DNA from: a virus
IMG/VR virus record: IMGVR_UViG_3300046703_000026
Span: 1-40,485 of that record
Direction: 5' to 3' (one strand)
DNA length: 40,485 bases
The notes under the pieces were generated by a model that was not told the origin of the DNA, searched no databases, and was given only the letters and a program-made list of their open reading frames with translations. The translations under genes and the position numbers were made by a program. Each line of letters begins with the position of its first letter. Positions within the stretch are counted from its first letter, which is position 1. This document shows, piece after piece, positions 1 to 40,485 of this stretch.

Positions 1-89
1 TATTCATTTGCAATCTGCATGGCGAAACCAAGCATCGTGAGGGGGTATAAAATCAAACGTAGGTAGTCTGCCAAATCCTGTAGTATCAT
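1..89 (-). CDS. Small membrane protein, truncated by window edge
   Basis: The reading frame opens at an ATG overlapping the stop of the upstream XhlA-like gene by four bases (ATGA) and runs off the window end. The visible start reads MILQDLADYLRLILYPLTML and continues with GFAMQIANE. Residues about 9-26 are hydrophobic and look like the first membrane segment. A membrane protein directly after an XhlA-like gene at the end of the tail module suggests a holin or another lysis component, but only 29 residues are visible and I recognise no family. The start is supported by the coupling overlap only. Confidence 0.5.
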   Translation of the reverse strand, partial: MILQDLADYLRLILYPLTMLGFAMQIANE

Positions 90-379
90 TTGAATAGTGT
101 TCCTACTATAACGGCAATAGCACCGATTACCGATGTAAACGTTGCTTGTGCTAAGTTATAGATTGTAAGTCTCTCCTTGAGGGAGGCAACGTCTTTCTCA
201 GTCTGAGTCATTCTATCAACGAGCTTAGTAAACTCTGCTCGTGTAATGTAATCCCCCTTCACACCATAGAGCCCATCGTGAACATCGTCTACGGTATCCT
301 TTAGTTCTTTGACATCCTCTTCCAGGCGGCGCACCTTTTCCTTGAGCATTCCACCGTTTCCCGCTGCATCGTCAGTCAT
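86..379 (-). CDS. XhlA-like lysis protein (coiled coil plus C-terminal membrane anchor)
   Basis: A 97-residue protein beginning MTDDAAGNGG. Residues about 11-75 form a heptad-like charged helix (EKVRRLEEDVKELKDTVDDV, later EFTKLVDRMTQTEKDVASLK), and about 77-96 form a single hydrophobic segment ending in VGTLFK. This order matches haemolysin XhlA-type proteins that accompany holin and endolysin genes. The frame is open further upstream (to 451), but that would overlap the preceding gene and add an atypical His- and Arg-rich leader. A GAGGAG lies about 14 bases ahead of the chosen ATG, longer than usual, so the exact start is uncertain. It overlaps the next gene by four bases. No lysis enzyme is visible, so the role rests on architecture and position. 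Confidence 0.6.
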   Translation of the reverse strand: MTDDAAGNGGMLKEKVRRLEEDVKELKDTVDDVHDGLYGVKGDYITRAEFTKLVDRMTQTEKDVASLKERLTIYNLAQATFTSVIGAIAVIVGTLFK

Positions 380-404
380 ATCTATTTGATTGTCTCCTCT
401 ATGG

Positions 405-749
405 TTAGGATGATGGAGCGGCGATGTTTTCACCGACCTCGAATGTCTCAATGTCTGTGTGCCATTGTCCGTCAGGGCCTCGTACCAAGGCCTGAACTTG
501 CCACTGTCCTGCTACATTTATGTCGCCTTCGATGAATGTGTACTTCACCTTACCATCAGCACCAGTGGGAGGCGTGGACATCACTGCTTCTTTGACCATC
601 GCATCCTCACCAACACCAGGGGGCTGGAAGAGGAAAATCATAAAGTCTGAGCCAGCCAGGGGAAGCGGCTTATTGGTAGCCCTATTCATAATTGTCATTT
701 CAAAGTCTGTGCCGTAATCGCCAACGTGCATATCGGGTCTGGTTGTCAT
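405..749 (-). CDS. BppU N-terminal-like baseplate/fibre protein
   Basis: A 114-residue protein. The N-terminal part (MHVGDYGTDFEMTIMNRATN followed by KPLPLAGSDFMIFLF) follows the pattern of the Ig-like N-terminal domain of phage BppU baseplate proteins: a short strand, G-D-x-G-T, a pair of strands, then a statement of properties and units. The end (INVAGQWQVQALVRGPDGQW) is the closing beta hairpin of that fold. BppU proteins attach receptor-binding proteins to the baseplate; here the domain stands alone, without the C-terminal arm. The start overlaps the end of the 574-residue repeat protein by four bases (ATGA), with GGAG nine bases upstream. It probably sits at the tail tip or on the virion surface. 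Confidence 0.6.
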   Translation of the reverse strand: MTTRPDMHVGDYGTDFEMTIMNRATNKPLPLAGSDFMIFLFQPPGVGEDAMVKEAVMSTPPTGADGKVKYTFIEGDINVAGQWQVQALVRGPDGQWHTDIETFEVGENIAAPSS

Positions 750-2470
750 AACTTGGTCTCCACCTTCACAGTCTTATTGACCTGACTGCTCTTGTAAGTA
801 TTCTTTCCAAATGTGCTTTTGGATATCTTTGTTGTCATGTAAGTTGTGCGGGAGATTTTCACTCTTATAACTCCGAGGATTACTTCGGGGTCATAAACAT
901 CTGCCATTATATCAGCAGGAAGTGGTCTCGCATAGTACGGAGTTAGTGCCGAACCTGTCACATCTGTAAAGGCGTCTGCTCTTGGGTTCCAGATTTCAAC
1001 TGGACAGAAGACAGTTTCAATAATAGTGTCTGTTTCAGCATTTGCTGAAAGTGGGCTGAATATGAAAGGCGTAAAGACCTCAGGGTCTACAGTGCTCACC
1101 GATGTCTGAGCTATACCATCCTTGAAGTAGTAGGGCGTGAACACATCAGGGTCAGCACTGTCTACTACAGCCTCAGCTATAGCATTGAAGATGTCAACGG
1201 GGGTGAAAACTATTCCTATGGTGCTTTCGGTAAGAGCATCGGCAGTTCCACATATCCACTCGAAAGGCGTGTAGACTTCTCCAAGTAAGGTGTTGGACGC
1301 TATACTTACACTGTCGGGAGTGTACTCAAATGGAGTGTAGATTGTAGGATTGGGGGCATCAACCCTTACATCTGCCGAGGAGATTGTAAGGTTCAGCGGG
1401 TTCCAGAACGATGGTCGATGTCCTAAGTCTGAGATAGCATCAGCGGTATTGCAAGTCCACTCGAAGGGTGTATAGATTGCCTCTACTGTGCTATCAACCA
1501 CAGCCGTTGCTGGTCGGGGGAACAAAACCAGTGGTGTGACTACGTGCTCACTGATAGCATCACAACTAGTGAAGACCGCAGCGGGAGTATAGACGAATGG
1601 AATGTAAGCTGATTGTAAGGATGAACCTGACATACAGCTTGCATTTGCTGGTGTGTACTCGAATGGAGTGTAAATAACGGGTGCGCTTATTGACACTTCG
1701 CATGTAGCTGGCTCAGGCGTGATACACAACGGAGTTACTATAACACCTAAGGCGGTTTCTGTTACACAAGATGCGCTCTCTGGTGAGACTACTACCTCAG
1801 TCGAGCACGTGACATCCACACCAGTAGACGCATCTGCTGGAGATGGAGTAATCTCGACTGGAACAACTGACTCGTAATAGGTTTCGGTCTCTGCGGTTGC
1901 AGGGCTTGGGGTGAACTCAAATGGTATCTCAACTGTGGGCTCAGACGTATCTGAGACAGCATCGGCAGGGTCAGGCGTGTAGTTCAGTGAGCGCACGTAC
2001 TCAACCGACACGCCAATGTTGCTAATCCGTATCTGAGATGGGCTTGTGTACTCAAGGCTTACACCAAGATTACTCAGGCGAATGTAGTCTGCAAGAGTAT
2101 ACTCAAGAGACACACCAAGGTTGGTAGTCCTAATAAATGAAACGGCGTCCTGGTATTCGAGGCTGACACCGATATTGGTCAGGTTGAGATATTCATGCTC
2201 GAAACGTAGCGTTGGATTTACTCTGTCTGCAAGTGCATCGGCAGGGTTTGGAGTGACACTTACGATAACCAGTGGTATCGTGTCAGCTACAGCATCTACT
2301 GGAGTAGGAGCCCATTCAAATGGAGTTAGAACAGTTGGGGCTAATATGTCAGATATAGCATCGGCTGGAGAAGGGGTAATCTCCAGCGCACTGGTTGTTC
2401 CTTCGAGAAGAAAATTGCTACCAGTCTCTAGGAGAAGATAACCACCAGACTCCAGCTTCAGCCTAGCCAT
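746..2470 (-). CDS. Virion surface/fibre protein built from two kinds of short repeat
   Basis: 574 residues. The start MARLKLESGGYLLLETGSNF resembles the K-L-E-S-G-G-x-L-L-L-E leader seen in other phage structural proteins. After residue 28 comes a degenerate repeat of about 21-23 residues, roughly x-I-T-P-x-P-A-D-A-x-x-D-x-x-x-P-x-V-x-T-P, about twenty units in all. After three units it is interrupted by four units of a second, 17-residue repeat (S-N-L-G-V-S-L-E-Y-T, then five residues and I-R). The last ~35 residues are Lys/Thr/Ser-rich and basic. The repeats suggest an elongated beta structure; position between fibre-like genes suggests a tail or surface fibre. No catalytic motif is visible. 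The gene contains one exact copy of the dispersed 18-bp palindrome. Confidence 0.75.
   Translation of the reverse strand: MARLKLESGGYLLLETGSNFLLEGTTSALEITPSPADAISDILAPTVLTPFEWAPTPVDAVADTIPLVIVSVTPNPADALADRVNPTLRFEHEYLNLTNIGVSLEYQDAVSFIRTTNLGVSLEYTLADYIRLSNLGVSLEYTSPSQIRISNIGVSVEYVRSLNYTPDPADAVSDTSEPTVEIPFEFTPSPATAETETYYESVVPVEITPSPADASTGVDVTCSTEVVVSPESASCVTETALGVIVTPLCITPEPATCEVSISAPVIYTPFEYTPANASCMSGSSLQSAYIPFVYTPAAVFTSCDAISEHVVTPLVLFPRPATAVVDSTVEAIYTPFEWTCNTADAISDLGHRPSFWNPLNLTISSADVRVDAPNPTIYTPFEYTPDSVSIASNTLLGEVYTPFEWICGTADALTESTIGIVFTPVDIFNAIAEAVVDSADPDVFTPYYFKDGIAQTSVSTVDPEVFTPFIFSPLSANAETDTIIETVFCPVEIWNPRADAFTDVTGSALTPYYARPLPADIMADVYDPEVILGVIRVKISRTTYMTTKISKSTFGKNTYKSSQVNKTVKVETKL
1939..1956. 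repeat. Dispersed palindrome, exact core
   Basis: GCTCAGACGTATCTGAGA, inside the 574-residue repeat protein. Here the motif is read in a different codon phase (V-S-D-T-S-E-P) from most other coding copies. Confidence 0.6.
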
Positions 2471-2473
2471 GAG

Positions 2474-3739
2474 TTAGGCCTTTCTGTTACGCTTATTATC
2501 GTAGCTCGCCGTGACAGGCCCAGGTAGTATCATGCCGTACTTCTTGCCTGTCCACTTAGTGAGTGTTCCAAGTAGCGGAGTTGGGTAAATAATTCCATGG
2601 GACTGTTTCCATGCTATCCATACTAGCGCACCATTTACAGAGCACTCATTAGTGCCAGCGTCATGGACAATCTTCAGTAAGGCTGCGTTCACAGCGGCTA
2701 CAGTCCAGGCAGCCGCAGTATTGGGGTCAGTAAGCTGGAGCGCCCCTCTCTTAGTAGTCCAAGTTGTGCCACCAGCATCGAAGGTAGTACTTGTCCCATC
2801 TACGCCACCAGAGCGTATCATAAAATTCACGCCAGCCGCACTTCCAGCCGTAGTCCTGCGATGACGTATAACAGAAAGCATACCCAAAATAGTAACACCA
2901 TCAGAGACACCACCAAGAAAACCCAACTTCATCCTGTCTTCTTGGTTAGCGCTAGATGACTTTATCAAATTGTTATCTTGAGAGTCCCAGGTCTGAGCTA
3001 GAACTTGCCAGTCAGCCTTACCTGAGTCCACAACTGTCCAGTTTCCACCACCCGCATCAGTTCCATTTAGTGCCAGCAGGGATATATTGGTAGGCCCAAA
3101 CCAGTCACTATACCCTACGCTGTCCTTAGCACAAATCAACACGCCGCTGAAGTATCTTGCTCCTGCATTAGCCTGTGCCTCGACCACACCCAAGCGATAG
3201 CGCCGTGGCAAAGCAGCCCCATTGTTCAATCCAGTCTGCGTAAGAGCAGGGTCTTCGTGTCCATCTATCTTGACAGTGAACGCTCCAGTAGAGGCATCGG
3301 TCTTCCAGTAGAACTCGATGCGATGCTTGGTGTTCTGTATTACTTTGTTGGTGGTTGATGTATATGCTGTGCTATTAGCATTATCATAAAGTTGGAAGTA
3401 ACCAGATGCAGCCACCCGAAGACTGAACAGTTGGGTGGGTACAGAGTCGAGGACAGAGAAGAAGGCTGTGATTGCCGATGGAACATTCTCGAAGTAAACA
3501 TAGAGTTCTCCGTAAATCTCAGCATCATCATAGCCCCAATCAATCTCTCCATAAGCCACTACACTTGAGCCACCAGTAACGGCACGTAGTAGAAAGAGTT
3601 GACCACTGTACGTACTACCACCCCCTCTTCCAAGGTTAGCACCTGCGCCAACAGAAACAGCATCGAAGGGCGAGTTTGCTAATGGGCAATCCCAATCATT
3701 TACCAAACAGTCGTAGTTTAAGATGCTGCGAAGTGTCAT
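2474..3739 (-). CDS. Virion protein with LamG/concanavalin-like domain
   Basis: 421 residues, rich in Gly, Ser and Thr, with no cysteine clusters. Residues about 60-215 read as a laminin-G/concanavalin-like jelly roll: alternating beta strands with a pattern such as HRIEFYWKTDASTGAFTVKI followed by DGHED. The second half (from about 225) has a similar strand-rich texture and may be another sandwich domain. Such modules bind carbohydrate or decorate phage surfaces. It is separated by two or three bases from its neighbours, so it is part of the same transcript as the other fibre-like genes. AGAGG lies ahead of the ATG. The family is inferred from texture, so the domain label is tentative. Confidence 0.55.
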   Translation of the reverse strand: MTLRSILNYDCLVNDWDCPLANSPFDAVSVGAGANLGRGGGSTYSGQLFLLRAVTGGSSVVAYGEIDWGYDDAEIYGELYVYFENVPSAITAFFSVLDSVPTQLFSLRVAASGYFQLYDNANSTAYTSTTNKVIQNTKHRIEFYWKTDASTGAFTVKIDGHEDPALTQTGLNNGAALPRRYRLGVVEAQANAGARYFSGVLICAKDSVGYSDWFGPTNISLLALNGTDAGGGNWTVVDSGKADWQVLAQTWDSQDNNLIKSSSANQEDRMKLGFLGGVSDGVTILGMLSVIRHRRTTAGSAAGVNFMIRSGGVDGTSTTFDAGGTTWTTKRGALQLTDPNTAAAWTVAAVNAALLKIVHDAGTNECSVNGALVWIAWKQSHGIIYPTPLLGTLTKWTGKKYGMILPGPVTASYDNKRNRKA

Positions 3740-3741
3740 GG

Positions 3742-4653
3742 CTAGACCTCTGCAATTGCTATTCCATGCGAGTAGTTCCCGCCAATTGGTTGGTCTCTAT
3801 CACCTATTGTTCCTCCAGGCTGGAAAATCAAGTAGGTAATTGCTCCAACAATCACGGTATCCAGATGGGCAAGTACGCCAGCACCGTACGAGACATTTTG
3901 CGGCGTAGAACCAAATGGAGCAAACAGAAGTCCGTCAAACATACCTCGCAGTTGGGTATTTCCGTACCCACCAGCTGTGCCAGTGGAGTAGGCGTATGAG
4001 TCGTATGCATAAATCGGGTAGAGCAGAATTTTCCCACCATTGAACGGCAGTAATTGACTGTAGCACTGGCGAGTCTGACCTAAGCCATCTACGGAGCCAA
4101 GGAAAGCACCCGTTGGATTTCCACCAATCCATGTATTAGGCCAATAGAAAGTCCCTCCACCCTGTGACAAGAGCGTTTGCCCTAGCCATGTGGTCACAGC
4201 GCCATCTTTGCTGGATAGCAGAAATACGCAATTCGGGTCGGCTGTTCCAGCTATGGCAGTGTCAAAGCCACCGAAATATACCCAGTTGCGATAGTTCGTA
4301 GTCTTGGAGTCGATGGCAACAATAATACGGTTGGCTGTGATTGACATATACATATCAACTAAAGTAGCCGCCGCAATCGGAGCAGGCCCAAGGTACACCC
4401 TGCCACACTTCCCATTGTCTGAGCCGTTAGAACCCGCATGAGCAGCCCACGCTCGCCAACCTTGGAATTGGATATATGTATAAGTTCCAGACTGAGTAAT
4501 CTGGACATACTGTGTAACGCCCTGGCTGTTTACAGCAGAGAACACAAAGTAAGGTGTACCGTCAACCTCGCTCCAGCCATTAGCCATTAGATTTGTTCTG
4601 ATGGTCGATATAATTGCATCGGCACGAATGCCAGCGTCTACAACCCAAGCCAT
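3742..4653 (-). CDS. Conserved phage virion protein, unknown function
   Basis: 303 residues. The first 60 residues have the form of a conserved phage structural family: a helix (IISTIRTNLMANGWSEVDG), then beta strands containing S-x-G-V-T-Q-Y-V-Q-I. The rest is Gly-, Tyr- and Trp-rich beta texture with no catalytic motif. I recognise the N-terminal pattern from phage tail-tip regions but not a named function. The start has a good AGGAGG eleven bases away. Lying among fibre, jelly-roll and repeat proteins, it is probably a surface or tail-tip component. Confidence 0.5.
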   Translation of the reverse strand: MAWVVDAGIRADAIISTIRTNLMANGWSEVDGTPYFVFSAVNSQGVTQYVQITQSGTYTYIQFQGWRAWAAHAGSNGSDNGKCGRVYLGPAPIAAATLVDMYMSITANRIIVAIDSKTTNYRNWVYFGGFDTAIAGTADPNCVFLLSSKDGAVTTWLGQTLLSQGGGTFYWPNTWIGGNPTGAFLGSVDGLGQTRQCYSQLLPFNGGKILLYPIYAYDSYAYSTGTAGGYGNTQLRGMFDGLLFAPFGSTPQNVSYGAGVLAHLDTVIVGAITYLIFQPGGTIGDRDQPIGGNYSHGIAIAEV

Positions 4654-4662
4654 GTCAGCCTC

Positions 4663-4995
4663 CTATGAATGTGTGATACCACTTGCTAAAATGCACAGCC
4701 CTGAGGCGCTGGCCTTGCAGTAAAGGAACGAGTTGGCTGGCATGACCTGTTCGCCTTCCCATCCAAGGTGTCCTTGCTGCGTGTTGGGAGCAATCGGGAA
4801 ATCGTAATACAGTGCGTTATCCGCACCCGCTGAGCCACCCTGAGGAACAATGTGAATACGAACAGTGATAACCACACCTGTCGTATTGCATACATCAAAG
4901 CTCTTCAGGATGGTGACTACTCCAGTTGAGGTGTAGAGTGTTCCACCAGCCGAAGCTATTGCTGCCGCACAAAGTTGAGCTGCTGTATTTGCCAT
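4663..4995 (-). CDS. Small virion beta-sandwich protein, unknown function
   Basis: 110 residues. An Ala-rich helix (residues 3-17) is followed by alternating strands, including VVITVRIHIVPQGG and a C-terminal FLYCKASASGLCILASGITH. The pattern resembles small phage decoration or fibre-associated sandwich proteins that hold 'values at a surface' domains, but I do not recognise a family with confidence. The Shine-Dalgarno (AGGATGG) is weak and far from the ATG. One base separates it from the next gene, so it is probably translated from the same message. Confidence 0.45.
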   Translation of the reverse strand: MANTAAQLCAAAIASAGGTLYTSTGVVTILKSFDVCNTTGVVITVRIHIVPQGGSAGADNALYYDFPIAPNTQQGHLGWEGEQVMPANSFLYCKASASGLCILASGITHS

Positions 4996-4996
4996 A

Positions 4997-5191
4997 TTAG
5001 AACCATCCTAGTAAATTCATGGGGGCTAAGACTTCATCCACACCAGCGCCGCTGGCGAAGACAATCTTGAGATTAGCAAAGGAAATTCCTTTGGAGACAG
5101 GTGTCGTACCCACGTCTATAACGACATAAGCCAAGTCCTCGTCCTCGACTGTGGTAACAACATCCAGTTCAGAAAGCATCTCGTCTGTCAT
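4997..5191 (-). CDS. Short fibre-linker type protein
   Basis: 64 residues. The order L-S-E-L-D, an acidic D-E-D-L-A-Y-V-V stretch, then T-P-V-S-K-G-I-S-F-A-N-L is a motif often found at the N-terminus of phage tail fibres, where it precedes the shaft. Here it makes up the whole protein and ends in a hydrophobic PMNLLGWF. It may be a small attachment piece or a fibre head domain expressed separately. An AGGAG eight bases ahead of the ATG supports the start. No truncation or frameshift into a neighbour is visible. Confidence 0.5.
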   Translation of the reverse strand: MTDEMLSELDVVTTVEDEDLAYVVIDVGTTPVSKGISFANLKIVFASGAGVDEVLAPMNLLGWF

Positions 5192-5201
5192 AGAAATTCT
5201 C

Positions 5202-6206
5202 CTAGATTACCGCTGTACCAATCTCACTAATAACCTCAAGTGCATTGATATCGTCCTCTTCCCAGGGTTCGTTGTCTACTGGATTGAGTTTGAGCCCTGT
5301 GCCAATAACTTGTTTGTAGCTTAGCTGAAGCTCCAGGTCGTCAGTCATCTGGTCAGTACCGCCATCGGGAAGAATACCCAATTTCACGGTATGCCCTACG
5401 GCAGTAGTCTTTCGAGCTCTGCCTTCAGGGTAGACACGTATGATAGTCTTGTCTGTACCATCAAAGCCACTTACTGTAAACTGTTCTTTGACGCCACCGT
5501 CACCACCGTCCCGATAAACAAAAGATGTGTCACCATCGTGGGGAATGTCCTGAACAAGTAAATACTTGTCGATGTCATCACCATCACTGCCATGCCATTC
5601 GTGAACTGTGCCTTGACCAACGACAGGAACGAAAGCGATGGTTGCATCATCAGGCCAGCTATTGTCCCCCTTGCCATCATCATTGTTGGTATCATTCATG
5701 GCGAAGTCGTCAATAACAAAAGTTCCAGCTTCAGTTCTGAAGAGGAAGTTGTCTACTGTAGAGTAATTTTCGAGGGTATCACCAGTGTAATCAATAATCT
5801 TATTGCCGTTGGCATAAACAATCCACCGCCCACCACTATTGGCTATCTTGAGATAAGTCATAAGGGTGTACGGGGTGTCGAGTTGAACGGCGTAGCTCGA
5901 TGTTTCTCGATGACCGTTTCCCTCAGCACAAATTCGATGAAGACTATCAATCCCCACTCGTAGTACTATGCTAGTACCATTCCTGAATGATGGACACTGG
6001 TCATCGCTCCAATCCCACCCACTGGAAGAAGGCCAGTGAACCTTTACACGAAAGAATAATTCTGACAATGGGGAAAATATCTTATAGTTCTGAGCAATCC
6101 TGTAAGCGTGAGGACTACCCAATCCAGCTACAATAGTAGAGCCAGAATGACCATCCCAAAACAAAAGGTCTTGGAACTCAGCACCGTCCTGCAATATACG
6201 TGTCAT
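5202..6206 (-). CDS. Virion protein with concanavalin-like jelly roll
   Basis: 334 residues. Residues about 25-190 look like a lectin-type jelly roll: strands around AYRIAQNYKIFSPLSELFFR, SIVLRVGIDSLHRICAEG, and SGGRWIVYANGNKIIDYTGD, the last typical of a concanavalin-like back sheet. Residues 190-334 form a second, acidic strand-rich domain with DGGDGGVKEQFTVSGFDGTD. A strong AGGAGG precedes the ATG. It is the last gene before the 137-base intergenic region on its upstream side, so it may begin a transcript segment. Glycan binding or surface decoration is likely but not shown. Confidence 0.55.
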   Translation of the reverse strand: MTRILQDGAEFQDLLFWDGHSGSTIVAGLGSPHAYRIAQNYKIFSPLSELFFRVKVHWPSSSGWDWSDDQCPSFRNGTSIVLRVGIDSLHRICAEGNGHRETSSYAVQLDTPYTLMTYLKIANSGGRWIVYANGNKIIDYTGDTLENYSTVDNFLFRTEAGTFVIDDFAMNDTNNDDGKGDNSWPDDATIAFVPVVGQGTVHEWHGSDGDDIDKYLLVQDIPHDGDTSFVYRDGGDGGVKEQFTVSGFDGTDKTIIRVYPEGRARKTTAVGHTVKLGILPDGGTDQMTDDLELQLSYKQVIGTGLKLNPVDNEPWEEDDINALEVISEIGTAVI

Positions 6207-6343
6207 AACAGACCTCCTAAGAGTAGTCGGGTAGGGTTTAGTACCTACAACAGCGCTTACTGAGGGTTGGAAGCCTCACGTTCAGCGCCAGCGTATTGTC
6301 TTCATCGCAGTGTGTCCAGCAATCCACACCGCCGACTAATAAT
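6207..6343. other. 137-base non-coding gap with possible RNA structure
   Basis: This is one of the longest gaps in the window and holds no credible gene (the only ATG frame is eight codons). It carries an inverted pair TAGTCGG/CCGACTA near its two ends, about 110 bases apart, and an internal GTGTG/CACAC pair around 6305-6325. Together they could close a structured leader. The last bases supply the AGGAGG for the gene at 6206. I see no promoter with good -35 and -10 boxes and no U-rich terminator. Confidence 0.35.
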
Positions 6344-6802
6344 TTATGATGTCTCTAAGACACGAGCTTCCAGGTTGATGAGCCTGAAGGGTGAGCCATC
6401 CTGAACTGAGCGCTCTCCACCAAGCGACCAGAAGAACAAAATCTTTCGGTCTGCTGGTGTGGCATTGTCATCAGTAAGTACAGCGTAGGCGGCTGTACCA
6501 GTAGCAGGGATGGGGCCACCGTCTGCTGTCCACTCAACATCCTTGACCTGGACACGGCCCAGGTTGCCAGTGTCGTCCTCTTCAGCGAAATCGAAATCGG
6601 TATCGCCAGGGTCGAGCTCATAGCCACCAGCGACATAACCATTACCATCATCAATCTCGGTAAGGTCAGCCATGGTGTCAGTGTCCTCGGATGGAATGTC
6701 GTCACTGGTAACGAGCGCCACGTAGTAATTGGTCGGGAGCGTGGTTCGCTGGAAAATCTGCTTCAGTGAGTCAGCCTTGAATTTGTTAGTCCAACCAGAC
6801 AT
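6344..6802 (-). CDS. Gp80-like phage virion/tail protein
   Basis: 152 residues. The order helix, N-Y-Y-V-A-L-V-T-S-D, acidic loop, G-Y-x-A-G-G-Y, then a strand with V-Q-V-K-D-V-E-W-T-A and a late I-L-F-F-W-S-L-G-G matches the small phage tail proteins of the Gp80 type, which start with a helix and 'LYVALFTSDP'-like strand. In that family these proteins sit near the tail tip. The body is very acidic. GAGGAG lies seven bases ahead of the ATG. The gene is preceded by an intergenic palindrome at 6816-6833 that ends about ten bases before the start codon, so its translation or transcription could be affected by anything bound there. Confidence 0.6.
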   Translation of the reverse strand: MSGWTNKFKADSLKQIFQRTTLPTNYYVALVTSDDIPSEDTDTMADLTEIDDGNGYVAGGYELDPGDTDFDFAEEDDTGNLGRVQVKDVEWTADGGPIPATGTAAYAVLTDDNATPADRKILFFWSLGGERSVQDGSPFRLINLEARVLETS

Positions 6803-6815
6803 AGTATCTCTCCTC

Positions 6816-6833
6816 GCTCAGATGGGTCTGAGC
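6816..6833. promoter_or_regulatory. Dispersed palindrome copy, intergenic
   Basis: Exact match to R-CTCAGA-Y-N2-R-TCTGAG-Y (GCTCAGATGGGTCTGAGC). It lies in the gap between two minus-strand genes and directly upstream of the Shine-Dalgarno of the 152-residue gene. As a non-coding copy it argues that the motif is not a protein-level feature. Confidence 0.6.
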
Positions 6834-6844
6834 TTGTTTTGTGT

Positions 6845-6876
6845 ATAGGTAGTAATAAAAGATGATTACTATCTAT
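6845..6876 (-). terminator. Hairpin after the 122-residue gene
   Basis: Arms ATAGGTAGTAAT (6845-6856) and ATTACTATCTAT (6865-6876) pair along 12 positions with one mismatch around an eight-base loop. The hairpin is AT-rich and is not followed by a clear U tract in the minus-strand RNA, so it would be a weak or factor-dependent terminator, or an mRNA processing or stabilising element. It sits just after the stop of the gene at 6893. Confidence 0.35.
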
Positions 6877-6892
6877 GCATGAAATAAACTGC

Positions 6893-7261
6893 TTATCCCA
6901 GGTAGCGAACCGTGACTTCAACTGCATACGTCAGGGCATCGCTCAGGGTTACAGCCAGAGTCATCGTGCCATTCAAGATGAACTTCTCGTAAGAAGACAC
7001 CAGGGAGCCCGCACCATCACAGGCTTGCTTGCGGGGAGCAAACAACTTGTCTGTCTTACTGGCAGGACACGCCAGGATAGCCCCCTCAACAGGGTCAGAC
7101 TGTGTGATGGTCAGCACAGTTGTAGCTGGAGCACTGGCATGATAATTGACATAAATGTCAATGAGCTCACCTTCAAGCCCTGCAATCTGAGCCGAGCCAG
7201 ATGCGGAGCCAGCAACGCCAGTGGTCGTAATCCTTGCACGTTTACTAAGTATTCGGGTCAT
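6893..7261 (-). CDS. Small virion protein, unknown function
   Basis: 122 residues beginning MTRILSKRARITTTGVAGSA. A Ser/Gly/Ala-rich start leads into alternating strands (GELIDIYVNYHASAPATTVL, later TMTLAVTLSDALTYAVEVTV) ending in RYLG, the layout of a small beta-sandwich virion protein. The frame is open for 14 more codons, but AAGGAG seven bases ahead of the chosen ATG decides for this start. It overlaps the end of the 147-residue gene by 17 bases. I do not recognise a family; neighbours suggest a surface or tail-tip role. Confidence 0.5.
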   Translation of the reverse strand: MTRILSKRARITTTGVAGSASGSAQIAGLEGELIDIYVNYHASAPATTVLTITQSDPVEGAILACPASKTDKLFAPRKQACDGAGSLVSSYEKFILNGTMTLAVTLSDALTYAVEVTVRYLG

Positions 7262-7688
7262 TTTGAGTCTCCTTATATCGCAAAGTAGTGTGTATCCGTT
7301 CAATCTCTAGTGGACGTACATCCTGCCATATTCCACCATTGTCGTCTATCCAAGTGATAAAGATATTATCCCCGATGACGGAGCCTATCCCTTGCAGATG
7401 GAACTCATGTTTCTGACCATCGTGCAGGATTACTCTTTTCTCGTGAGCCTGGAAGAAGCCATCGCATTTCTCTCCAAGCAAAGAGGTGATTGTGGTAAAC
7501 ATTTGGTGAAGTTGTAGGACATGTATTGAGAGACCTTCATCCCTTAGGTATATCAGTAACTTCTGCCAGGATGTGAGCTCTTCGGGAATAGGAGCTGCCT
7601 CTTCTACAAATTCCTTATTGGAAAGGATGGCTGTCCAACTTACCGAAAAGCCCTGTGAAGGTTCTATTTCTATTACTTGTTCGCTCAT
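7245..7688 (-). CDS. Hypothetical phage protein
   Basis: 147 residues, mixed alpha/beta and less repetitive than the surrounding surface proteins. Residues about 38-72 are helical (LTSWQKLLIYLRDEGLSIHV) and the second half has strands (RVILHDGQKHEFHLQGIGSV, then FITWIDDNGGIWQDVRPLEI). I recognise no family or catalytic motif. GAGGAG precedes the ATG by six bases. The end of the gene overlaps the start of the next by 17 bases. It may be an assembly or chaperone-type protein rather than a fibre, as it lacks the Gly/Ser/Thr texture of its neighbours. Confidence 0.5.
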   Translation of the reverse strand: MSEQVIEIEPSQGFSVSWTAILSNKEFVEEAAPIPEELTSWQKLLIYLRDEGLSIHVLQLHQMFTTITSLLGEKCDGFFQAHEKRVILHDGQKHEFHLQGIGSVIGDNIFITWIDDNGGIWQDVRPLEIERIHTTLRYKETQNDPNT

Positions 7689-7715
7689 GTAGGTCTCCTC
7701 ATTGTATCATAAAAC

Positions 7716-8324
7716 TTAGCTGTAGGTTAGCGCTACACCCATATCGAAGTTGCCCTTGCTGCCGACACTCTGAGCAGCGACACTCATGGCAAGGTAGAAG
7801 TAGTGAGTTGTAGCTGGCGCAGCTTGGTCTGCAAGGTCAAGGCGCTCACCAGAATTATCGCCACCGATATTGGCAACATCATCGTTGATTTTAGTCCAGC
7901 CACCAGCATGAGCAACACCACGCTCGTAGGCATAGACTACAACGCCCTCTGCCTCTACAGTAACCACAGTGCCATTGAAGGTATAGAACCTTGCAGCAGT
8001 TGTGACCACCGCCGATGCATCTGAGAACTTGATGCGGAGTGTGCATTCTGCCTCTGCGAGGTTGGCATCATTCAAGGTCTCGCTGCCACCACCGTTCACG
8101 CTCATGGTTGTGTCAGTCAGGTACTTCACATTATTGACATGGTTCGCCCCGCACTGGTCAGTACCAGGGTCTCCTGAGCCAAGATGAGTACCATCCTGAA
8201 ACGCATCAATGCTCACTGGAGCGGTAAGGTCTGTGAGGCTACCACAGAAGACCTGGGTAGCAGAACCCATGTCAGCCCAACCAGGGCCAGCCCCACAATA
8301 GAACTCGAAGTTGAATGTCGCCAT
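7716..8324 (-). CDS. Virion surface protein, unknown function
   Basis: 202 residues starting MATFNFEFYCGAGPGWADMG. The protein is Ala-, Gly-, Thr- and Asp-rich with alternating strands (TLRIKFSDASAVVTTAARFY, HYFYLAMSVAAQSVGSKGNF) and ends DMGVALTYS, the texture of a phage beta-sandwich surface protein. Cysteines at 10, 27, 58 and 94 are scattered and do not form a known motif. AAGGAG lies seven bases ahead of the ATG. I cannot name a family. Confidence 0.5.
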   Translation of the reverse strand: MATFNFEFYCGAGPGWADMGSATQVFCGSLTDLTAPVSIDAFQDGTHLGSGDPGTDQCGANHVNNVKYLTDTTMSVNGGGSETLNDANLAEAECTLRIKFSDASAVVTTAARFYTFNGTVVTVEAEGVVVYAYERGVAHAGGWTKINDDVANIGGDNSGERLDLADQAAPATTHYFYLAMSVAAQSVGSKGNFDMGVALTYS

Positions 8325-8351
8325 AGTTATCTCCTTGTCAATTTTACTATA

Positions 8352-9269
8352 CTATTCATCAATGCGTCTTACCATGAAATAGGGATTAGCTTTGTAGCCA
8401 TCCGAGTCAAGCCAGACGTTGCGCTGAGAGGTTCCGCTAGTCCTCTTGTTGTTTAGGACAATCGTAATGTAATCTCCAGCCGTAAGGGATACCTCTACTG
8501 CATAGAACGCTGGTTGTCTCCAGTACACGGCCCTGCCGAACAAGAGTTCGGTTGAGCCATTCTTCATAATCTTAGCCCACACACCAGCAGAGTAGATATC
8601 GGGGTTGACATTATCATAGTGGTCAAACCAGCCTACGTAAATCTGATACCAGCCTGTAGCAGGGATAGTAATCCGCTGAGCGTGTTGATGGGTGTCATCA
8701 GTCCACATACTGGAGGTGTCTATTTCTTCGAGCTCCCACTCAAGTGTAACATCTGTATTTGCTGGTAGGTCTCCAGTGTTCCAATGAAGCCCAAATACTT
8801 TGCAGATAGTCTTACAAACATTTTTGGACACGTTCTTTATGCTGGCACGATAGGATACAGAAGCACTAACGGTTCCACCACCAGCGGCATGTTGTGTCAA
8901 GGTGACACCTATCCACTCTCCAGCAGCCATCCAGCCCATCCAGTCAATACATTCAGCATGGATAAGCCCATCCCCTACAGGGCCAGAATTGGAGACTCCA
9001 TAAGTGGGAGGCCCATCGTGATACGGACTAGTATCTCTTGAGCCTGTGATGTAGGCATTCCAAATCTTGCCTCTACCGTTGGCTATCTTGAAGTAAAACA
9101 TGAAGTGGTAGAAGCCATCGACTGGAGCGTAGAACTTATCTGGATTGGTGGTCGGACTATGAAAAGCGTTGCTATCGTAGAGCTCCGTAGTGAAGCTCAG
9201 GGCTACTGGAGTGGAGTCTACCATCGAACCGCTGTAAGTGCCAGTTGCAACACAACCGTATAAAGTCAT
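8352..9269 (-). CDS. Virion protein with two C1q/TNF-like jelly rolls
   Basis: 305 residues. The first half carries a C1q-like sequence: LSFTTELYDSNAFHSPTTNP, then DKFYAPVDGFYHFMFYFKI, which matches the F-x-A-P-x-x-G-x-Y-x-F core of C1q/TNF jelly rolls. The second half repeats the layout: I-T-I-P-A-T-G-W-Y-Q-I-Y-V-G-W, later A-V-E-V-S-L-T-A-G-D-Y-I-T-I and N-P-Y-F-M-V-R-R-I at the end. C1q-like trimers are common knobs at the tips of phage fibres and on capsid surfaces. The start overlaps the previous stop (TAATG). The C-terminal V-R-R-I-D-E is shared with the upstream 426-residue protein, which ends V-V-R-R-I-G. Confidence 0.7.
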   Translation of the reverse strand: MTLYGCVATGTYSGSMVDSTPVALSFTTELYDSNAFHSPTTNPDKFYAPVDGFYHFMFYFKIANGRGKIWNAYITGSRDTSPYHDGPPTYGVSNSGPVGDGLIHAECIDWMGWMAAGEWIGVTLTQHAAGGGTVSASVSYRASIKNVSKNVCKTICKVFGLHWNTGDLPANTDVTLEWELEEIDTSSMWTDDTHQHAQRITIPATGWYQIYVGWFDHYDNVNPDIYSAGVWAKIMKNGSTELLFGRAVYWRQPAFYAVEVSLTAGDYITIVLNNKRTSGTSQRNVWLDSDGYKANPYFMVRRIDE

Positions 9270-10549
9270 TATCCAATTCTCCTTACAACAAATCTAGGAG
9301 GACAGATTTCTTGATTGCTACCAAAGAGTATGTTTTGGGCCTGGGCTACAAGAGCTTTTATCCTGACCACATCAGGAACATATTGGTCTGTCACAAGATG
9401 CCCTACCCAATGCATGAAACAGTACTGCCTGTCCATCCAGTTGAGGGATGGATAAGCACTGTCTCCGTACATCTTCTGTGTGGGGTAAGCCTTGGAGCCA
9501 TACTCATTGTAGGTGTGGTTATATGTGCCAACATCAATCCTCATACTGTCCATGCCGTAGGTATCGAAGTATCCCCAAACTTCGTAGTAACCATCCTGTT
9601 TGATGTTGAAGGTCTTACCCGCAAAGTCATCGGTCTGATAGTAAAGGCTGTCAGGGTCACTTGGTTCGTCCGAAAACTGATGGTCTGTATCAAATTCAGG
9701 GTACTCATGGAAGTTATCATCAAGTGTCTGATTGCCCGAAGCCCCAACACTTCCCCATGCCAGAGGTGTGATGAATGCATGTTTAGACGTGCTGACATTT
9801 ATACCAGCAGTGCCCTCGATAAAACAGTGCTTGGACGCAACTGCATCCTCGCTCACGGTCTTGATAAAGCATGGAGCGTGAGCTCGAACATCGCCTACAG
9901 CGATACCTTCAATGTAGCAGGAACGAAATGCACTGGCATCGCCCACGTTCTGGCACATAATGAAACAATGTTTACTTGCGAGAACAGCACCAGCGGTGGG
10001 AGCGTGAACAACATGAACAGTCAGGTTCTTCCCTACAGTACCAGTGCCAATTTGAGCTATCTTTACTGTAAGGTAGGAAGCTGAATACCAAGTGTTTGAG
10101 TCAATAGCGATTGTGAAGCCTGTGTTCTCTCCAGCAGCAATAACTGGTCTATTGTCAGGGTCTAAGAATATACTCGTCCCATCCATGAGCACATCAACAA
10201 TAATATCGGTTGTGACTGGTGGAACTGACACGGACAAGAAGACCTCAGATATCAATTGAGCACTGCCATATAAGTTATAAATCCTTATACCATCATCCTG
10301 AAGGTCGATATCTCCAGGGAAGGTAAAAGTCGTCATCTTGTAACCGCTGTCGCTGCCGCCGCCACCACCAGGAGGAGAGCCAGCCCTCGAAGTCCATCTT
10401 ACCCCATCCGTAGAATAGAGATAAACTCCAGGCATCGAGGGAGCGGGAGTATGATAGAGTGGATTACCTGAGGCGATATCGGATGCGTGAAGACTTGGGT
10501 ACAGCATGTCCCAAGCGCCTCGGTCTCCTTTTAGTGGTGTAGCTGGCAT
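9269..10549 (-). CDS. Virion protein with short Cys repeats and a C-terminal C1q-like domain
   Basis: 426 residues in four parts. Residues 1-60 contain a P-x-x-x-Y-L-Y-S-T-D-G-V-R-W element and a Gly-rich linker. About 65-190 is a beta sandwich. About 190-270 holds five short units of roughly 16 residues with the core S-K-H-C-F-I-x-G (variants R-S-C-Y-I-E-G, A-P-C-F-I-K, S-K-H-A-F-I). About 275-426 is C1q-like: N-I-K-Q-D-G-Y-Y-E-V-W-G-Y-F-D and a terminal P-P-R-F-V-V-R-R-I-G. The next gene shares that ending, so the two probably arose by duplication of a knob domain. The stop overlaps the next ATG by one base. Confidence 0.65.
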   Translation of the reverse strand: MPATPLKGDRGAWDMLYPSLHASDIASGNPLYHTPAPSMPGVYLYSTDGVRWTSRAGSPPGGGGGSDSGYKMTTFTFPGDIDLQDDGIRIYNLYGSAQLISEVFLSVSVPPVTTDIIVDVLMDGTSIFLDPDNRPVIAAGENTGFTIAIDSNTWYSASYLTVKIAQIGTGTVGKNLTVHVVHAPTAGAVLASKHCFIMCQNVGDASAFRSCYIEGIAVGDVRAHAPCFIKTVSEDAVASKHCFIEGTAGINVSTSKHAFITPLAWGSVGASGNQTLDDNFHEYPEFDTDHQFSDEPSDPDSLYYQTDDFAGKTFNIKQDGYYEVWGYFDTYGMDSMRIDVGTYNHTYNEYGSKAYPTQKMYGDSAYPSLNWMDRQYCFMHWVGHLVTDQYVPDVVRIKALVAQAQNILFGSNQEICPPRFVVRRIG

Positions 10550-10556
10550 AATAACC

Positions 10557-12101
10557 TCATGTGATTAGCCAATAATCAATAGGCTGTCTGAAGGGGGCAT
10601 CCAAAACCACAAAGCAACCACCAAGGTCAAAGGCGTACTGAGCCCAACTGGTTGGCGGTGTTGGTAAGATATCATTATAAGTGGCAAGCTCAGTTCCATC
10701 AAGTGCCGTGAGATGAAGCGTATTTCCGTCTGTCTCGTCCCACCATAGGAAGCTAGGGCCGTACTCGTCTACCACAAAAGCATAATGCCAGTCCTCGATA
10801 GACCACTCGTCAAGCGTGAGTGTGCCTATCTCCACTGGTGGATTGTTGCCATCAGCCCTATAGCACTTTCCATCTCCTTGGTACACAAAGTAGGCATAGT
10901 TCTTGTCACAGACCAGAGCTATGTAATATCCGTACCAATCGGGGTCTTTCACAACCAGAACACGGTAAGTCCATGTGTCTGTGCTCATGTCATAAGAGCT
11001 CACGGTATAGTACTCGTCATCCTCATCGGAATAATCTGCGAAGAACAAGAGCCCTGAAGTAGCATCGTAAACTAAGTGAGCTATTGTCTCTGAGCCCATG
11101 CTAGGACTTCTTGAGCTACAGGTAAGCTGCTGGCTGGCGATGTCGAAAGTAAACATCTGAAGACCAGTATATCCTGAAGGATAAGAGCCATACCCTGATG
11201 GATAATCGTAGTTTTCAATGACAATCTTTTCGTTTCCAATAAGAACTGGATTAGCATTCAACCACGACTCAAGATTACTAAGATGTGGTCGTGTCCCTGC
11301 TACAAGCCTTACCATGCCCCACTCAGTGTCTTGAGTAAAGTTCTTATAGTAAATAAATATGCCACCAGTGAGATACTGATAAGTCTCACCAGTCTCCTTT
11401 GTCCAGTGCTGCATCATCCCTATTACGTAACCCCACACATCACCACTGGCGTCTTTTGCAGACATAGTGAAGTCAGGCCACATATTCTCGTAATCGGGAA
11501 GAGTGCTTCCAACAGCAGACTCGTAGTGTCCACGCCATTCAAGTTCTTGAGTAACTGTACCTTCCTCAAAATCTACTGTGTGTGCATGATAGGTGTAATA
11601 TCTATTGGGGGCAGTTCCCTCACGTCCGTGGTTGTGCTCAAAGGCTACAAGTATCTTTCTGTCCATCAAGTAAGAGATGTGCAATTCTCCTACAGCGTTA
11701 TTATAGGAAGCGCCCACGTAAAATGTATGTACCTGGATGCGAGTAGTAGTGCCAGTGGATATCTGATACTCAATAACATCCTTTCGAGCAGCGTAGTTGC
11801 TCTCATCATCTGATGCCTCCATGTAAACATAGTCGCCATTCCGAACAATACTTCCACCTGTCAGATAACAGAACGGAAATATAGTGGGGTTCCTGGGCTG
11901 GTAGCTTGGATGAAACGTGTTGTGTGTCATTAGATGTGGAGTGCCAATAACACTACTGGCATTATAGGTAGCCGTTTCGTCTTGGACTTGTTGCCAGAAC
12001 TCCCCACTCCATACCTCGCCACTGTTCCTGACAATGGGTAGGGGGCATGTATAGGGATTAGGTTCTATGATAACGTTGTCGTACTCTTCGTAAGGAGACA
12101 T
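10557..12101 (-). CDS. Beta-propeller-like virion protein, paralog A
   Basis: 514 residues. It begins MSPYEEYDNVIIEPNPYTCP and continues in short Tyr/Trp/Asp-rich strands with repeated 'DG/DD' turns (for example SSYDMSTDTWTYRVLVVKDP and KNYAYFVYQGDGKCYRADGN), the pattern of beta-propeller blades. The upstream 506-residue protein starts the same way (M-T-Y-T-E-Y-S-N-V-I-L, Y-C-P) and has the same texture, so these are paralogs from a tandem duplication. Propellers in phages serve as carbohydrate-binding or tail-tip platforms. No catalytic residues are evident. Three bases separate the pair. Confidence 0.6.
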   Translation of the reverse strand: MSPYEEYDNVIIEPNPYTCPLPIVRNSGEVWSGEFWQQVQDETATYNASSVIGTPHLMTHNTFHPSYQPRNPTIFPFCYLTGGSIVRNGDYVYMEASDDESNYAARKDVIEYQISTGTTTRIQVHTFYVGASYNNAVGELHISYLMDRKILVAFEHNHGREGTAPNRYYTYHAHTVDFEEGTVTQELEWRGHYESAVGSTLPDYENMWPDFTMSAKDASGDVWGYVIGMMQHWTKETGETYQYLTGGIFIYYKNFTQDTEWGMVRLVAGTRPHLSNLESWLNANPVLIGNEKIVIENYDYPSGYGSYPSGYTGLQMFTFDIASQQLTCSSRSPSMGSETIAHLVYDATSGLLFFADYSDEDDEYYTVSSYDMSTDTWTYRVLVVKDPDWYGYYIALVCDKNYAYFVYQGDGKCYRADGNNPPVEIGTLTLDEWSIEDWHYAFVVDEYGPSFLWWDETDGNTLHLTALDGTELATYNDILPTPPTSWAQYAFDLGGCFVVLDAPFRQPIDYWLIT

Positions 12102-12104
12102 CTT

Positions 12105-13625
12105 CTAGGCTTCCTTCAGTAAGTAGTAATCGACTTGACCAAGGGATGGACTGGAGCGTGAAGAAGAAACCATTACAAGAGCCATGTCAGATAAAATCCT
12201 GTAGTGAATAGCCCTGTTGTTGGAATACGTAAACGGCAGGGAGCCACTAATGGTAATATCTCTATCGGTTCCTCCATTCAGCGACTTACCCTCAAGTATC
12301 CCTGACCTCAAACTCCACAACATATTTTGGGTTCTATCTATGGCTATGCCAGACTCAAAATAGTGACCGTTCCACTGTGAATAGTCAACGTTGATTGTGG
12401 TTATCGGTGTCATCGAGGGAAGCTCAAAAACATCAAGTGCAGTAGGAACAGTTGGCTCTCTATCCACTGCGTAGCATTTACTTATACCCTGGAAATAATG
12501 ACAGCCTCTCCCATCGGGAGTGCCAGCCTCAGCACCCTTGGTCTGTGATGGAGTTCCAGCGAGGTCTATGCTGAACAGAAAATATCCTGAGTTTAGATTA
12601 CTATGTGCATCGTCTTCTAGCCACATCTGGTAGTAGTAGGTATCAGTGTCGTGGTCAATAACACCACCAACCTCATAGAGCCAGTTCCACTCCCAATCGC
12701 TATCAGTCCAGTCATACACCTGAGTAATCTCACTGGTAGATACATCCACAAATATCGTGGTTGCCCATGGTCTCTGCACTGGTGGGTCATCATAGTAGTG
12801 AGGGTCGTAAGTACTCATCGAACCCAAGCCAACTGTGATTATCATCTTGCTGCCATAAAACGCTGGAGGCGTACAGTTCCAGGTGACTTCATATAGGTCG
12901 TAACTATATCCAGCATCGGGGGCTGGTACTACCCATTGGTCGCTCATGCTGTTTAGGTCAATATCGTAAATCCAGAACCTAAGCATAACCTCGTTAGGAC
13001 AGGTCTCTGGATAGTCATCAGCCATCCATGTGCCTGTATACACAATATAATTCTTGCTCCCATTCTTGAAGTACAGAAGAGACACAGTATCCCAACTCAG
13101 GTAGGGGCTTCCACTATATTCTCCAGGCCAACAATCGACTTCGTAGATTACTTCCCTGTTTGGAGTACCGCCGTTGAATGTTACTCTGCATAACTGAAGT
13201 TTGTCAGTCTCACCAGGATAAGCCTCTTCAATGGTGTATATAGTGTCCTCGTCAACAATAGTGAAGTTGATAAGAAAGTGACTTCCAGCAAGTTCGGGGT
13301 CGTATGTTTCCTGAGCAAGGGTAGCTGCATCAGCACGAATGAGTAAGGTTCGAGCGCTAGACGATGCCTTGGAAAGGGTAAATAAATAGTTGCTTGTCAT
13401 CCCAATCCTTGGTTCGCTATAACCCTCCACATAATCACTCGTAGAATAAAGGAGAGTCGAGGCAAGTGTTTCTACATCACCCAATGTCTGCCCTGCGCTC
13501 CATGGGACATCGAGCATTGTTCGGTCATGGGTCATTCCGTGGCAGGGGCCAGATATATAAACTAAATCAGGACAGTACATGCCACTCTCACTTAGGATGA
13601 CGTTACTATACTCAGTATAGGTCAT
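12105..13625 (-). CDS. Beta-propeller-like virion protein, paralog B
   Basis: 506 residues, tandem paralog of the gene at 10557-12101: shared opening (E-Y-x-N-V-I then Y-C-P), similar length, and the same Trp/Tyr/Asp-rich strand repeats (such as MIITVGLGSMSTYDPHYYDD and MTPITTINVDYSQWNGHYFE). The last segment (VMVSSSRSSPSLGQVDYYLL) has no counterpart in paralog A. The start codon lies in an ATGA overlap with the OB-fold gene and has no good Shine-Dalgarno, so translation is probably coupled. Function beyond a structural or binding role is not visible. Confidence 0.6.
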   Translation of the reverse strand: MTYTEYSNVILSESGMYCPDLVYISGPCHGMTHDRTMLDVPWSAGQTLGDVETLASTLLYSTSDYVEGYSEPRIGMTSNYLFTLSKASSSARTLLIRADAATLAQETYDPELAGSHFLINFTIVDEDTIYTIEEAYPGETDKLQLCRVTFNGGTPNREVIYEVDCWPGEYSGSPYLSWDTVSLLYFKNGSKNYIVYTGTWMADDYPETCPNEVMLRFWIYDIDLNSMSDQWVVPAPDAGYSYDLYEVTWNCTPPAFYGSKMIITVGLGSMSTYDPHYYDDPPVQRPWATTIFVDVSTSEITQVYDWTDSDWEWNWLYEVGGVIDHDTDTYYYQMWLEDDAHSNLNSGYFLFSIDLAGTPSQTKGAEAGTPDGRGCHYFQGISKCYAVDREPTVPTALDVFELPSMTPITTINVDYSQWNGHYFESGIAIDRTQNMLWSLRSGILEGKSLNGGTDRDITISGSLPFTYSNNRAIHYRILSDMALVMVSSSRSSPSLGQVDYYLLKEA

Positions 13626-14464
13626 TTGAAAATGTCCGTCTTAGCATAGTAATTACTGTGCAGAACCTTGATGTGTCCAGTGTCAGCGGCGAAAGCATAA
13701 GCCTCACCAGCTACACTGTCTGCTATGGCAGTAGAGTTCTCAAACACAAGCCTGACATTTCCATCAGCAGCTACTACAGCGTCAGACTCTCCAGCCCCAC
13801 ACTGGTAACAAGCAATCTCGCAACCCTTGATTTTAGAGGTTGTATCATCTGGAACGGGGCTCAGATTTGTCTGAGCTATTACAGCACTAATGAGACTTCC
13901 GCTATTCTCTTGATTTATAACGGACAGGTTTTCAAGTGTACAGAGCGCATCTATAGTGACTGTGCCTCTGATGATACTCTGCCTGGAGCTAATCCCCTCA
14001 AGGTCAGTGCCAGGAACGAGAACAAAATCTCCCTCCAGGTCTACCTCAGGAAGCCAGATAACATCTCCAGCTACAGAGTCAATTATTGCTGAGCCAAGAC
14101 CAGTGTTTGTGGATGGGTACATGGTCAATAAAGCGCCATCGTGGTACAGGCAGATGGTTATCTGCGTGATACCGTTGCTTCCCCAAGCCATGTCGCTATT
14201 ACGCTTCAGCCAGTCCTGCAAGTCCTCCATAGAGAGACCTTCTTGACCAACAGCCACTACAGTTGGTTCAGGAGTAGTGAAGTCTACTCTTACTTTCTGA
14301 CCAACACTTACAGGGCCTCCCACAATCTCAAGGCGGCGCATAAGAGCTCCATTGCCAGACAGCTTTACGCTTGCCCTGCCATAAAACAGGTCAACGACTG
14401 TGGCTGGTACAGAGATACCAGACTTTGTGCTCGTCTTGATTACTCTTGAGAGAGGCTTAGCCAT
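13622..14464 (-). CDS. OB-fold spike/baseplate protein with beta-helix-like C-terminus
   Basis: 280 residues. Residues about 15-75 form a small beta barrel of the gp5/VgrG OB type (VPATVVDLFYGRASVKLSGN, then G-G-P-V-S-V-G-Q-K-V-R-V-D-F and P-T-V-V-A-V-G), the usual core of a cell-puncturing or hub spike. Residues about 120-280 have regular short strands with Asn, Ser, Ile (S-R-Q-S-I-I-R-G-T-V-T-I-D-A, E-N-L-S-V-I-N-Q-E-N) typical of a right-handed beta helix. Directly after the 1432-residue hub gene (TAATG), it would plug the tail tube or point it at the cell. An exact dispersed palindrome lies at 13859-13876. Confidence 0.6.
   Translation of the reverse strand: MAKPLSRVIKTSTKSGISVPATVVDLFYGRASVKLSGNGALMRRLEIVGGPVSVGQKVRVDFTTPEPTVVAVGQEGLSMEDLQDWLKRNSDMAWGSNGITQITICLYHDGALLTMYPSTNTGLGSAIIDSVAGDVIWLPEVDLEGDFVLVPGTDLEGISSRQSIIRGTVTIDALCTLENLSVINQENSGSLISAVIAQTNLSPVPDDTTSKIKGCEIACYQCGAGESDAVVAADGNVRLVFENSTAIADSVAGEAYAFAADTGHIKVLHSNYYAKTDIFK
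13859..13876. repeat. Dispersed palindrome, exact core
   Basis: GCTCAGATTTGTCTGAGC, inside the OB-fold spike gene, codons for A-Q-T-N-L-S. Confidence 0.6.
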
Positions 14465-17400
14465 TAGTAGGTCACTTTCTCCCGACCACGTATCACCATC
14501 GAGTTATCTGTATTCTCACCAATCATTTGGAACGTGAATTGCACTGACTCGATAATGACATCAGCCACCTGTGGAATTATAGAACCCCAGGGAGTGTAGT
14601 TTATCTTGTAGACATCACCCACCACCAGGGCAAGGTCAGGCCTCATTGTAATCTCATGGGTATGTCTACTCTCGTAGGTCTTACGCATCATTATAACGGC
14701 TGCGTGTAGAGCGCCAACTGTCAGATTTGGCAAGCGCATGAGCTTAGTGGAGAAGCCAAGGGCTTTGGCGAAGTCTGCGTTCTGCCATGTCTTTACGTCC
14801 TCCACACCCTGAATTATAGCATCGCTCGCCCCTTCTGTAGGGACAGCGTGATGATATCGGTGTCTGATAGGAGCTCGTACTGCGGTAATCTCGTCACGTG
14901 TAAATGCATACCAGTAGTCCATAGTGCCATCGGGTTCTGGTACTGCCTCAACAGGACGCTCCTGAATAATCGAGCTCAGCGCACTGCGCCCATCTGTCTC
15001 AAGGTCAATATAGACAGCCTCACGCCAGTCTGCAAGTTCCCTGACGATTACGTTCCTTATGGTCGTTGGGGCAGATATGTACATCTTGACCGTAGTGCCA
15101 TTTATTTCATCATACTCCAGGCCATCAAAGGCTACTGTAGCAATCCATATATCGTTGTGATAGAGACTTACAAAGTCCTCATGGAACAGGACACGATACT
15201 TCTGTTTGGTGGTTGCATTAGGAAGTGTGTACTTCATGGAGTAGAGAGGTGTGCCTGACGGTGTGCTTACAGCCCAAAATTGGAATGCTCCAGCACCAAG
15301 GCTGGTCATCACAACCTTCAAGCCAGTGTCCTCGTCTATGGCGTCTTTCTCTTCGTAGTTATCTGGAGTAACCACTACGTTGGTACGAATTTCATGGCTG
15401 GTTGGAGCATCGAGTTCATACTTGAAATCGAACCCCTCAGAGAACTCACTTGTGGTAATGTCAGTCTCACCAGTCACGCTCAGACTTGTCTGAGTGAAAT
15501 CACCAGGAAAGTTTGCACTCGCACCACATAAATTTGACACAATCCTAATCAGGTCTGAGACCGTGGTGTCATCCAGACCACCAGCACCCTGATACCAGTA
15601 GCACTTTATTTCTCCTGGCAGTTCCAAGAAAGCGAGCTCACCTTCTGCATGGCGAGTCTTGGTCGGGCTGATACCAGTCACACCTATGAAGCCACCAGTA
15701 ATCCAGACCTTGTTCATCAGGGTGTGGTAAAGCTGTCCTATCTGTGCGTTGTCTGAGTAATAGCGAGCTCGATTATACAGGTTCGTCACACTACCCTCAG
15801 TGGTAATCCAGATAGTCCAGTCAGCACCAGCACAGATGAAATTAGCTCCACTGTCCAGGGCAATCAGATAACCAGTTAGGCTATCCTCACTGGCTGTGTA
15901 ATCAAAGTCACGACACTCAAGTCCAGCCTTGTTATTGCCGTAGGGTGGAGCATAGATACCCATGTTGCGGAACTGGTAGGGGCCACGGCAGTAGGTGGGT
16001 GGAGTAATCTTGCCACTCGCTGGATGTCCAGTGGTCGGCCCGTAAGTGTACTTATTCTCCCTAATCCTGAGTGTTCCAGAGTCAGGGAAAGCTGAGATGC
16101 TGTCCAGGGGATTGACAGGGATGCCATCGGCATTCGTGACTGTCTCGCTATTACCAGCGTAGTAGCCCATGATACGCACCCATGGGGCAGCGATGTTTCC
16201 GTAGATACCACAGCGCATGGCTACAACACGAGAGGTGAACTGAAAGCCATCTGTCTCTTTCCAGTCATAGCTGACCACAGTCTCAAAATTGTCTGTGGTG
16301 TAGTTCCACATGTTCAGGATATACGTGCCATCCTTGTGGATGAACTGCAAGCCCATATTACAATCGCCTGTAGGGTCATCAATGGCAGTGAAGCCTGGAG
16401 CGGCGTTCACGAGTTCACGCTCAATCCCACCCCTACATAGGACAATCTCGGCCTTGCTGGTCGTCCTATTATATCTGCCAACGATGTAATCTGAGGCGGT
16501 CTCTGCGTGACCTACAAGCCCACAGGCCGTAGGATAATTGGCGATACCACCAGTGATACTATTCCCAAAGATTGAAGACTGGTTGAAGTTCCATGCATTG
16601 TAGGGCTTCTCAGCGAACATGATAAAGGGTCTACCAGTGGATGGGACTTTGAACGTGCCATTGTCTTGTTTTGTCCAACTGGTGTTTGTGTCTGACCAGA
16701 CCAGGGGAACCTCTACACCATCCAAGAAGTCTACACGTGCTGGACAGAACCACGTGGCATTGGCACAGTGGAATGACAGCCCAACCTTCTTTATCCTGTC
16801 TCCAATCACCCATGCATCAGCATGGTCGCCAGTGTTAGTGATGCTCACGACAATAGGATAGTCTCCAGCCTTGGCAGTTGGGTAAGTATTCGGGAAACGG
16901 CGTGTATCTGCTATTGTTATAACGGGAGCTTTCTCGTTTCCGTCCTCGTCTTCTACAATAAAGATAAGGTGGATATCATCGTTGTTGTCGCCAGACACAG
17001 CATGAGACCAGCCATAGATATTGATATTCAAAGTGTTGGCTGTAATCTTGGGGTTCGAGTCCAGGTTCAGGATAGAAGAGATTTCATCCTTATTGATAAA
17101 TCCAAGGTGATGAGCACCTGTAGTCTCTTTGTAATCTACACCACCAGAGACAATCAGGTCTACTGGAGTAATGGTCAACCCGCCACCAGTATAGGTATAT
17201 CCCTCGTGGTTCCAGAAGTCGATAGAGAACTTCGTGGTAGTCATACTGCCACCAGGGGCAGTATAGAGCTTGCCGCTGTCTTCGGTCATAGGGTCAAACA
17301 GGGCAGACTTACCAAAGAACTCTGCGTAGAATGGCATGGACAATCCGCTCAGACGCCACTGAGACTCATTGATACAGGACACCTTGCAATCACGTGAGCC

Positions 17401-18762
17401 CAGGTCGATGCCATAGTCTGCATCATCAATGATGTACGTTCCATACAGCACGTACTCATCATAAAGGACAGGATTAGCAGGGTCGGCAGGGTCGGCGGTC
17501 TTCATGCCTACATACAGTTTCAGTCTAGCAGTTTCGGTAAGGTAGACGCTATTGAAGTACTCTTCCTTGCCAGATACAACCGAGAGATTGAGTTGGTTCA
17601 GGCTGCTGTCTGAGGCTGACAGGATTTGGCTTTCAGACAGGTGGGTATGAATATAATCAGTGCCATTCTTTCCATCAAACACCCACGTGATATCAGCACT
17701 GGCATACCTATTGCAGCTTGAAATAAAGAGCTTCGCATCTCCCACAGTAGCAAGACTACGATAGCCTATGTTGCTGACCAGGGTGAACCTGTCAATCGAA
17801 AAGGTCTTCCCATCTTCAGTATAAAGGATGAGCGTGTAGGGGTTCTGTCCCTCGTAGGCATCAGTCCTAATGAACTGTCCTGCCATGTAGATTGTGCCAT
17901 TGTGCTCGTAGACGTTGGCAATTCTGAACTCACACTGAGATACTTCGAGCTCAGCAGGAAGAGCAACGTAGATATCGCTCCAGGTGTTGGTGTCATAGTC
18001 ATAGTAGACCGCTTCAACATTACCCATGGAGGCGTTGCTCATAAAGCAATAGGTCTTGTTACCAAGTCTGGCAGCACCAGAGAATTGAGCAAGGTCATCA
18101 TAAGCAGTAAGGTCACGCTTAGCTGGCTCACCTTCTGCGGGAGTAGGAAGGTCTACCCTCTTCGGGAACATGAAACGGTAAGGAGCTTCAATCGGAGTAG
18201 TACCATTCATAATAATGGGGCGATAGCCACCATCGTCATAGGTAATCAGAACGGCCTCAGATGTACTCACGGCATGTACGGCATGTACAGGATAGGCTGT
18301 GGGTGGGGTCAGTGTAGCTTCCGCTGCGCTCAGACTTATCGGAGAACCCCAGGTAATACTATACCTTTTGACATCAGAACTGATTACCGCAAAGAGCTTC
18401 GAGCCGAATACTCCAGGCTTAGCACTGGTCGTCAGTGCAAGAGAGGTCTCACTGGCAGAGCCATCTACAACATACTTCAGGGTAGTGCCATCCACAAAGA
18501 ACGTGACGAGCTTACTCAACGTAGCTGAGTAGGCAATCTCCTGCCGAAGTGGATTGTCGATAACTCCTATAGCGTCTGCTACATCTGCTATGGGATTGGC
18601 GTCATCAGTCCAGTCATCGAAGTAGATACGTGAAGGAGCTACCTCAGCCCTCATCAGTAGGTAGTAGCTGTTGGGGATATCAATAGCATTCCGCAGGAAA
18701 GCTCCAGTCGGGTCTATTAGATTTTCTGTCTTATCTACAGCTTGCGTGAAATCCCTTGCCAT
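14464..18762 (-). CDS. Large tail hub protein (baseplate/tail tip)
   Basis: 1432 residues, second largest protein here. The C-terminal 110 residues have the hub pattern M-R-P-D-L-A-L-V-V-G-D-V-Y-K-I-N-Y, V-A-D-V-I-I-E-S-V-Q-F and M-V-I-R-G-R-E-K, as in gp27/Tal-type proteins that form the ring at the tail end. The first ~450 residues have Tyr-, Thr- and Asp-rich strands and resemble a beta-propeller insert; the middle holds further beta domains, including lectin-like stretches. Between the distal tail protein and the spike-like protein, this is the expected hub position. Start and stop are both TAATG-coupled. Two palindrome copies (15478, 18328) lie inside. No protease or lysozyme motif is obvious. 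Confidence 0.65.
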   Translation of the reverse strand: MARDFTQAVDKTENLIDPTGAFLRNAIDIPNSYYLLMRAEVAPSRIYFDDWTDDANPIADVADAIGVIDNPLRQEIAYSATLSKLVTFFVDGTTLKYVVDGSASETSLALTTSAKPGVFGSKLFAVISSDVKRYSITWGSPISLSAAEATLTPPTAYPVHAVHAVSTSEAVLITYDDGGYRPIIMNGTTPIEAPYRFMFPKRVDLPTPAEGEPAKRDLTAYDDLAQFSGAARLGNKTYCFMSNASMGNVEAVYYDYDTNTWSDIYVALPAELEVSQCEFRIANVYEHNGTIYMAGQFIRTDAYEGQNPYTLILYTEDGKTFSIDRFTLVSNIGYRSLATVGDAKLFISSCNRYASADITWVFDGKNGTDYIHTHLSESQILSASDSSLNQLNLSVVSGKEEYFNSVYLTETARLKLYVGMKTADPADPANPVLYDEYVLYGTYIIDDADYGIDLGSRDCKVSCINESQWRLSGLSMPFYAEFFGKSALFDPMTEDSGKLYTAPGGSMTTTKFSIDFWNHEGYTYTGGGLTITPVDLIVSGGVDYKETTGAHHLGFINKDEISSILNLDSNPKITANTLNINIYGWSHAVSGDNNDDIHLIFIVEDEDGNEKAPVITIADTRRFPNTYPTAKAGDYPIVVSITNTGDHADAWVIGDRIKKVGLSFHCANATWFCPARVDFLDGVEVPLVWSDTNTSWTKQDNGTFKVPSTGRPFIMFAEKPYNAWNFNQSSIFGNSITGGIANYPTACGLVGHAETASDYIVGRYNRTTSKAEIVLCRGGIERELVNAAPGFTAIDDPTGDCNMGLQFIHKDGTYILNMWNYTTDNFETVVSYDWKETDGFQFTSRVVAMRCGIYGNIAAPWVRIMGYYAGNSETVTNADGIPVNPLDSISAFPDSGTLRIRENKYTYGPTTGHPASGKITPPTYCRGPYQFRNMGIYAPPYGNNKAGLECRDFDYTASEDSLTGYLIALDSGANFICAGADWTIWITTEGSVTNLYNRARYYSDNAQIGQLYHTLMNKVWITGGFIGVTGISPTKTRHAEGELAFLELPGEIKCYWYQGAGGLDDTTVSDLIRIVSNLCGASANFPGDFTQTSLSVTGETDITTSEFSEGFDFKYELDAPTSHEIRTNVVVTPDNYEEKDAIDEDTGLKVVMTSLGAGAFQFWAVSTPSGTPLYSMKYTLPNATTKQKYRVLFHEDFVSLYHNDIWIATVAFDGLEYDEINGTTVKMYISAPTTIRNVIVRELADWREAVYIDLETDGRSALSSIIQERPVEAVPEPDGTMDYWYAFTRDEITAVRAPIRHRYHHAVPTEGASDAIIQGVEDVKTWQNADFAKALGFSTKLMRLPNLTVGALHAAVIMMRKTYESRHTHEITMRPDLALVVGDVYKINYTPWGSIIPQVADVIIESVQFTFQMIGENTDNSMVIRGREKVTY
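15478..15495. repeat. Dispersed palindrome, exact core
   Basis: GCTCAGACTTGTCTGAGT, inside the hub gene, codons for T-Q-T-S-L-S. Confidence 0.6.
18328..18345. repeat. Dispersed palindrome, one mismatch
   Basis: GCTCAGACTTATCGGAGA, inside the hub gene, one core mismatch. Confidence 0.45.
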
Positions 18763-19187
18763 TATGAGCCCTCGTTATCCCTGATGTACTGTAGGTTTAT
18801 CTGTACGATATGCCATGCGTTTGAACCCTCAAGCATGGTTGTGAGTGGTGTCGGTTCCAAAGAGCCAGTGAAGAAGCAATCAAACTTACTGCCATAGTGG
18901 TCAGTAAGAGTAATCACGTCAGAGGGAACTGCGTTAGGATTTGTCAATCTCCAGAGTGTCCTTAGGTCTGTCATGTCTCCATAGTCGTTACCCTGGTCGT
19001 CCTCAGGAACACGCAGGACGTACATGAATGCCCTGAGGATTGGGCCAGAGGCTTTGTCTGGAGTGCCATCTACGGCGAACCTGAGACTATCTGTACGTGG
19101 TTCGGGAACCTTCAGGTCAATCGCCTTGAACCACTTTATCAGAGAACCGTTGCTATTCTCAAGGACGATATACTTATTTGTAGCCAT
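18762..19187 (-). CDS. Distal tail (Dit-like) or small tail protein
   Basis: 141 residues. The sequence opens with strands (NKYIVLENSNGSLIKWFKAI) and contains T-L-W-R-L-T-N-P-N and a closing A-W-H-I-V-Q-I-N-L-Q-Y-I. It lies between the tape measure and the hub, where a distal tail protein is normally encoded, but is shorter than classic Dit proteins, so it may be a tail-tip adaptor. AGGAGG eight bases before the ATG and TAATG coupling on both sides support the call as a real gene. Confidence 0.55.
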   Translation of the reverse strand: MATNKYIVLENSNGSLIKWFKAIDLKVPEPRTDSLRFAVDGTPDKASGPILRAFMYVLRVPEDDQGNDYGDMTDLRTLWRLTNPNAVPSDVITLTDHYGSKFDCFFTGSLEPTPLTTMLEGSNAWHIVQINLQYIRDNEGS

Positions 19188-22100
19188 TACAGTTCCTCCT
19201 CCACAGCTTTGACGACATAGCGCTTGAGCTCTTCGTTGCCGATGTTGACGATAATCAAGGCTGGCTCACGTTCTCTCCTATCAGATGCGACAGTAGATTT
19301 CATGCTTGTTGAGTCCCATGGCTTGTAGGGAGTAATCTTGCCGTTGACGTTTGGAACGAACCATTCTGGCTTACCATGCTCACCAACCACTTGAGGCTCT
19401 CCAGCACCTATCGGGCTGCCAGTAGCAGACATGTGAACTTGTTGGATATGAGCATTCAATTGTGACGCTGGCCCTGTCCAGTCACTAGCAATTGGACAAG
19501 TGACATTGGGGTCATTACCAGAAGGAGGATTGCCACCAGACTGTGGTGTACCACCGAGAAGAGCTACCCACTCCTTGAGCTTGGTGTCCCAAAGGGTAAC
19601 AAAGTCTACACCATTCTTCTGGATATCCTCAGTCATGGTCTGCTGTTCGAGCATGGTGGCACTGATGCCAGCTTGCAGGGTAGCATAGTCGGCTGCGTCC
19701 TGAGCTTGTTTAGCCTGAATGCCTACCATCTGTTTCTGGAGTTCCCACTGCTCACGCTGATACTCACGCTGAAGGTCACGTAGCTGAGTCTCCAATACTA
19801 CACGTTGCTCGAAGAACTCTTTTTGCTTGGCGATGCCTTCCTCTTGGAACTTTTGATTTTCCATGAACTGTTGCTTCTGAAGGTCAAAGCGTTCATCCTC
19901 AAGAGCCCACATTTCTTCCTGGCGCTTGCGGTTCTTATCAATCTGGTCGCCTTCCTGGTCATGGGTAATCGTAGCACGAGACATCTGGCGCTCAGCCAAT
20001 CGGCGGTCACGCCCTGTCATAAAGCGTACATTCTCCTGGAAGTCTTCGACTTGCCAACCCCACTGCTGGTTACGCTGCTGGTCTTGAGTAACCCAATCCT
20101 GGCGTGTCCAGCCACGCTGCATATTCATCTGCGTCTGCTGCATACCCCAATTTTGCTGAGCTTGCTGCTGCTGCATCTGGAGACCTTGCTCCTGACGCTG
20201 GAAGCCCCATCGCTGTTGCTCGTATCCAAGGTTCGTCGTCTGGTCTTGGATGCCCCACATCTGAGGCGTGTATTTCATAGCGAGAGCTAACTGAGCCGCA
20301 GAGTTGCCAGCATAGGCAGCTTGGTTCTCTGCCTGTTGTACCATAAGATAGTTCTGAGCACCCTGGAGACCAGCCATCGCAAAGTTAGTGCCAGGAACCT
20401 GATAGCCTTGCGAGAATGCCTGACCTACCCCGCCCTTCCAGTTCATAGATGAACCGAGGTTCTGTTGTAGCATCCCAAATAGTGGGTGTGATGCACCAGA
20501 CACAGTGAAGGCTGGAGCGTTGAGAGGCATTCCTGCCATCCCCATCGGAGCATTCGGCCCCCAAATATCACGGCTTGCCATAAACCCTGGTATCTGAGTT
20601 TCAGTTCCAGGGATGTTCAAGCCATTGGCTACGCCCTGAGTAAGGGCATAGGGCTCGAATTGAGCTATACCCTGTATCATGTTCTTATAGTAATCGTTAT
20701 AGGGTGTACCCATTGGCGTTACCCTGGCTTCTGGCATACCACTAGCTACCTCAGCTTGCCAGTTTAGCATAGAGAGAACATCTGCCTTCTGTGGTTCTCG
20801 TAAAGACCATCCCATCGCCATCTGTTCAGCGGCGGCAGCACCCCACTGAGTCTCCTTCGCAAACCTTGTGATTTGCTGCGGAGTTCTATTTGCCTGTAGA
20901 TATTCCATCTGAGGCTGAGCGACACTATAGGGTACTCCCTGCTGCATAAGCATTTCTCTGGCAGCGAGCAATTGGTCTTGAGAACCCTGCTGTATAATTC
21001 TCTCTGATGGAACCATTGACTCCATCTGAGCTCTATAGTCCTGATAATATTGTTCTGTCTTTCCAGGTACTAGGGAGCGCTGCATAGCAACCGACTTAGC
21101 TAAGTCAGACATTTCATCCAGCATCTTCTGGAGCTCACCGACACTTTTCCCGCTGAGACCCTGCTGAGTAGTCCATGCTTCAGTGTCAGTCCTGCCAAGA
21201 TAGTTAGACTGGATTGCGCCAATCTGGTTGACCAGTTGGCTTACATTCTCGGCTTTCTGAGACCTGATTGCCTCTATCCCTAACTCTTCCTGAGTGGGGG
21301 TATGTGTTAGCATAGCAGCGTTTGGCTGCTGGACATTCCACCCGAACTGCTTTTGCTGTTGCCACTGCTGCATTTGGTTCGTGAAAACTCCAGCCTGTGG
21401 TGTGCCAGCATACTGACCAAGGGTAGATGTATAGTTCTGTAATTGAGTCCAGTCCATGCCCTGAGTTGCATAGGTAGCGGCAGTACCCATTTGCTGAAGT
21501 ACACCCTGTCCAGCCTCAAGATACTTGGACATCGTTGGCGTCATCGTTCCCATTGACTGAAGGAAGGCTTGACCTAGTTGTCCACCACCATATTGAGCTC
21601 CGTAGCCCCTACCAGTCAACGTCATAATATTTGACATCACCTCAGGTGACATACCAGTCTGCTGCATGTAGGCGGCTACCTTGGAGTACTGGTCTTGAGC
21701 AATGCCAGTGGAAGCGCCAAAGGAGTAAGCCTTCGCCACGGCCTCAGGAGAGAGCTCTGGATTTTCCTGAAGAATAAGGCGCATCGCTCTGATGTTGGCT
21801 TTGTTCGCTTCCTCTGCTGTAAGTTTGCCACCATGCATCGTACCAAGTTGAGAGACCATCGAAGCTGGTGTAGCACCACGGCCCATAAGGAAACCAACTT
21901 CTTGGTATCCCTGAGTAGCCTCTTTGGTTCCAGATGGATTTAGTATTTGAGCTATAGTGTCAGTAAGACTAAATATCTGACCTATTGCCTCGCCAGGAGT
22001 AGACCCAATCCTCGAAGCATAGGCCATTCTCTGACCTACAGGTTCAGGGTTCTGAGCTTTCTGAGCACCTGTTCCGATTAGAGATGCTGCCGCCAAAACT

Positions 22101-25100
22101 CCACCAATCGCTGGAGCGTACTTGGATAGCATAGAGTCTTTACCACCAAGGCTACCAATCCAGGCTGCATACCCAAAGCCACCAAGACCAGCTACGGCTG
22201 TATTGTAAACATCCGATAGCCCAGGTGTGGTTTGAGCAAATGTCTGAAGACCTGGAAGTCCCTGAACTTCACTGCCATACAGAGCCTTTAGGTTCTGTAT
22301 ACGTTGTGCCTGATTGTATGGCATGTATGGTGTGCCAGACATCTGTCCTGCTGCCCCGCCAAAGACGCCCTCTAGCTGAGCAGCCTCAGCGCCACTATAG
22401 GTCATGCCTCCAGTGGCTAAACCGAACATACGACCAGCGAACATCATACCCCATCCACCAAGAGCCTTGCGAGCCATGCCCCCAAAGCCAGCCAGTCCCC
22501 TTGGTTGTGCTTCTCCTGGTAGTACACCAGCCAATTCTTCATTTCTAGCAGCTTCAAATTTTGCTAGGTCTTCCGCTTGCTTGATGCCACGAGGAACAAT
22601 ACCAGCTATCCTCTCTAGCTGTCCTGTGGCATTTCGCTGAAGAAGACCAGCTTCCTCAAGAGGCCCACCCACCTTCTCGGTCTTTATCTGCGCCGATATC
22701 TGAGAGCCTTCTTTGACAAGTCGAGTCTCCTCGTTCTTGGCAGTGTTGTAATCTATGGAGCCCTTCCTTAGGGCTTCCATATTGTCGTATAACTTCTGAG
22801 ATATTGTTGAAAGTTTCTCGAAGTGAGCAGCGAGAACTGACCCCATAGGAGCGCCAGCGGTATCTTTGGTCTTCGTGACCTCGAAGGCTTTGGATGCAGT
22901 GATTAGAGGTACTCCAGCCTGACCCTCTTGTGTTGATGTGTCACGCACCTGACGTGCCAAATCTATAACTTGGCTTCGCTGTGCCGCTGGTAATTTGTCG
23001 AAGGCTATTTGACTTTCGTTCTTGATGACCTGTCCAGCAAGTCTGTACATCTCGTGCAACTGCTGTCCTGGCTTCTGGAAACCACCAAATTTCTTGGTTA
23101 TATCCTCGGAGCTCATATTAGCCAATGCCGCAGATGCTTCAGCTACAGTGGTAACTGAGGTTCCAGTAACAGCGCCTAGCTTTGCAAATAGAGCCTGATT
23201 AGCTGCATAAACTCCCCTATTCAGGTCTGGAGCGCCAGAACTCGTCTGTGGGAAGAATTGGTTGTACTGCTGTAAGAACCTGTTAGCTTGAGCGGTTGGG
23301 TCAACCTGTCCAGGCTTGGGAGCCAAAGGAACTCCACCACTTGGAGCAACAGGAGCACCAGTTGTGCCACCAGGGGCTACAGGGGTTCCAGCCGTAGGAG
23401 CGCCACTTCCAGTGGGAGGAGCGTATCTTCCAACCTGATTGACAAAATTGCTATTGTCAAGTCGTTTGTTTATCAGTTGCTCCATACGTGCCTTGCCAAG
23501 AAGAGTCGGAGCCTGACGTTGTTCTCCAGCCAGACGAGCTAACTCTTCTGCATCTTTTTGAGTATAGCCACCAAGAACTGGAGTGGTGGGTATGGCAGTG
23601 GGAACAGTGGTAGCGGCTGGAGGGGTAGCGGCGGGAGGTTGCACTGGAATAGTGGCCTGTTGACTCAGAGGCGTCTGAGCTTGAGTAGTACCACTAGTAG
23701 TACCAGTTGCTCCAGGCATAGGTGGCATAAATGGCATTCCTGCAAATGCAGAGCCCATACCAGACTGGATGACAGAGGGGCCTGTAGCCTGTGTCTGTGT
23801 CAAGTCCTGGTAAGCGCCTACACCAATCGAGCGTAGGGCTTTGTAGGCAGCACCCGCAGTATCCATCATCGCTCTCACATGAGAGAGAGGTTGTCCTGCC
23901 GCCTGTAATTGCTTCTGACGTTGTTCCCAATAAGCTGGAGCGGCTGCGGCGATGTCCCACATCTTGGCAAGCGACCTTGGTCTGGCAGCCAGCACATCTC
24001 TTGAGCCAGCGGCTATCTGCTGTGTAAGCTCATCGTGCTGTGTAGGGTTAGAGACATACGAAGTGGTAATCCCTGCGCCCCAATATCCAGGCTGATGTTG
24101 CTCTTCAATCATACCCTGAATAGCTCCGACATCGGCGTTAGCGCCCTTCTCGATTTCAGTAGCCAATGGACTACCAGCCTGAACGAATGTCGGACGAGAA
24201 CCAAAGCGACCAGCCAATAAGTTCTCTTGTGCTTCTTTATATTCAGCCTCGGTCTCAAAGCGTGAGCGCAGTGGTTGGAGTATCCGCTCAGCGGCAGCTT
24301 CACCTTCTTTACCACCCCTGGCAACATCCTTCAGGTTTTCTTCAATTGTCCAGGGAGTAACACGTGACTGTAGCTTGGCTGCTGGTAGACGCTCTTTGAT
24401 GATTTGCTCTCGTGTAATACCAGCGCTTACGTGCTTGAGTTCCTCGAATTGCATGAAGGACTCTTGCCCAGGTCTACGTACATTGTGTACAAAGTCTTCG
24501 GTTGCAGACACAATGGTTTCATGCTGCTGACCAGAGAGTTTACCTCTCCATGTGAACGGAGAAGACCAGGGGAACGCAGGATTGCTGGCTTCCACACTTT
24601 CGAGTCTACCAGTGTCTTCGTTATAGCGCATGGGATTGACACTCTTCCATCCAGCCTTTTCTCCCATGATAGCTCCAAGTCGAGCCTCCATGATAGTGCC
24701 AGCTTCTAGGTACTTATTCCCCTCAGATGGGAAAAGCATATTGGACAGCTTGAATGGATTTTGATATCCAAGGAACTTTCCAACAGAATAAACATTGGAT
24801 GCAAGTAGGGACTGTTCACGATACTCTTGGCGAGGCCTCTTACCCAATGTGGTGTTAGTCTCGTATTTGGGGCCGACTCCAGCCAGGGCTGGAACTTCGT
24901 GACCACGTATCTCTACAGGCATATCTGCTACCTGTTCGTACATCGTGCCGAGCTCAGAGGTCAGCCCCATCTTACCAAAGCCCAATAGGTTCTGGATGTT
25001 ACCCAATCCCCATGCAAGAGTATTATTGACACCCCTACCAAGGTTCTGAGCTCCACGCATGAACTTCATAGCTGTATCAGCAGGGAATAATTTACCCTTC

Positions 25101-28100
25101 ATCATATTGAAGAGTGGTTGCTGAAGAGCGGCATTCTGCATGAGTAATTGCCCTTCTTCAGTCTGAGCAAATGCATCTGGAGGTTGCCACCCAGGTTCAT
25201 TGAGAGCCTTCGATGCTACAGCCTTGCCGAACATAGCTCCGAGGATAGGCATATTGAACATCTTGAGGCGGTTTTCGTCCTGAGCGTAATTGGCCCTGAA
25301 CCAATCCATACCAGCATCACGCATCGCCTGAGCCTTCTCGACTATCGTTCCCTTGCCCTGATAAGGGCCAGTGAGTGCCTCTTGTAGACTTGTCTGCTCA
25401 TAGTACTGGCGCTCCATCTCCAAATTCGGAGTACCAGCGTTCCTGGCAGCCTGTATGTCTCTCCACATATTCACATCGAGTGGATTACGCCCTGATGCTG
25501 GAACAAACGCTCGTGAGCCTTCAGGAGAGAAGTCGCTTGCCAGAAGTTCTGGAGTTGGTAAGAACTGCTTGCCCAATAAGTTGCTTGGCTGGATGGCAGA
25601 GTAGAGCATGTTCTGAGTAGTCTGCATGATACTCGCCTTGTCCAGGCGGTTATTCTGAGCAGCCTTACTCGTCCAGTTTATATCGTTCTTGTCATTCGTC
25701 AAACCCCATCCCATGCCAAGGGTTCCAACGCCACCGCTAGTACCTGTTGACAAGAAAGACTTTTGGTACATCTCCACCAGTGGTGTTGGGTTCTTGGCTA
25801 AGATATCCAAGAATGGCTGGTATAGCTGAGCACGAGTGCGGCGAGCTTGCATGATTTGTTCAGTCGTCCATCCACTGACGGATTGCTGAGCTTCTCTTGC
25901 CCTAGTGTAGTTATAAGTACTACCCATCATGGTCTTTGAGCCCGACCATGTTTGTAGGCTTTCCTTGAGCATCTGGTATGGATATAGGCCAGCTTTGTCG
26001 TACTGTGTACCCATCAGCTTAGCTATGGCAGCCATGCCACCAGAGCCAGTCTTTAGAATGTTCTGATAGAGCGGGTCAAATTGCTCACTCATGCCAGAGG
26101 GAAATAGTCCCTCAAGTATCTTGCGATAAGGGACACCAGCGACCTCTCGAAGACCAGTCTCAACGCTTGGTCTGAGCTCGCCCTTTCTGGTGAATGCCCC
26201 AAACTGTACGGACAAATTTCCACTCTTCCCACGGCGAGCACTTGTGATGCCCATCGCAGCCCACAACTGGTCTAAGTCAAAGTCGCCACCAAGAATGGAG
26301 GATAGTCCAGCCCCAATACGAAAGACGGAGTTGGACATACCACTTGCAATAGGCACTGCCGAGCCCCTACGTTCTAGCTGTTGACTTGTGACAAGGTTGC
26401 CAAAGAACGCAGAGCCCTTACCTTCTAGCAGAGGCCATCTACCGCCAGAGATAGGAAGCCCCATCTCTTTGACGTATTGCTTCACTGCTGAGGGCATCCG
26501 TATCTTGGAGTTCTTACCCTGGATAGCGTTCCACATCTGGTTTACGTCTTCTTCAGTTGGTTCAACACCAATGCCAGTAAGACCATGACGAATAGATGCT
26601 CTGGCGAGCTCTTCAGGAACATAGACCTCGTTCTGTTTCAAGCCCTGCCAGTATGAATAACGAGCGTTTGTGATAGGCACATCGCTTCCGAACAGTGCTT
26701 TATTGCCTTCGGTCTTCACGCCCTCGGAGAGTCCAAACCTCTTAGCGAGGTAGTTATATATCTTATTCCCACCAGACATGACAGCATCGGGGTCATGGTA
26801 AGTAGAACCCTCAATGCCCTGGCGAATAGCACCCTGAGCCATGTTCCATAATCGGGTCTTATCTTCTCCAGTGACACTCTCTTCTGCCTGAGTACGAATG
26901 GCATGAGTGGATGGTAGGTAGTACCCTGGCGCTGTCTCAAAAGCAAGAGGTCTGGTCTTCAGGGTATCAGGTTCTACATTCGGGAAGTATTCCTGAAGTT
27001 TAGACTCGAAGGCTGTCAATCCCGCAAGGGTCGAACCACTCCTACCAAGGGATGACATCAAGCCCACGTCCGATGACATCTTGCTCGCCATCTGCTCAGT
27101 GATGGTTGTAGACTCTGGTATTTCAAAGCCTGAGGTTCCTCTTGCCCTATCTACCATGGATAGAGCGGTCAATTGAGCCGCTCCCCATCGTGCAGGGTTC
27201 CTCATCTCGTGTATCTTCTGAGCCTCAAGCCCACGTGACAAATTACCAGCAGCTTCAGTATCAAGAGTGGACAGTCCAAGAGCAGCAGCGTAGTCAGGAG
27301 CCTTGGCTGTAAGTAGTCCAGCGATTTCAGCATTAGCTCTACCACCACCGCTCCACTCTAGGCCAGCACTGGATATACCTGTAACCGCAAAGCCAGGGAT
27401 ACCATGCGTCCTCATCCTCTGACCATTCTCGGCTTGCGCTGCAAAGCCAAATTGTTTCTGAAATGCAGCTTCAGACTCAGCAGCACCCATGTTGGGATTG
27501 GCAAGCTGATAGGGAGATAGAAGGGTCTGATACTCTTGCTCTTCATACATCCTGGATACCTGGGTGGTCATGTCCGAACCCACAAAGCCTGTGCCATATC
27601 TCCTCAGATTTGTAAGGTTCTGAGGAGACTGAGCCATGGTGTTGAGTTCAGTCTCAGACATCTGAGAAAGTTGCTGAGTAGTTCTACCACCAAGAAAGAT
27701 GCGCTGTAGGATATCTCTACCAACCTCATGCGCTGGTAGTCCCATAAGTTCACTCATGCGGTCAATATCAAGACGAGCCGCAGGGTTCTGAGCCCTGGCT
27801 GTTCTGGTCTCTCCAAGCACTGTAGTAACACCCTCGTACTGTTGTGCAAGAGCCTGAGCCTCTGCACCAGTCTTCTGAAGCTCAGATAATCTGAGGTCTT
27901 CAGCGTACTGAGAGAGTAGTCTCTCTTGTCGAGTGGCATTCAATCCACCGAGGGAAGTAATCATCTTCTCTGGTAATGACTTTATTTCAATGGACGTTGT
28001 AGTGATGGGAATAGGCGACTTTGTGCCAACGTTGATTACTGGTCTGCCAGCTTCTTCGGTAAGACCAATCTTCTCGCCTTCTCCAGCCCACTTAGCGTTT

Positions 28101-29692
28101 ACGTCAACGAATGAGTTAGGAAACTCCAGGTAAGCCTTATTGACTGTCTCGTTGGTAGTAACACCAAACCCAAGCCTCGCCTGAAGTGCGGCTATCTCTT
28201 TGTTGGTAACTTCTCTGAGCTCACCAGCAGCAAGACGGTCAGGGTCATAGGACTCGCCATAGCCTGAGTACGCATTACGATACTTAGGGATGACTAGCTG
28301 GTGTTGACCAAGGATAAGGTTTTGAGCTCCCATGCGTTCCTCAAGAGGAACTTCTGGAAGGTTCTCAAGTTGACCTTTCTGGTTTACTATCCTGCCCATG
28401 GAGACATTCGCATAAGTCCACTTATTGCTTGATGGAACAATCTCTCCAGCGTGGTGTGGGACATTGATATTGATATCACCCTGGATTAGCCCCTCAATGT
28501 TTTCTGCAACAACGTAGCTTGGGGTCTTACGAAAACCCATTGCGCCAATCTTTATCCCCATATTCTCTGGATAAAGTGTACCGCCTCCAGGTTGTAGGGC
28601 TTCCTGTGGGGTATAGAGATTAGTCGTGACAAATCCAGCCTCAGGGATACGACCACCTACCTGTGCTGTAGTAAGGCGATAGCCAGCACCAAAGCCCCTT
28701 TGCGGAATGGGGGTTGGAGCTATTGGCTGTCGATTGAAGTCCAGGGGTTCGGCTGTATCTCTGCCCTCAATAAGGTTCAAGTGCTTTGACATCGAAGACG
28801 TAGGCAGATATCCGAGGTTGCCCCTGGCTGCATAGTGGAAGTACTCACGTAAACGGCGGGTCTCTCCACCACTCATACCTCTGTCCTGAGCGTAACCATA
28901 TTCTCTCAGGGCTGAGCCAAAGGTGGATGTATAGTTGGGTTGACCAGGAGGAGCCTGTACGTAGATGGGAGCATTGGTCTCTATCGTATGATAGGTATAC
29001 TCATTCATACGGCGAGCCTGTTCCATCTGAGCAACACCAGCGGCCTTCTCATCTGCAAAGACGTTGGATAGCTGAAGAGTCTTAGCAGCATTCTGGACAA
29101 GCGATGGAGCGGAGCGTTTATTGATGAGCATCGTTCCAGCGGCTACCGAGATGTCTGCATTCTCGTCAGCACCTTCAGCAGCGATGTTGTACAAATGACT
29201 CTGCACGTCAGCATTAGTGTTGCCCTGAGCTCTTTCAGTACGGACTGTCTCGAATGACGTGGAGAGTGCCGCAGCAAAACTAGCTGTCGGGCCTCGTAGT
29301 ACCTGTTGGATAGTAAATGGGTCTTTAGCGGTTCTGGCACGATTGCCCTGCTGAGCACCTAGCTGATAACTTCTTTCAAGTGTGCCAGCGAACACATAGC
29401 CATAATCGCCTCTACGTGTCATCAACTGCGGAGCCCACTCATTCACAGGGGCAGCATTTTGATTGCCATAGTTGGTGGTAAAGTTCGATTGTGCAGGAAG
29501 ATTTATATTGAGATTGGTGGATACGGTCTCGTTGCCACGAGTATGCGAGATGTGAAAGAAACTCGCTTCTGGTAACACCTGACCACGTGGGGTCTTGCGC
29601 TCGATGTACGAAACTGCGTACTCTGGCCCCAAAATGGACTCAAGATATTTCCCAAAGTCCTGCATGTTTGGCTTATTGAAATTGGCTGGCAT
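19187..29692 (-). CDS. Tape measure protein
   Basis: 3501 residues. Tape measures set tail length and are ejected with DNA; by the usual 0.15 nm per residue this predicts a tail of about 525 nm. Residues ~2000-2140 contain Pro/Thr/Gly-rich linkers. Hydrophobic stretches follow near 2420-2440 (L-G-G-W-G-M-M-F-A-G-R-M-F-G) and 2500-2550. From ~3140 the protein is Gln/Trp-rich, then a long charged coiled coil (LRDLQREYQREQWELQKQMV). Residues 3399-3420 hold a C2H2-finger-like L-N-A-H-I-Q-Q-V-H helix but only one Cys. The end has the tape-measure motif V-G-E-H-G-K-P-E-W-F-V-P. GGGAG precedes the start. Three palindrome copies lie within it. Confidence 0.9.
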   Translation of the reverse strand: MPANFNKPNMQDFGKYLESILGPEYAVSYIERKTPRGQVLPEASFFHISHTRGNETVSTNLNINLPAQSNFTTNYGNQNAAPVNEWAPQLMTRRGDYGYVFAGTLERSYQLGAQQGNRARTAKDPFTIQQVLRGPTASFAAALSTSFETVRTERAQGNTNADVQSHLYNIAAEGADENADISVAAGTMLINKRSAPSLVQNAAKTLQLSNVFADEKAAGVAQMEQARRMNEYTYHTIETNAPIYVQAPPGQPNYTSTFGSALREYGYAQDRGMSGGETRRLREYFHYAARGNLGYLPTSSMSKHLNLIEGRDTAEPLDFNRQPIAPTPIPQRGFGAGYRLTTAQVGGRIPEAGFVTTNLYTPQEALQPGGGTLYPENMGIKIGAMGFRKTPSYVVAENIEGLIQGDININVPHHAGEIVPSSNKWTYANVSMGRIVNQKGQLENLPEVPLEERMGAQNLILGQHQLVIPKYRNAYSGYGESYDPDRLAAGELREVTNKEIAALQARLGFGVTTNETVNKAYLEFPNSFVDVNAKWAGEGEKIGLTEEAGRPVINVGTKSPIPITTTSIEIKSLPEKMITSLGGLNATRQERLLSQYAEDLRLSELQKTGAEAQALAQQYEGVTTVLGETRTARAQNPAARLDIDRMSELMGLPAHEVGRDILQRIFLGGRTTQQLSQMSETELNTMAQSPQNLTNLRRYGTGFVGSDMTTQVSRMYEEQEYQTLLSPYQLANPNMGAAESEAAFQKQFGFAAQAENGQRMRTHGIPGFAVTGISSAGLEWSGGGRANAEIAGLLTAKAPDYAAALGLSTLDTEAAGNLSRGLEAQKIHEMRNPARWGAAQLTALSMVDRARGTSGFEIPESTTITEQMASKMSSDVGLMSSLGRSGSTLAGLTAFESKLQEYFPNVEPDTLKTRPLAFETAPGYYLPSTHAIRTQAEESVTGEDKTRLWNMAQGAIRQGIEGSTYHDPDAVMSGGNKIYNYLAKRFGLSEGVKTEGNKALFGSDVPITNARYSYWQGLKQNEVYVPEELARASIRHGLTGIGVEPTEEDVNQMWNAIQGKNSKIRMPSAVKQYVKEMGLPISGGRWPLLEGKGSAFFGNLVTSQQLERRGSAVPIASGMSNSVFRIGAGLSSILGGDFDLDQLWAAMGITSARRGKSGNLSVQFGAFTRKGELRPSVETGLREVAGVPYRKILEGLFPSGMSEQFDPLYQNILKTGSGGMAAIAKLMGTQYDKAGLYPYQMLKESLQTWSGSKTMMGSTYNYTRAREAQQSVSGWTTEQIMQARRTRAQLYQPFLDILAKNPTPLVEMYQKSFLSTGTSGGVGTLGMGWGLTNDKNDINWTSKAAQNNRLDKASIMQTTQNMLYSAIQPSNLLGKQFLPTPELLASDFSPEGSRAFVPASGRNPLDVNMWRDIQAARNAGTPNLEMERQYYEQTSLQEALTGPYQGKGTIVEKAQAMRDAGMDWFRANYAQDENRLKMFNMPILGAMFGKAVASKALNEPGWQPPDAFAQTEEGQLLMQNAALQQPLFNMMKGKLFPADTAMKFMRGAQNLGRGVNNTLAWGLGNIQNLLGFGKMGLTSELGTMYEQVADMPVEIRGHEVPALAGVGPKYETNTTLGKRPRQEYREQSLLASNVYSVGKFLGYQNPFKLSNMLFPSEGNKYLEAGTIMEARLGAIMGEKAGWKSVNPMRYNEDTGRLESVEASNPAFPWSSPFTWRGKLSGQQHETIVSATEDFVHNVRRPGQESFMQFEELKHVSAGITREQIIKERLPAAKLQSRVTPWTIEENLKDVARGGKEGEAAAERILQPLRSRFETEAEYKEAQENLLAGRFGSRPTFVQAGSPLATEIEKGANADVGAIQGMIEEQHQPGYWGAGITTSYVSNPTQHDELTQQIAAGSRDVLAARPRSLAKMWDIAAAAPAYWEQRQKQLQAAGQPLSHVRAMMDTAGAAYKALRSIGVGAYQDLTQTQATGPSVIQSGMGSAFAGMPFMPPMPGATGTTSGTTQAQTPLSQQATIPVQPPAATPPAATTVPTAIPTTPVLGGYTQKDAEELARLAGEQRQAPTLLGKARMEQLINKRLDNSNFVNQVGRYAPPTGSGAPTAGTPVAPGGTTGAPVAPSGGVPLAPKPGQVDPTAQANRFLQQYNQFFPQTSSGAPDLNRGVYAANQALFAKLGAVTGTSVTTVAEASAALANMSSEDITKKFGGFQKPGQQLHEMYRLAGQVIKNESQIAFDKLPAAQRSQVIDLARQVRDTSTQEGQAGVPLITASKAFEVTKTKDTAGAPMGSVLAAHFEKLSTISQKLYDNMEALRKGSIDYNTAKNEETRLVKEGSQISAQIKTEKVGGPLEEAGLLQRNATGQLERIAGIVPRGIKQAEDLAKFEAARNEELAGVLPGEAQPRGLAGFGGMARKALGGWGMMFAGRMFGLATGGMTYSGAEAAQLEGVFGGAAGQMSGTPYMPYNQAQRIQNLKALYGSEVQGLPGLQTFAQTTPGLSDVYNTAVAGLGGFGYAAWIGSLGGKDSMLSKYAPAIGGVLAAASLIGTGAQKAQNPEPVGQRMAYASRIGSTPGEAIGQIFSLTDTIAQILNPSGTKEATQGYQEVGFLMGRGATPASMVSQLGTMHGGKLTAEEANKANIRAMRLILQENPELSPEAVAKAYSFGASTGIAQDQYSKVAAYMQQTGMSPEVMSNIMTLTGRGYGAQYGGGQLGQAFLQSMGTMTPTMSKYLEAGQGVLQQMGTAATYATQGMDWTQLQNYTSTLGQYAGTPQAGVFTNQMQQWQQQKQFGWNVQQPNAAMLTHTPTQEELGIEAIRSQKAENVSQLVNQIGAIQSNYLGRTDTEAWTTQQGLSGKSVGELQKMLDEMSDLAKSVAMQRSLVPGKTEQYYQDYRAQMESMVPSERIIQQGSQDQLLAAREMLMQQGVPYSVAQPQMEYLQANRTPQQITRFAKETQWGAAAAEQMAMGWSLREPQKADVLSMLNWQAEVASGMPEARVTPMGTPYNDYYKNMIQGIAQFEPYALTQGVANGLNIPGTETQIPGFMASRDIWGPNAPMGMAGMPLNAPAFTVSGASHPLFGMLQQNLGSSMNWKGGVGQAFSQGYQVPGTNFAMAGLQGAQNYLMVQQAENQAAYAGNSAAQLALAMKYTPQMWGIQDQTTNLGYEQQRWGFQRQEQGLQMQQQQAQQNWGMQQTQMNMQRGWTRQDWVTQDQQRNQQWGWQVEDFQENVRFMTGRDRRLAERQMSRATITHDQEGDQIDKNRKRQEEMWALEDERFDLQKQQFMENQKFQEEGIAKQKEFFEQRVVLETQLRDLQREYQREQWELQKQMVGIQAKQAQDAADYATLQAGISATMLEQQTMTEDIQKNGVDFVTLWDTKLKEWVALLGGTPQSGGNPPSGNDPNVTCPIASDWTGPASQLNAHIQQVHMSATGSPIGAGEPQVVGEHGKPEWFVPNVNGKITPYKPWDSTSMKSTVASDRREREPALIIVNIGNEELKRYVVKAVEEEL
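23663..23680. repeat. Dispersed palindrome, exact core
   Basis: ACTCAGAGGCGTCTGAGC, inside the tape measure; G replaces the pyrimidine after CTCAGA. Codons for A-Q-T-P-L-S. Confidence 0.55.
27652..27667. repeat. Palindrome variant, spacer of two
   Basis: TCTCAGACATCTGAGA in the tape measure gene, with two bases between CTCAGA and TCTGAG. Confidence 0.35.
27880..27896. repeat. Palindrome variant, spacer of three
   Basis: GCTCAGATAATCTGAGG in the tape measure gene. Confidence 0.35.
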
Positions 29693-29698
29693 AACTCC

Positions 29699-29965
29699 CT
29701 ACTTCCCTGCTAGAGCAATTTGTGTCTTTTCTACAGTAGCCCATTCTTCAAGGAACTGTTTTATTACACCATGCTCTTGCACCCACCAAAATGGTTGGTC
29801 TAGCAAACCGCCAGCGACATAAGGAAGACCTAAATCCCTGGCTTGTTCATAACGAGTAAGGGCTTCAGGCTTCTCTAGTCTCTCTTCAGGTGGTATCTTG
29901 CCACCCGCTCGAATTTCATTACCTTGTCCGAAGTAGTCCCACAGATACGTTTTGAGAGCATTCAT
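29699..29965 (-). CDS. Tail assembly chaperone, frameshift extension (T part)
   Basis: 88 residues from its first ATG, but probably read mainly as the C-terminal part of a -1 frameshift product from the upstream gene. The ATG has no Shine-Dalgarno within the normal distance, and the frame is open upstream through the shift site. The protein (ALTRYEQARDLGLPYVAGGL, then D-Q-P-F-W-W-V-Q-E-H) resembles the second part of G/GT-type chaperones, small helical proteins between tail tube and tape measure genes. The stop lies seven bases before the tape measure start. Confidence 0.65.
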   Translation of the reverse strand: MNALKTYLWDYFGQGNEIRAGGKIPPEERLEKPEALTRYEQARDLGLPYVAGGLLDQPFWWVQEHGVIKQFLEEWATVEKTQIALAGK

Positions 29966-29979
29966 CTGTTGGGATAAAA

Positions 29980-29989
29980 CTATTCCCCC
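29980..29989 (-). other. Likely programmed -1 frameshift site
   Basis: In the minus-strand RNA the first chaperone frame ends GAC TTG GGG GAA TAG. The run of five G lets the GGG tRNA re-pair one base back, after which the reading frame continues GGA ATA GTT TTA TCC CAA CAG ATG into the 88-residue frame with no stop. The fused protein would be about 249 residues. The frame offset (-1) is the one used in lambda-type G/GT chaperones. The slippery run is not a canonical heptamer, and I have not found the downstream stimulatory structure. Confidence 0.6.
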
Positions 29990-30447
29990 AAGTCGGTGTC
30001 GCCCACGCCTCCCATAATCCAGTGCGGGTTCATCTCTTGGACTTTTGAATGAATTTCGGCGGCTGTCTCATCGTCAAGTGTGCCAAAGGCATCGTTGAAC
30101 TGGTCAGTTCTCATGTCCAGAAACGGCCCATTAGCATCACTCTTGAAGCGAAACAGAGGTTCTTTGCCATCAGCCTTGGTGATATTGCATCCTACCAGTG
30201 TCAACTCGACTTCCTTGGAGATAAGGTCATACAAAGGAAGACGGAAGATGACACGCTCTTTCCCGCCGTTATTGTCGGCAAGCTCACGAATGTACTCCGC
30301 AAACAGCTTACTACGCAGGGAGTTCTGCCGTACTGTTGCCAGACGGATAGTGACAATGGTCTTTTCATCGGTTGGAATACCTTGGCGCTCGTCTAGCTTC
30401 TCAAGTTGAAACTCTTTTGTCTCAGGTGGTGATACACGTGCTGGCAT
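29980..30447 (-). CDS. Tail assembly chaperone (G part)
   Basis: 155 residues, first of the two chaperone frames between the cargo cassette and the tape measure, the classic place for G/GT proteins that hold the tape measure during tail assembly. Residues about 35-110 are mixed alpha/beta (RLATVRQNSLRSKLFAEYIR, VIFRLPLYDLISKEVELTLV), and the end is acidic (MGGVGDTDLGE), where the shift site lies. The start has AGGAG six bases away. It is close to phage tail proteins but the family assignment rests mostly on position and the frameshift. Confidence 0.65.
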   Translation of the reverse strand: MPARVSPPETKEFQLEKLDERQGIPTDEKTIVTIRLATVRQNSLRSKLFAEYIRELADNNGGKERVIFRLPLYDLISKEVELTLVGCNITKADGKEPLFRFKSDANGPFLDMRTDQFNDAFGTLDDETAAEIHSKVQEMNPHWIMGGVGDTDLGE

Positions 30448-30456
30448 GTTAGTCTC

Positions 30457-31095
30457 CTAATGTACTCGTTTGAGATACCCCGAAGGGTTCCATGTGATTA
30501 GATATTGCTCGCATTCTCGGTCAACCTCAAATGCGTGGTTCTCTTTCAAGAAGGTCTGTATAGCTGGATAGGGGCCGCTGTAGTTCCTTGGTAGTCCATG
30601 ATTGGCGATACTGTCTTCCACGATGTAATAACCACCCTTCTTTATAAGGGGTGAGTATAATCGTAGACAAGCAAGTGTATGCTTTTCGTCATGGCTGGAG
30701 TCCTCGATGACTATGACCTTCTCAGGAAATTTTATTTGCTCAAGTATTTGAGGTAAGACATCCAGGGCTGCCCCTGTAAGGAACATACAACGTGGATGCT
30801 GTCTCGCTAATGGGTATATTTTATCACAGATATCAACACTGATGATACGCCCCTTGCCTATTCTGTCAAGCCAGTGTGCCATCATTAGAGCACTGCCACC
30901 AAACTTACTGCCAATCTCTATGATGACATCTGGCTTATAGTTGAACAGGAGTTGCTGATATACCCATGCATCCAGAGGAAATTTGTAGGTTGGGATGCCG
31001 AAGTATGTCGCTTTCTTCAGAATACCATCTTGAATGTGTCGAAACACAGTTTCAAGGTCTACTCTTTTCTCAACAGCCTGTTCGTGAGTAATCAT
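30457..31095 (-). CDS. CmcI/rhamnosyl O-methyltransferase-family SAM enzyme
   Basis: 212 residues. The N-terminal part carries the cephalosporin hydroxylase (CmcI) signature: K-F-P-L-D-A-W-V-Y-Q-Q-L-L-F, K-P-D-V-I-I-E-I-G-S-K-F-G-G-S-A, then R-I-I-S-V-D-I and V-I-E-D-S-S-H-D. The E-I-G-S-x-x-G-G loop binds SAM in this Rossmann family, whose members include the methyltransferase of cephamycin synthesis and rhamnosyl O-methyltransferases. Here sugar O-methylation is more likely than antibiotic synthesis. The ATG overlaps the stop of the previous gene by four bases (ATGA); a longer in-frame extension to 31143 exists but has no support. Confidence 0.7.
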   Translation of the reverse strand: MITHEQAVEKRVDLETVFRHIQDGILKKATYFGIPTYKFPLDAWVYQQLLFNYKPDVIIEIGSKFGGSALMMAHWLDRIGKGRIISVDICDKIYPLARQHPRCMFLTGAALDVLPQILEQIKFPEKVIVIEDSSHDEKHTLACLRLYSPLIKKGGYYIVEDSIANHGLPRNYSGPYPAIQTFLKENHAFEVDRECEQYLITWNPSGYLKRVH

Positions 31096-31709
31096 TTTCG
31101 TGTAGCGCTCCAGATGCGACCATAGGTGTGATAGTCCTTCCATAGACCAGAAGGTATCACAATTTCGTCAATGACCTTGGTGACACCCACTTGGCGTGTA
31201 TGGTAGTCATGGAAGGCGATATGTCCACCAGAGGGAATGAACCCAAACCAAGCAGTGTAGTCTGCAAGTACATTTGCAAACTTGTGGCTTGCGTCAATGA
31301 AGAGCAGGTCAATGGGTTTGGTGCGCCGAGATGCAGCCTTTAGGCTGCTAATCATCTTTGGGATAACAAAATCACTCAGACCCATCTGAGCCACTTGGTC
31401 TTGGAATATCTGCCAAGTTTCCTCACTGGAGTAGTGAGCGAAGGTCTTGCCAACACCCTTTGTCCAAAGGTCAATGGCATAGATTTTGGCTGTGTTATTG
31501 CCAGCCTCTTTAGCAGCAGAGGCCATAACACAAATCGACTTGCCACGGTGGGAGCCAATCTCAACAATACATCCACCCATGGGGATATTCAAGCCAAGCC
31601 ACGAAAGATGCTTGACCTCAATATCGTTGATGCCTGTGGTGCTACCCTTGTCGCCAGACAAGAGTGCATTCAGTTCATCATGTTTGTTCAAAATAGAAAG
31701 CTGTTCCAT
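31092..31709 (-). CDS. Class I SAM-dependent methyltransferase (MTase_24-like)
   Basis: 205 residues. The SAM-binding loop is G-C-I-V-E-I-G-S-H-R-G-K-S-I-C-V (about 49-64), the acidic motif A-I-D-L-W follows near 81, and I-D-L-L-F-I-D-A-S-H and G-G-H-I-A-F-H-D-Y-H complete the core typical of small-molecule or sugar methyltransferases. Its start is inside the end of the glycerophosphotransferase-like gene (32-base overlap) with AAGGAG upstream, and its end overlaps the CmcI-like gene, so the three form one tightly coupled cassette. An exact dispersed palindrome (31374-31391) lies in codons for A-Q-M-G-L-S. Confidence 0.75.
   Translation of the reverse strand: MEQLSILNKHDELNALLSGDKGSTTGINDIEVKHLSWLGLNIPMGGCIVEIGSHRGKSICVMASAAKEAGNNTAKIYAIDLWTKGVGKTFAHYSSEETWQIFQDQVAQMGLSDFVIPKMISSLKAASRRTKPIDLLFIDASHKFANVLADYTAWFGFIPSGGHIAFHDYHTRQVGVTKVIDEIVIPSGLWKDYHTYGRIWSATRK
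31374..31391. repeat. Dispersed palindrome, exact core
   Basis: ACTCAGACCCATCTGAGC inside the MTase_24-like gene, codons for A-Q-M-G-L-S. Confidence 0.6.
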
Positions 31710-32766
31710 CTCGTTTACTCCTTATGTATTCTGTTATTGCCCTAGCAGCCCTCTTCGCAGATTTGCCCATGTAGGGATACAACTCATCAATCATCTTGAG
31801 TCTTTGTGGATAAAATTCTTCTGGATGAGCTATGGTTCTACGAACTGCTGTTAGTAGCTGGCTAGGTTTGTTCACACAAATTCCTATGTCTGTGTAATCC
31901 CAAAACCTTATTCCCCAATGTACATCTCTACGGAACCAAGGTGCGTTCAATATTATAACAGGTTTACCAGTACAGGAAAACTCGTACATCGTTGACGATG
32001 CATCGTTGATATAGATATCGCAACGCTTCATAATCTTACTGAAGTCGGGCTCGATGTCAGTAATACCACAGTTGTTATAAAGCGGAATTAGCTTATTGAT
32101 GATTTTGGGGTGTCCGTGTCCTACAATATGAAATTTCTGTGCAAGTTCTGGAAGTATCTCCAGGTAGAAGTCAAAGGCGTTTCCAGCCTCAGGACAAACG
32201 GCTTTACCGTCCCAATGAAAGGATATCCCAATTGTAGGATTTTCTTTCTTGGTTGGCATCTCTAGTGAGATGGTATCCATCTTTGGAGTACCTATAATAA
32301 CCTGTGGCGCTGTCGGGAAAGTCTTAGCTGTCTTATCGTATATATTCTGATTTGGAGGAAGGAACAATGATACTTTACTACGCAAGCCCTCTCCACCACC
32401 ATAGCCTGGATGTACTTCAAAACTAAGTCCTACCCCATGCTCCATGAGAAAGAATGGTCGCATAGAGAATTGATGCCACGCTTGCTCCATATCCCCATAA
32501 GCACAGGTAACGATTGGCGACATGCCTGGAGGTCGTACTAGGAGTTTGTTCCCTCTTACGCTATGGGAGTGTAGGGTCTCGTACTCAAAGCCCTTGGTTT
32601 TAGCATATTCTTCAATGCATTCAGGAATATAAAACGTACCACGCTCAGATGGTCTGAGCTCGTTCCAAACTGGTAATAAATGGTCTATAAAATGAGTTCT
32701 ACGTGCAAAGAAGTCGGGCTTCATAGCCCAAGACGGTTTGTGTACCGTGGGTGCGTATTCTGCCAT
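31678..32766 (-). CDS. CDP-glycerol glycerophosphotransferase-like (GT-B) enzyme
   Basis: 362 residues. The C-terminal half has the Glyphos_transf/GT-B hallmark: C-D-I-Y-I-N-D-A-S-S-T-M-Y-E-F-S-C-T-G-K-P-V-I-I-L-N, equivalent to the D-Y-S-S-x-x-x-D-F-x-x-x-x-K-P motif of teichoic-acid polymerases, preceded by F-H-I-V-G-H-G-H-P. These enzymes transfer glycerol phosphate or sugars to a growing glycan. Residues 1-180 would be the acceptor half. The gene opens a three-gene cassette after the tail tube gene, with AAGGTGG directly after a strong hairpin. Whether it acts on virion or host glycans is not shown. A variant palindrome lies near its start (32643-32659). Confidence 0.7.
   Translation of the reverse strand: MAEYAPTVHKPSWAMKPDFFARRTHFIDHLLPVWNELRPSERGTFYIPECIEEYAKTKGFEYETLHSHSVRGNKLLVRPPGMSPIVTCAYGDMEQAWHQFSMRPFFLMEHGVGLSFEVHPGYGGGEGLRSKVSLFLPPNQNIYDKTAKTFPTAPQVIIGTPKMDTISLEMPTKKENPTIGISFHWDGKAVCPEAGNAFDFYLEILPELAQKFHIVGHGHPKIINKLIPLYNNCGITDIEPDFSKIMKRCDIYINDASSTMYEFSCTGKPVIILNAPWFRRDVHWGIRFWDYTDIGICVNKPSQLLTAVRRTIAHPEEFYPQRLKMIDELYPYMGKSAKRAARAITEYIRSKRDGTAFYFEQT
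32643..32659. repeat. Palindrome variant, spacer of three
   Basis: GCTCAGATGGTCTGAGC near the start of the glycerophosphotransferase-like gene, in a third codon phase (E-L-R-P-S-E-R). Confidence 0.4.
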
Positions 32767-32777
32767 GTCTCCACCTT

Positions 32778-32808
32778 GGTAGCCCTCAGAGGAGGGCTGA
32801 GGGCTACC
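32778..32808 (-). terminator. Perfect 12-bp hairpin between tail tube and glycan cassette
   Basis: GGTAGCCCTCAG (32778-32789) and CTGAGGGCTACC (32797-32808) are perfect inverted arms around a seven-base loop. In the minus-strand RNA the stem ends directly against the Shine-Dalgarno of the glycerophosphotransferase-like gene and is not followed by a U tract. It could attenuate transcription into the cassette, hold back its translation, or protect the upstream tail tube message from 3' exonucleases. Confidence 0.6.
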
Positions 32809-32827
32809 TATTCAATTGTGGTGAAGG

Positions 32828-33910
32828 TTATGAGCCAGCGGAAGGCCAGACGTAACTGGCGGTCTCATTCTTCAGGATAAAGGTTGCGTAATCACCAGCA
32901 GTGGGTTCGAGAGCCGTACCAGTGAACCGAGCGATGATAGCCTGTCCACCAGCAAGCTGGATGGGGCCATTCATCTGCCACATGATGTTCTGTGCGGCGA
33001 TGTTCAACTGGAACTTCTGCGTTCCTGAGCCAGCGATACCAGTACCAAGCATCGCAACGTCCATGGAGCCTGTCATCGGGTTTGAAGACCAAGTTGTGCC
33101 GACATTACTGCCAGTCAAGATGGCCTTGTACAGTCCAGGGTTGTTCCATTTGATTGTGCAATCAAATGTAATCTGGCGCTGGAGGATAGTGATATCTTCC
33201 AGAGCAGGAGACCCATAGACCTTCTCCTGACGGATGTCAAGGTTCTGGTTTGCGAAGGTGACACGAGCACCAACAACAGGGAGTTCCTCTCCAGTCAAGC
33301 CACCACCAGTGAACTTGATAAAGCCACCGAGCTCACAACCAACGGGGATTGAGTCCCAGTTTTCGTAAGCGGCGTTTTGCCAAGACCAGCCAGCGATGCT
33401 GTCTGCGAGTGCGAACTCACGTCCCATGAAGTCCCACCGAGCAGTGATGGGCGAGTCGTTGGGCAGGGTGAGAGCGAGGGCAATCGGTTTTACATCGGTA
33501 TAAAGCTCACCGATATCCGTGTTGGGGTCACTCTCTTTCATGGGGATATATTTCCGCAGGGAAAGCCAGCGCACGAAGCTCTGGTCAGACGCAAGCGGTT
33601 TGAAGGTGTGTGTATACACACCACTGGCGGGCGCTCCAGTAGAGCAATCTCCGAGGGTTGCGTAAAGCAACCATCCGAGAGAGTTCTCCAGACGAGGCAT
33701 GAGTTCCACGCCTCCACCCACGACATATCCTGCCTTATAGGGGAAGGTAGGGAACGGGCCTGAGCCGATTTCCATCGGGCCTACCCGAATATCATCATTC
33801 ACGCCGAGGTCGATGAGCGTAGCCTTGTGCTTCCAGAAGAGAGTCGCAGCCTCTTCCATCGCACCCTGAGGGCCAAACCCAAAGACACCAGCTTGAGCAG
33901 TTACAGCCAT
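32828..33910 (-). CDS. Major tail tube protein
   Basis: 360 residues. The pattern G-S-G-P-F-P-T-F-P-Y-K-A-G-Y-V-V-G-G-G-V, then L-G-W-L-L-Y-A-T-L-G and late F-Q-L-N-I-A-A-Q-N-I matches phage tail tube proteins of the siphovirus type, with an Ig-like C-terminal part. It follows the head completion genes and precedes the chaperone and tape measure, as expected. The large size suggests an extra surface domain, a possible target of the neighbouring glycan cassette. GAGG lies seven bases before the ATG. Confidence 0.8.
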   Translation of the reverse strand: MAVTAQAGVFGFGPQGAMEEAATLFWKHKATLIDLGVNDDIRVGPMEIGSGPFPTFPYKAGYVVGGGVELMPRLENSLGWLLYATLGDCSTGAPASGVYTHTFKPLASDQSFVRWLSLRKYIPMKESDPNTDIGELYTDVKPIALALTLPNDSPITARWDFMGREFALADSIAGWSWQNAAYENWDSIPVGCELGGFIKFTGGGLTGEELPVVGARVTFANQNLDIRQEKVYGSPALEDITILQRQITFDCTIKWNNPGLYKAILTGSNVGTTWSSNPMTGSMDVAMLGTGIAGSGTQKFQLNIAAQNIMWQMNGPIQLAGGQAIIARFTGTALEPTAGDYATFILKNETASYVWPSAGS

Positions 33911-33933
33911 TTTATCACCTCATAGTCGTAGAG

Positions 33934-34491
33934 TTAGTCCCATGACCTTTCTGTCAGGCACTCCCATATCAACTTACCTCGCCAGAGATAAGAAGTGGGT
34001 GGCCCTCCAGACTGGTACATGGAGTTTTGGGTATGGAACAGCTTGACAGCGTGTTCCCCGAAGTCATCAGTAAGTCCTGACATGTTGAAGAGCTCGATGT
34101 TGCTTTGTATCCGTCCGAGGACGGTATAAGCCCTATCACGAGCTACTTCTTCTTCCAGGTTCTCAATGATAAAGAACAGTTCCAACCTGACAACACCTCT
34201 TCGATACCACATCTGCGAGCCCCCTATTTCACGAGGGGCAAGTGAGAAAGCGAGCTTGGTGTCGTTGTTGGTAGGGTTGCTCACAATCGAGTCCATCAAG
34301 TTAGGGTCTTCCAAATCACCACCCTGTACAGACGCACGAAGCGCAGTAGTGTTAGGGTCTTCTTGGAAACGACCATACTTGACTACGGTAAGCCTTGTGG
34401 GGTCTCCGTAGGGTATCTCAGCGATGCAGATACGATTTAGTTCATCTACAATCCGCTGACATATCATGGGTACGATGTGATTGTTAGCCAT
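33934..34491 (-). CDS. Tail terminator/neck protein
   Basis: 185 residues. A start helix (IVPMICQRIVDELNRICIAE) followed by strands (TRLTVVKYGRFQEDPNTTAL, VVRLELFFIIENLEEEV) and a long helix is the layout of tail terminator or head-tail joining proteins that cap the tail tube. It lies between the connector and the tail tube, in the expected order. GAGG precedes the ATG, and the start overlaps the connector gene by eight bases. The family is inferred mainly from position. Confidence 0.6.
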   Translation of the reverse strand: MANNHIVPMICQRIVDELNRICIAEIPYGDPTRLTVVKYGRFQEDPNTTALRASVQGGDLEDPNLMDSIVSNPTNNDTKLAFSLAPREIGGSQMWYRRGVVRLELFFIIENLEEEVARDRAYTVLGRIQSNIELFNMSGLTDDFGEHAVKLFHTQNSMYQSGGPPTSYLWRGKLIWECLTERSWD

Positions 34492-35119
34492 GAACGCCTC
34501 TTATCCTGGCTGGCATACGTTCCATCTCGATGCGGAAGCGTTCTAGGTAGTATGTGGACATGTCTCTCATTGGGTTCATTATTGGTGTGCCACTATCTAC
34601 CTGTACATTCCACTGTCGGATGTTAGCTGCCGATGACGATTTCTCAAGTAGAGCATAAGACGCTGCGTAGAACACGATTGCTCGTGTACACCATGCAGGG
34701 GACTCTAATTCGTCCTCGTCATCCACAGGAACCGCCCACGTTGCGCCATACAGGAGAGTTACATTTCCGACTGGCGCATTGGCGAGACTGAGACTTCCCT
34801 CAGGATACTCCATCCAGTCCTGGTTCGAGTTTAGGTCAGAGCCAGGACTATCACCAGCGCTCAGAGTGTTCTGTTTCAAATAGCGACCAGAGTCAGTATC
34901 CAAGACCGCCGTTATACGGTAGAGGTCTGCGGGTAACTCGAACTCTGTGATGTTACTATCTGCCTCAAGAACTACCTCTGAGCGCTTGAATACCCAAGGG
35001 AGTATGGCTTCCAAAGCAGCAACTATTCCGTCATTGACAAGTGAAACACCGTACTGCTGTGCAGAAGGGTCTGCCAGCACACGGTACACTTTAGCTCTGA
35101 CTTCGGAGAAAGTTGCCAT
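34484..35119 (-). CDS. Head-tail connector (adaptor) protein
   Basis: 211 residues, mainly helical at the N-terminus (FSEVRAKVYRVLADPSAQQY, IVAALEAILPWVFKRSEVVL) then a beta region with I-T-E-F-E-L-P-A-D-L-Y-R-I-T-A-V, a pattern seen in adaptor proteins of the gp6/gp15 type that bind below the portal. The late helices (A-S-Y-A-L-L-E-K-S-S, R-D-M-S-T-Y-Y-L-E-R-F-R) fit the ring. Position directly after the major capsid gene agrees. AGGAG lies eight bases before the ATG. Confidence 0.65.
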   Translation of the reverse strand: MATFSEVRAKVYRVLADPSAQQYGVSLVNDGIVAALEAILPWVFKRSEVVLEADSNITEFELPADLYRITAVLDTDSGRYLKQNTLSAGDSPGSDLNSNQDWMEYPEGSLSLANAPVGNVTLLYGATWAVPVDDEDELESPAWCTRAIVFYAASYALLEKSSSAANIRQWNVQVDSGTPIMNPMRDMSTYYLERFRIEMERMPARIRGVHG

Positions 35120-35130
35120 CAGAAACGCTC

Positions 35131-36507
35131 CTAGCTACCCAACCGCCCTTTTAGACGGACGGAACCAGCCGAGAAGACGACCTCGAAGACCTCTGGAGCG
35201 TAAGGCTGATGCCCCATGCGGTCATTCCAGGAGAAGCGGTAAATGCTCTCCAGGTCATCAATCGGGGGAGGAGTGTGCAGACGGATTGGGGCTGCAACAC
35301 CCGTTACGACACCCTGAGGCCCACCAACGAAGATTGACGCATGGACATTGAAGCCCTTGGTCACGTAACCGTAGTTAGCGCCTTCGATGATGGTTGCGAG
35401 GTCAGCCATGATTGGCTTGTCCAGGCAGATGCGGTCATTACCAGTGTCGATGGACACTACACGCCGATACTGGTTGGAACCATCAAATGGGTCAACTGAG
35501 CCAGTCGCACCATAGGAACTGGTCTTGCTGGTGTGAATGGTGATGATGTCGTTCACCTGAAGATTGCTCTCCAGTGTGCCTGTGTCTGGACTGGTGTCCA
35601 GTTGCAGATAGTGGACGATACCACCAGAAGTCTGACCGACTTTGTACGTTCCATCAACCTTGGTTGAGGCAGGGTTCGGAGCGCCATCGCCAGCATGTGC
35701 CGCAGCAGTGATGCCAGCCTGGAACTCTACAGTTCCAGCATTCCACAAGACGAGGCGTGGGGACTCCACGAAGCGCACGTTCTTGTAGGTTCCAACTTCG
35801 TACTTGAACAGAGAGCCTGGGGAGGCATATTTCGCCACTTCCACCCAATCGGGGTCTTTCTGTAAGTCGAAGATTACTCCAGGCGTGGTGTAGCAGATCA
35901 CTGCACCAGCGGAGCCATCGGGGTTCAAAGCGCCGTTCACTTCACGGTACTTCATACCAAGCTGGATGGTCGGGGGGATTGAGATGTCCATGACATCCGT
36001 AGATATCATGTCACCAAAATCGGTTGCGGAGCCAGCGTAGTACACGTACCCTGTGTGGGCGAGAGCACCTTCAATCAGGGCGTTACGTGCTAAGTAGTCA
36101 TGCACGTCAACGATGTTTGCACCCAAGACCTGATTGAGGATGGCACGTAAACCTTGGGTTCCGTTTGCCTTCCAGTAGGTCACTAGGTCATCGTACTCAT
36201 GCATGGCAACTTTCCCGCCATGATGTTGGAAAGTGATTTCGATTGCCCGACTGTCAATATGCATGGCAGGGAGCCACAGTTGACGAGTCGCAATCGCATT
36301 GTAGTTAGCATGAGGTTCCAGCACTTGCGTGACTGTCATGCTAGTCGCACGAACATCTGCGAGGTTTCGGGCATACGTCACAATGTCCGAGAACAAAGAA
36401 CGTGTGCGGAAGAGGGCCAACACGTCAGGGTCGTACCAGACACGTTGGTTCTTATCCAGAACCTCGACAGGATTGTCGGCATAATAATCAGTGATAGGGT
36501 CAGCCAT
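35131..36507 (-). CDS. Major capsid protein (N4-gp56-like HK97 fold)
   Basis: 458 residues. The motif K-Y-E-V-G-T-Y-K-N-V-R-F-V-E-S-P-R-L-V-L (about 230-250) is the signature of N4-gp56-family major capsid proteins, HK97-fold shells. Upstream it has the E-loop region (F-G-D-M-I-S-T-D-V) and an N-terminal helix R-T-R-S-L-F-S-D-I-V-T-Y. An inserted acidic/Gly domain lies around 290-350. It follows the scaffold-like gene and precedes the connectors. AGAGG precedes the ATG. The only GATC I found in the window is inside this gene (35896-35899). Confidence 0.85.
   Translation of the reverse strand: MADPITDYYADNPVEVLDKNQRVWYDPDVLALFRTRSLFSDIVTYARNLADVRATSMTVTQVLEPHANYNAIATRQLWLPAMHIDSRAIEITFQHHGGKVAMHEYDDLVTYWKANGTQGLRAILNQVLGANIVDVHDYLARNALIEGALAHTGYVYYAGSATDFGDMISTDVMDISIPPTIQLGMKYREVNGALNPDGSAGAVICYTTPGVIFDLQKDPDWVEVAKYASPGSLFKYEVGTYKNVRFVESPRLVLWNAGTVEFQAGITAAAHAGDGAPNPASTKVDGTYKVGQTSGGIVHYLQLDTSPDTGTLESNLQVNDIITIHTSKTSSYGATGSVDPFDGSNQYRRVVSIDTGNDRICLDKPIMADLATIIEGANYGYVTKGFNVHASIFVGGPQGVVTGVAAPIRLHTPPPIDDLESIYRFSWNDRMGHQPYAPEVFEVVFSAGSVRLKGRLGS
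35896..35899. other. Only GATC site found in the window
   Basis: In a by-eye pass over all lines and line joins this was the only GATC. At equal base frequencies about 158 would be expected. It lies in the major capsid gene. Confidence 0.6.
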
Positions 36508-36527
36508 TTCAATACCTCTCTAGGGGT

Positions 36528-37220
36528 TTAGGGTTTGGGTTGCGCCTTCTTAGCCTGTATTGCATCCCATTTGGCTTGCCACTGAGCCGCTTCTTTGGGG
36601 TTGCGTCCCATGGTTTCCATCAGCTTCTTCCAGACGAAATCCTCAGACTCATCGCCAGCGTTTCCACCTTGGTTCCCAAGGTCTGTATTACCACTACCTG
36701 GAGGGGTAGCACCAGACATCAGGTTCTTTAGGTCAACGCCTAACTGACCAGCGAGAGTCTCACGGAACTGAGTGAGCAATTGCTTCGACTCAGCCTCGTC
36801 CTTGCCTTTGGCAATCAAGCCCTTGGCTTCCCACTTGGCGAGCTCAGGAAAGTCGTTCATAATGAGCTTCGCACGAGCAAGGTCGCCTTCAATGGTTGCT
36901 TTACCGCCTTGCAGCGCAATCATTTGATTATTCAGGTCAGTGACCTGTTTCGTCAAGGCAGCCATCTGGCTATCCTTGGTAGTGTGACCGAGCTTCGCTT
37001 CTTCAAGCGCAGCCTTAGCTTCAGTAAGTTTTTGGGTAGTATCCAATATTGATTTATCGGATGTTTCCTTCAACTTATTGTAAGTGGTCTGAAGGCCCTT
37101 GTAGGAGCCTTCCCAATCAGTACCACCAGATGGCGCTCCACCTGTTCCACCTGTACCTCCAGCGGGGGCTGGAGCACCAGGGGTCGGGTCGGGCGAGTTT
37201 CCAGGGGCTTGGTCAGTCAT
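36528..37220 (-). CDS. Scaffold-like protein
   Basis: 230 residues starting MTDQAPGNSPDPTPGAPAPA. A Pro/Gly-rich start (to ~45) is followed by a long charged helix (residues ~55-125, e.g. KETSDKSILDTTQKLTEAKA and KQVTDLNNQMIALQGGKATI) and a basic C-terminus (A-K-W-D-A-I-Q-A-K-K-A-Q-P-K-P). Coiled helix plus basic tail, between portal and major capsid, is the scaffold layout. The frame is open 33 codons further upstream, into the portal gene, but AAAGGAG fits the chosen ATG. No protease motif is visible, so shell maturation may need no cleavage or a protease elsewhere. Confidence 0.75.
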   Translation of the reverse strand: MTDQAPGNSPDPTPGAPAPAGGTGGTGGAPSGGTDWEGSYKGLQTTYNKLKETSDKSILDTTQKLTEAKAALEEAKLGHTTKDSQMAALTKQVTDLNNQMIALQGGKATIEGDLARAKLIMNDFPELAKWEAKGLIAKGKDEAESKQLLTQFRETLAGQLGVDLKNLMSGATPPGSGNTDLGNQGGNAGDESEDFVWKKLMETMGRNPKEAAQWQAKWDAIQAKKAQPKP

Positions 37221-37224
37221 TCTA

Positions 37225-38838
37225 TTACTCCTTTGTGTCAGGTTTAGGTTTTGTGGGCGGTTTCGGCTTTCCTGCGCCGCCAGCACCCACCATAGCGGGT
37301 GGAGGCATCGCATCAGCACGAATTTCCGCTAATTCCTTGATTTGAGCTTTGATGGCAGCGTACTCGCCTTCAGGGTCTTCAATATCGTCAAATTGAGCCA
37401 ATAAGTGCTCTAGTGAGCCCAAATTGCCTGAAGCACGACTGACCATCTCGTTTACGAAGATTTCTCTGTCTCGTGGAAGCACAGGAGCCCATTTGCGCTC
37501 TATACGCATATCCAGCACTGCCTCAGGTAGTGTAGGCAGTTTCCATTGACTTCTGACAGCTTCAGGGACAGATAAAGTCATCTTCAGTAGTAAATTATCC
37601 ATAAGTGCAAGAGCATCAGCCCATGCAATGCGTTCCATACCTGTATGCGACCACAAAGGCCACATACGCATCGCCAGGGTCAAGGCGCTCCTCTGAGAGC
37701 CTTCATCCTCGCCATCAGCTACCGCAGGGATGAAGGCCTCTCTTCGGAACTGATTGTAAAGCTGCTCATTGAGTTCCTTCATGGACGTGGAGGCTTGAGC
37801 AGCGCCTAGCTCACTCATGTCAGGGTCTCCCTCTTTGCCAGTGATGGACGGATTTGGGGGAAGTTGGACAACCCTAACTCCTGGAGCTAGTTCGTACACA
37901 TCGGGACGACCTGAGGTGTTCTTGATGACATAATAACGATGGCTGTCATCACTTACAGCGTCACCATAGTCGGCAATACGCTTATTCATCTCTTCTACGA
38001 TACCCTGGACGTTCTGAGTAATCAGACTGTCTCCGTAGAAGCCACTGGTACGAACATGGGGGATATACCAAATTGGCACAGCCCCAAACTTGTTGTCACC
38101 CTGATAGTAGAGATTTGCAGCCGTAGTGGGGTCTGACTTACCAGTAGGAACCAAGCGACCATTTATAGTCACTTCATAGTAGTCAGGCTGCCAGTACTCG
38201 ACATAGTAGACGAGCTCATCAGGTGGAAACTCCATGCCATAAAGTCGGAAGGCTTCATGTGGAGAAATGGCTCGAACTATCCAGCCTTGCTCTAGTCTGA
38301 ACTGGTCTCCCGACATAGGGATACCAACGAAGTTTCCAGGGTGTACATCTTCAATTCTGAAGGGAGAAGGAACAAATTTGGCTTCAGGGACGAAAGATAG
38401 CTTGAAAACACTACCTCCGTACACCTGAGCGTTGATACCATTCGTGAGCATCAAAGAACGACCACTATTGTTGTACCAGACACGATTTATCCAGTCCTGA
38501 CCAGCTTTCGCCTCTTTCTTCATGTTCATGTCGTCAGGATGCAGAATAGCGGGTGCTAGGGGTCTGGAGTCGTCTTTTGTCTCGCCAAATAGGGCATAAG
38601 CGTGTTTGTAGACCGCTCCACGAATAGGATTTATCTTTATAGGGTATTTCTCAACGGTACGTCCACCCTGAACCTGTCTCTCGTTCAGTTTGTCGCCGTT
38701 GAACCAAGACTCAAGCTCGTCATACTCCATGCGCTTAGAGTGCCATTCACTTTCAGGAAAATCGTGAATAGAGCCCAGGTTGAATACTCCGAGCTTTATT
38801 TCTCCAAGAAGTTCATTTACTTTTATGAAATTAGGCAC
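37225..38838 (-). CDS. Portal protein (SPP1 gp6-like)
   Basis: 537 residues. The portal ring is the DNA entry point of the head. Matching features: N-terminal wing (ELLGEIKLGVFNLGSI), G-G-S-V-F-K-L-S-F, V-G-I-P, the stem/crown region with A-Q-A-S-T-S-M-K-E-L-N-E-Q-L-Y, and an acidic Pro/Lys-rich tail. The frame starts with GTG; GAGGAG (38844-38849) is five bases ahead of the third codon, a GTG at 38838, and touches the first GTG, so I place the start at 38838. First gene after the promoter at 38917-38945. Confidence 0.85.
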   Translation of the reverse strand: MPNFIKVNELLGEIKLGVFNLGSIHDFPESEWHSKRMEYDELESWFNGDKLNERQVQGGRTVEKYPIKINPIRGAVYKHAYALFGETKDDSRPLAPAILHPDDMNMKKEAKAGQDWINRVWYNNSGRSLMLTNGINAQVYGGSVFKLSFVPEAKFVPSPFRIEDVHPGNFVGIPMSGDQFRLEQGWIVRAISPHEAFRLYGMEFPPDELVYYVEYWQPDYYEVTINGRLVPTGKSDPTTAANLYYQGDNKFGAVPIWYIPHVRTSGFYGDSLITQNVQGIVEEMNKRIADYGDAVSDDSHRYYVIKNTSGRPDVYELAPGVRVVQLPPNPSITGKEGDPDMSELGAAQASTSMKELNEQLYNQFRREAFIPAVADGEDEGSQRSALTLAMRMWPLWSHTGMERIAWADALALMDNLLLKMTLSVPEAVRSQWKLPTLPEAVLDMRIERKWAPVLPRDREIFVNEMVSRASGNLGSLEHLLAQFDDIEDPEGEYAAIKAQIKELAEIRADAMPPPAMVGAGGAGKPKPPTKPKPDTKE

Positions 38839-38916
38839 AGACACTCCTCACACGAACTAACTTTGAGCAAAACTAGGTTATTTGTCATGTGTTGTTTCCG
38901 ATGTCTGAGCTTTGTT

Positions 38917-38945
38917 AGTGTATTATACATTTTCAGGGTTGTCAA
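38917..38945 (-). promoter_or_regulatory. Sigma70-like promoter upstream of portal
   Basis: Reading the minus strand: TTGACA (38945-38940), 17 bases, TACACT (38922-38917), with a transcript start near 38910 and a leader of ~70 bases before the portal start. A second box, TATAAT (38927-38922), overlaps but would have only 12 bases from the -35 box. The TTGACA is perfect. It probably drives the structural genes. Confidence 0.65.
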
Positions 38946-38947
38946 GT

Positions 38948-38965
38948 ACTCAGACGAGTCTGAGT
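38948..38965. promoter_or_regulatory. Operator-like palindrome two bases from the -35 box
   Basis: ACTCAGACGAGTCTGAGT is a perfect palindrome with arms of eight and a two-base centre. It ends two bases upstream of the TTGACA box, centred near -46 of the predicted start, where an activator or a repressor could contact RNA polymerase. It is the best-placed copy of the dispersed motif. Confidence 0.65.
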
Positions 38966-38967
38966 GC

Positions 38968-39276
38968 CTATTCCTCGTTCTTTTTGAACTTCGAGCGCAG
39001 ATATTGACCAAAACGGAACAAAAACAGGTTCCAAGAGAAACGGAAATAGCGCCTTGCATCAAGTTGGACATGTGCAAGTGCAATAGCGTTCACGTCAGGT
39101 GCTATTACGGTCATTTCTACCCAGGGAACGCTATCGGGTTCGAGATGAAGATGAATTTCACGAACATGGTCTATCCGAGTACCATCTTCCATGAAAACTC
39201 CATTATCCCGACCTGAATATGTGCCATCGCAAGTGATTTTGACCTTATTGAATTTTCTATTGCTCATAGTACCCAT
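38968..39276 (-). CDS. Small phage protein, unknown function
   Basis: 102 residues. The first part is a short beta domain (K-V-K-I-T-C-D-G-T-Y-S-G, then H-V-R-E-I-H-L-H-L-E and W-V-E-M-T-V-I-A-P-D-V) similar to small phage proteins with a 'D-G-T' turn; the end is basic and helical (FGQYLRSKFKKNEE). GGGAG lies eight bases before this ATG; a second ATG at 39267, in an ATGA overlap with the preceding stop, is an alternative start. The stop is two bases from the palindrome upstream of the portal promoter. I do not recognise a named family. Confidence 0.55.
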   Translation of the reverse strand: MGTMSNRKFNKVKITCDGTYSGRDNGVFMEDGTRIDHVREIHLHLEPDSVPWVEMTVIAPDVNAIALAHVQLDARRYFRFSWNLFLFRFGQYLRSKFKKNEE

Positions 39277-39464
39277 TTCTCAAGCTCCCTTTGTTCTTTC
39301 AACTTCTCTTTCTTGTACTCCCTAGCATCAATGACCTGTAACCACTTCACGTGGTATACCGTCATGCCATACATGCACATGGATGCAACAAAGAATAGTA
39401 CACTTCTTACAAAAAGCTCCGACATCTGAGACAAACCACCCCAAATGCCGAGTAAGAAGAGCAC
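39264..39464 (-). CDS. Small membrane protein
   Basis: 66 residues with a GTG start. Residues 2-12 and about 17-42 (LFVRSVLFFVASMCMYGMTV) are hydrophobic, the second long enough to cross a membrane; the rest is charged (EYKKEKLKEQRELEKWVL), a coiled helix facing the cytoplasm. GGAG seven bases before the GTG supports this start; an internal ATG at 39425 is the alternative. No family recognised. Small membrane proteins in this zone may serve host takeover or exclusion. Confidence 0.5.
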   Translation of the reverse strand: MLFLLGIWGGLSQMSELFVRSVLFFVASMCMYGMTVYHVKWLQVIDAREYKKEKLKEQRELEKWVL

Positions 39465-39501
39465 TTCTACGCTCCAGAGGCAGAACCAAGTACCAGGATG
39501 G

Positions 39502-39753
39502 TCACGGTATCGGAGTTTCAGGATATGTCTCCTTCTCCCATTGTTCGTAGGCTGTTACAGCGAGGCTCAGCCACGTTTCCTCTTTACCTGAGCGCTCGTT
39601 GCCATGAGCGAGCAATCGTACCACAACGCTTGGGGGAAGTTTTCCTTTTCGTCCTTCGAGGATGCGTTTCATGCGAGGATTTACTTCCTTCGGGACTTTG
39701 AGCTCCTCTTTGAGAGCTTTCAAGAACTCTTGTAGATGGTCTTTGGGTGGCAT
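39502..39753 (-). CDS. Small hypothetical phage protein
   Basis: 83 residues, helical and charged: HLQEFLKALKEELKVPKEVN, then basic R-M-K-R-I-L-E-G-R-K-G-K and Y-E-Q-W-E-K-E-T-Y. The ATG lies one base after the stop of the KPVVIEAVQ-family gene, with GAGGCGG ahead of it. The open frame extends nine codons upstream but would overlap the preceding gene. No motif or family recognised. Confidence 0.5.
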   Translation of the reverse strand: MPPKDHLQEFLKALKEELKVPKEVNPRMKRILEGRKGKLPPSVVVRLLAHGNERSGKEETWLSLAVTAYEQWEKETYPETPIP

Positions 39754-39754
39754 G

Positions 39755-40060
39755 TCACACCGCCTCGTATGTAGCATCAAAGATGTCTGGCTTGCAGGGA
39801 TAGAGTTCGCCCTTTACGCCACGAATAATCCAGTCGTTTTGAGTCCCTATCATCAATCCCTCAAGTGTAGGTATCATCAAACCGATTGTTTCAGACCAGG
39901 ACTTATCGGGAGTTGGTTTCCCATCTGCCCCAATGAAACACCCTTCGGGCTTGCCTTCTTTGAGGCCTCCAATACCAACAAAGTCACACATTTCGCTCCA
40001 GTTGTCCCACCTGAGTTGAACTGCCTCGATTACTACTGGTTTCTTGCGGAATTTAGCCAT
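39755..40060 (-). CDS. Conserved phage protein of the '[10 protein letters not shown]' family
   Basis: 101 residues. It starts [20 protein letters not shown] and ends with [23 protein letters not shown], both hallmarks of a small phage protein found in many tailed phages, whose function is not established. Full-length and intact. GAGGCG lies before the ATG. It lies next to two membrane proteins in a tight cluster of small genes. Confidence 0.7.
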
Positions 40061-40061
40061 G

Positions 40062-40241
40062 TTATCGCCTCACGATAATACGAGCTATGGAGTAGCCAAA
40101 TCCAGTACTGGATATGACTATCATGCAAAGCAATCCAACTCTGATTGCTCCATCCTGTACAAAGAAGTACAGGATAAGCGAACCAATGAACAAGACCAAG
40201 AACATCAGTGCTATCATTACTCTGTCGAGCTTTGTTGCCAT
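40062..40241 (-). CDS. Small integral membrane protein, two segments
   Basis: 59 residues. It begins [20 protein letters not shown] and has hydrophobic segments at about 8-27 and 33-52, joined by a short Q-D-G-A-I-R turn, and ends in basic I-V-R-R. Two-helix hairpins of this size occur among phage holins, antiholins and superinfection proteins. AGGAG is seven bases before the ATG and the stop is one base before the next start, supporting a real gene. No family recognised. Confidence 0.6.
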
Positions 40242-40244
40242 GTT

Positions 40245-40466
40245 TTATCTCCTAAAGTTTCTGTCTCTGTTCCGTATGTCACGGTTTTTGTTGTGCTCAG
40301 CGTCTATAGTCTCTCGTGGACGCAGGTTGACGGATGTTTCTTCCAGCAGCTTCGAGTAATGCAAGAGTCTCTTGGCTGTTGTTATTCTCGTCTTCCGCTC
40401 CAACATTATAATACGCTCGAATAACGAATGCAGCCATAGCGAGAGTTGCGACAATATCTTGTGCAA
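40245..40466 (-). CDS. Possible small basic protein with TTG start
   Basis: 73 codons from a TTG preceded by GAGGAGGAG (40478-40485). The protein is basic (LERKTRITTAKRLLHYSKLL, then charged H-N-K-N-R-D-I-R-N-R-D-R-N-F-R-R). Tight spacing to the next gene (three bases) favours it. A competing frame covers the same stretch and is listed separately; only one is likely to be real. Confidence 0.4.
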   Translation of the reverse strand: MHKILSQLSLWLHSLFERIIMLERKTRITTAKRLLHYSKLLEETSVNLRPRETIDAEHNKNRDIRNRDRNFRR

Positions 40467-40485
40467 TTTTTGGCTCTCCTCCTCG
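40297..40485 (-). CDS. Alternative partial frame at the window edge
   Basis: An overlapping frame, open to the window edge, ends at a TGA at 40297-40299. It reads ...KIAQDIVATLAMAAFVIRAY, then Y-N-V-G-A-E-D-E-N-N-N-S-Q-E-T-L-A-L-L-E-A-A-G-R-N. A hydrophobic segment followed by an acidic helix is protein-like, and codon choice fits the neighbours. It lacks a visible start because it would lie upstream. Confidence 0.4.
   Translation of the reverse strand, partial: RGGEPKIAQDIVATLAMAAFVIRAYYNVGAEDENNNSQETLALLEAAGRNIRQPASTRDYRR

Follow-up and report, generated by a model that had tools for sequence, protein, structure and literature searches.

Background

Temperate phages with integrases can carry operator-like repeats dispersed through their genomes, to which their lysogenic repressors bind; the CIRs (conserved inverted repeats) of phiC31 and the stoperators of cluster A mycobacteriophages are familiar cases. 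A stoperator lacks symmetry and has an orientation that follows transcription (PMC4351075). Mycobacteriophages of cluster O (Corndogvirus) carry dozens of invariant 17-bp palindromes along the genome, some of them intragenic and all of unexplained function (PMC4351075, PMC6439249). When these dispersed palindromes were reported in 2015 (PMC4351075), their function was left unexplained; the cluster O authors placed a ParB-like protein among the predicted DNA-binding proteins and thought a genome-stability role unlikely (PMC4351075, PMC6439249). We found no later explanation in the literature searched.

Within the ParB family, the host protein Noc anchors DNA to the membrane and blocks division, and the Noc-binding sites of Firmicutes are dispersed over the chromosome. 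KorB has its own operators (O_B) on plasmid RK2, where IncC is the ParA. Noc is a ParB paralogue that lacks the ParA-binding motif (PMC12704722), and KorB is a CTP-dependent sliding clamp that acts over kilobase distances (PMC11790492). A 2023 paper knew of no characterised phage with ParB alone (PMC10286716), and a 2025 fold survey mentions many uncharacterised orphan ParB proteins (PMC12704722).

A dispersed palindrome in the window

The window, a 40,485-nucleotide stretch of viral DNA, was described in an earlier note as carrying seven exact copies of the palindrome CTCAGA-N4-TCTGAG, two intergenic and five coding, and all seven are present as described. The intergenic copies lie at 6817–6832 (CTCAGATGGGTCTGAG), 15 bp upstream of the ORF at 6344–6802, and at 38949–38964 (CTCAGACGAGTCTGAG), upstream of the portal gene. 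The coding copies are found at 1940–1955 (CTCAGACGTATCTGAG; ORF 746–2470), 13860–13875 (CTCAGATTTGTCTGAG; ORF 13622–14464), 15479–15494 (CTCAGACTTGTCTGAG; 1432-aa ORF 14464–18762), 23664–23679 (CTCAGAGGCGTCTGAG; 3501-aa ORF 19187–29692, a probable tape measure) and 31375–31390 (CTCAGACCCATCTGAG; DNA-methyltransferase-like ORF 31092–31709). All six of these ORFs are on the minus strand. Four of the five coding copies share one codon phase, the copy at 1940 standing in another, and the extended consensus R-CTCAGA-Y-N2-R fits six of the seven exact copies; both points agree with the earlier description.

The one-mismatch copy and the spacer variants that had been listed alongside are also present, each one base away from the position originally given. 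The former lies at 18329–18344 (CTCAGACTTATCGGAG); an N2-spaced site (27653–27666, CTCAGACATCTGAG) and an N3-spaced site (27881–27895, CTCAGATAATCTGAG) both fall within the 3501-aa ORF, and a second N3-spaced site (32644–32658, CTCAGATGGTCTGAG) falls within the minus-strand ORF at 31678–32766. A further one-mismatch copy at 17348–17363 (CTCAGACGCCACTGAG) had been overlooked. A degenerate CTCAG-N7-CTGAG at 32785–32801 forms the core of a hairpin in the intergenic gap that follows the tail-tube gene, and in that gap L003 (8570) and G002 (17400) have intact palindromes. The 3501-aa ORF had suggested hairpin promoters of an N4-like virion RNA polymerase; this was rejected because the gene order puts the ORF at the tape-measure position, downstream of the tail-tube gene.

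A near-identical contig, G001 (99.98% over 24.6 kb), prolongs the phage by 18.7 kb rightwards, giving with the window a 59-kb union that is still an incomplete genome. The extension adds exact sites at 30834 and 32565 (G001 coordinates) and more N2- and N3-spaced copies, and G001 repeats the 15-mer of window position 27881 identically at 41565.

Allowing up to two mismatches, CTCAGA-N4-TCTGAG has 16 matches in the window, whereas 100 dinucleotide shuffles averaged 2.85 (sd 1.45) and peaked at 6, and it ranks top among palindromes built from all 6-mer half-sites with spacers of 0–14. Converging CTCAGA…TCTGAG pairs occur seven times at a spacing of 4, twice at 3 and once each at 2 and 10, and at none of the remaining spacings searched, up to 40; the observed half-site frequencies predict just 0.03 pairs per spacing. 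The half-site itself is about twofold over-represented on the coding strand (46 against 22.9 in codon shuffles). The earlier claim that the copies exceed chance withstands a codon-preserving shuffle, since permuting synonymous codons within genes (n = 1000) yielded 0.10 coding copies on average and never more than two, against the five observed. When the 59-kb union was simulated with an order-2 Markov model, at most two palindromes resulted. Shuffles, simulations and half-site expectation together rule out chance and codon bias as the origin of the sites, and a protein-level repeat is ruled out by their presence in unrelated proteins, in several codon phases and in intergenic DNA. That the signal lies at the DNA level and is read by a dimeric DNA-binding protein, as had been proposed, is strongly supported by the symmetry, which in several relatives runs through the centre, by the use of more than one codon phase, and by the differing sequences that relatives build on the same plan.

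Palindromes of related viruses

The comparison took in viruses with 51–76% capsid identity along with others linked more distantly, through the terminase; many of these contigs are metagenomic fragments. Nearly all sizeable relatives carry 8–20 dispersed palindromes, and each lineage has a sequence of its own: CCTCCAAGCTTGGAGG-type sites in G002 (10 copies), TTCAGA-N5-TCTGAA in G007 (8), TCCAC-N3-GTGGA in G008 (8), CTCCA-N4/N5-TGGAG in G010 (10), TTCCTA-N1-TAGGAA in G018 (12), TTCCAATTGGAA in G019 (13) and TTCGGC-N2-GCCGAA in G020 (20). Simulated genomes of these relatives never exceeded two. Across the viral collection, the G002 palindrome is present in multiple copies in G002 only. Such lineage specificity is what would be expected if a binding protein and its site had diverged together. 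Conservation at matching places in close relatives, which the earlier note had named as a test, is seen in L002, L003 and L004 (80% capsid identity), where an exact copy again stands upstream of the portal gene.

Spacing is more even than random in G019 (CV 0.36 against 0.90, p = 0.0007) and in eight genomes combined (p = 1.5e-4), with individual significance in only three of the eight. Of 96 sites, 60 fall within ORFs of 100 aa or more, some of them deep in tape-measure genes and away from promoters. Searches for cultured-phage relatives of the capsid, terminase, tail-tube, helicase and ParB proteins returned distant capsid matches only, or none.

A ParB/Noc-family protein and the accompanying gene content

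Beyond the window, G001 carries a ParB/Noc-family gene at 42399–43256. ParB-type proteins with a GxRRxxA box and the N-domain/helix-turn-helix layout are encoded by G001, G007, G010, G018 and G019. The box reads GKRRIKAV in the G001 protein and GRRRL(L/M)A in G010, G018 and G019, and a downstream ENxxR-type box appears as ENNTR in G010, ENAQR in G019 and the degenerate VNNLR in G001. The ParB genes of G010 and G019 are complete. In G018 and G019, whose sites are the shortest, the linker leading to the helix-turn-helix is also shorter. Against solved structures, profile A8 matched Noc (7ol9, 5e-13), ParB (4umk, 7e-12), Spo0J (1vz0, 4e-11) and KorB (8qa8, 1e-4), the best match spanning positions 40–257. 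The G001 protein was modelled with AlphaFold at moderate confidence (pLDDT 72, pTM 0.53); the top 25 Foldseek matches of the model, at E ≤ 0.001, were all to Noc, ParB or KorB (KorB 8qa9 at E = 1e-5). Its boxes, together with sequence and modelled fold similarity over both domains, place the predicted G001 protein in the ParB/Noc/KorB family. Reading the phrog_4715 ‘ParB-like’ match as a RecA-like ATPase was rejected; the sequences read as ParB. No recognisable ParB was found in G020, which is apparently complete and has 20 sites; its borderline match (E 0.014–0.06) is a 289-aa gene at 13745–14614, adjoining the RecU-like gene. No palindrome site consistently adjoins parB, and a search for further viruses with the ParB of this lineage returned known members only.

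ParA (PF13614), the cognate partner in ParABS partition, was absent from all nine palindrome-bearing records, the focal phage genome being incomplete, and from Firecracker, with Adler as positive control. The sites are spread genome-wide and do not show the parS-style clustering at a single locus close to parB or the origin. Tyrosine integrase (PF00589) was absent from the palindrome-bearing contigs, with Hedwig as positive control. Pfam scans of the large relatives revealed virulent-type genes (DnaB, SSB, RecU, ribonucleotide reductase, Thy1, RNA ligase); the integrase or lysogeny module and repressor that accompany dispersed operators in temperate phages did not appear, and no clear repressor candidate emerged, the 59-kb union being incomplete.

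Cultured phages that encode ParB provided a predictive test. Firecracker, of cluster O, proved positive, with 34 dispersed TGTTCGG-N3-CCGAACA sites; its ParB was found by the lineage profile at E = 3e-5, and nearly all its other genes are unrelated to the lineage. A comparable palindrome was not found in Hedwig (ParB, integrase), Adler (ParB, ParA) or Sazerac (ParB-methylase-type protein), and the first two indicate that the presence of ParB is not sufficient. The sequence TGTTCGG-WWW-CCGAACA also occurs in other viral contigs and in several of them is clustered over about 5 kb, unlike the dispersed arrangement.

Discussion

The lineage resembles cluster O in its dispersed near-invariant palindromes, its ParB gene and its lack of integrase and ParA, though G020 has no recognisable ParB; the cluster O half-site TGTTCGG also has TTCGG in common with the G020 palindrome. 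The two groups differ in that just one further shared gene was found, encoding an endonuclease VII-like protein, and in that cluster O repeats are denser toward one genome end. KorB has a fold similar to the G001 model and likewise belongs to the ParB family; however, it acts on a plasmid, RK2, with KorA for a clamp lock, whereas ParA was not found in the phages and their site sequence is unlike O_B. Noc provides the closest solved structures to the G001 protein by sequence and fold, although its sites differ in sequence from the phage palindromes.

We propose, with a probability of roughly 0.6, that the palindromes are parS-like loading sites for the phage’s own ParA-less ParB/Noc-family clamp. 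Dispersed palindromes in company with a ParB/Noc gene and without ParA suggest that the sites are probably points of clamp loading. A ParB dimer would set its two helix-turn-helix domains on two CTCAGAY half-sites, and binding of a nucleotide, probably CTP, would bring the N-terminal domains together as a closed ring. The clamp would then depart from the site and slide across adjacent kilobases; with sites every few kilobases, clamps could cover the entire genome. The clamps would most likely form a coat along the whole genome, organising the viral DNA and excluding other machinery, and this coat might silence host transcription or shield against nucleases, comparable to KorB on RK2 and Noc on the Bacillus chromosome. 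We infer that ParB binds these palindromes, that it acts as a sliding clamp and that the coat is of benefit. Counting against a ParB reading, the spacer between the CTCAGAY halves varies from 0 to 2 bp, and we know of no such variable half-site spacing among characterised ParB sites.

The foremost alternative, which we consider unlikely, is that an unrecognised phage repressor binds the sites as operators and keeps the genome silent during lysogeny or pseudolysogeny, in the manner of phiC31 CIRs or cluster A stoperators. The dispersal is of the same kind, an identical scan of phiC31 returning 15 copies of TACTCACGTGAGTA, which we take to be its CIRs; the lineage-specific motifs are reminiscent of immunity groups, and one HTH_20/HTH_11 match was found among the small proteins scanned (G018, G019, G020, G010). 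Yet neither integrase nor ParA was detected, the large relatives look virulent in gene content, most sites are intragenic and some lie deep in tape-measure genes, away from promoters, and their palindromy contrasts with the asymmetric, oriented stoperators. The stoperator comparison drawn in the earlier note is not supported, and of the dimeric repressor, activator or nucleoid protein envisaged there, the nucleoid protein is nearest to the ParB/Noc candidate in G001. It also seems improbable that the sites serve as a handle or decoy for a host-encoded dimeric nucleoid or regulatory protein, with motifs varying with the host. Such a protein would account for G020 without a recognisable ParB and for the sharp motif difference between lineages, but it sits poorly with the confinement of the multicopy G002 palindrome to G002, with the phage ParB of five lineage members, and with the absence of the cluster O repeat from the host genome (PMC4351075).

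It is very unlikely, in our view, that the sites function in replication or recombination, for example by marking favoured positions for the conserved RecU-like Holliday-junction resolvase. The RecU-like family is the sole non-structural family common to the five large relatives (G020 among them), PF03838 (RecU) matches two scanned proteins, and even spacing would be compatible; resolvases, however, do not need palindromes, and we know of none that uses 12–17 bp lineage-specific sites. Profile A5 had no meaningful match in solved structures, which makes the RecU-like identity less firm than that of ParB. Scarcely credible is the idea that these are RNA hairpins (antitermination, processing or terminators) and not DNA sites. 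Each palindrome could fold as a small hairpin, and a few lie within longer intergenic hairpins (window 32785, L003 8570, G002 1077), but the majority are intragenic and the one-arm changes at 17348 and 18329 are uncompensated. Moreover, the symmetry crosses the would-be loop in G019, which has no spacer, in G018, which has one of 1 bp, and in G002 and G010 (central AGCT and CTAG); this is expected of symmetry in double-stranded DNA but not of a hairpin.

Returning to loading sites for a ParA-less clamp, a broader reading can be put forward tentatively, at somewhat short of even odds: that this apparently virulent lineage and, independently, the cluster O mycobacteriophages combine an orphan ParB clamp with dispersed, rapidly re-specified parS-like sites, a whole-genome coat and fast protein–site co-evolution. 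The lineage offers this design in many naturally occurring versions along with a concrete candidate protein, which puts the question of function within direct reach of binding assays. It also suggests what ParB proteins that phages encode as orphans may do, and its varied combinations of half-site and spacer would form a natural panel for change in ParB-type DNA specificity.

Dispersed palindromes in the phage genome

The window is a viral contig in which the head and tail genes form a single long block read leftward, among them portal (37225-38844), major capsid (35131-36507), a tail tube-like gene (32828-33910) and a probable tape measure of 3501 aa (19187-29692). The seven exact CTCAGA-N4-TCTGAG sites reported in the earlier note all lie where it placed them; its spacer variants are present too, each one base further right than it had located them. 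With up to two mismatches, the window holds 16 matches against 2.85 in dinucleotide shuffles, and no rival spaced palindrome comes close to this motif in count. The codon-shuffle control that the earlier note proposed, permuting synonymous codons inside each gene, gave a mean of 0.10 copies in coding sequence, and never more than 2 in 1000 shuffles, against five observed. We consider it very likely that these are sites in DNA. Beyond the palindromes, lone CTCAGA half-sites number 46 on the window coding strand, against 22.9 in codon shuffles.

The near-identical contig G001 overlaps the window at 99.98% from window position 15914 to the window's end and continues 18.7 kb further, a stretch that holds the terminase and an early region read rightward. 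The 59 kb union contains nine exact N4, four N3 and two N2 sites, which read together give a half-site CTCAGAY with halves 0, 1 or 2 bases apart. At window 30457-31709, inside the structural block, two overlapping adjacent ORFs show partial matches to a DNA methyltransferase family; they may be one gene that has been split or frameshifted. The phage's terminase large subunit (L014 4384-6003) had no tblastn match in 50,697 phage records at 1e-5, which places the lineage at a great distance from phages in culture.

Motif change and site arrangement among relatives

In three contigs whose capsid is 80% identical, CTCAGACACGTCTGAG stands upstream of portal at the corresponding location, and the longer two (L002 and L003) each have a second copy. 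In L003 this copy is intergenic and follows the tail-tube gene; at that location the window has a degenerate copy only. Site position is thus conserved in part, with some turnover.

When every 6-mer half-site with a spacer of 0-14 was counted without bias over whole contigs, almost all relatives of some size proved to have one dispersed palindrome that dominates: CTCCAA-N2-TTGGAG (G002, 10 copies), TTCAGA-N5-TCTGAA (G007, 8), CTCCAC-N3-GTGGAG (G008, 6), CTCCAC-N2/N3-GTGGAG (G010, 10), TTCCTA-N1-TAGGAA (G018, 12), TTCCAATTGGAA (G019, 13) and TTCGGC-N2-GCCGAA (G020, 20). Fragments G009, G021 and G024 have dispersed palindromes in smaller numbers; G011 and several short contigs showed no dominant palindrome in this count. 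Order-2 Markov simulations of these genomes never exceeded 2, lambda gave 2, and the positive control phiC31 gave 15 copies of one palindrome, presumably its conserved inverted repeats. The half-sites of different relatives have YTC in common, at their outer edge or close to it. As G002 structural proteins are 25-51% identical to those of the window, the contigs with other motifs are true relatives in which the motif has changed.

With 60 of 96 sites within ORFs of at least 100 aa in genomes that are ~86% coding, coding regions are tolerated yet avoided to some degree. The sites are spaced more evenly than expected at random in G019 (p 0.0007), G018 (p 0.02) and G020 (p 0.02), and in all eight genomes combined (p 1.5e-4). 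The repeats could instead act as RNA hairpins, a reading we favour less since in G019, G002 and G010 the symmetry continues through the palindrome centre, which argues for duplex DNA. A few sites stand at the centre of longer, terminator-like intergenic inverted repeats (window 32785-32801, L003 8564-8591, G002 1070-1100, G018 68355-68383). Separately, G007 82540-82655 (L045 2540-2655) holds five tandem GTGAAC-N4-GTTCAC palindromes every 22-24 bp; this array differs from the dispersed sites of G007 and may serve as an origin or as a set of operators.

An orphan ParB as candidate binder

One protein family across the large relatives matches ParB models weakly. Five members (G001 42399-43256, G010 11186-12055, G007 8169-9044, G018 59865-60647 and G019 16940-17755) have ParB boxes and a helix-turn-helix region. 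The family profile matched solved structures of Noc, ParB, Spo0J and KorB at 5e-13 to 1e-4, and an AlphaFold model of the G001 protein resembled this same set in fold. The window phage's own gene lies outside the window, in the overlapping G001, with its 3' end cut. Neither ParA nor a tyrosine integrase was found in any palindrome-bearing record tested, the control phages being positive; the large relatives otherwise encode enzymes of replication and nucleotide metabolism, as virulent phages typically do. Of the non-structural families, just one was detected in each of the five large relatives: RecU-like Holliday-junction resolvases with paired cysteines (L051 10407-11018, in G010, and orthologs).

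In cluster O mycobacteriophages, TGTTCGG-N3-CCGAACA occurs about 34 times; the 2015 description gave the function of these repeats as unknown and considered a role in regulating transcription initiation unlikely (PMC4351075). The lineage profile recovered a ParB from the cluster O phage Firecracker (E 3e-5), in which ParA and integrase were not found and which has essentially no other gene in common with this lineage. Dispersed palindromes thus occur together with an orphan ParB in two groups that are otherwise unrelated, our main argument for the mechanism proposed below. In contigs G026, G027, G029 and G030, TGTTCGGAATCCGAACA or its complement is present about eight times within a 5 kb cluster (for example, G026 14639-19707); these contigs share the cluster O motif but not its arrangement.

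The pairing is broken by G020 (20 sites, apparently complete), where no ParB was detected except one borderline gene. The cultured phages Hedwig and Adler have ParB and no such dispersed sites; they differ from this lineage in carrying an integrase and ParA, respectively. Because of these cases and the cut gene, and with binding itself an inference, we put ParB as binder of the palindromes at roughly 0.6, well below our confidence in the DNA sites, and any specific benefit lower still. On the proposed mechanism, the ParB-family protein would bind the dispersed palindromes, form a clamp and coat the viral genome, and the coat may serve in silencing, shielding or compaction.

Follow-up and report, generated by a model that had tools for sequence, protein, structure and literature searches.

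Why would a siphophage carry three enzyme genes between its tail tube gene and the gene in the tail chaperone position, and on what would these enzymes act? In the window analysed here (40,485 nucleotides; IMGVR_UViG_3300046703_000026, positions 1 to 40,485), three tightly coupled enzyme genes lie on the minus strand between the tail tube gene (32828-33910) and the chaperone-position gene (29980-30447). The ORFs were listed at 31678-32766 (362 aa), 31092-31709 (205 aa) and 30457-31143 (228 aa), and their Pfam matches and the location of both borders confirmed the three-gene cassette inside the tail operon that a sequence-only reading of this DNA had proposed. The ends overlap as it had stated, the first two genes sharing 32 bp and the last two joining as ATGA. 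A chance arrangement is excluded by the length of the ORFs, by strong family matches, by homologues of the first gene in viral contigs and by its dN of 0.27 against the homologue in L015 (L numbers designate the loci of our survey), a comparison for which no dN/dS ratio is given since dS is saturated. None of the three proteins has a transmembrane-like segment (maximum 19-residue Kyte-Doolittle means of 0.66, 1.09 and 1.18). The GC content is 0.432 in the first gene and 0.440 in the third, compared to 0.542 in the tube gene and 0.536 in the capsid gene, and the GC3 of the first gene is 0.397, compared to a mean of 0.488 over the other genes.

The first cassette gene (31678-32766) encodes a glycosyl/glycerophosphate-transferase-like protein (GT) that had been described as a glycerophosphotransferase-like GT-B enzyme. 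Its AlphaFold model (pLDDT 87.4, pTM 0.86) has the two Rossmann-like domains of a GT-B fold, and Foldseek matched the model to UDP-GlcNAc 2-epimerases, TagF and SdgB (E 3.5e-12 to WecB and 1.2e-9 to TagF). The predicted GT-B fold is thus the firm statement for this protein, while the glycerophosphotransferase label turned out to be only remote: the PF04464 (Glyphos_transf) curated cut-off is passed narrowly (23.1 versus 22.1 bits, E 4.1e-5), by the C-terminal part only (profile positions 223-365 of 367), and profile comparison gave TagF-like Cps3D at 6e-5 and TarL at 0.017. Although 2-epimerases are the best fold matches, the GT scores below the curated cut-off of the UDP-GlcNAc 2-epimerase family (PF02350, 11.5 bits for a cut-off of 30.6). 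Searching a viral-structure library returned only low-identity GT-B matches from many viruses.

Scans for this GT family confirmed 16 loci among 2.9 million viral contigs and 4 among 84,980 bacterial and archaeal species (one genome each); two other candidate ORFs were rejected, at 8646-9464 of L004 (hhalign probability 8) and at 4884-5672 of L039. The homologues from viral contigs are 37-66% identical to the GT, and residues E109, H110, G111, H217, H219, P220, D255, S258 and T259 are invariant across 13 aligned rows. Since most deep forks of the GT tree are unresolved, we make no claim on the order of transfers.

Both remaining genes belong to the methyltransferase families that had been named for them. 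The second (31092-31709), with the ribosome site AAGGAG some 8 nt upstream of its ATG, encodes a SAM-dependent methyltransferase that matches PF13578 (Methyltransf_24) over the full domain (positions 1-105 of 105; 1.8e-20; 74.2 bits for a cut-off of 26.3), with D139, H142, H167 and D168 invariant in 6 aligned rows. The third encodes an enzyme of the CmcI/rhamnosyl O-methyltransferase family (PF04989, RMNT_CmcI, positions 4-206 of 206; 8e-39; 133.9 bits for a cut-off of 23.2). Its start is most likely at 31095 rather than at the listed 31143, giving a protein of 212 aa (30457-31095), since this ATG overlaps the preceding TGA as ATGA and fits the L004 protein, to which it is 55% identical. We take D132, E160 and D161 of this enzyme to be metal-binding acidic residues. 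All three fall on the DDGSH and ED motifs in the alignment with PDB 8ia9, and L004 conserves them. A tblastn search of the annotated phage collection with this protein found nothing.

The two border genes differ in what identifies them. The upstream one, which had been read as a tail tube gene, has family support for its 360-aa product (phrog_290, 1.3e-10; Phage_tube_2, 5.7e-6, just below the cut-off), while the PDB search with it gave no match and a five-sequence AlphaFold model was discarded (pLDDT 28). A short C-terminal AGS of the tube is found in the window and L016, with shorter ends in L035 and L036, a pattern too weak to use. The downstream gene, whose ribosome site overlaps the stop codon of the CmcI gene, encodes 155 aa with no PHROG match and a sub-threshold Pfam match, so that the chaperone label holds by position and by the place of its homologues in relatives. 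It is followed on the same strand by an 88-aa gene (29699-29965), with homologues of 38-55% identity at the same place in L034, L035, L036 and L060, and then by a 3501-aa ORF (19187-29692) that is a putative tape measure by its position, size and relatives; its N-terminal 1000 residues are 26-31% identical to same-place ORFs of L034 and L060. On its other side, the cassette is separated from the tube gene by an intergenic stretch (32767-32827, minus strand) with a strong predicted hairpin (z -5.57; none of 200 shuffles was equally stable), whose outer stem would pair with the Shine-Dalgarno region of the GT gene. L015/L016, L034, L035, L036 and L060 have a hairpin at the same place, with a different stem sequence.

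Surveying this site in relatives, as had been suggested, uncovered empty, one-ORF and alternative-cassette states. Tube and chaperone genes are normally adjacent, as had been assumed: the site is empty in L034 and L036, where about 58-68 bp lead from the tube to the chaperone-position gene, and L035 has one small ORF between them. In L015/L016, a GT that is 63-66% identical directly follows the tube, and these contigs stop within this GT or shortly behind it. L060, with a tube 71% identical to that of the window, carries a different glycan cassette, of five genes, in this position: a weakly Stf0-sulfotransferase-like ORF (2.6e-4), a methyltransferase-like ORF judged by eye, a Methyltransf_24 ORF (8.8e-18), a 726-aa homologue of Rctr41k_21/_22 and a GT (50% identity, 7.2e-131); PDB searches with two of the L060 proteins gave no match. 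The L034 record has no match for the GT family, Methyltransf_24, CmcI or GT11, so the cassette function appears dispensable in this lineage. Related phages exchange what the site holds, leave it empty or have a cassette at another place. The near-identical record of the window's own virus (L002, L003, L007, L013, L014, L033, L044 and L055) and the piece L001, which is from the window itself, did not enter the counts as independent loci, and the census excludes L061 and five loci that stop short of the site (L037, L038, L056, L058 and L059).

A second phage lineage also has members of the GT family in its structural operons, where they occupy three sites: after an adaptor gene in Rctr41k, after capsid/protease genes in L010/L023, and between head morphogenesis and tail genes in L008/L022. 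Beside the GT of L008 are a Methyltransf_24 gene and a fusion of sulfotransferase and methyltransferase. Among the loci surveyed, these two lineages are the only ones with the GT in a structural operon; L011 and L035 carry the cassette upstream of genes that resemble terminase or portal genes, and in 4 of 14 viral groups (L018, L019, L020 and L028) no structural gene, judged by eye, adjoins the GT. For these groups, L015 and L016 were counted as one, as were L010 and L025, and L011, L012, L026 and L027; so were L008, L009 and L017 (near-identical by match, not by full comparison) and L021, L022 and L024 (L021 itself not being inspected), while the bacterial loci L029-L032 were excluded. CmcI-type enzymes occur in structural operons of three more lineages: in L004 between the chaperone-position gene and the tape measure (phrog_88 major tail protein and tape-measure PHROGs), in L048 before the portal with Methyltransf_24 directly upstream, and in L050 upstream of the tape measure among GT1/GT9, GT2, GT8 and a methyltransferase. 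Across these unrelated siphophages, the companions of the homologous enzymes are other glycosyltransferases, methyltransferases and sulfotransferase-like genes. Some mycobacteriophages, Boilgate and Patt among them, also have a solitary Methyltransf_24-like gene at the right end of the genome, with no annotated GT across the 8 kb viewed. Record-wide searches for the GT, Methyltransf_24, CmcI, GT11 and thymidylate synthase covered 19 records, without L048, L050 and L060; later family searches covered 19 records including these three, without L006, L015 and L016.

Considering the genes, families, fold, site, states in relatives and recurrence in other lineages, which are directly established, we propose that this is probably a swappable virion-glycosylation cassette in a variable site of the tail operon, which would build and O-methylate a glycan on tail or head proteins. 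Lying downstream of the hairpin, it would be co-transcribed with the late structural genes. The GT-B enzyme may then transfer a sugar or a phospho-polyol-like unit to a virion protein, the tail tube being the first candidate acceptor and the capsid the second, and the two SAM-dependent methyltransferases could next O-methylate glycan hydroxyls as a cap. Such a coat might change the recognition or stability of the particle. The sequence-only reading had left open whether a glycan is added and capped on the virion or host wall polymers are altered; the virion is the better supported of the two, given the site in a morphogenesis operon, the lack of transmembrane segments, the recurrence in unrelated phages and experimental precedent, and the host wall is kept as a rival.

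That rival supposes that a teichoic-acid-like or O-antigen-like host surface polymer is modified during infection or lysogeny, blocking superinfection or the adsorption of progeny to debris. The GT is indeed nearest by sequence to the teichoic-acid and capsule polymerases TarL and Cps3D, and small molecules and cell glycans are the substrates of the CmcI and Methyltransf_24 families. Serotype conversion typically uses a membrane-bound enzyme set, however, and no strongly hydrophobic 19-residue stretch, as in a transmembrane flippase or transferase, was found in the three cassette proteins, which therefore lack such a set; together with the location in a tail operon and the homologous cassettes that other phages carry in their structural operons, this makes the host polymer a rather unlikely target. 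The operon location is compatible with any virion protein as acceptor, so the cassette might instead act on tail-tip or receptor-binding proteins and tune adsorption rather than coat tube or head; nothing direct speaks against this, but the precedent in the printed passages concerns capsid and tail tube, and we consider this version unlikely.

Passenger genes (morons) acquired horizontally, harmless behind the hairpin and with no role in the virion, would fit the low GC of the GT and CmcI genes, the low GC3 of the GT gene and the absence of a cassette at the site in L034 and L036. The conserved catalytic-type residues, the purifying selection on the GT between the window and L015 and the functional partners that recur together in unrelated phages make this very improbable. 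It is scarcely credible, finally, that the cassette serves DNA hypermodification, with the GT adding sugars to phage DNA bases and the methyltransferases acting on these sugars: phage GTs able to glycosylate DNA are on record in a passage of PMC12619734, but these genes lie in a tail operon, and no thymidylate-synthase-type enzyme (PF00303) was found in the window record or in any of the 19 records searched, which are partial.

Returning to a cassette that acts on the virion, the same-site swap between close relatives makes its function testable on virion proteins of cassette-bearing and cassette-free phages. Most documentation of virion glycans made by phages comes from mycobacteriophages, and the phage-associated GT family can be used as a marker to find such cassettes in siphophages not yet cultured, with a bearing on phage surface variation, particle stability and the recognition of phage particles. 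A wider and more tentative idea, which falls short of an even chance, is that the tube-chaperone gap may be the virus's own serotype locus, where siphophages would swap whole glycan pathways (transferase, methyl, sulfate, fucose-type) or extend the tube by a fused Ig-like domain. If so, virion surface chemistry would vary independently of the structural genes, like bacterial O-antigen clusters.

How does this cassette compare with known systems? Like the PF04464 teichoic-acid and capsule polymerases TagF, TarL and Cps3D, the phage GT family has a GT-B fold and a D-x-SS motif before a GKPV-type segment, but its match to PF04464 is limited to the C-terminal part and lies near the cut-off, it has no membrane-type segments and it carries its own N-terminal DFFARR..H..DH motif. 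The third enzyme matches the CmcI/rhamnosyl O-methyltransferase family over its full length, with the difference that several phage members sit in structural operons. In Thermobifida phage P1312, a Methyltransf_24 O-methyltransferase adjoins an annotated glycosyl/glycerophosphate transferase (genes 25 and 27) downstream of tail genes, although that GT is 24% identical to ours and matches the family profile weakly (2.7e-7). The closest precedent comes from cluster O mycobacteriophages: passages of PMC12363180, PMC11600133 and PMC12619734 on Freeman et al. 2023 describe the capsid and tail tube of Corndog as glycosylated, and its portal and protease genes as flanking one O-methyltransferase and three GT genes. 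In Corndog, Firecracker and Dylan, an O-methyltransferase gene and several GT genes form a tight operon among the virion structural genes, an arrangement like that of the window. Firecracker gp33 falls in the same Pfam methyltransferase superfamily (TylF, 1.8e-12; Methyltransf_24, 1.7e-9), but has no significant BLASTP match among the window methyltransferases (E 0.18 and 9.9), the cluster O GTs belong to other Pfam families (GT25, GT2-like), and their site is portal-protease instead of tube-chaperone. The earlier remark that such cassettes are little described therefore holds only in part: the passages cited above describe virion-operon cassettes and virion glycosylation in cluster O, and what goes beyond this precedent is a new GT family, a new insertion site and evidence of swapping.

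On the minus strand of the window, the genes are ordered as capsid (35131-36507), a 211-aa adaptor-like gene (34484-35119), a 185-aa gene (33934-34491), tail tube (32828-33910), three enzymes, a 155-aa gene at the chaperone position (29980-30447), an 88-aa gene (29699-29965) and a 3501-aa ORF at the tape-measure position (19187-29692). The enzymes are a GT-B-fold protein that we call GT (31678-32766), a Methyltransf_24 methyltransferase (31092-31709) and a CmcI protein (30457-31095). The start of GT is preceded by the sequence AAGGTGGAG, the GT and methyltransferase genes overlap by 32 bp with AAGGAG ahead of the methyltransferase ATG, CmcI starts within the stop of the preceding gene (ATGA), and the next gene, at the chaperone position, has a ribosome site that overlaps the CmcI stop codon: the cassette genes are tightly coupled. 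The sequence-only reading placed the CmcI start at an upstream ATG (31143), where we prefer 31095. Tape measures typically span about 0.15 nm per residue; if this rule held for the 3501-aa ORF, a tail length of close to 500 nm would be expected. In L040, the record behind locus L002 of the window's own virus and near-identical to the window, an oppositely transcribed block with SSB-like and VWA-like ORFs (recognized by eye) lies past the window end.

Pfam matches were clear for the methyltransferase (PF13578, 1.8e-20) and CmcI (PF04989, 8e-39), and barely over the cut-off for GT (PF04464). The AlphaFold model of GT was good (pLDDT 87.4, pTM 0.86) and matched GT-B proteins in Foldseek, with UDP-GlcNAc 2-epimerases on top and TagF, SdgB and others after them, while profile matches included the TagF-like polymerase Cps3D (6e-5) and TarL (0.017). 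GT scored below the cut-off of the epimerase family model (11.5 versus 30.6 bits needed). Given this score, the weak PF04464 match, the TagF-like matches and the predicted fold, we call GT a putative GT-B transferase without a specified donor. In a 13-row alignment, E109-H110-G111, H217, H219-P220, D255, S258 and T259 are invariant. None of the three proteins contains a transmembrane-like stretch.

Relatives were sought by tube (8 loci) and by capsid (11 loci). The window's own virus, L015, L016, L034 (identical to L057), L035, L036 and L060 reach past the tube gene; L037, L038, L056, L058 and L059, which stop before the site, and L061 were left out of the comparison. In L015/L016 (tube 75-76% and capsid 80% identical to the window), a 63-66% identical GT directly follows the tube, where the contigs end. 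In L060 (tube 71%, capsid 76%), the site holds five genes, a set unlike that of the window, and its GT (50% identical) is the last gene of the cassette, whereas the window GT is the first. The site is empty in L034 and L036, and in L035 except for one 68-aa ORF, so that the earlier claim that tube and chaperone genes are normally adjacent is borne out. Thus, three distinguishable occupied cases and three empty ones exist within one phage lineage.

The relatives with empty sites carry other candidate decorating genes. The L034 tube (L034:9001-10386) has a C-terminal Big_5 Ig-like domain (2.5e-10), and the 82.8 kb L034 record gave no match to the GT profile, Methyltransf_24, CmcI or GT11. In the L035 record, three such genes lie far upstream of the portal gene: a GT (1.5e-114), an ORF that resembles sulfotransferases below the cut-off, and a member of the GT11 fucosyltransferase family. 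L036 has two upstream of its portal, one for an Stf0 sulfotransferase (1.1e-25) and one whose GT34-like match is below the cut-off. It looks like the lineage retains surface-decorating genes but shifts their positions, the Ig-domain case being one observation.

The GT family was found at 16 loci in viral contigs (window's own virus included) and 4 in genome contigs, and also in phage Rctr41k, the L035 record and L060. We sorted the carriers into 14 viral groups of our own definition. GT adjoins recognized structural genes in 8 of them (window, L015/L016, L060, Rctr41k, L008, L022, L010, L023) and in two (L011, L035) is found upstream of genes that resemble terminase or portal genes, partly called by eye; no structural gene was recognized by eye beside it in the other four (L018, L019, L020, L028). 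The structural-gene cases correspond to two phage lineages: Rctr41k, L008, L010, L022 and L023 form one, since they have capsid, portal or adaptor homologues in common, and GT occupies three different positions within it. Counted among GT-bearing groups only, further glycan enzymes share the cassette with GT or sit no more than about 5 kb away in 8/14 groups (window, L060, L008, L022, L018, L011, L035, L028) and farther away on the same record in 4/14 (Rctr41k, L019, L020, L023), the L010 and L015/L016 contigs being too short for this count.

In Rctr41k (L005, KX853513), the match to the C-terminus of GT at L005:22356-23407 shifts to another reading frame, annotated separately as ORF 33, suggesting that GT is split by a frameshift or a sequencing error in the deposited record. 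About 9 kb from this GT, an island (L005:10114-13673) encodes Methyltransf_24, sulfotransferase-like (below cut-off), HAD-like and GT-like proteins, several annotated as hypothetical, and is partly homologous to the L060 tail-site cassette (L060:15026-17943). On a Flagellimonas chromosome (L029:9001-18280), not clearly a prophage, a GT fused to a GT2/GT7C-like domain lies next to a 2428-aa ORF.

A CmcI alignment search gave 7 loci, including L044 (the window's own virus) and L045 (the L004 virus). The L004 CmcI (55% identical) is flanked by the chaperone-position gene and by a tape measure that matches PHROGs strongly, and is followed by an unclassified ORF and one with a Stealth_CR2 match below cut-off. 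Ahead of the L048 portal gene, the order is GT2, Methyltransf_24, CmcI, GT2, so that L048 and the window have the Methyltransf_24-CmcI order in common; upstream of the L050 tape measure lie GT1/GT9, GT2, GT8, CmcI and a methyltransferase. No structural neighbors of CmcI were recognized by eye in L046 (inside an extensive cluster of glycan genes), L047 (at the end of its contig) or L049 (in a 355 kb record). Counting against the cassette reading, mycobacteriophages Boilgate and Patt carry a Methyltransf_24-like gene at the right genome end with no GT annotated nearby. Three phage records encode a GT11 fucosyltransferase-family domain fused to other transferase or methyltransferase domains: L039:7028-8602 and L011:5311-7437, found by Pfam scan, and L043:1051-3441, found by record-wide GT11 search and L060 similarity.

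A strong stem-loop lies 3' of the tube gene in the window (32767-32827), L015, L034, L035 and L036 (z -4.4 to -5.7; 0/200 shuffles as stable in each), and a plain fold found one at the same place in L060. Stem sequences vary among relatives while the stem-loop recurs, so structure is kept and sequence is not. No T run follows it, which rules out a canonical terminator. In the predicted folds of the window and L015, outer hairpin pairs cover the GT ribosome-binding site, and we infer that the hairpin may keep enzyme expression lower than that of the tube.

From gene anatomy and kinship, we propose that GT would place the first unit on a virion protein and that the two methyltransferases would cap hydroxyls. 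The tube is our favored candidate acceptor because of the cassette site, the Ig domain that L034 carries on its tube instead, and published precedent: mycobacteriophage capsids and tail tubes are described, in PMC12363180 and PMC12619734, as glycosylated, which is said to protect the particle against antibodies. Titles and abstract openings of the topic-searched literature held no description of a tube-chaperone glycan site, of this GT family or of sulfotransferase-like partners in virion operons. Firecracker gp33, from the cluster O mycobacteriophages, has Pfam families in common with the window methyltransferase, although their pairwise similarity is not significant. Among described systems, the cluster O cassette comes nearest; according to PMC4351075, PMC11600133 and phage records, it places an O-methyltransferase and glycosyltransferases between portal and protease.
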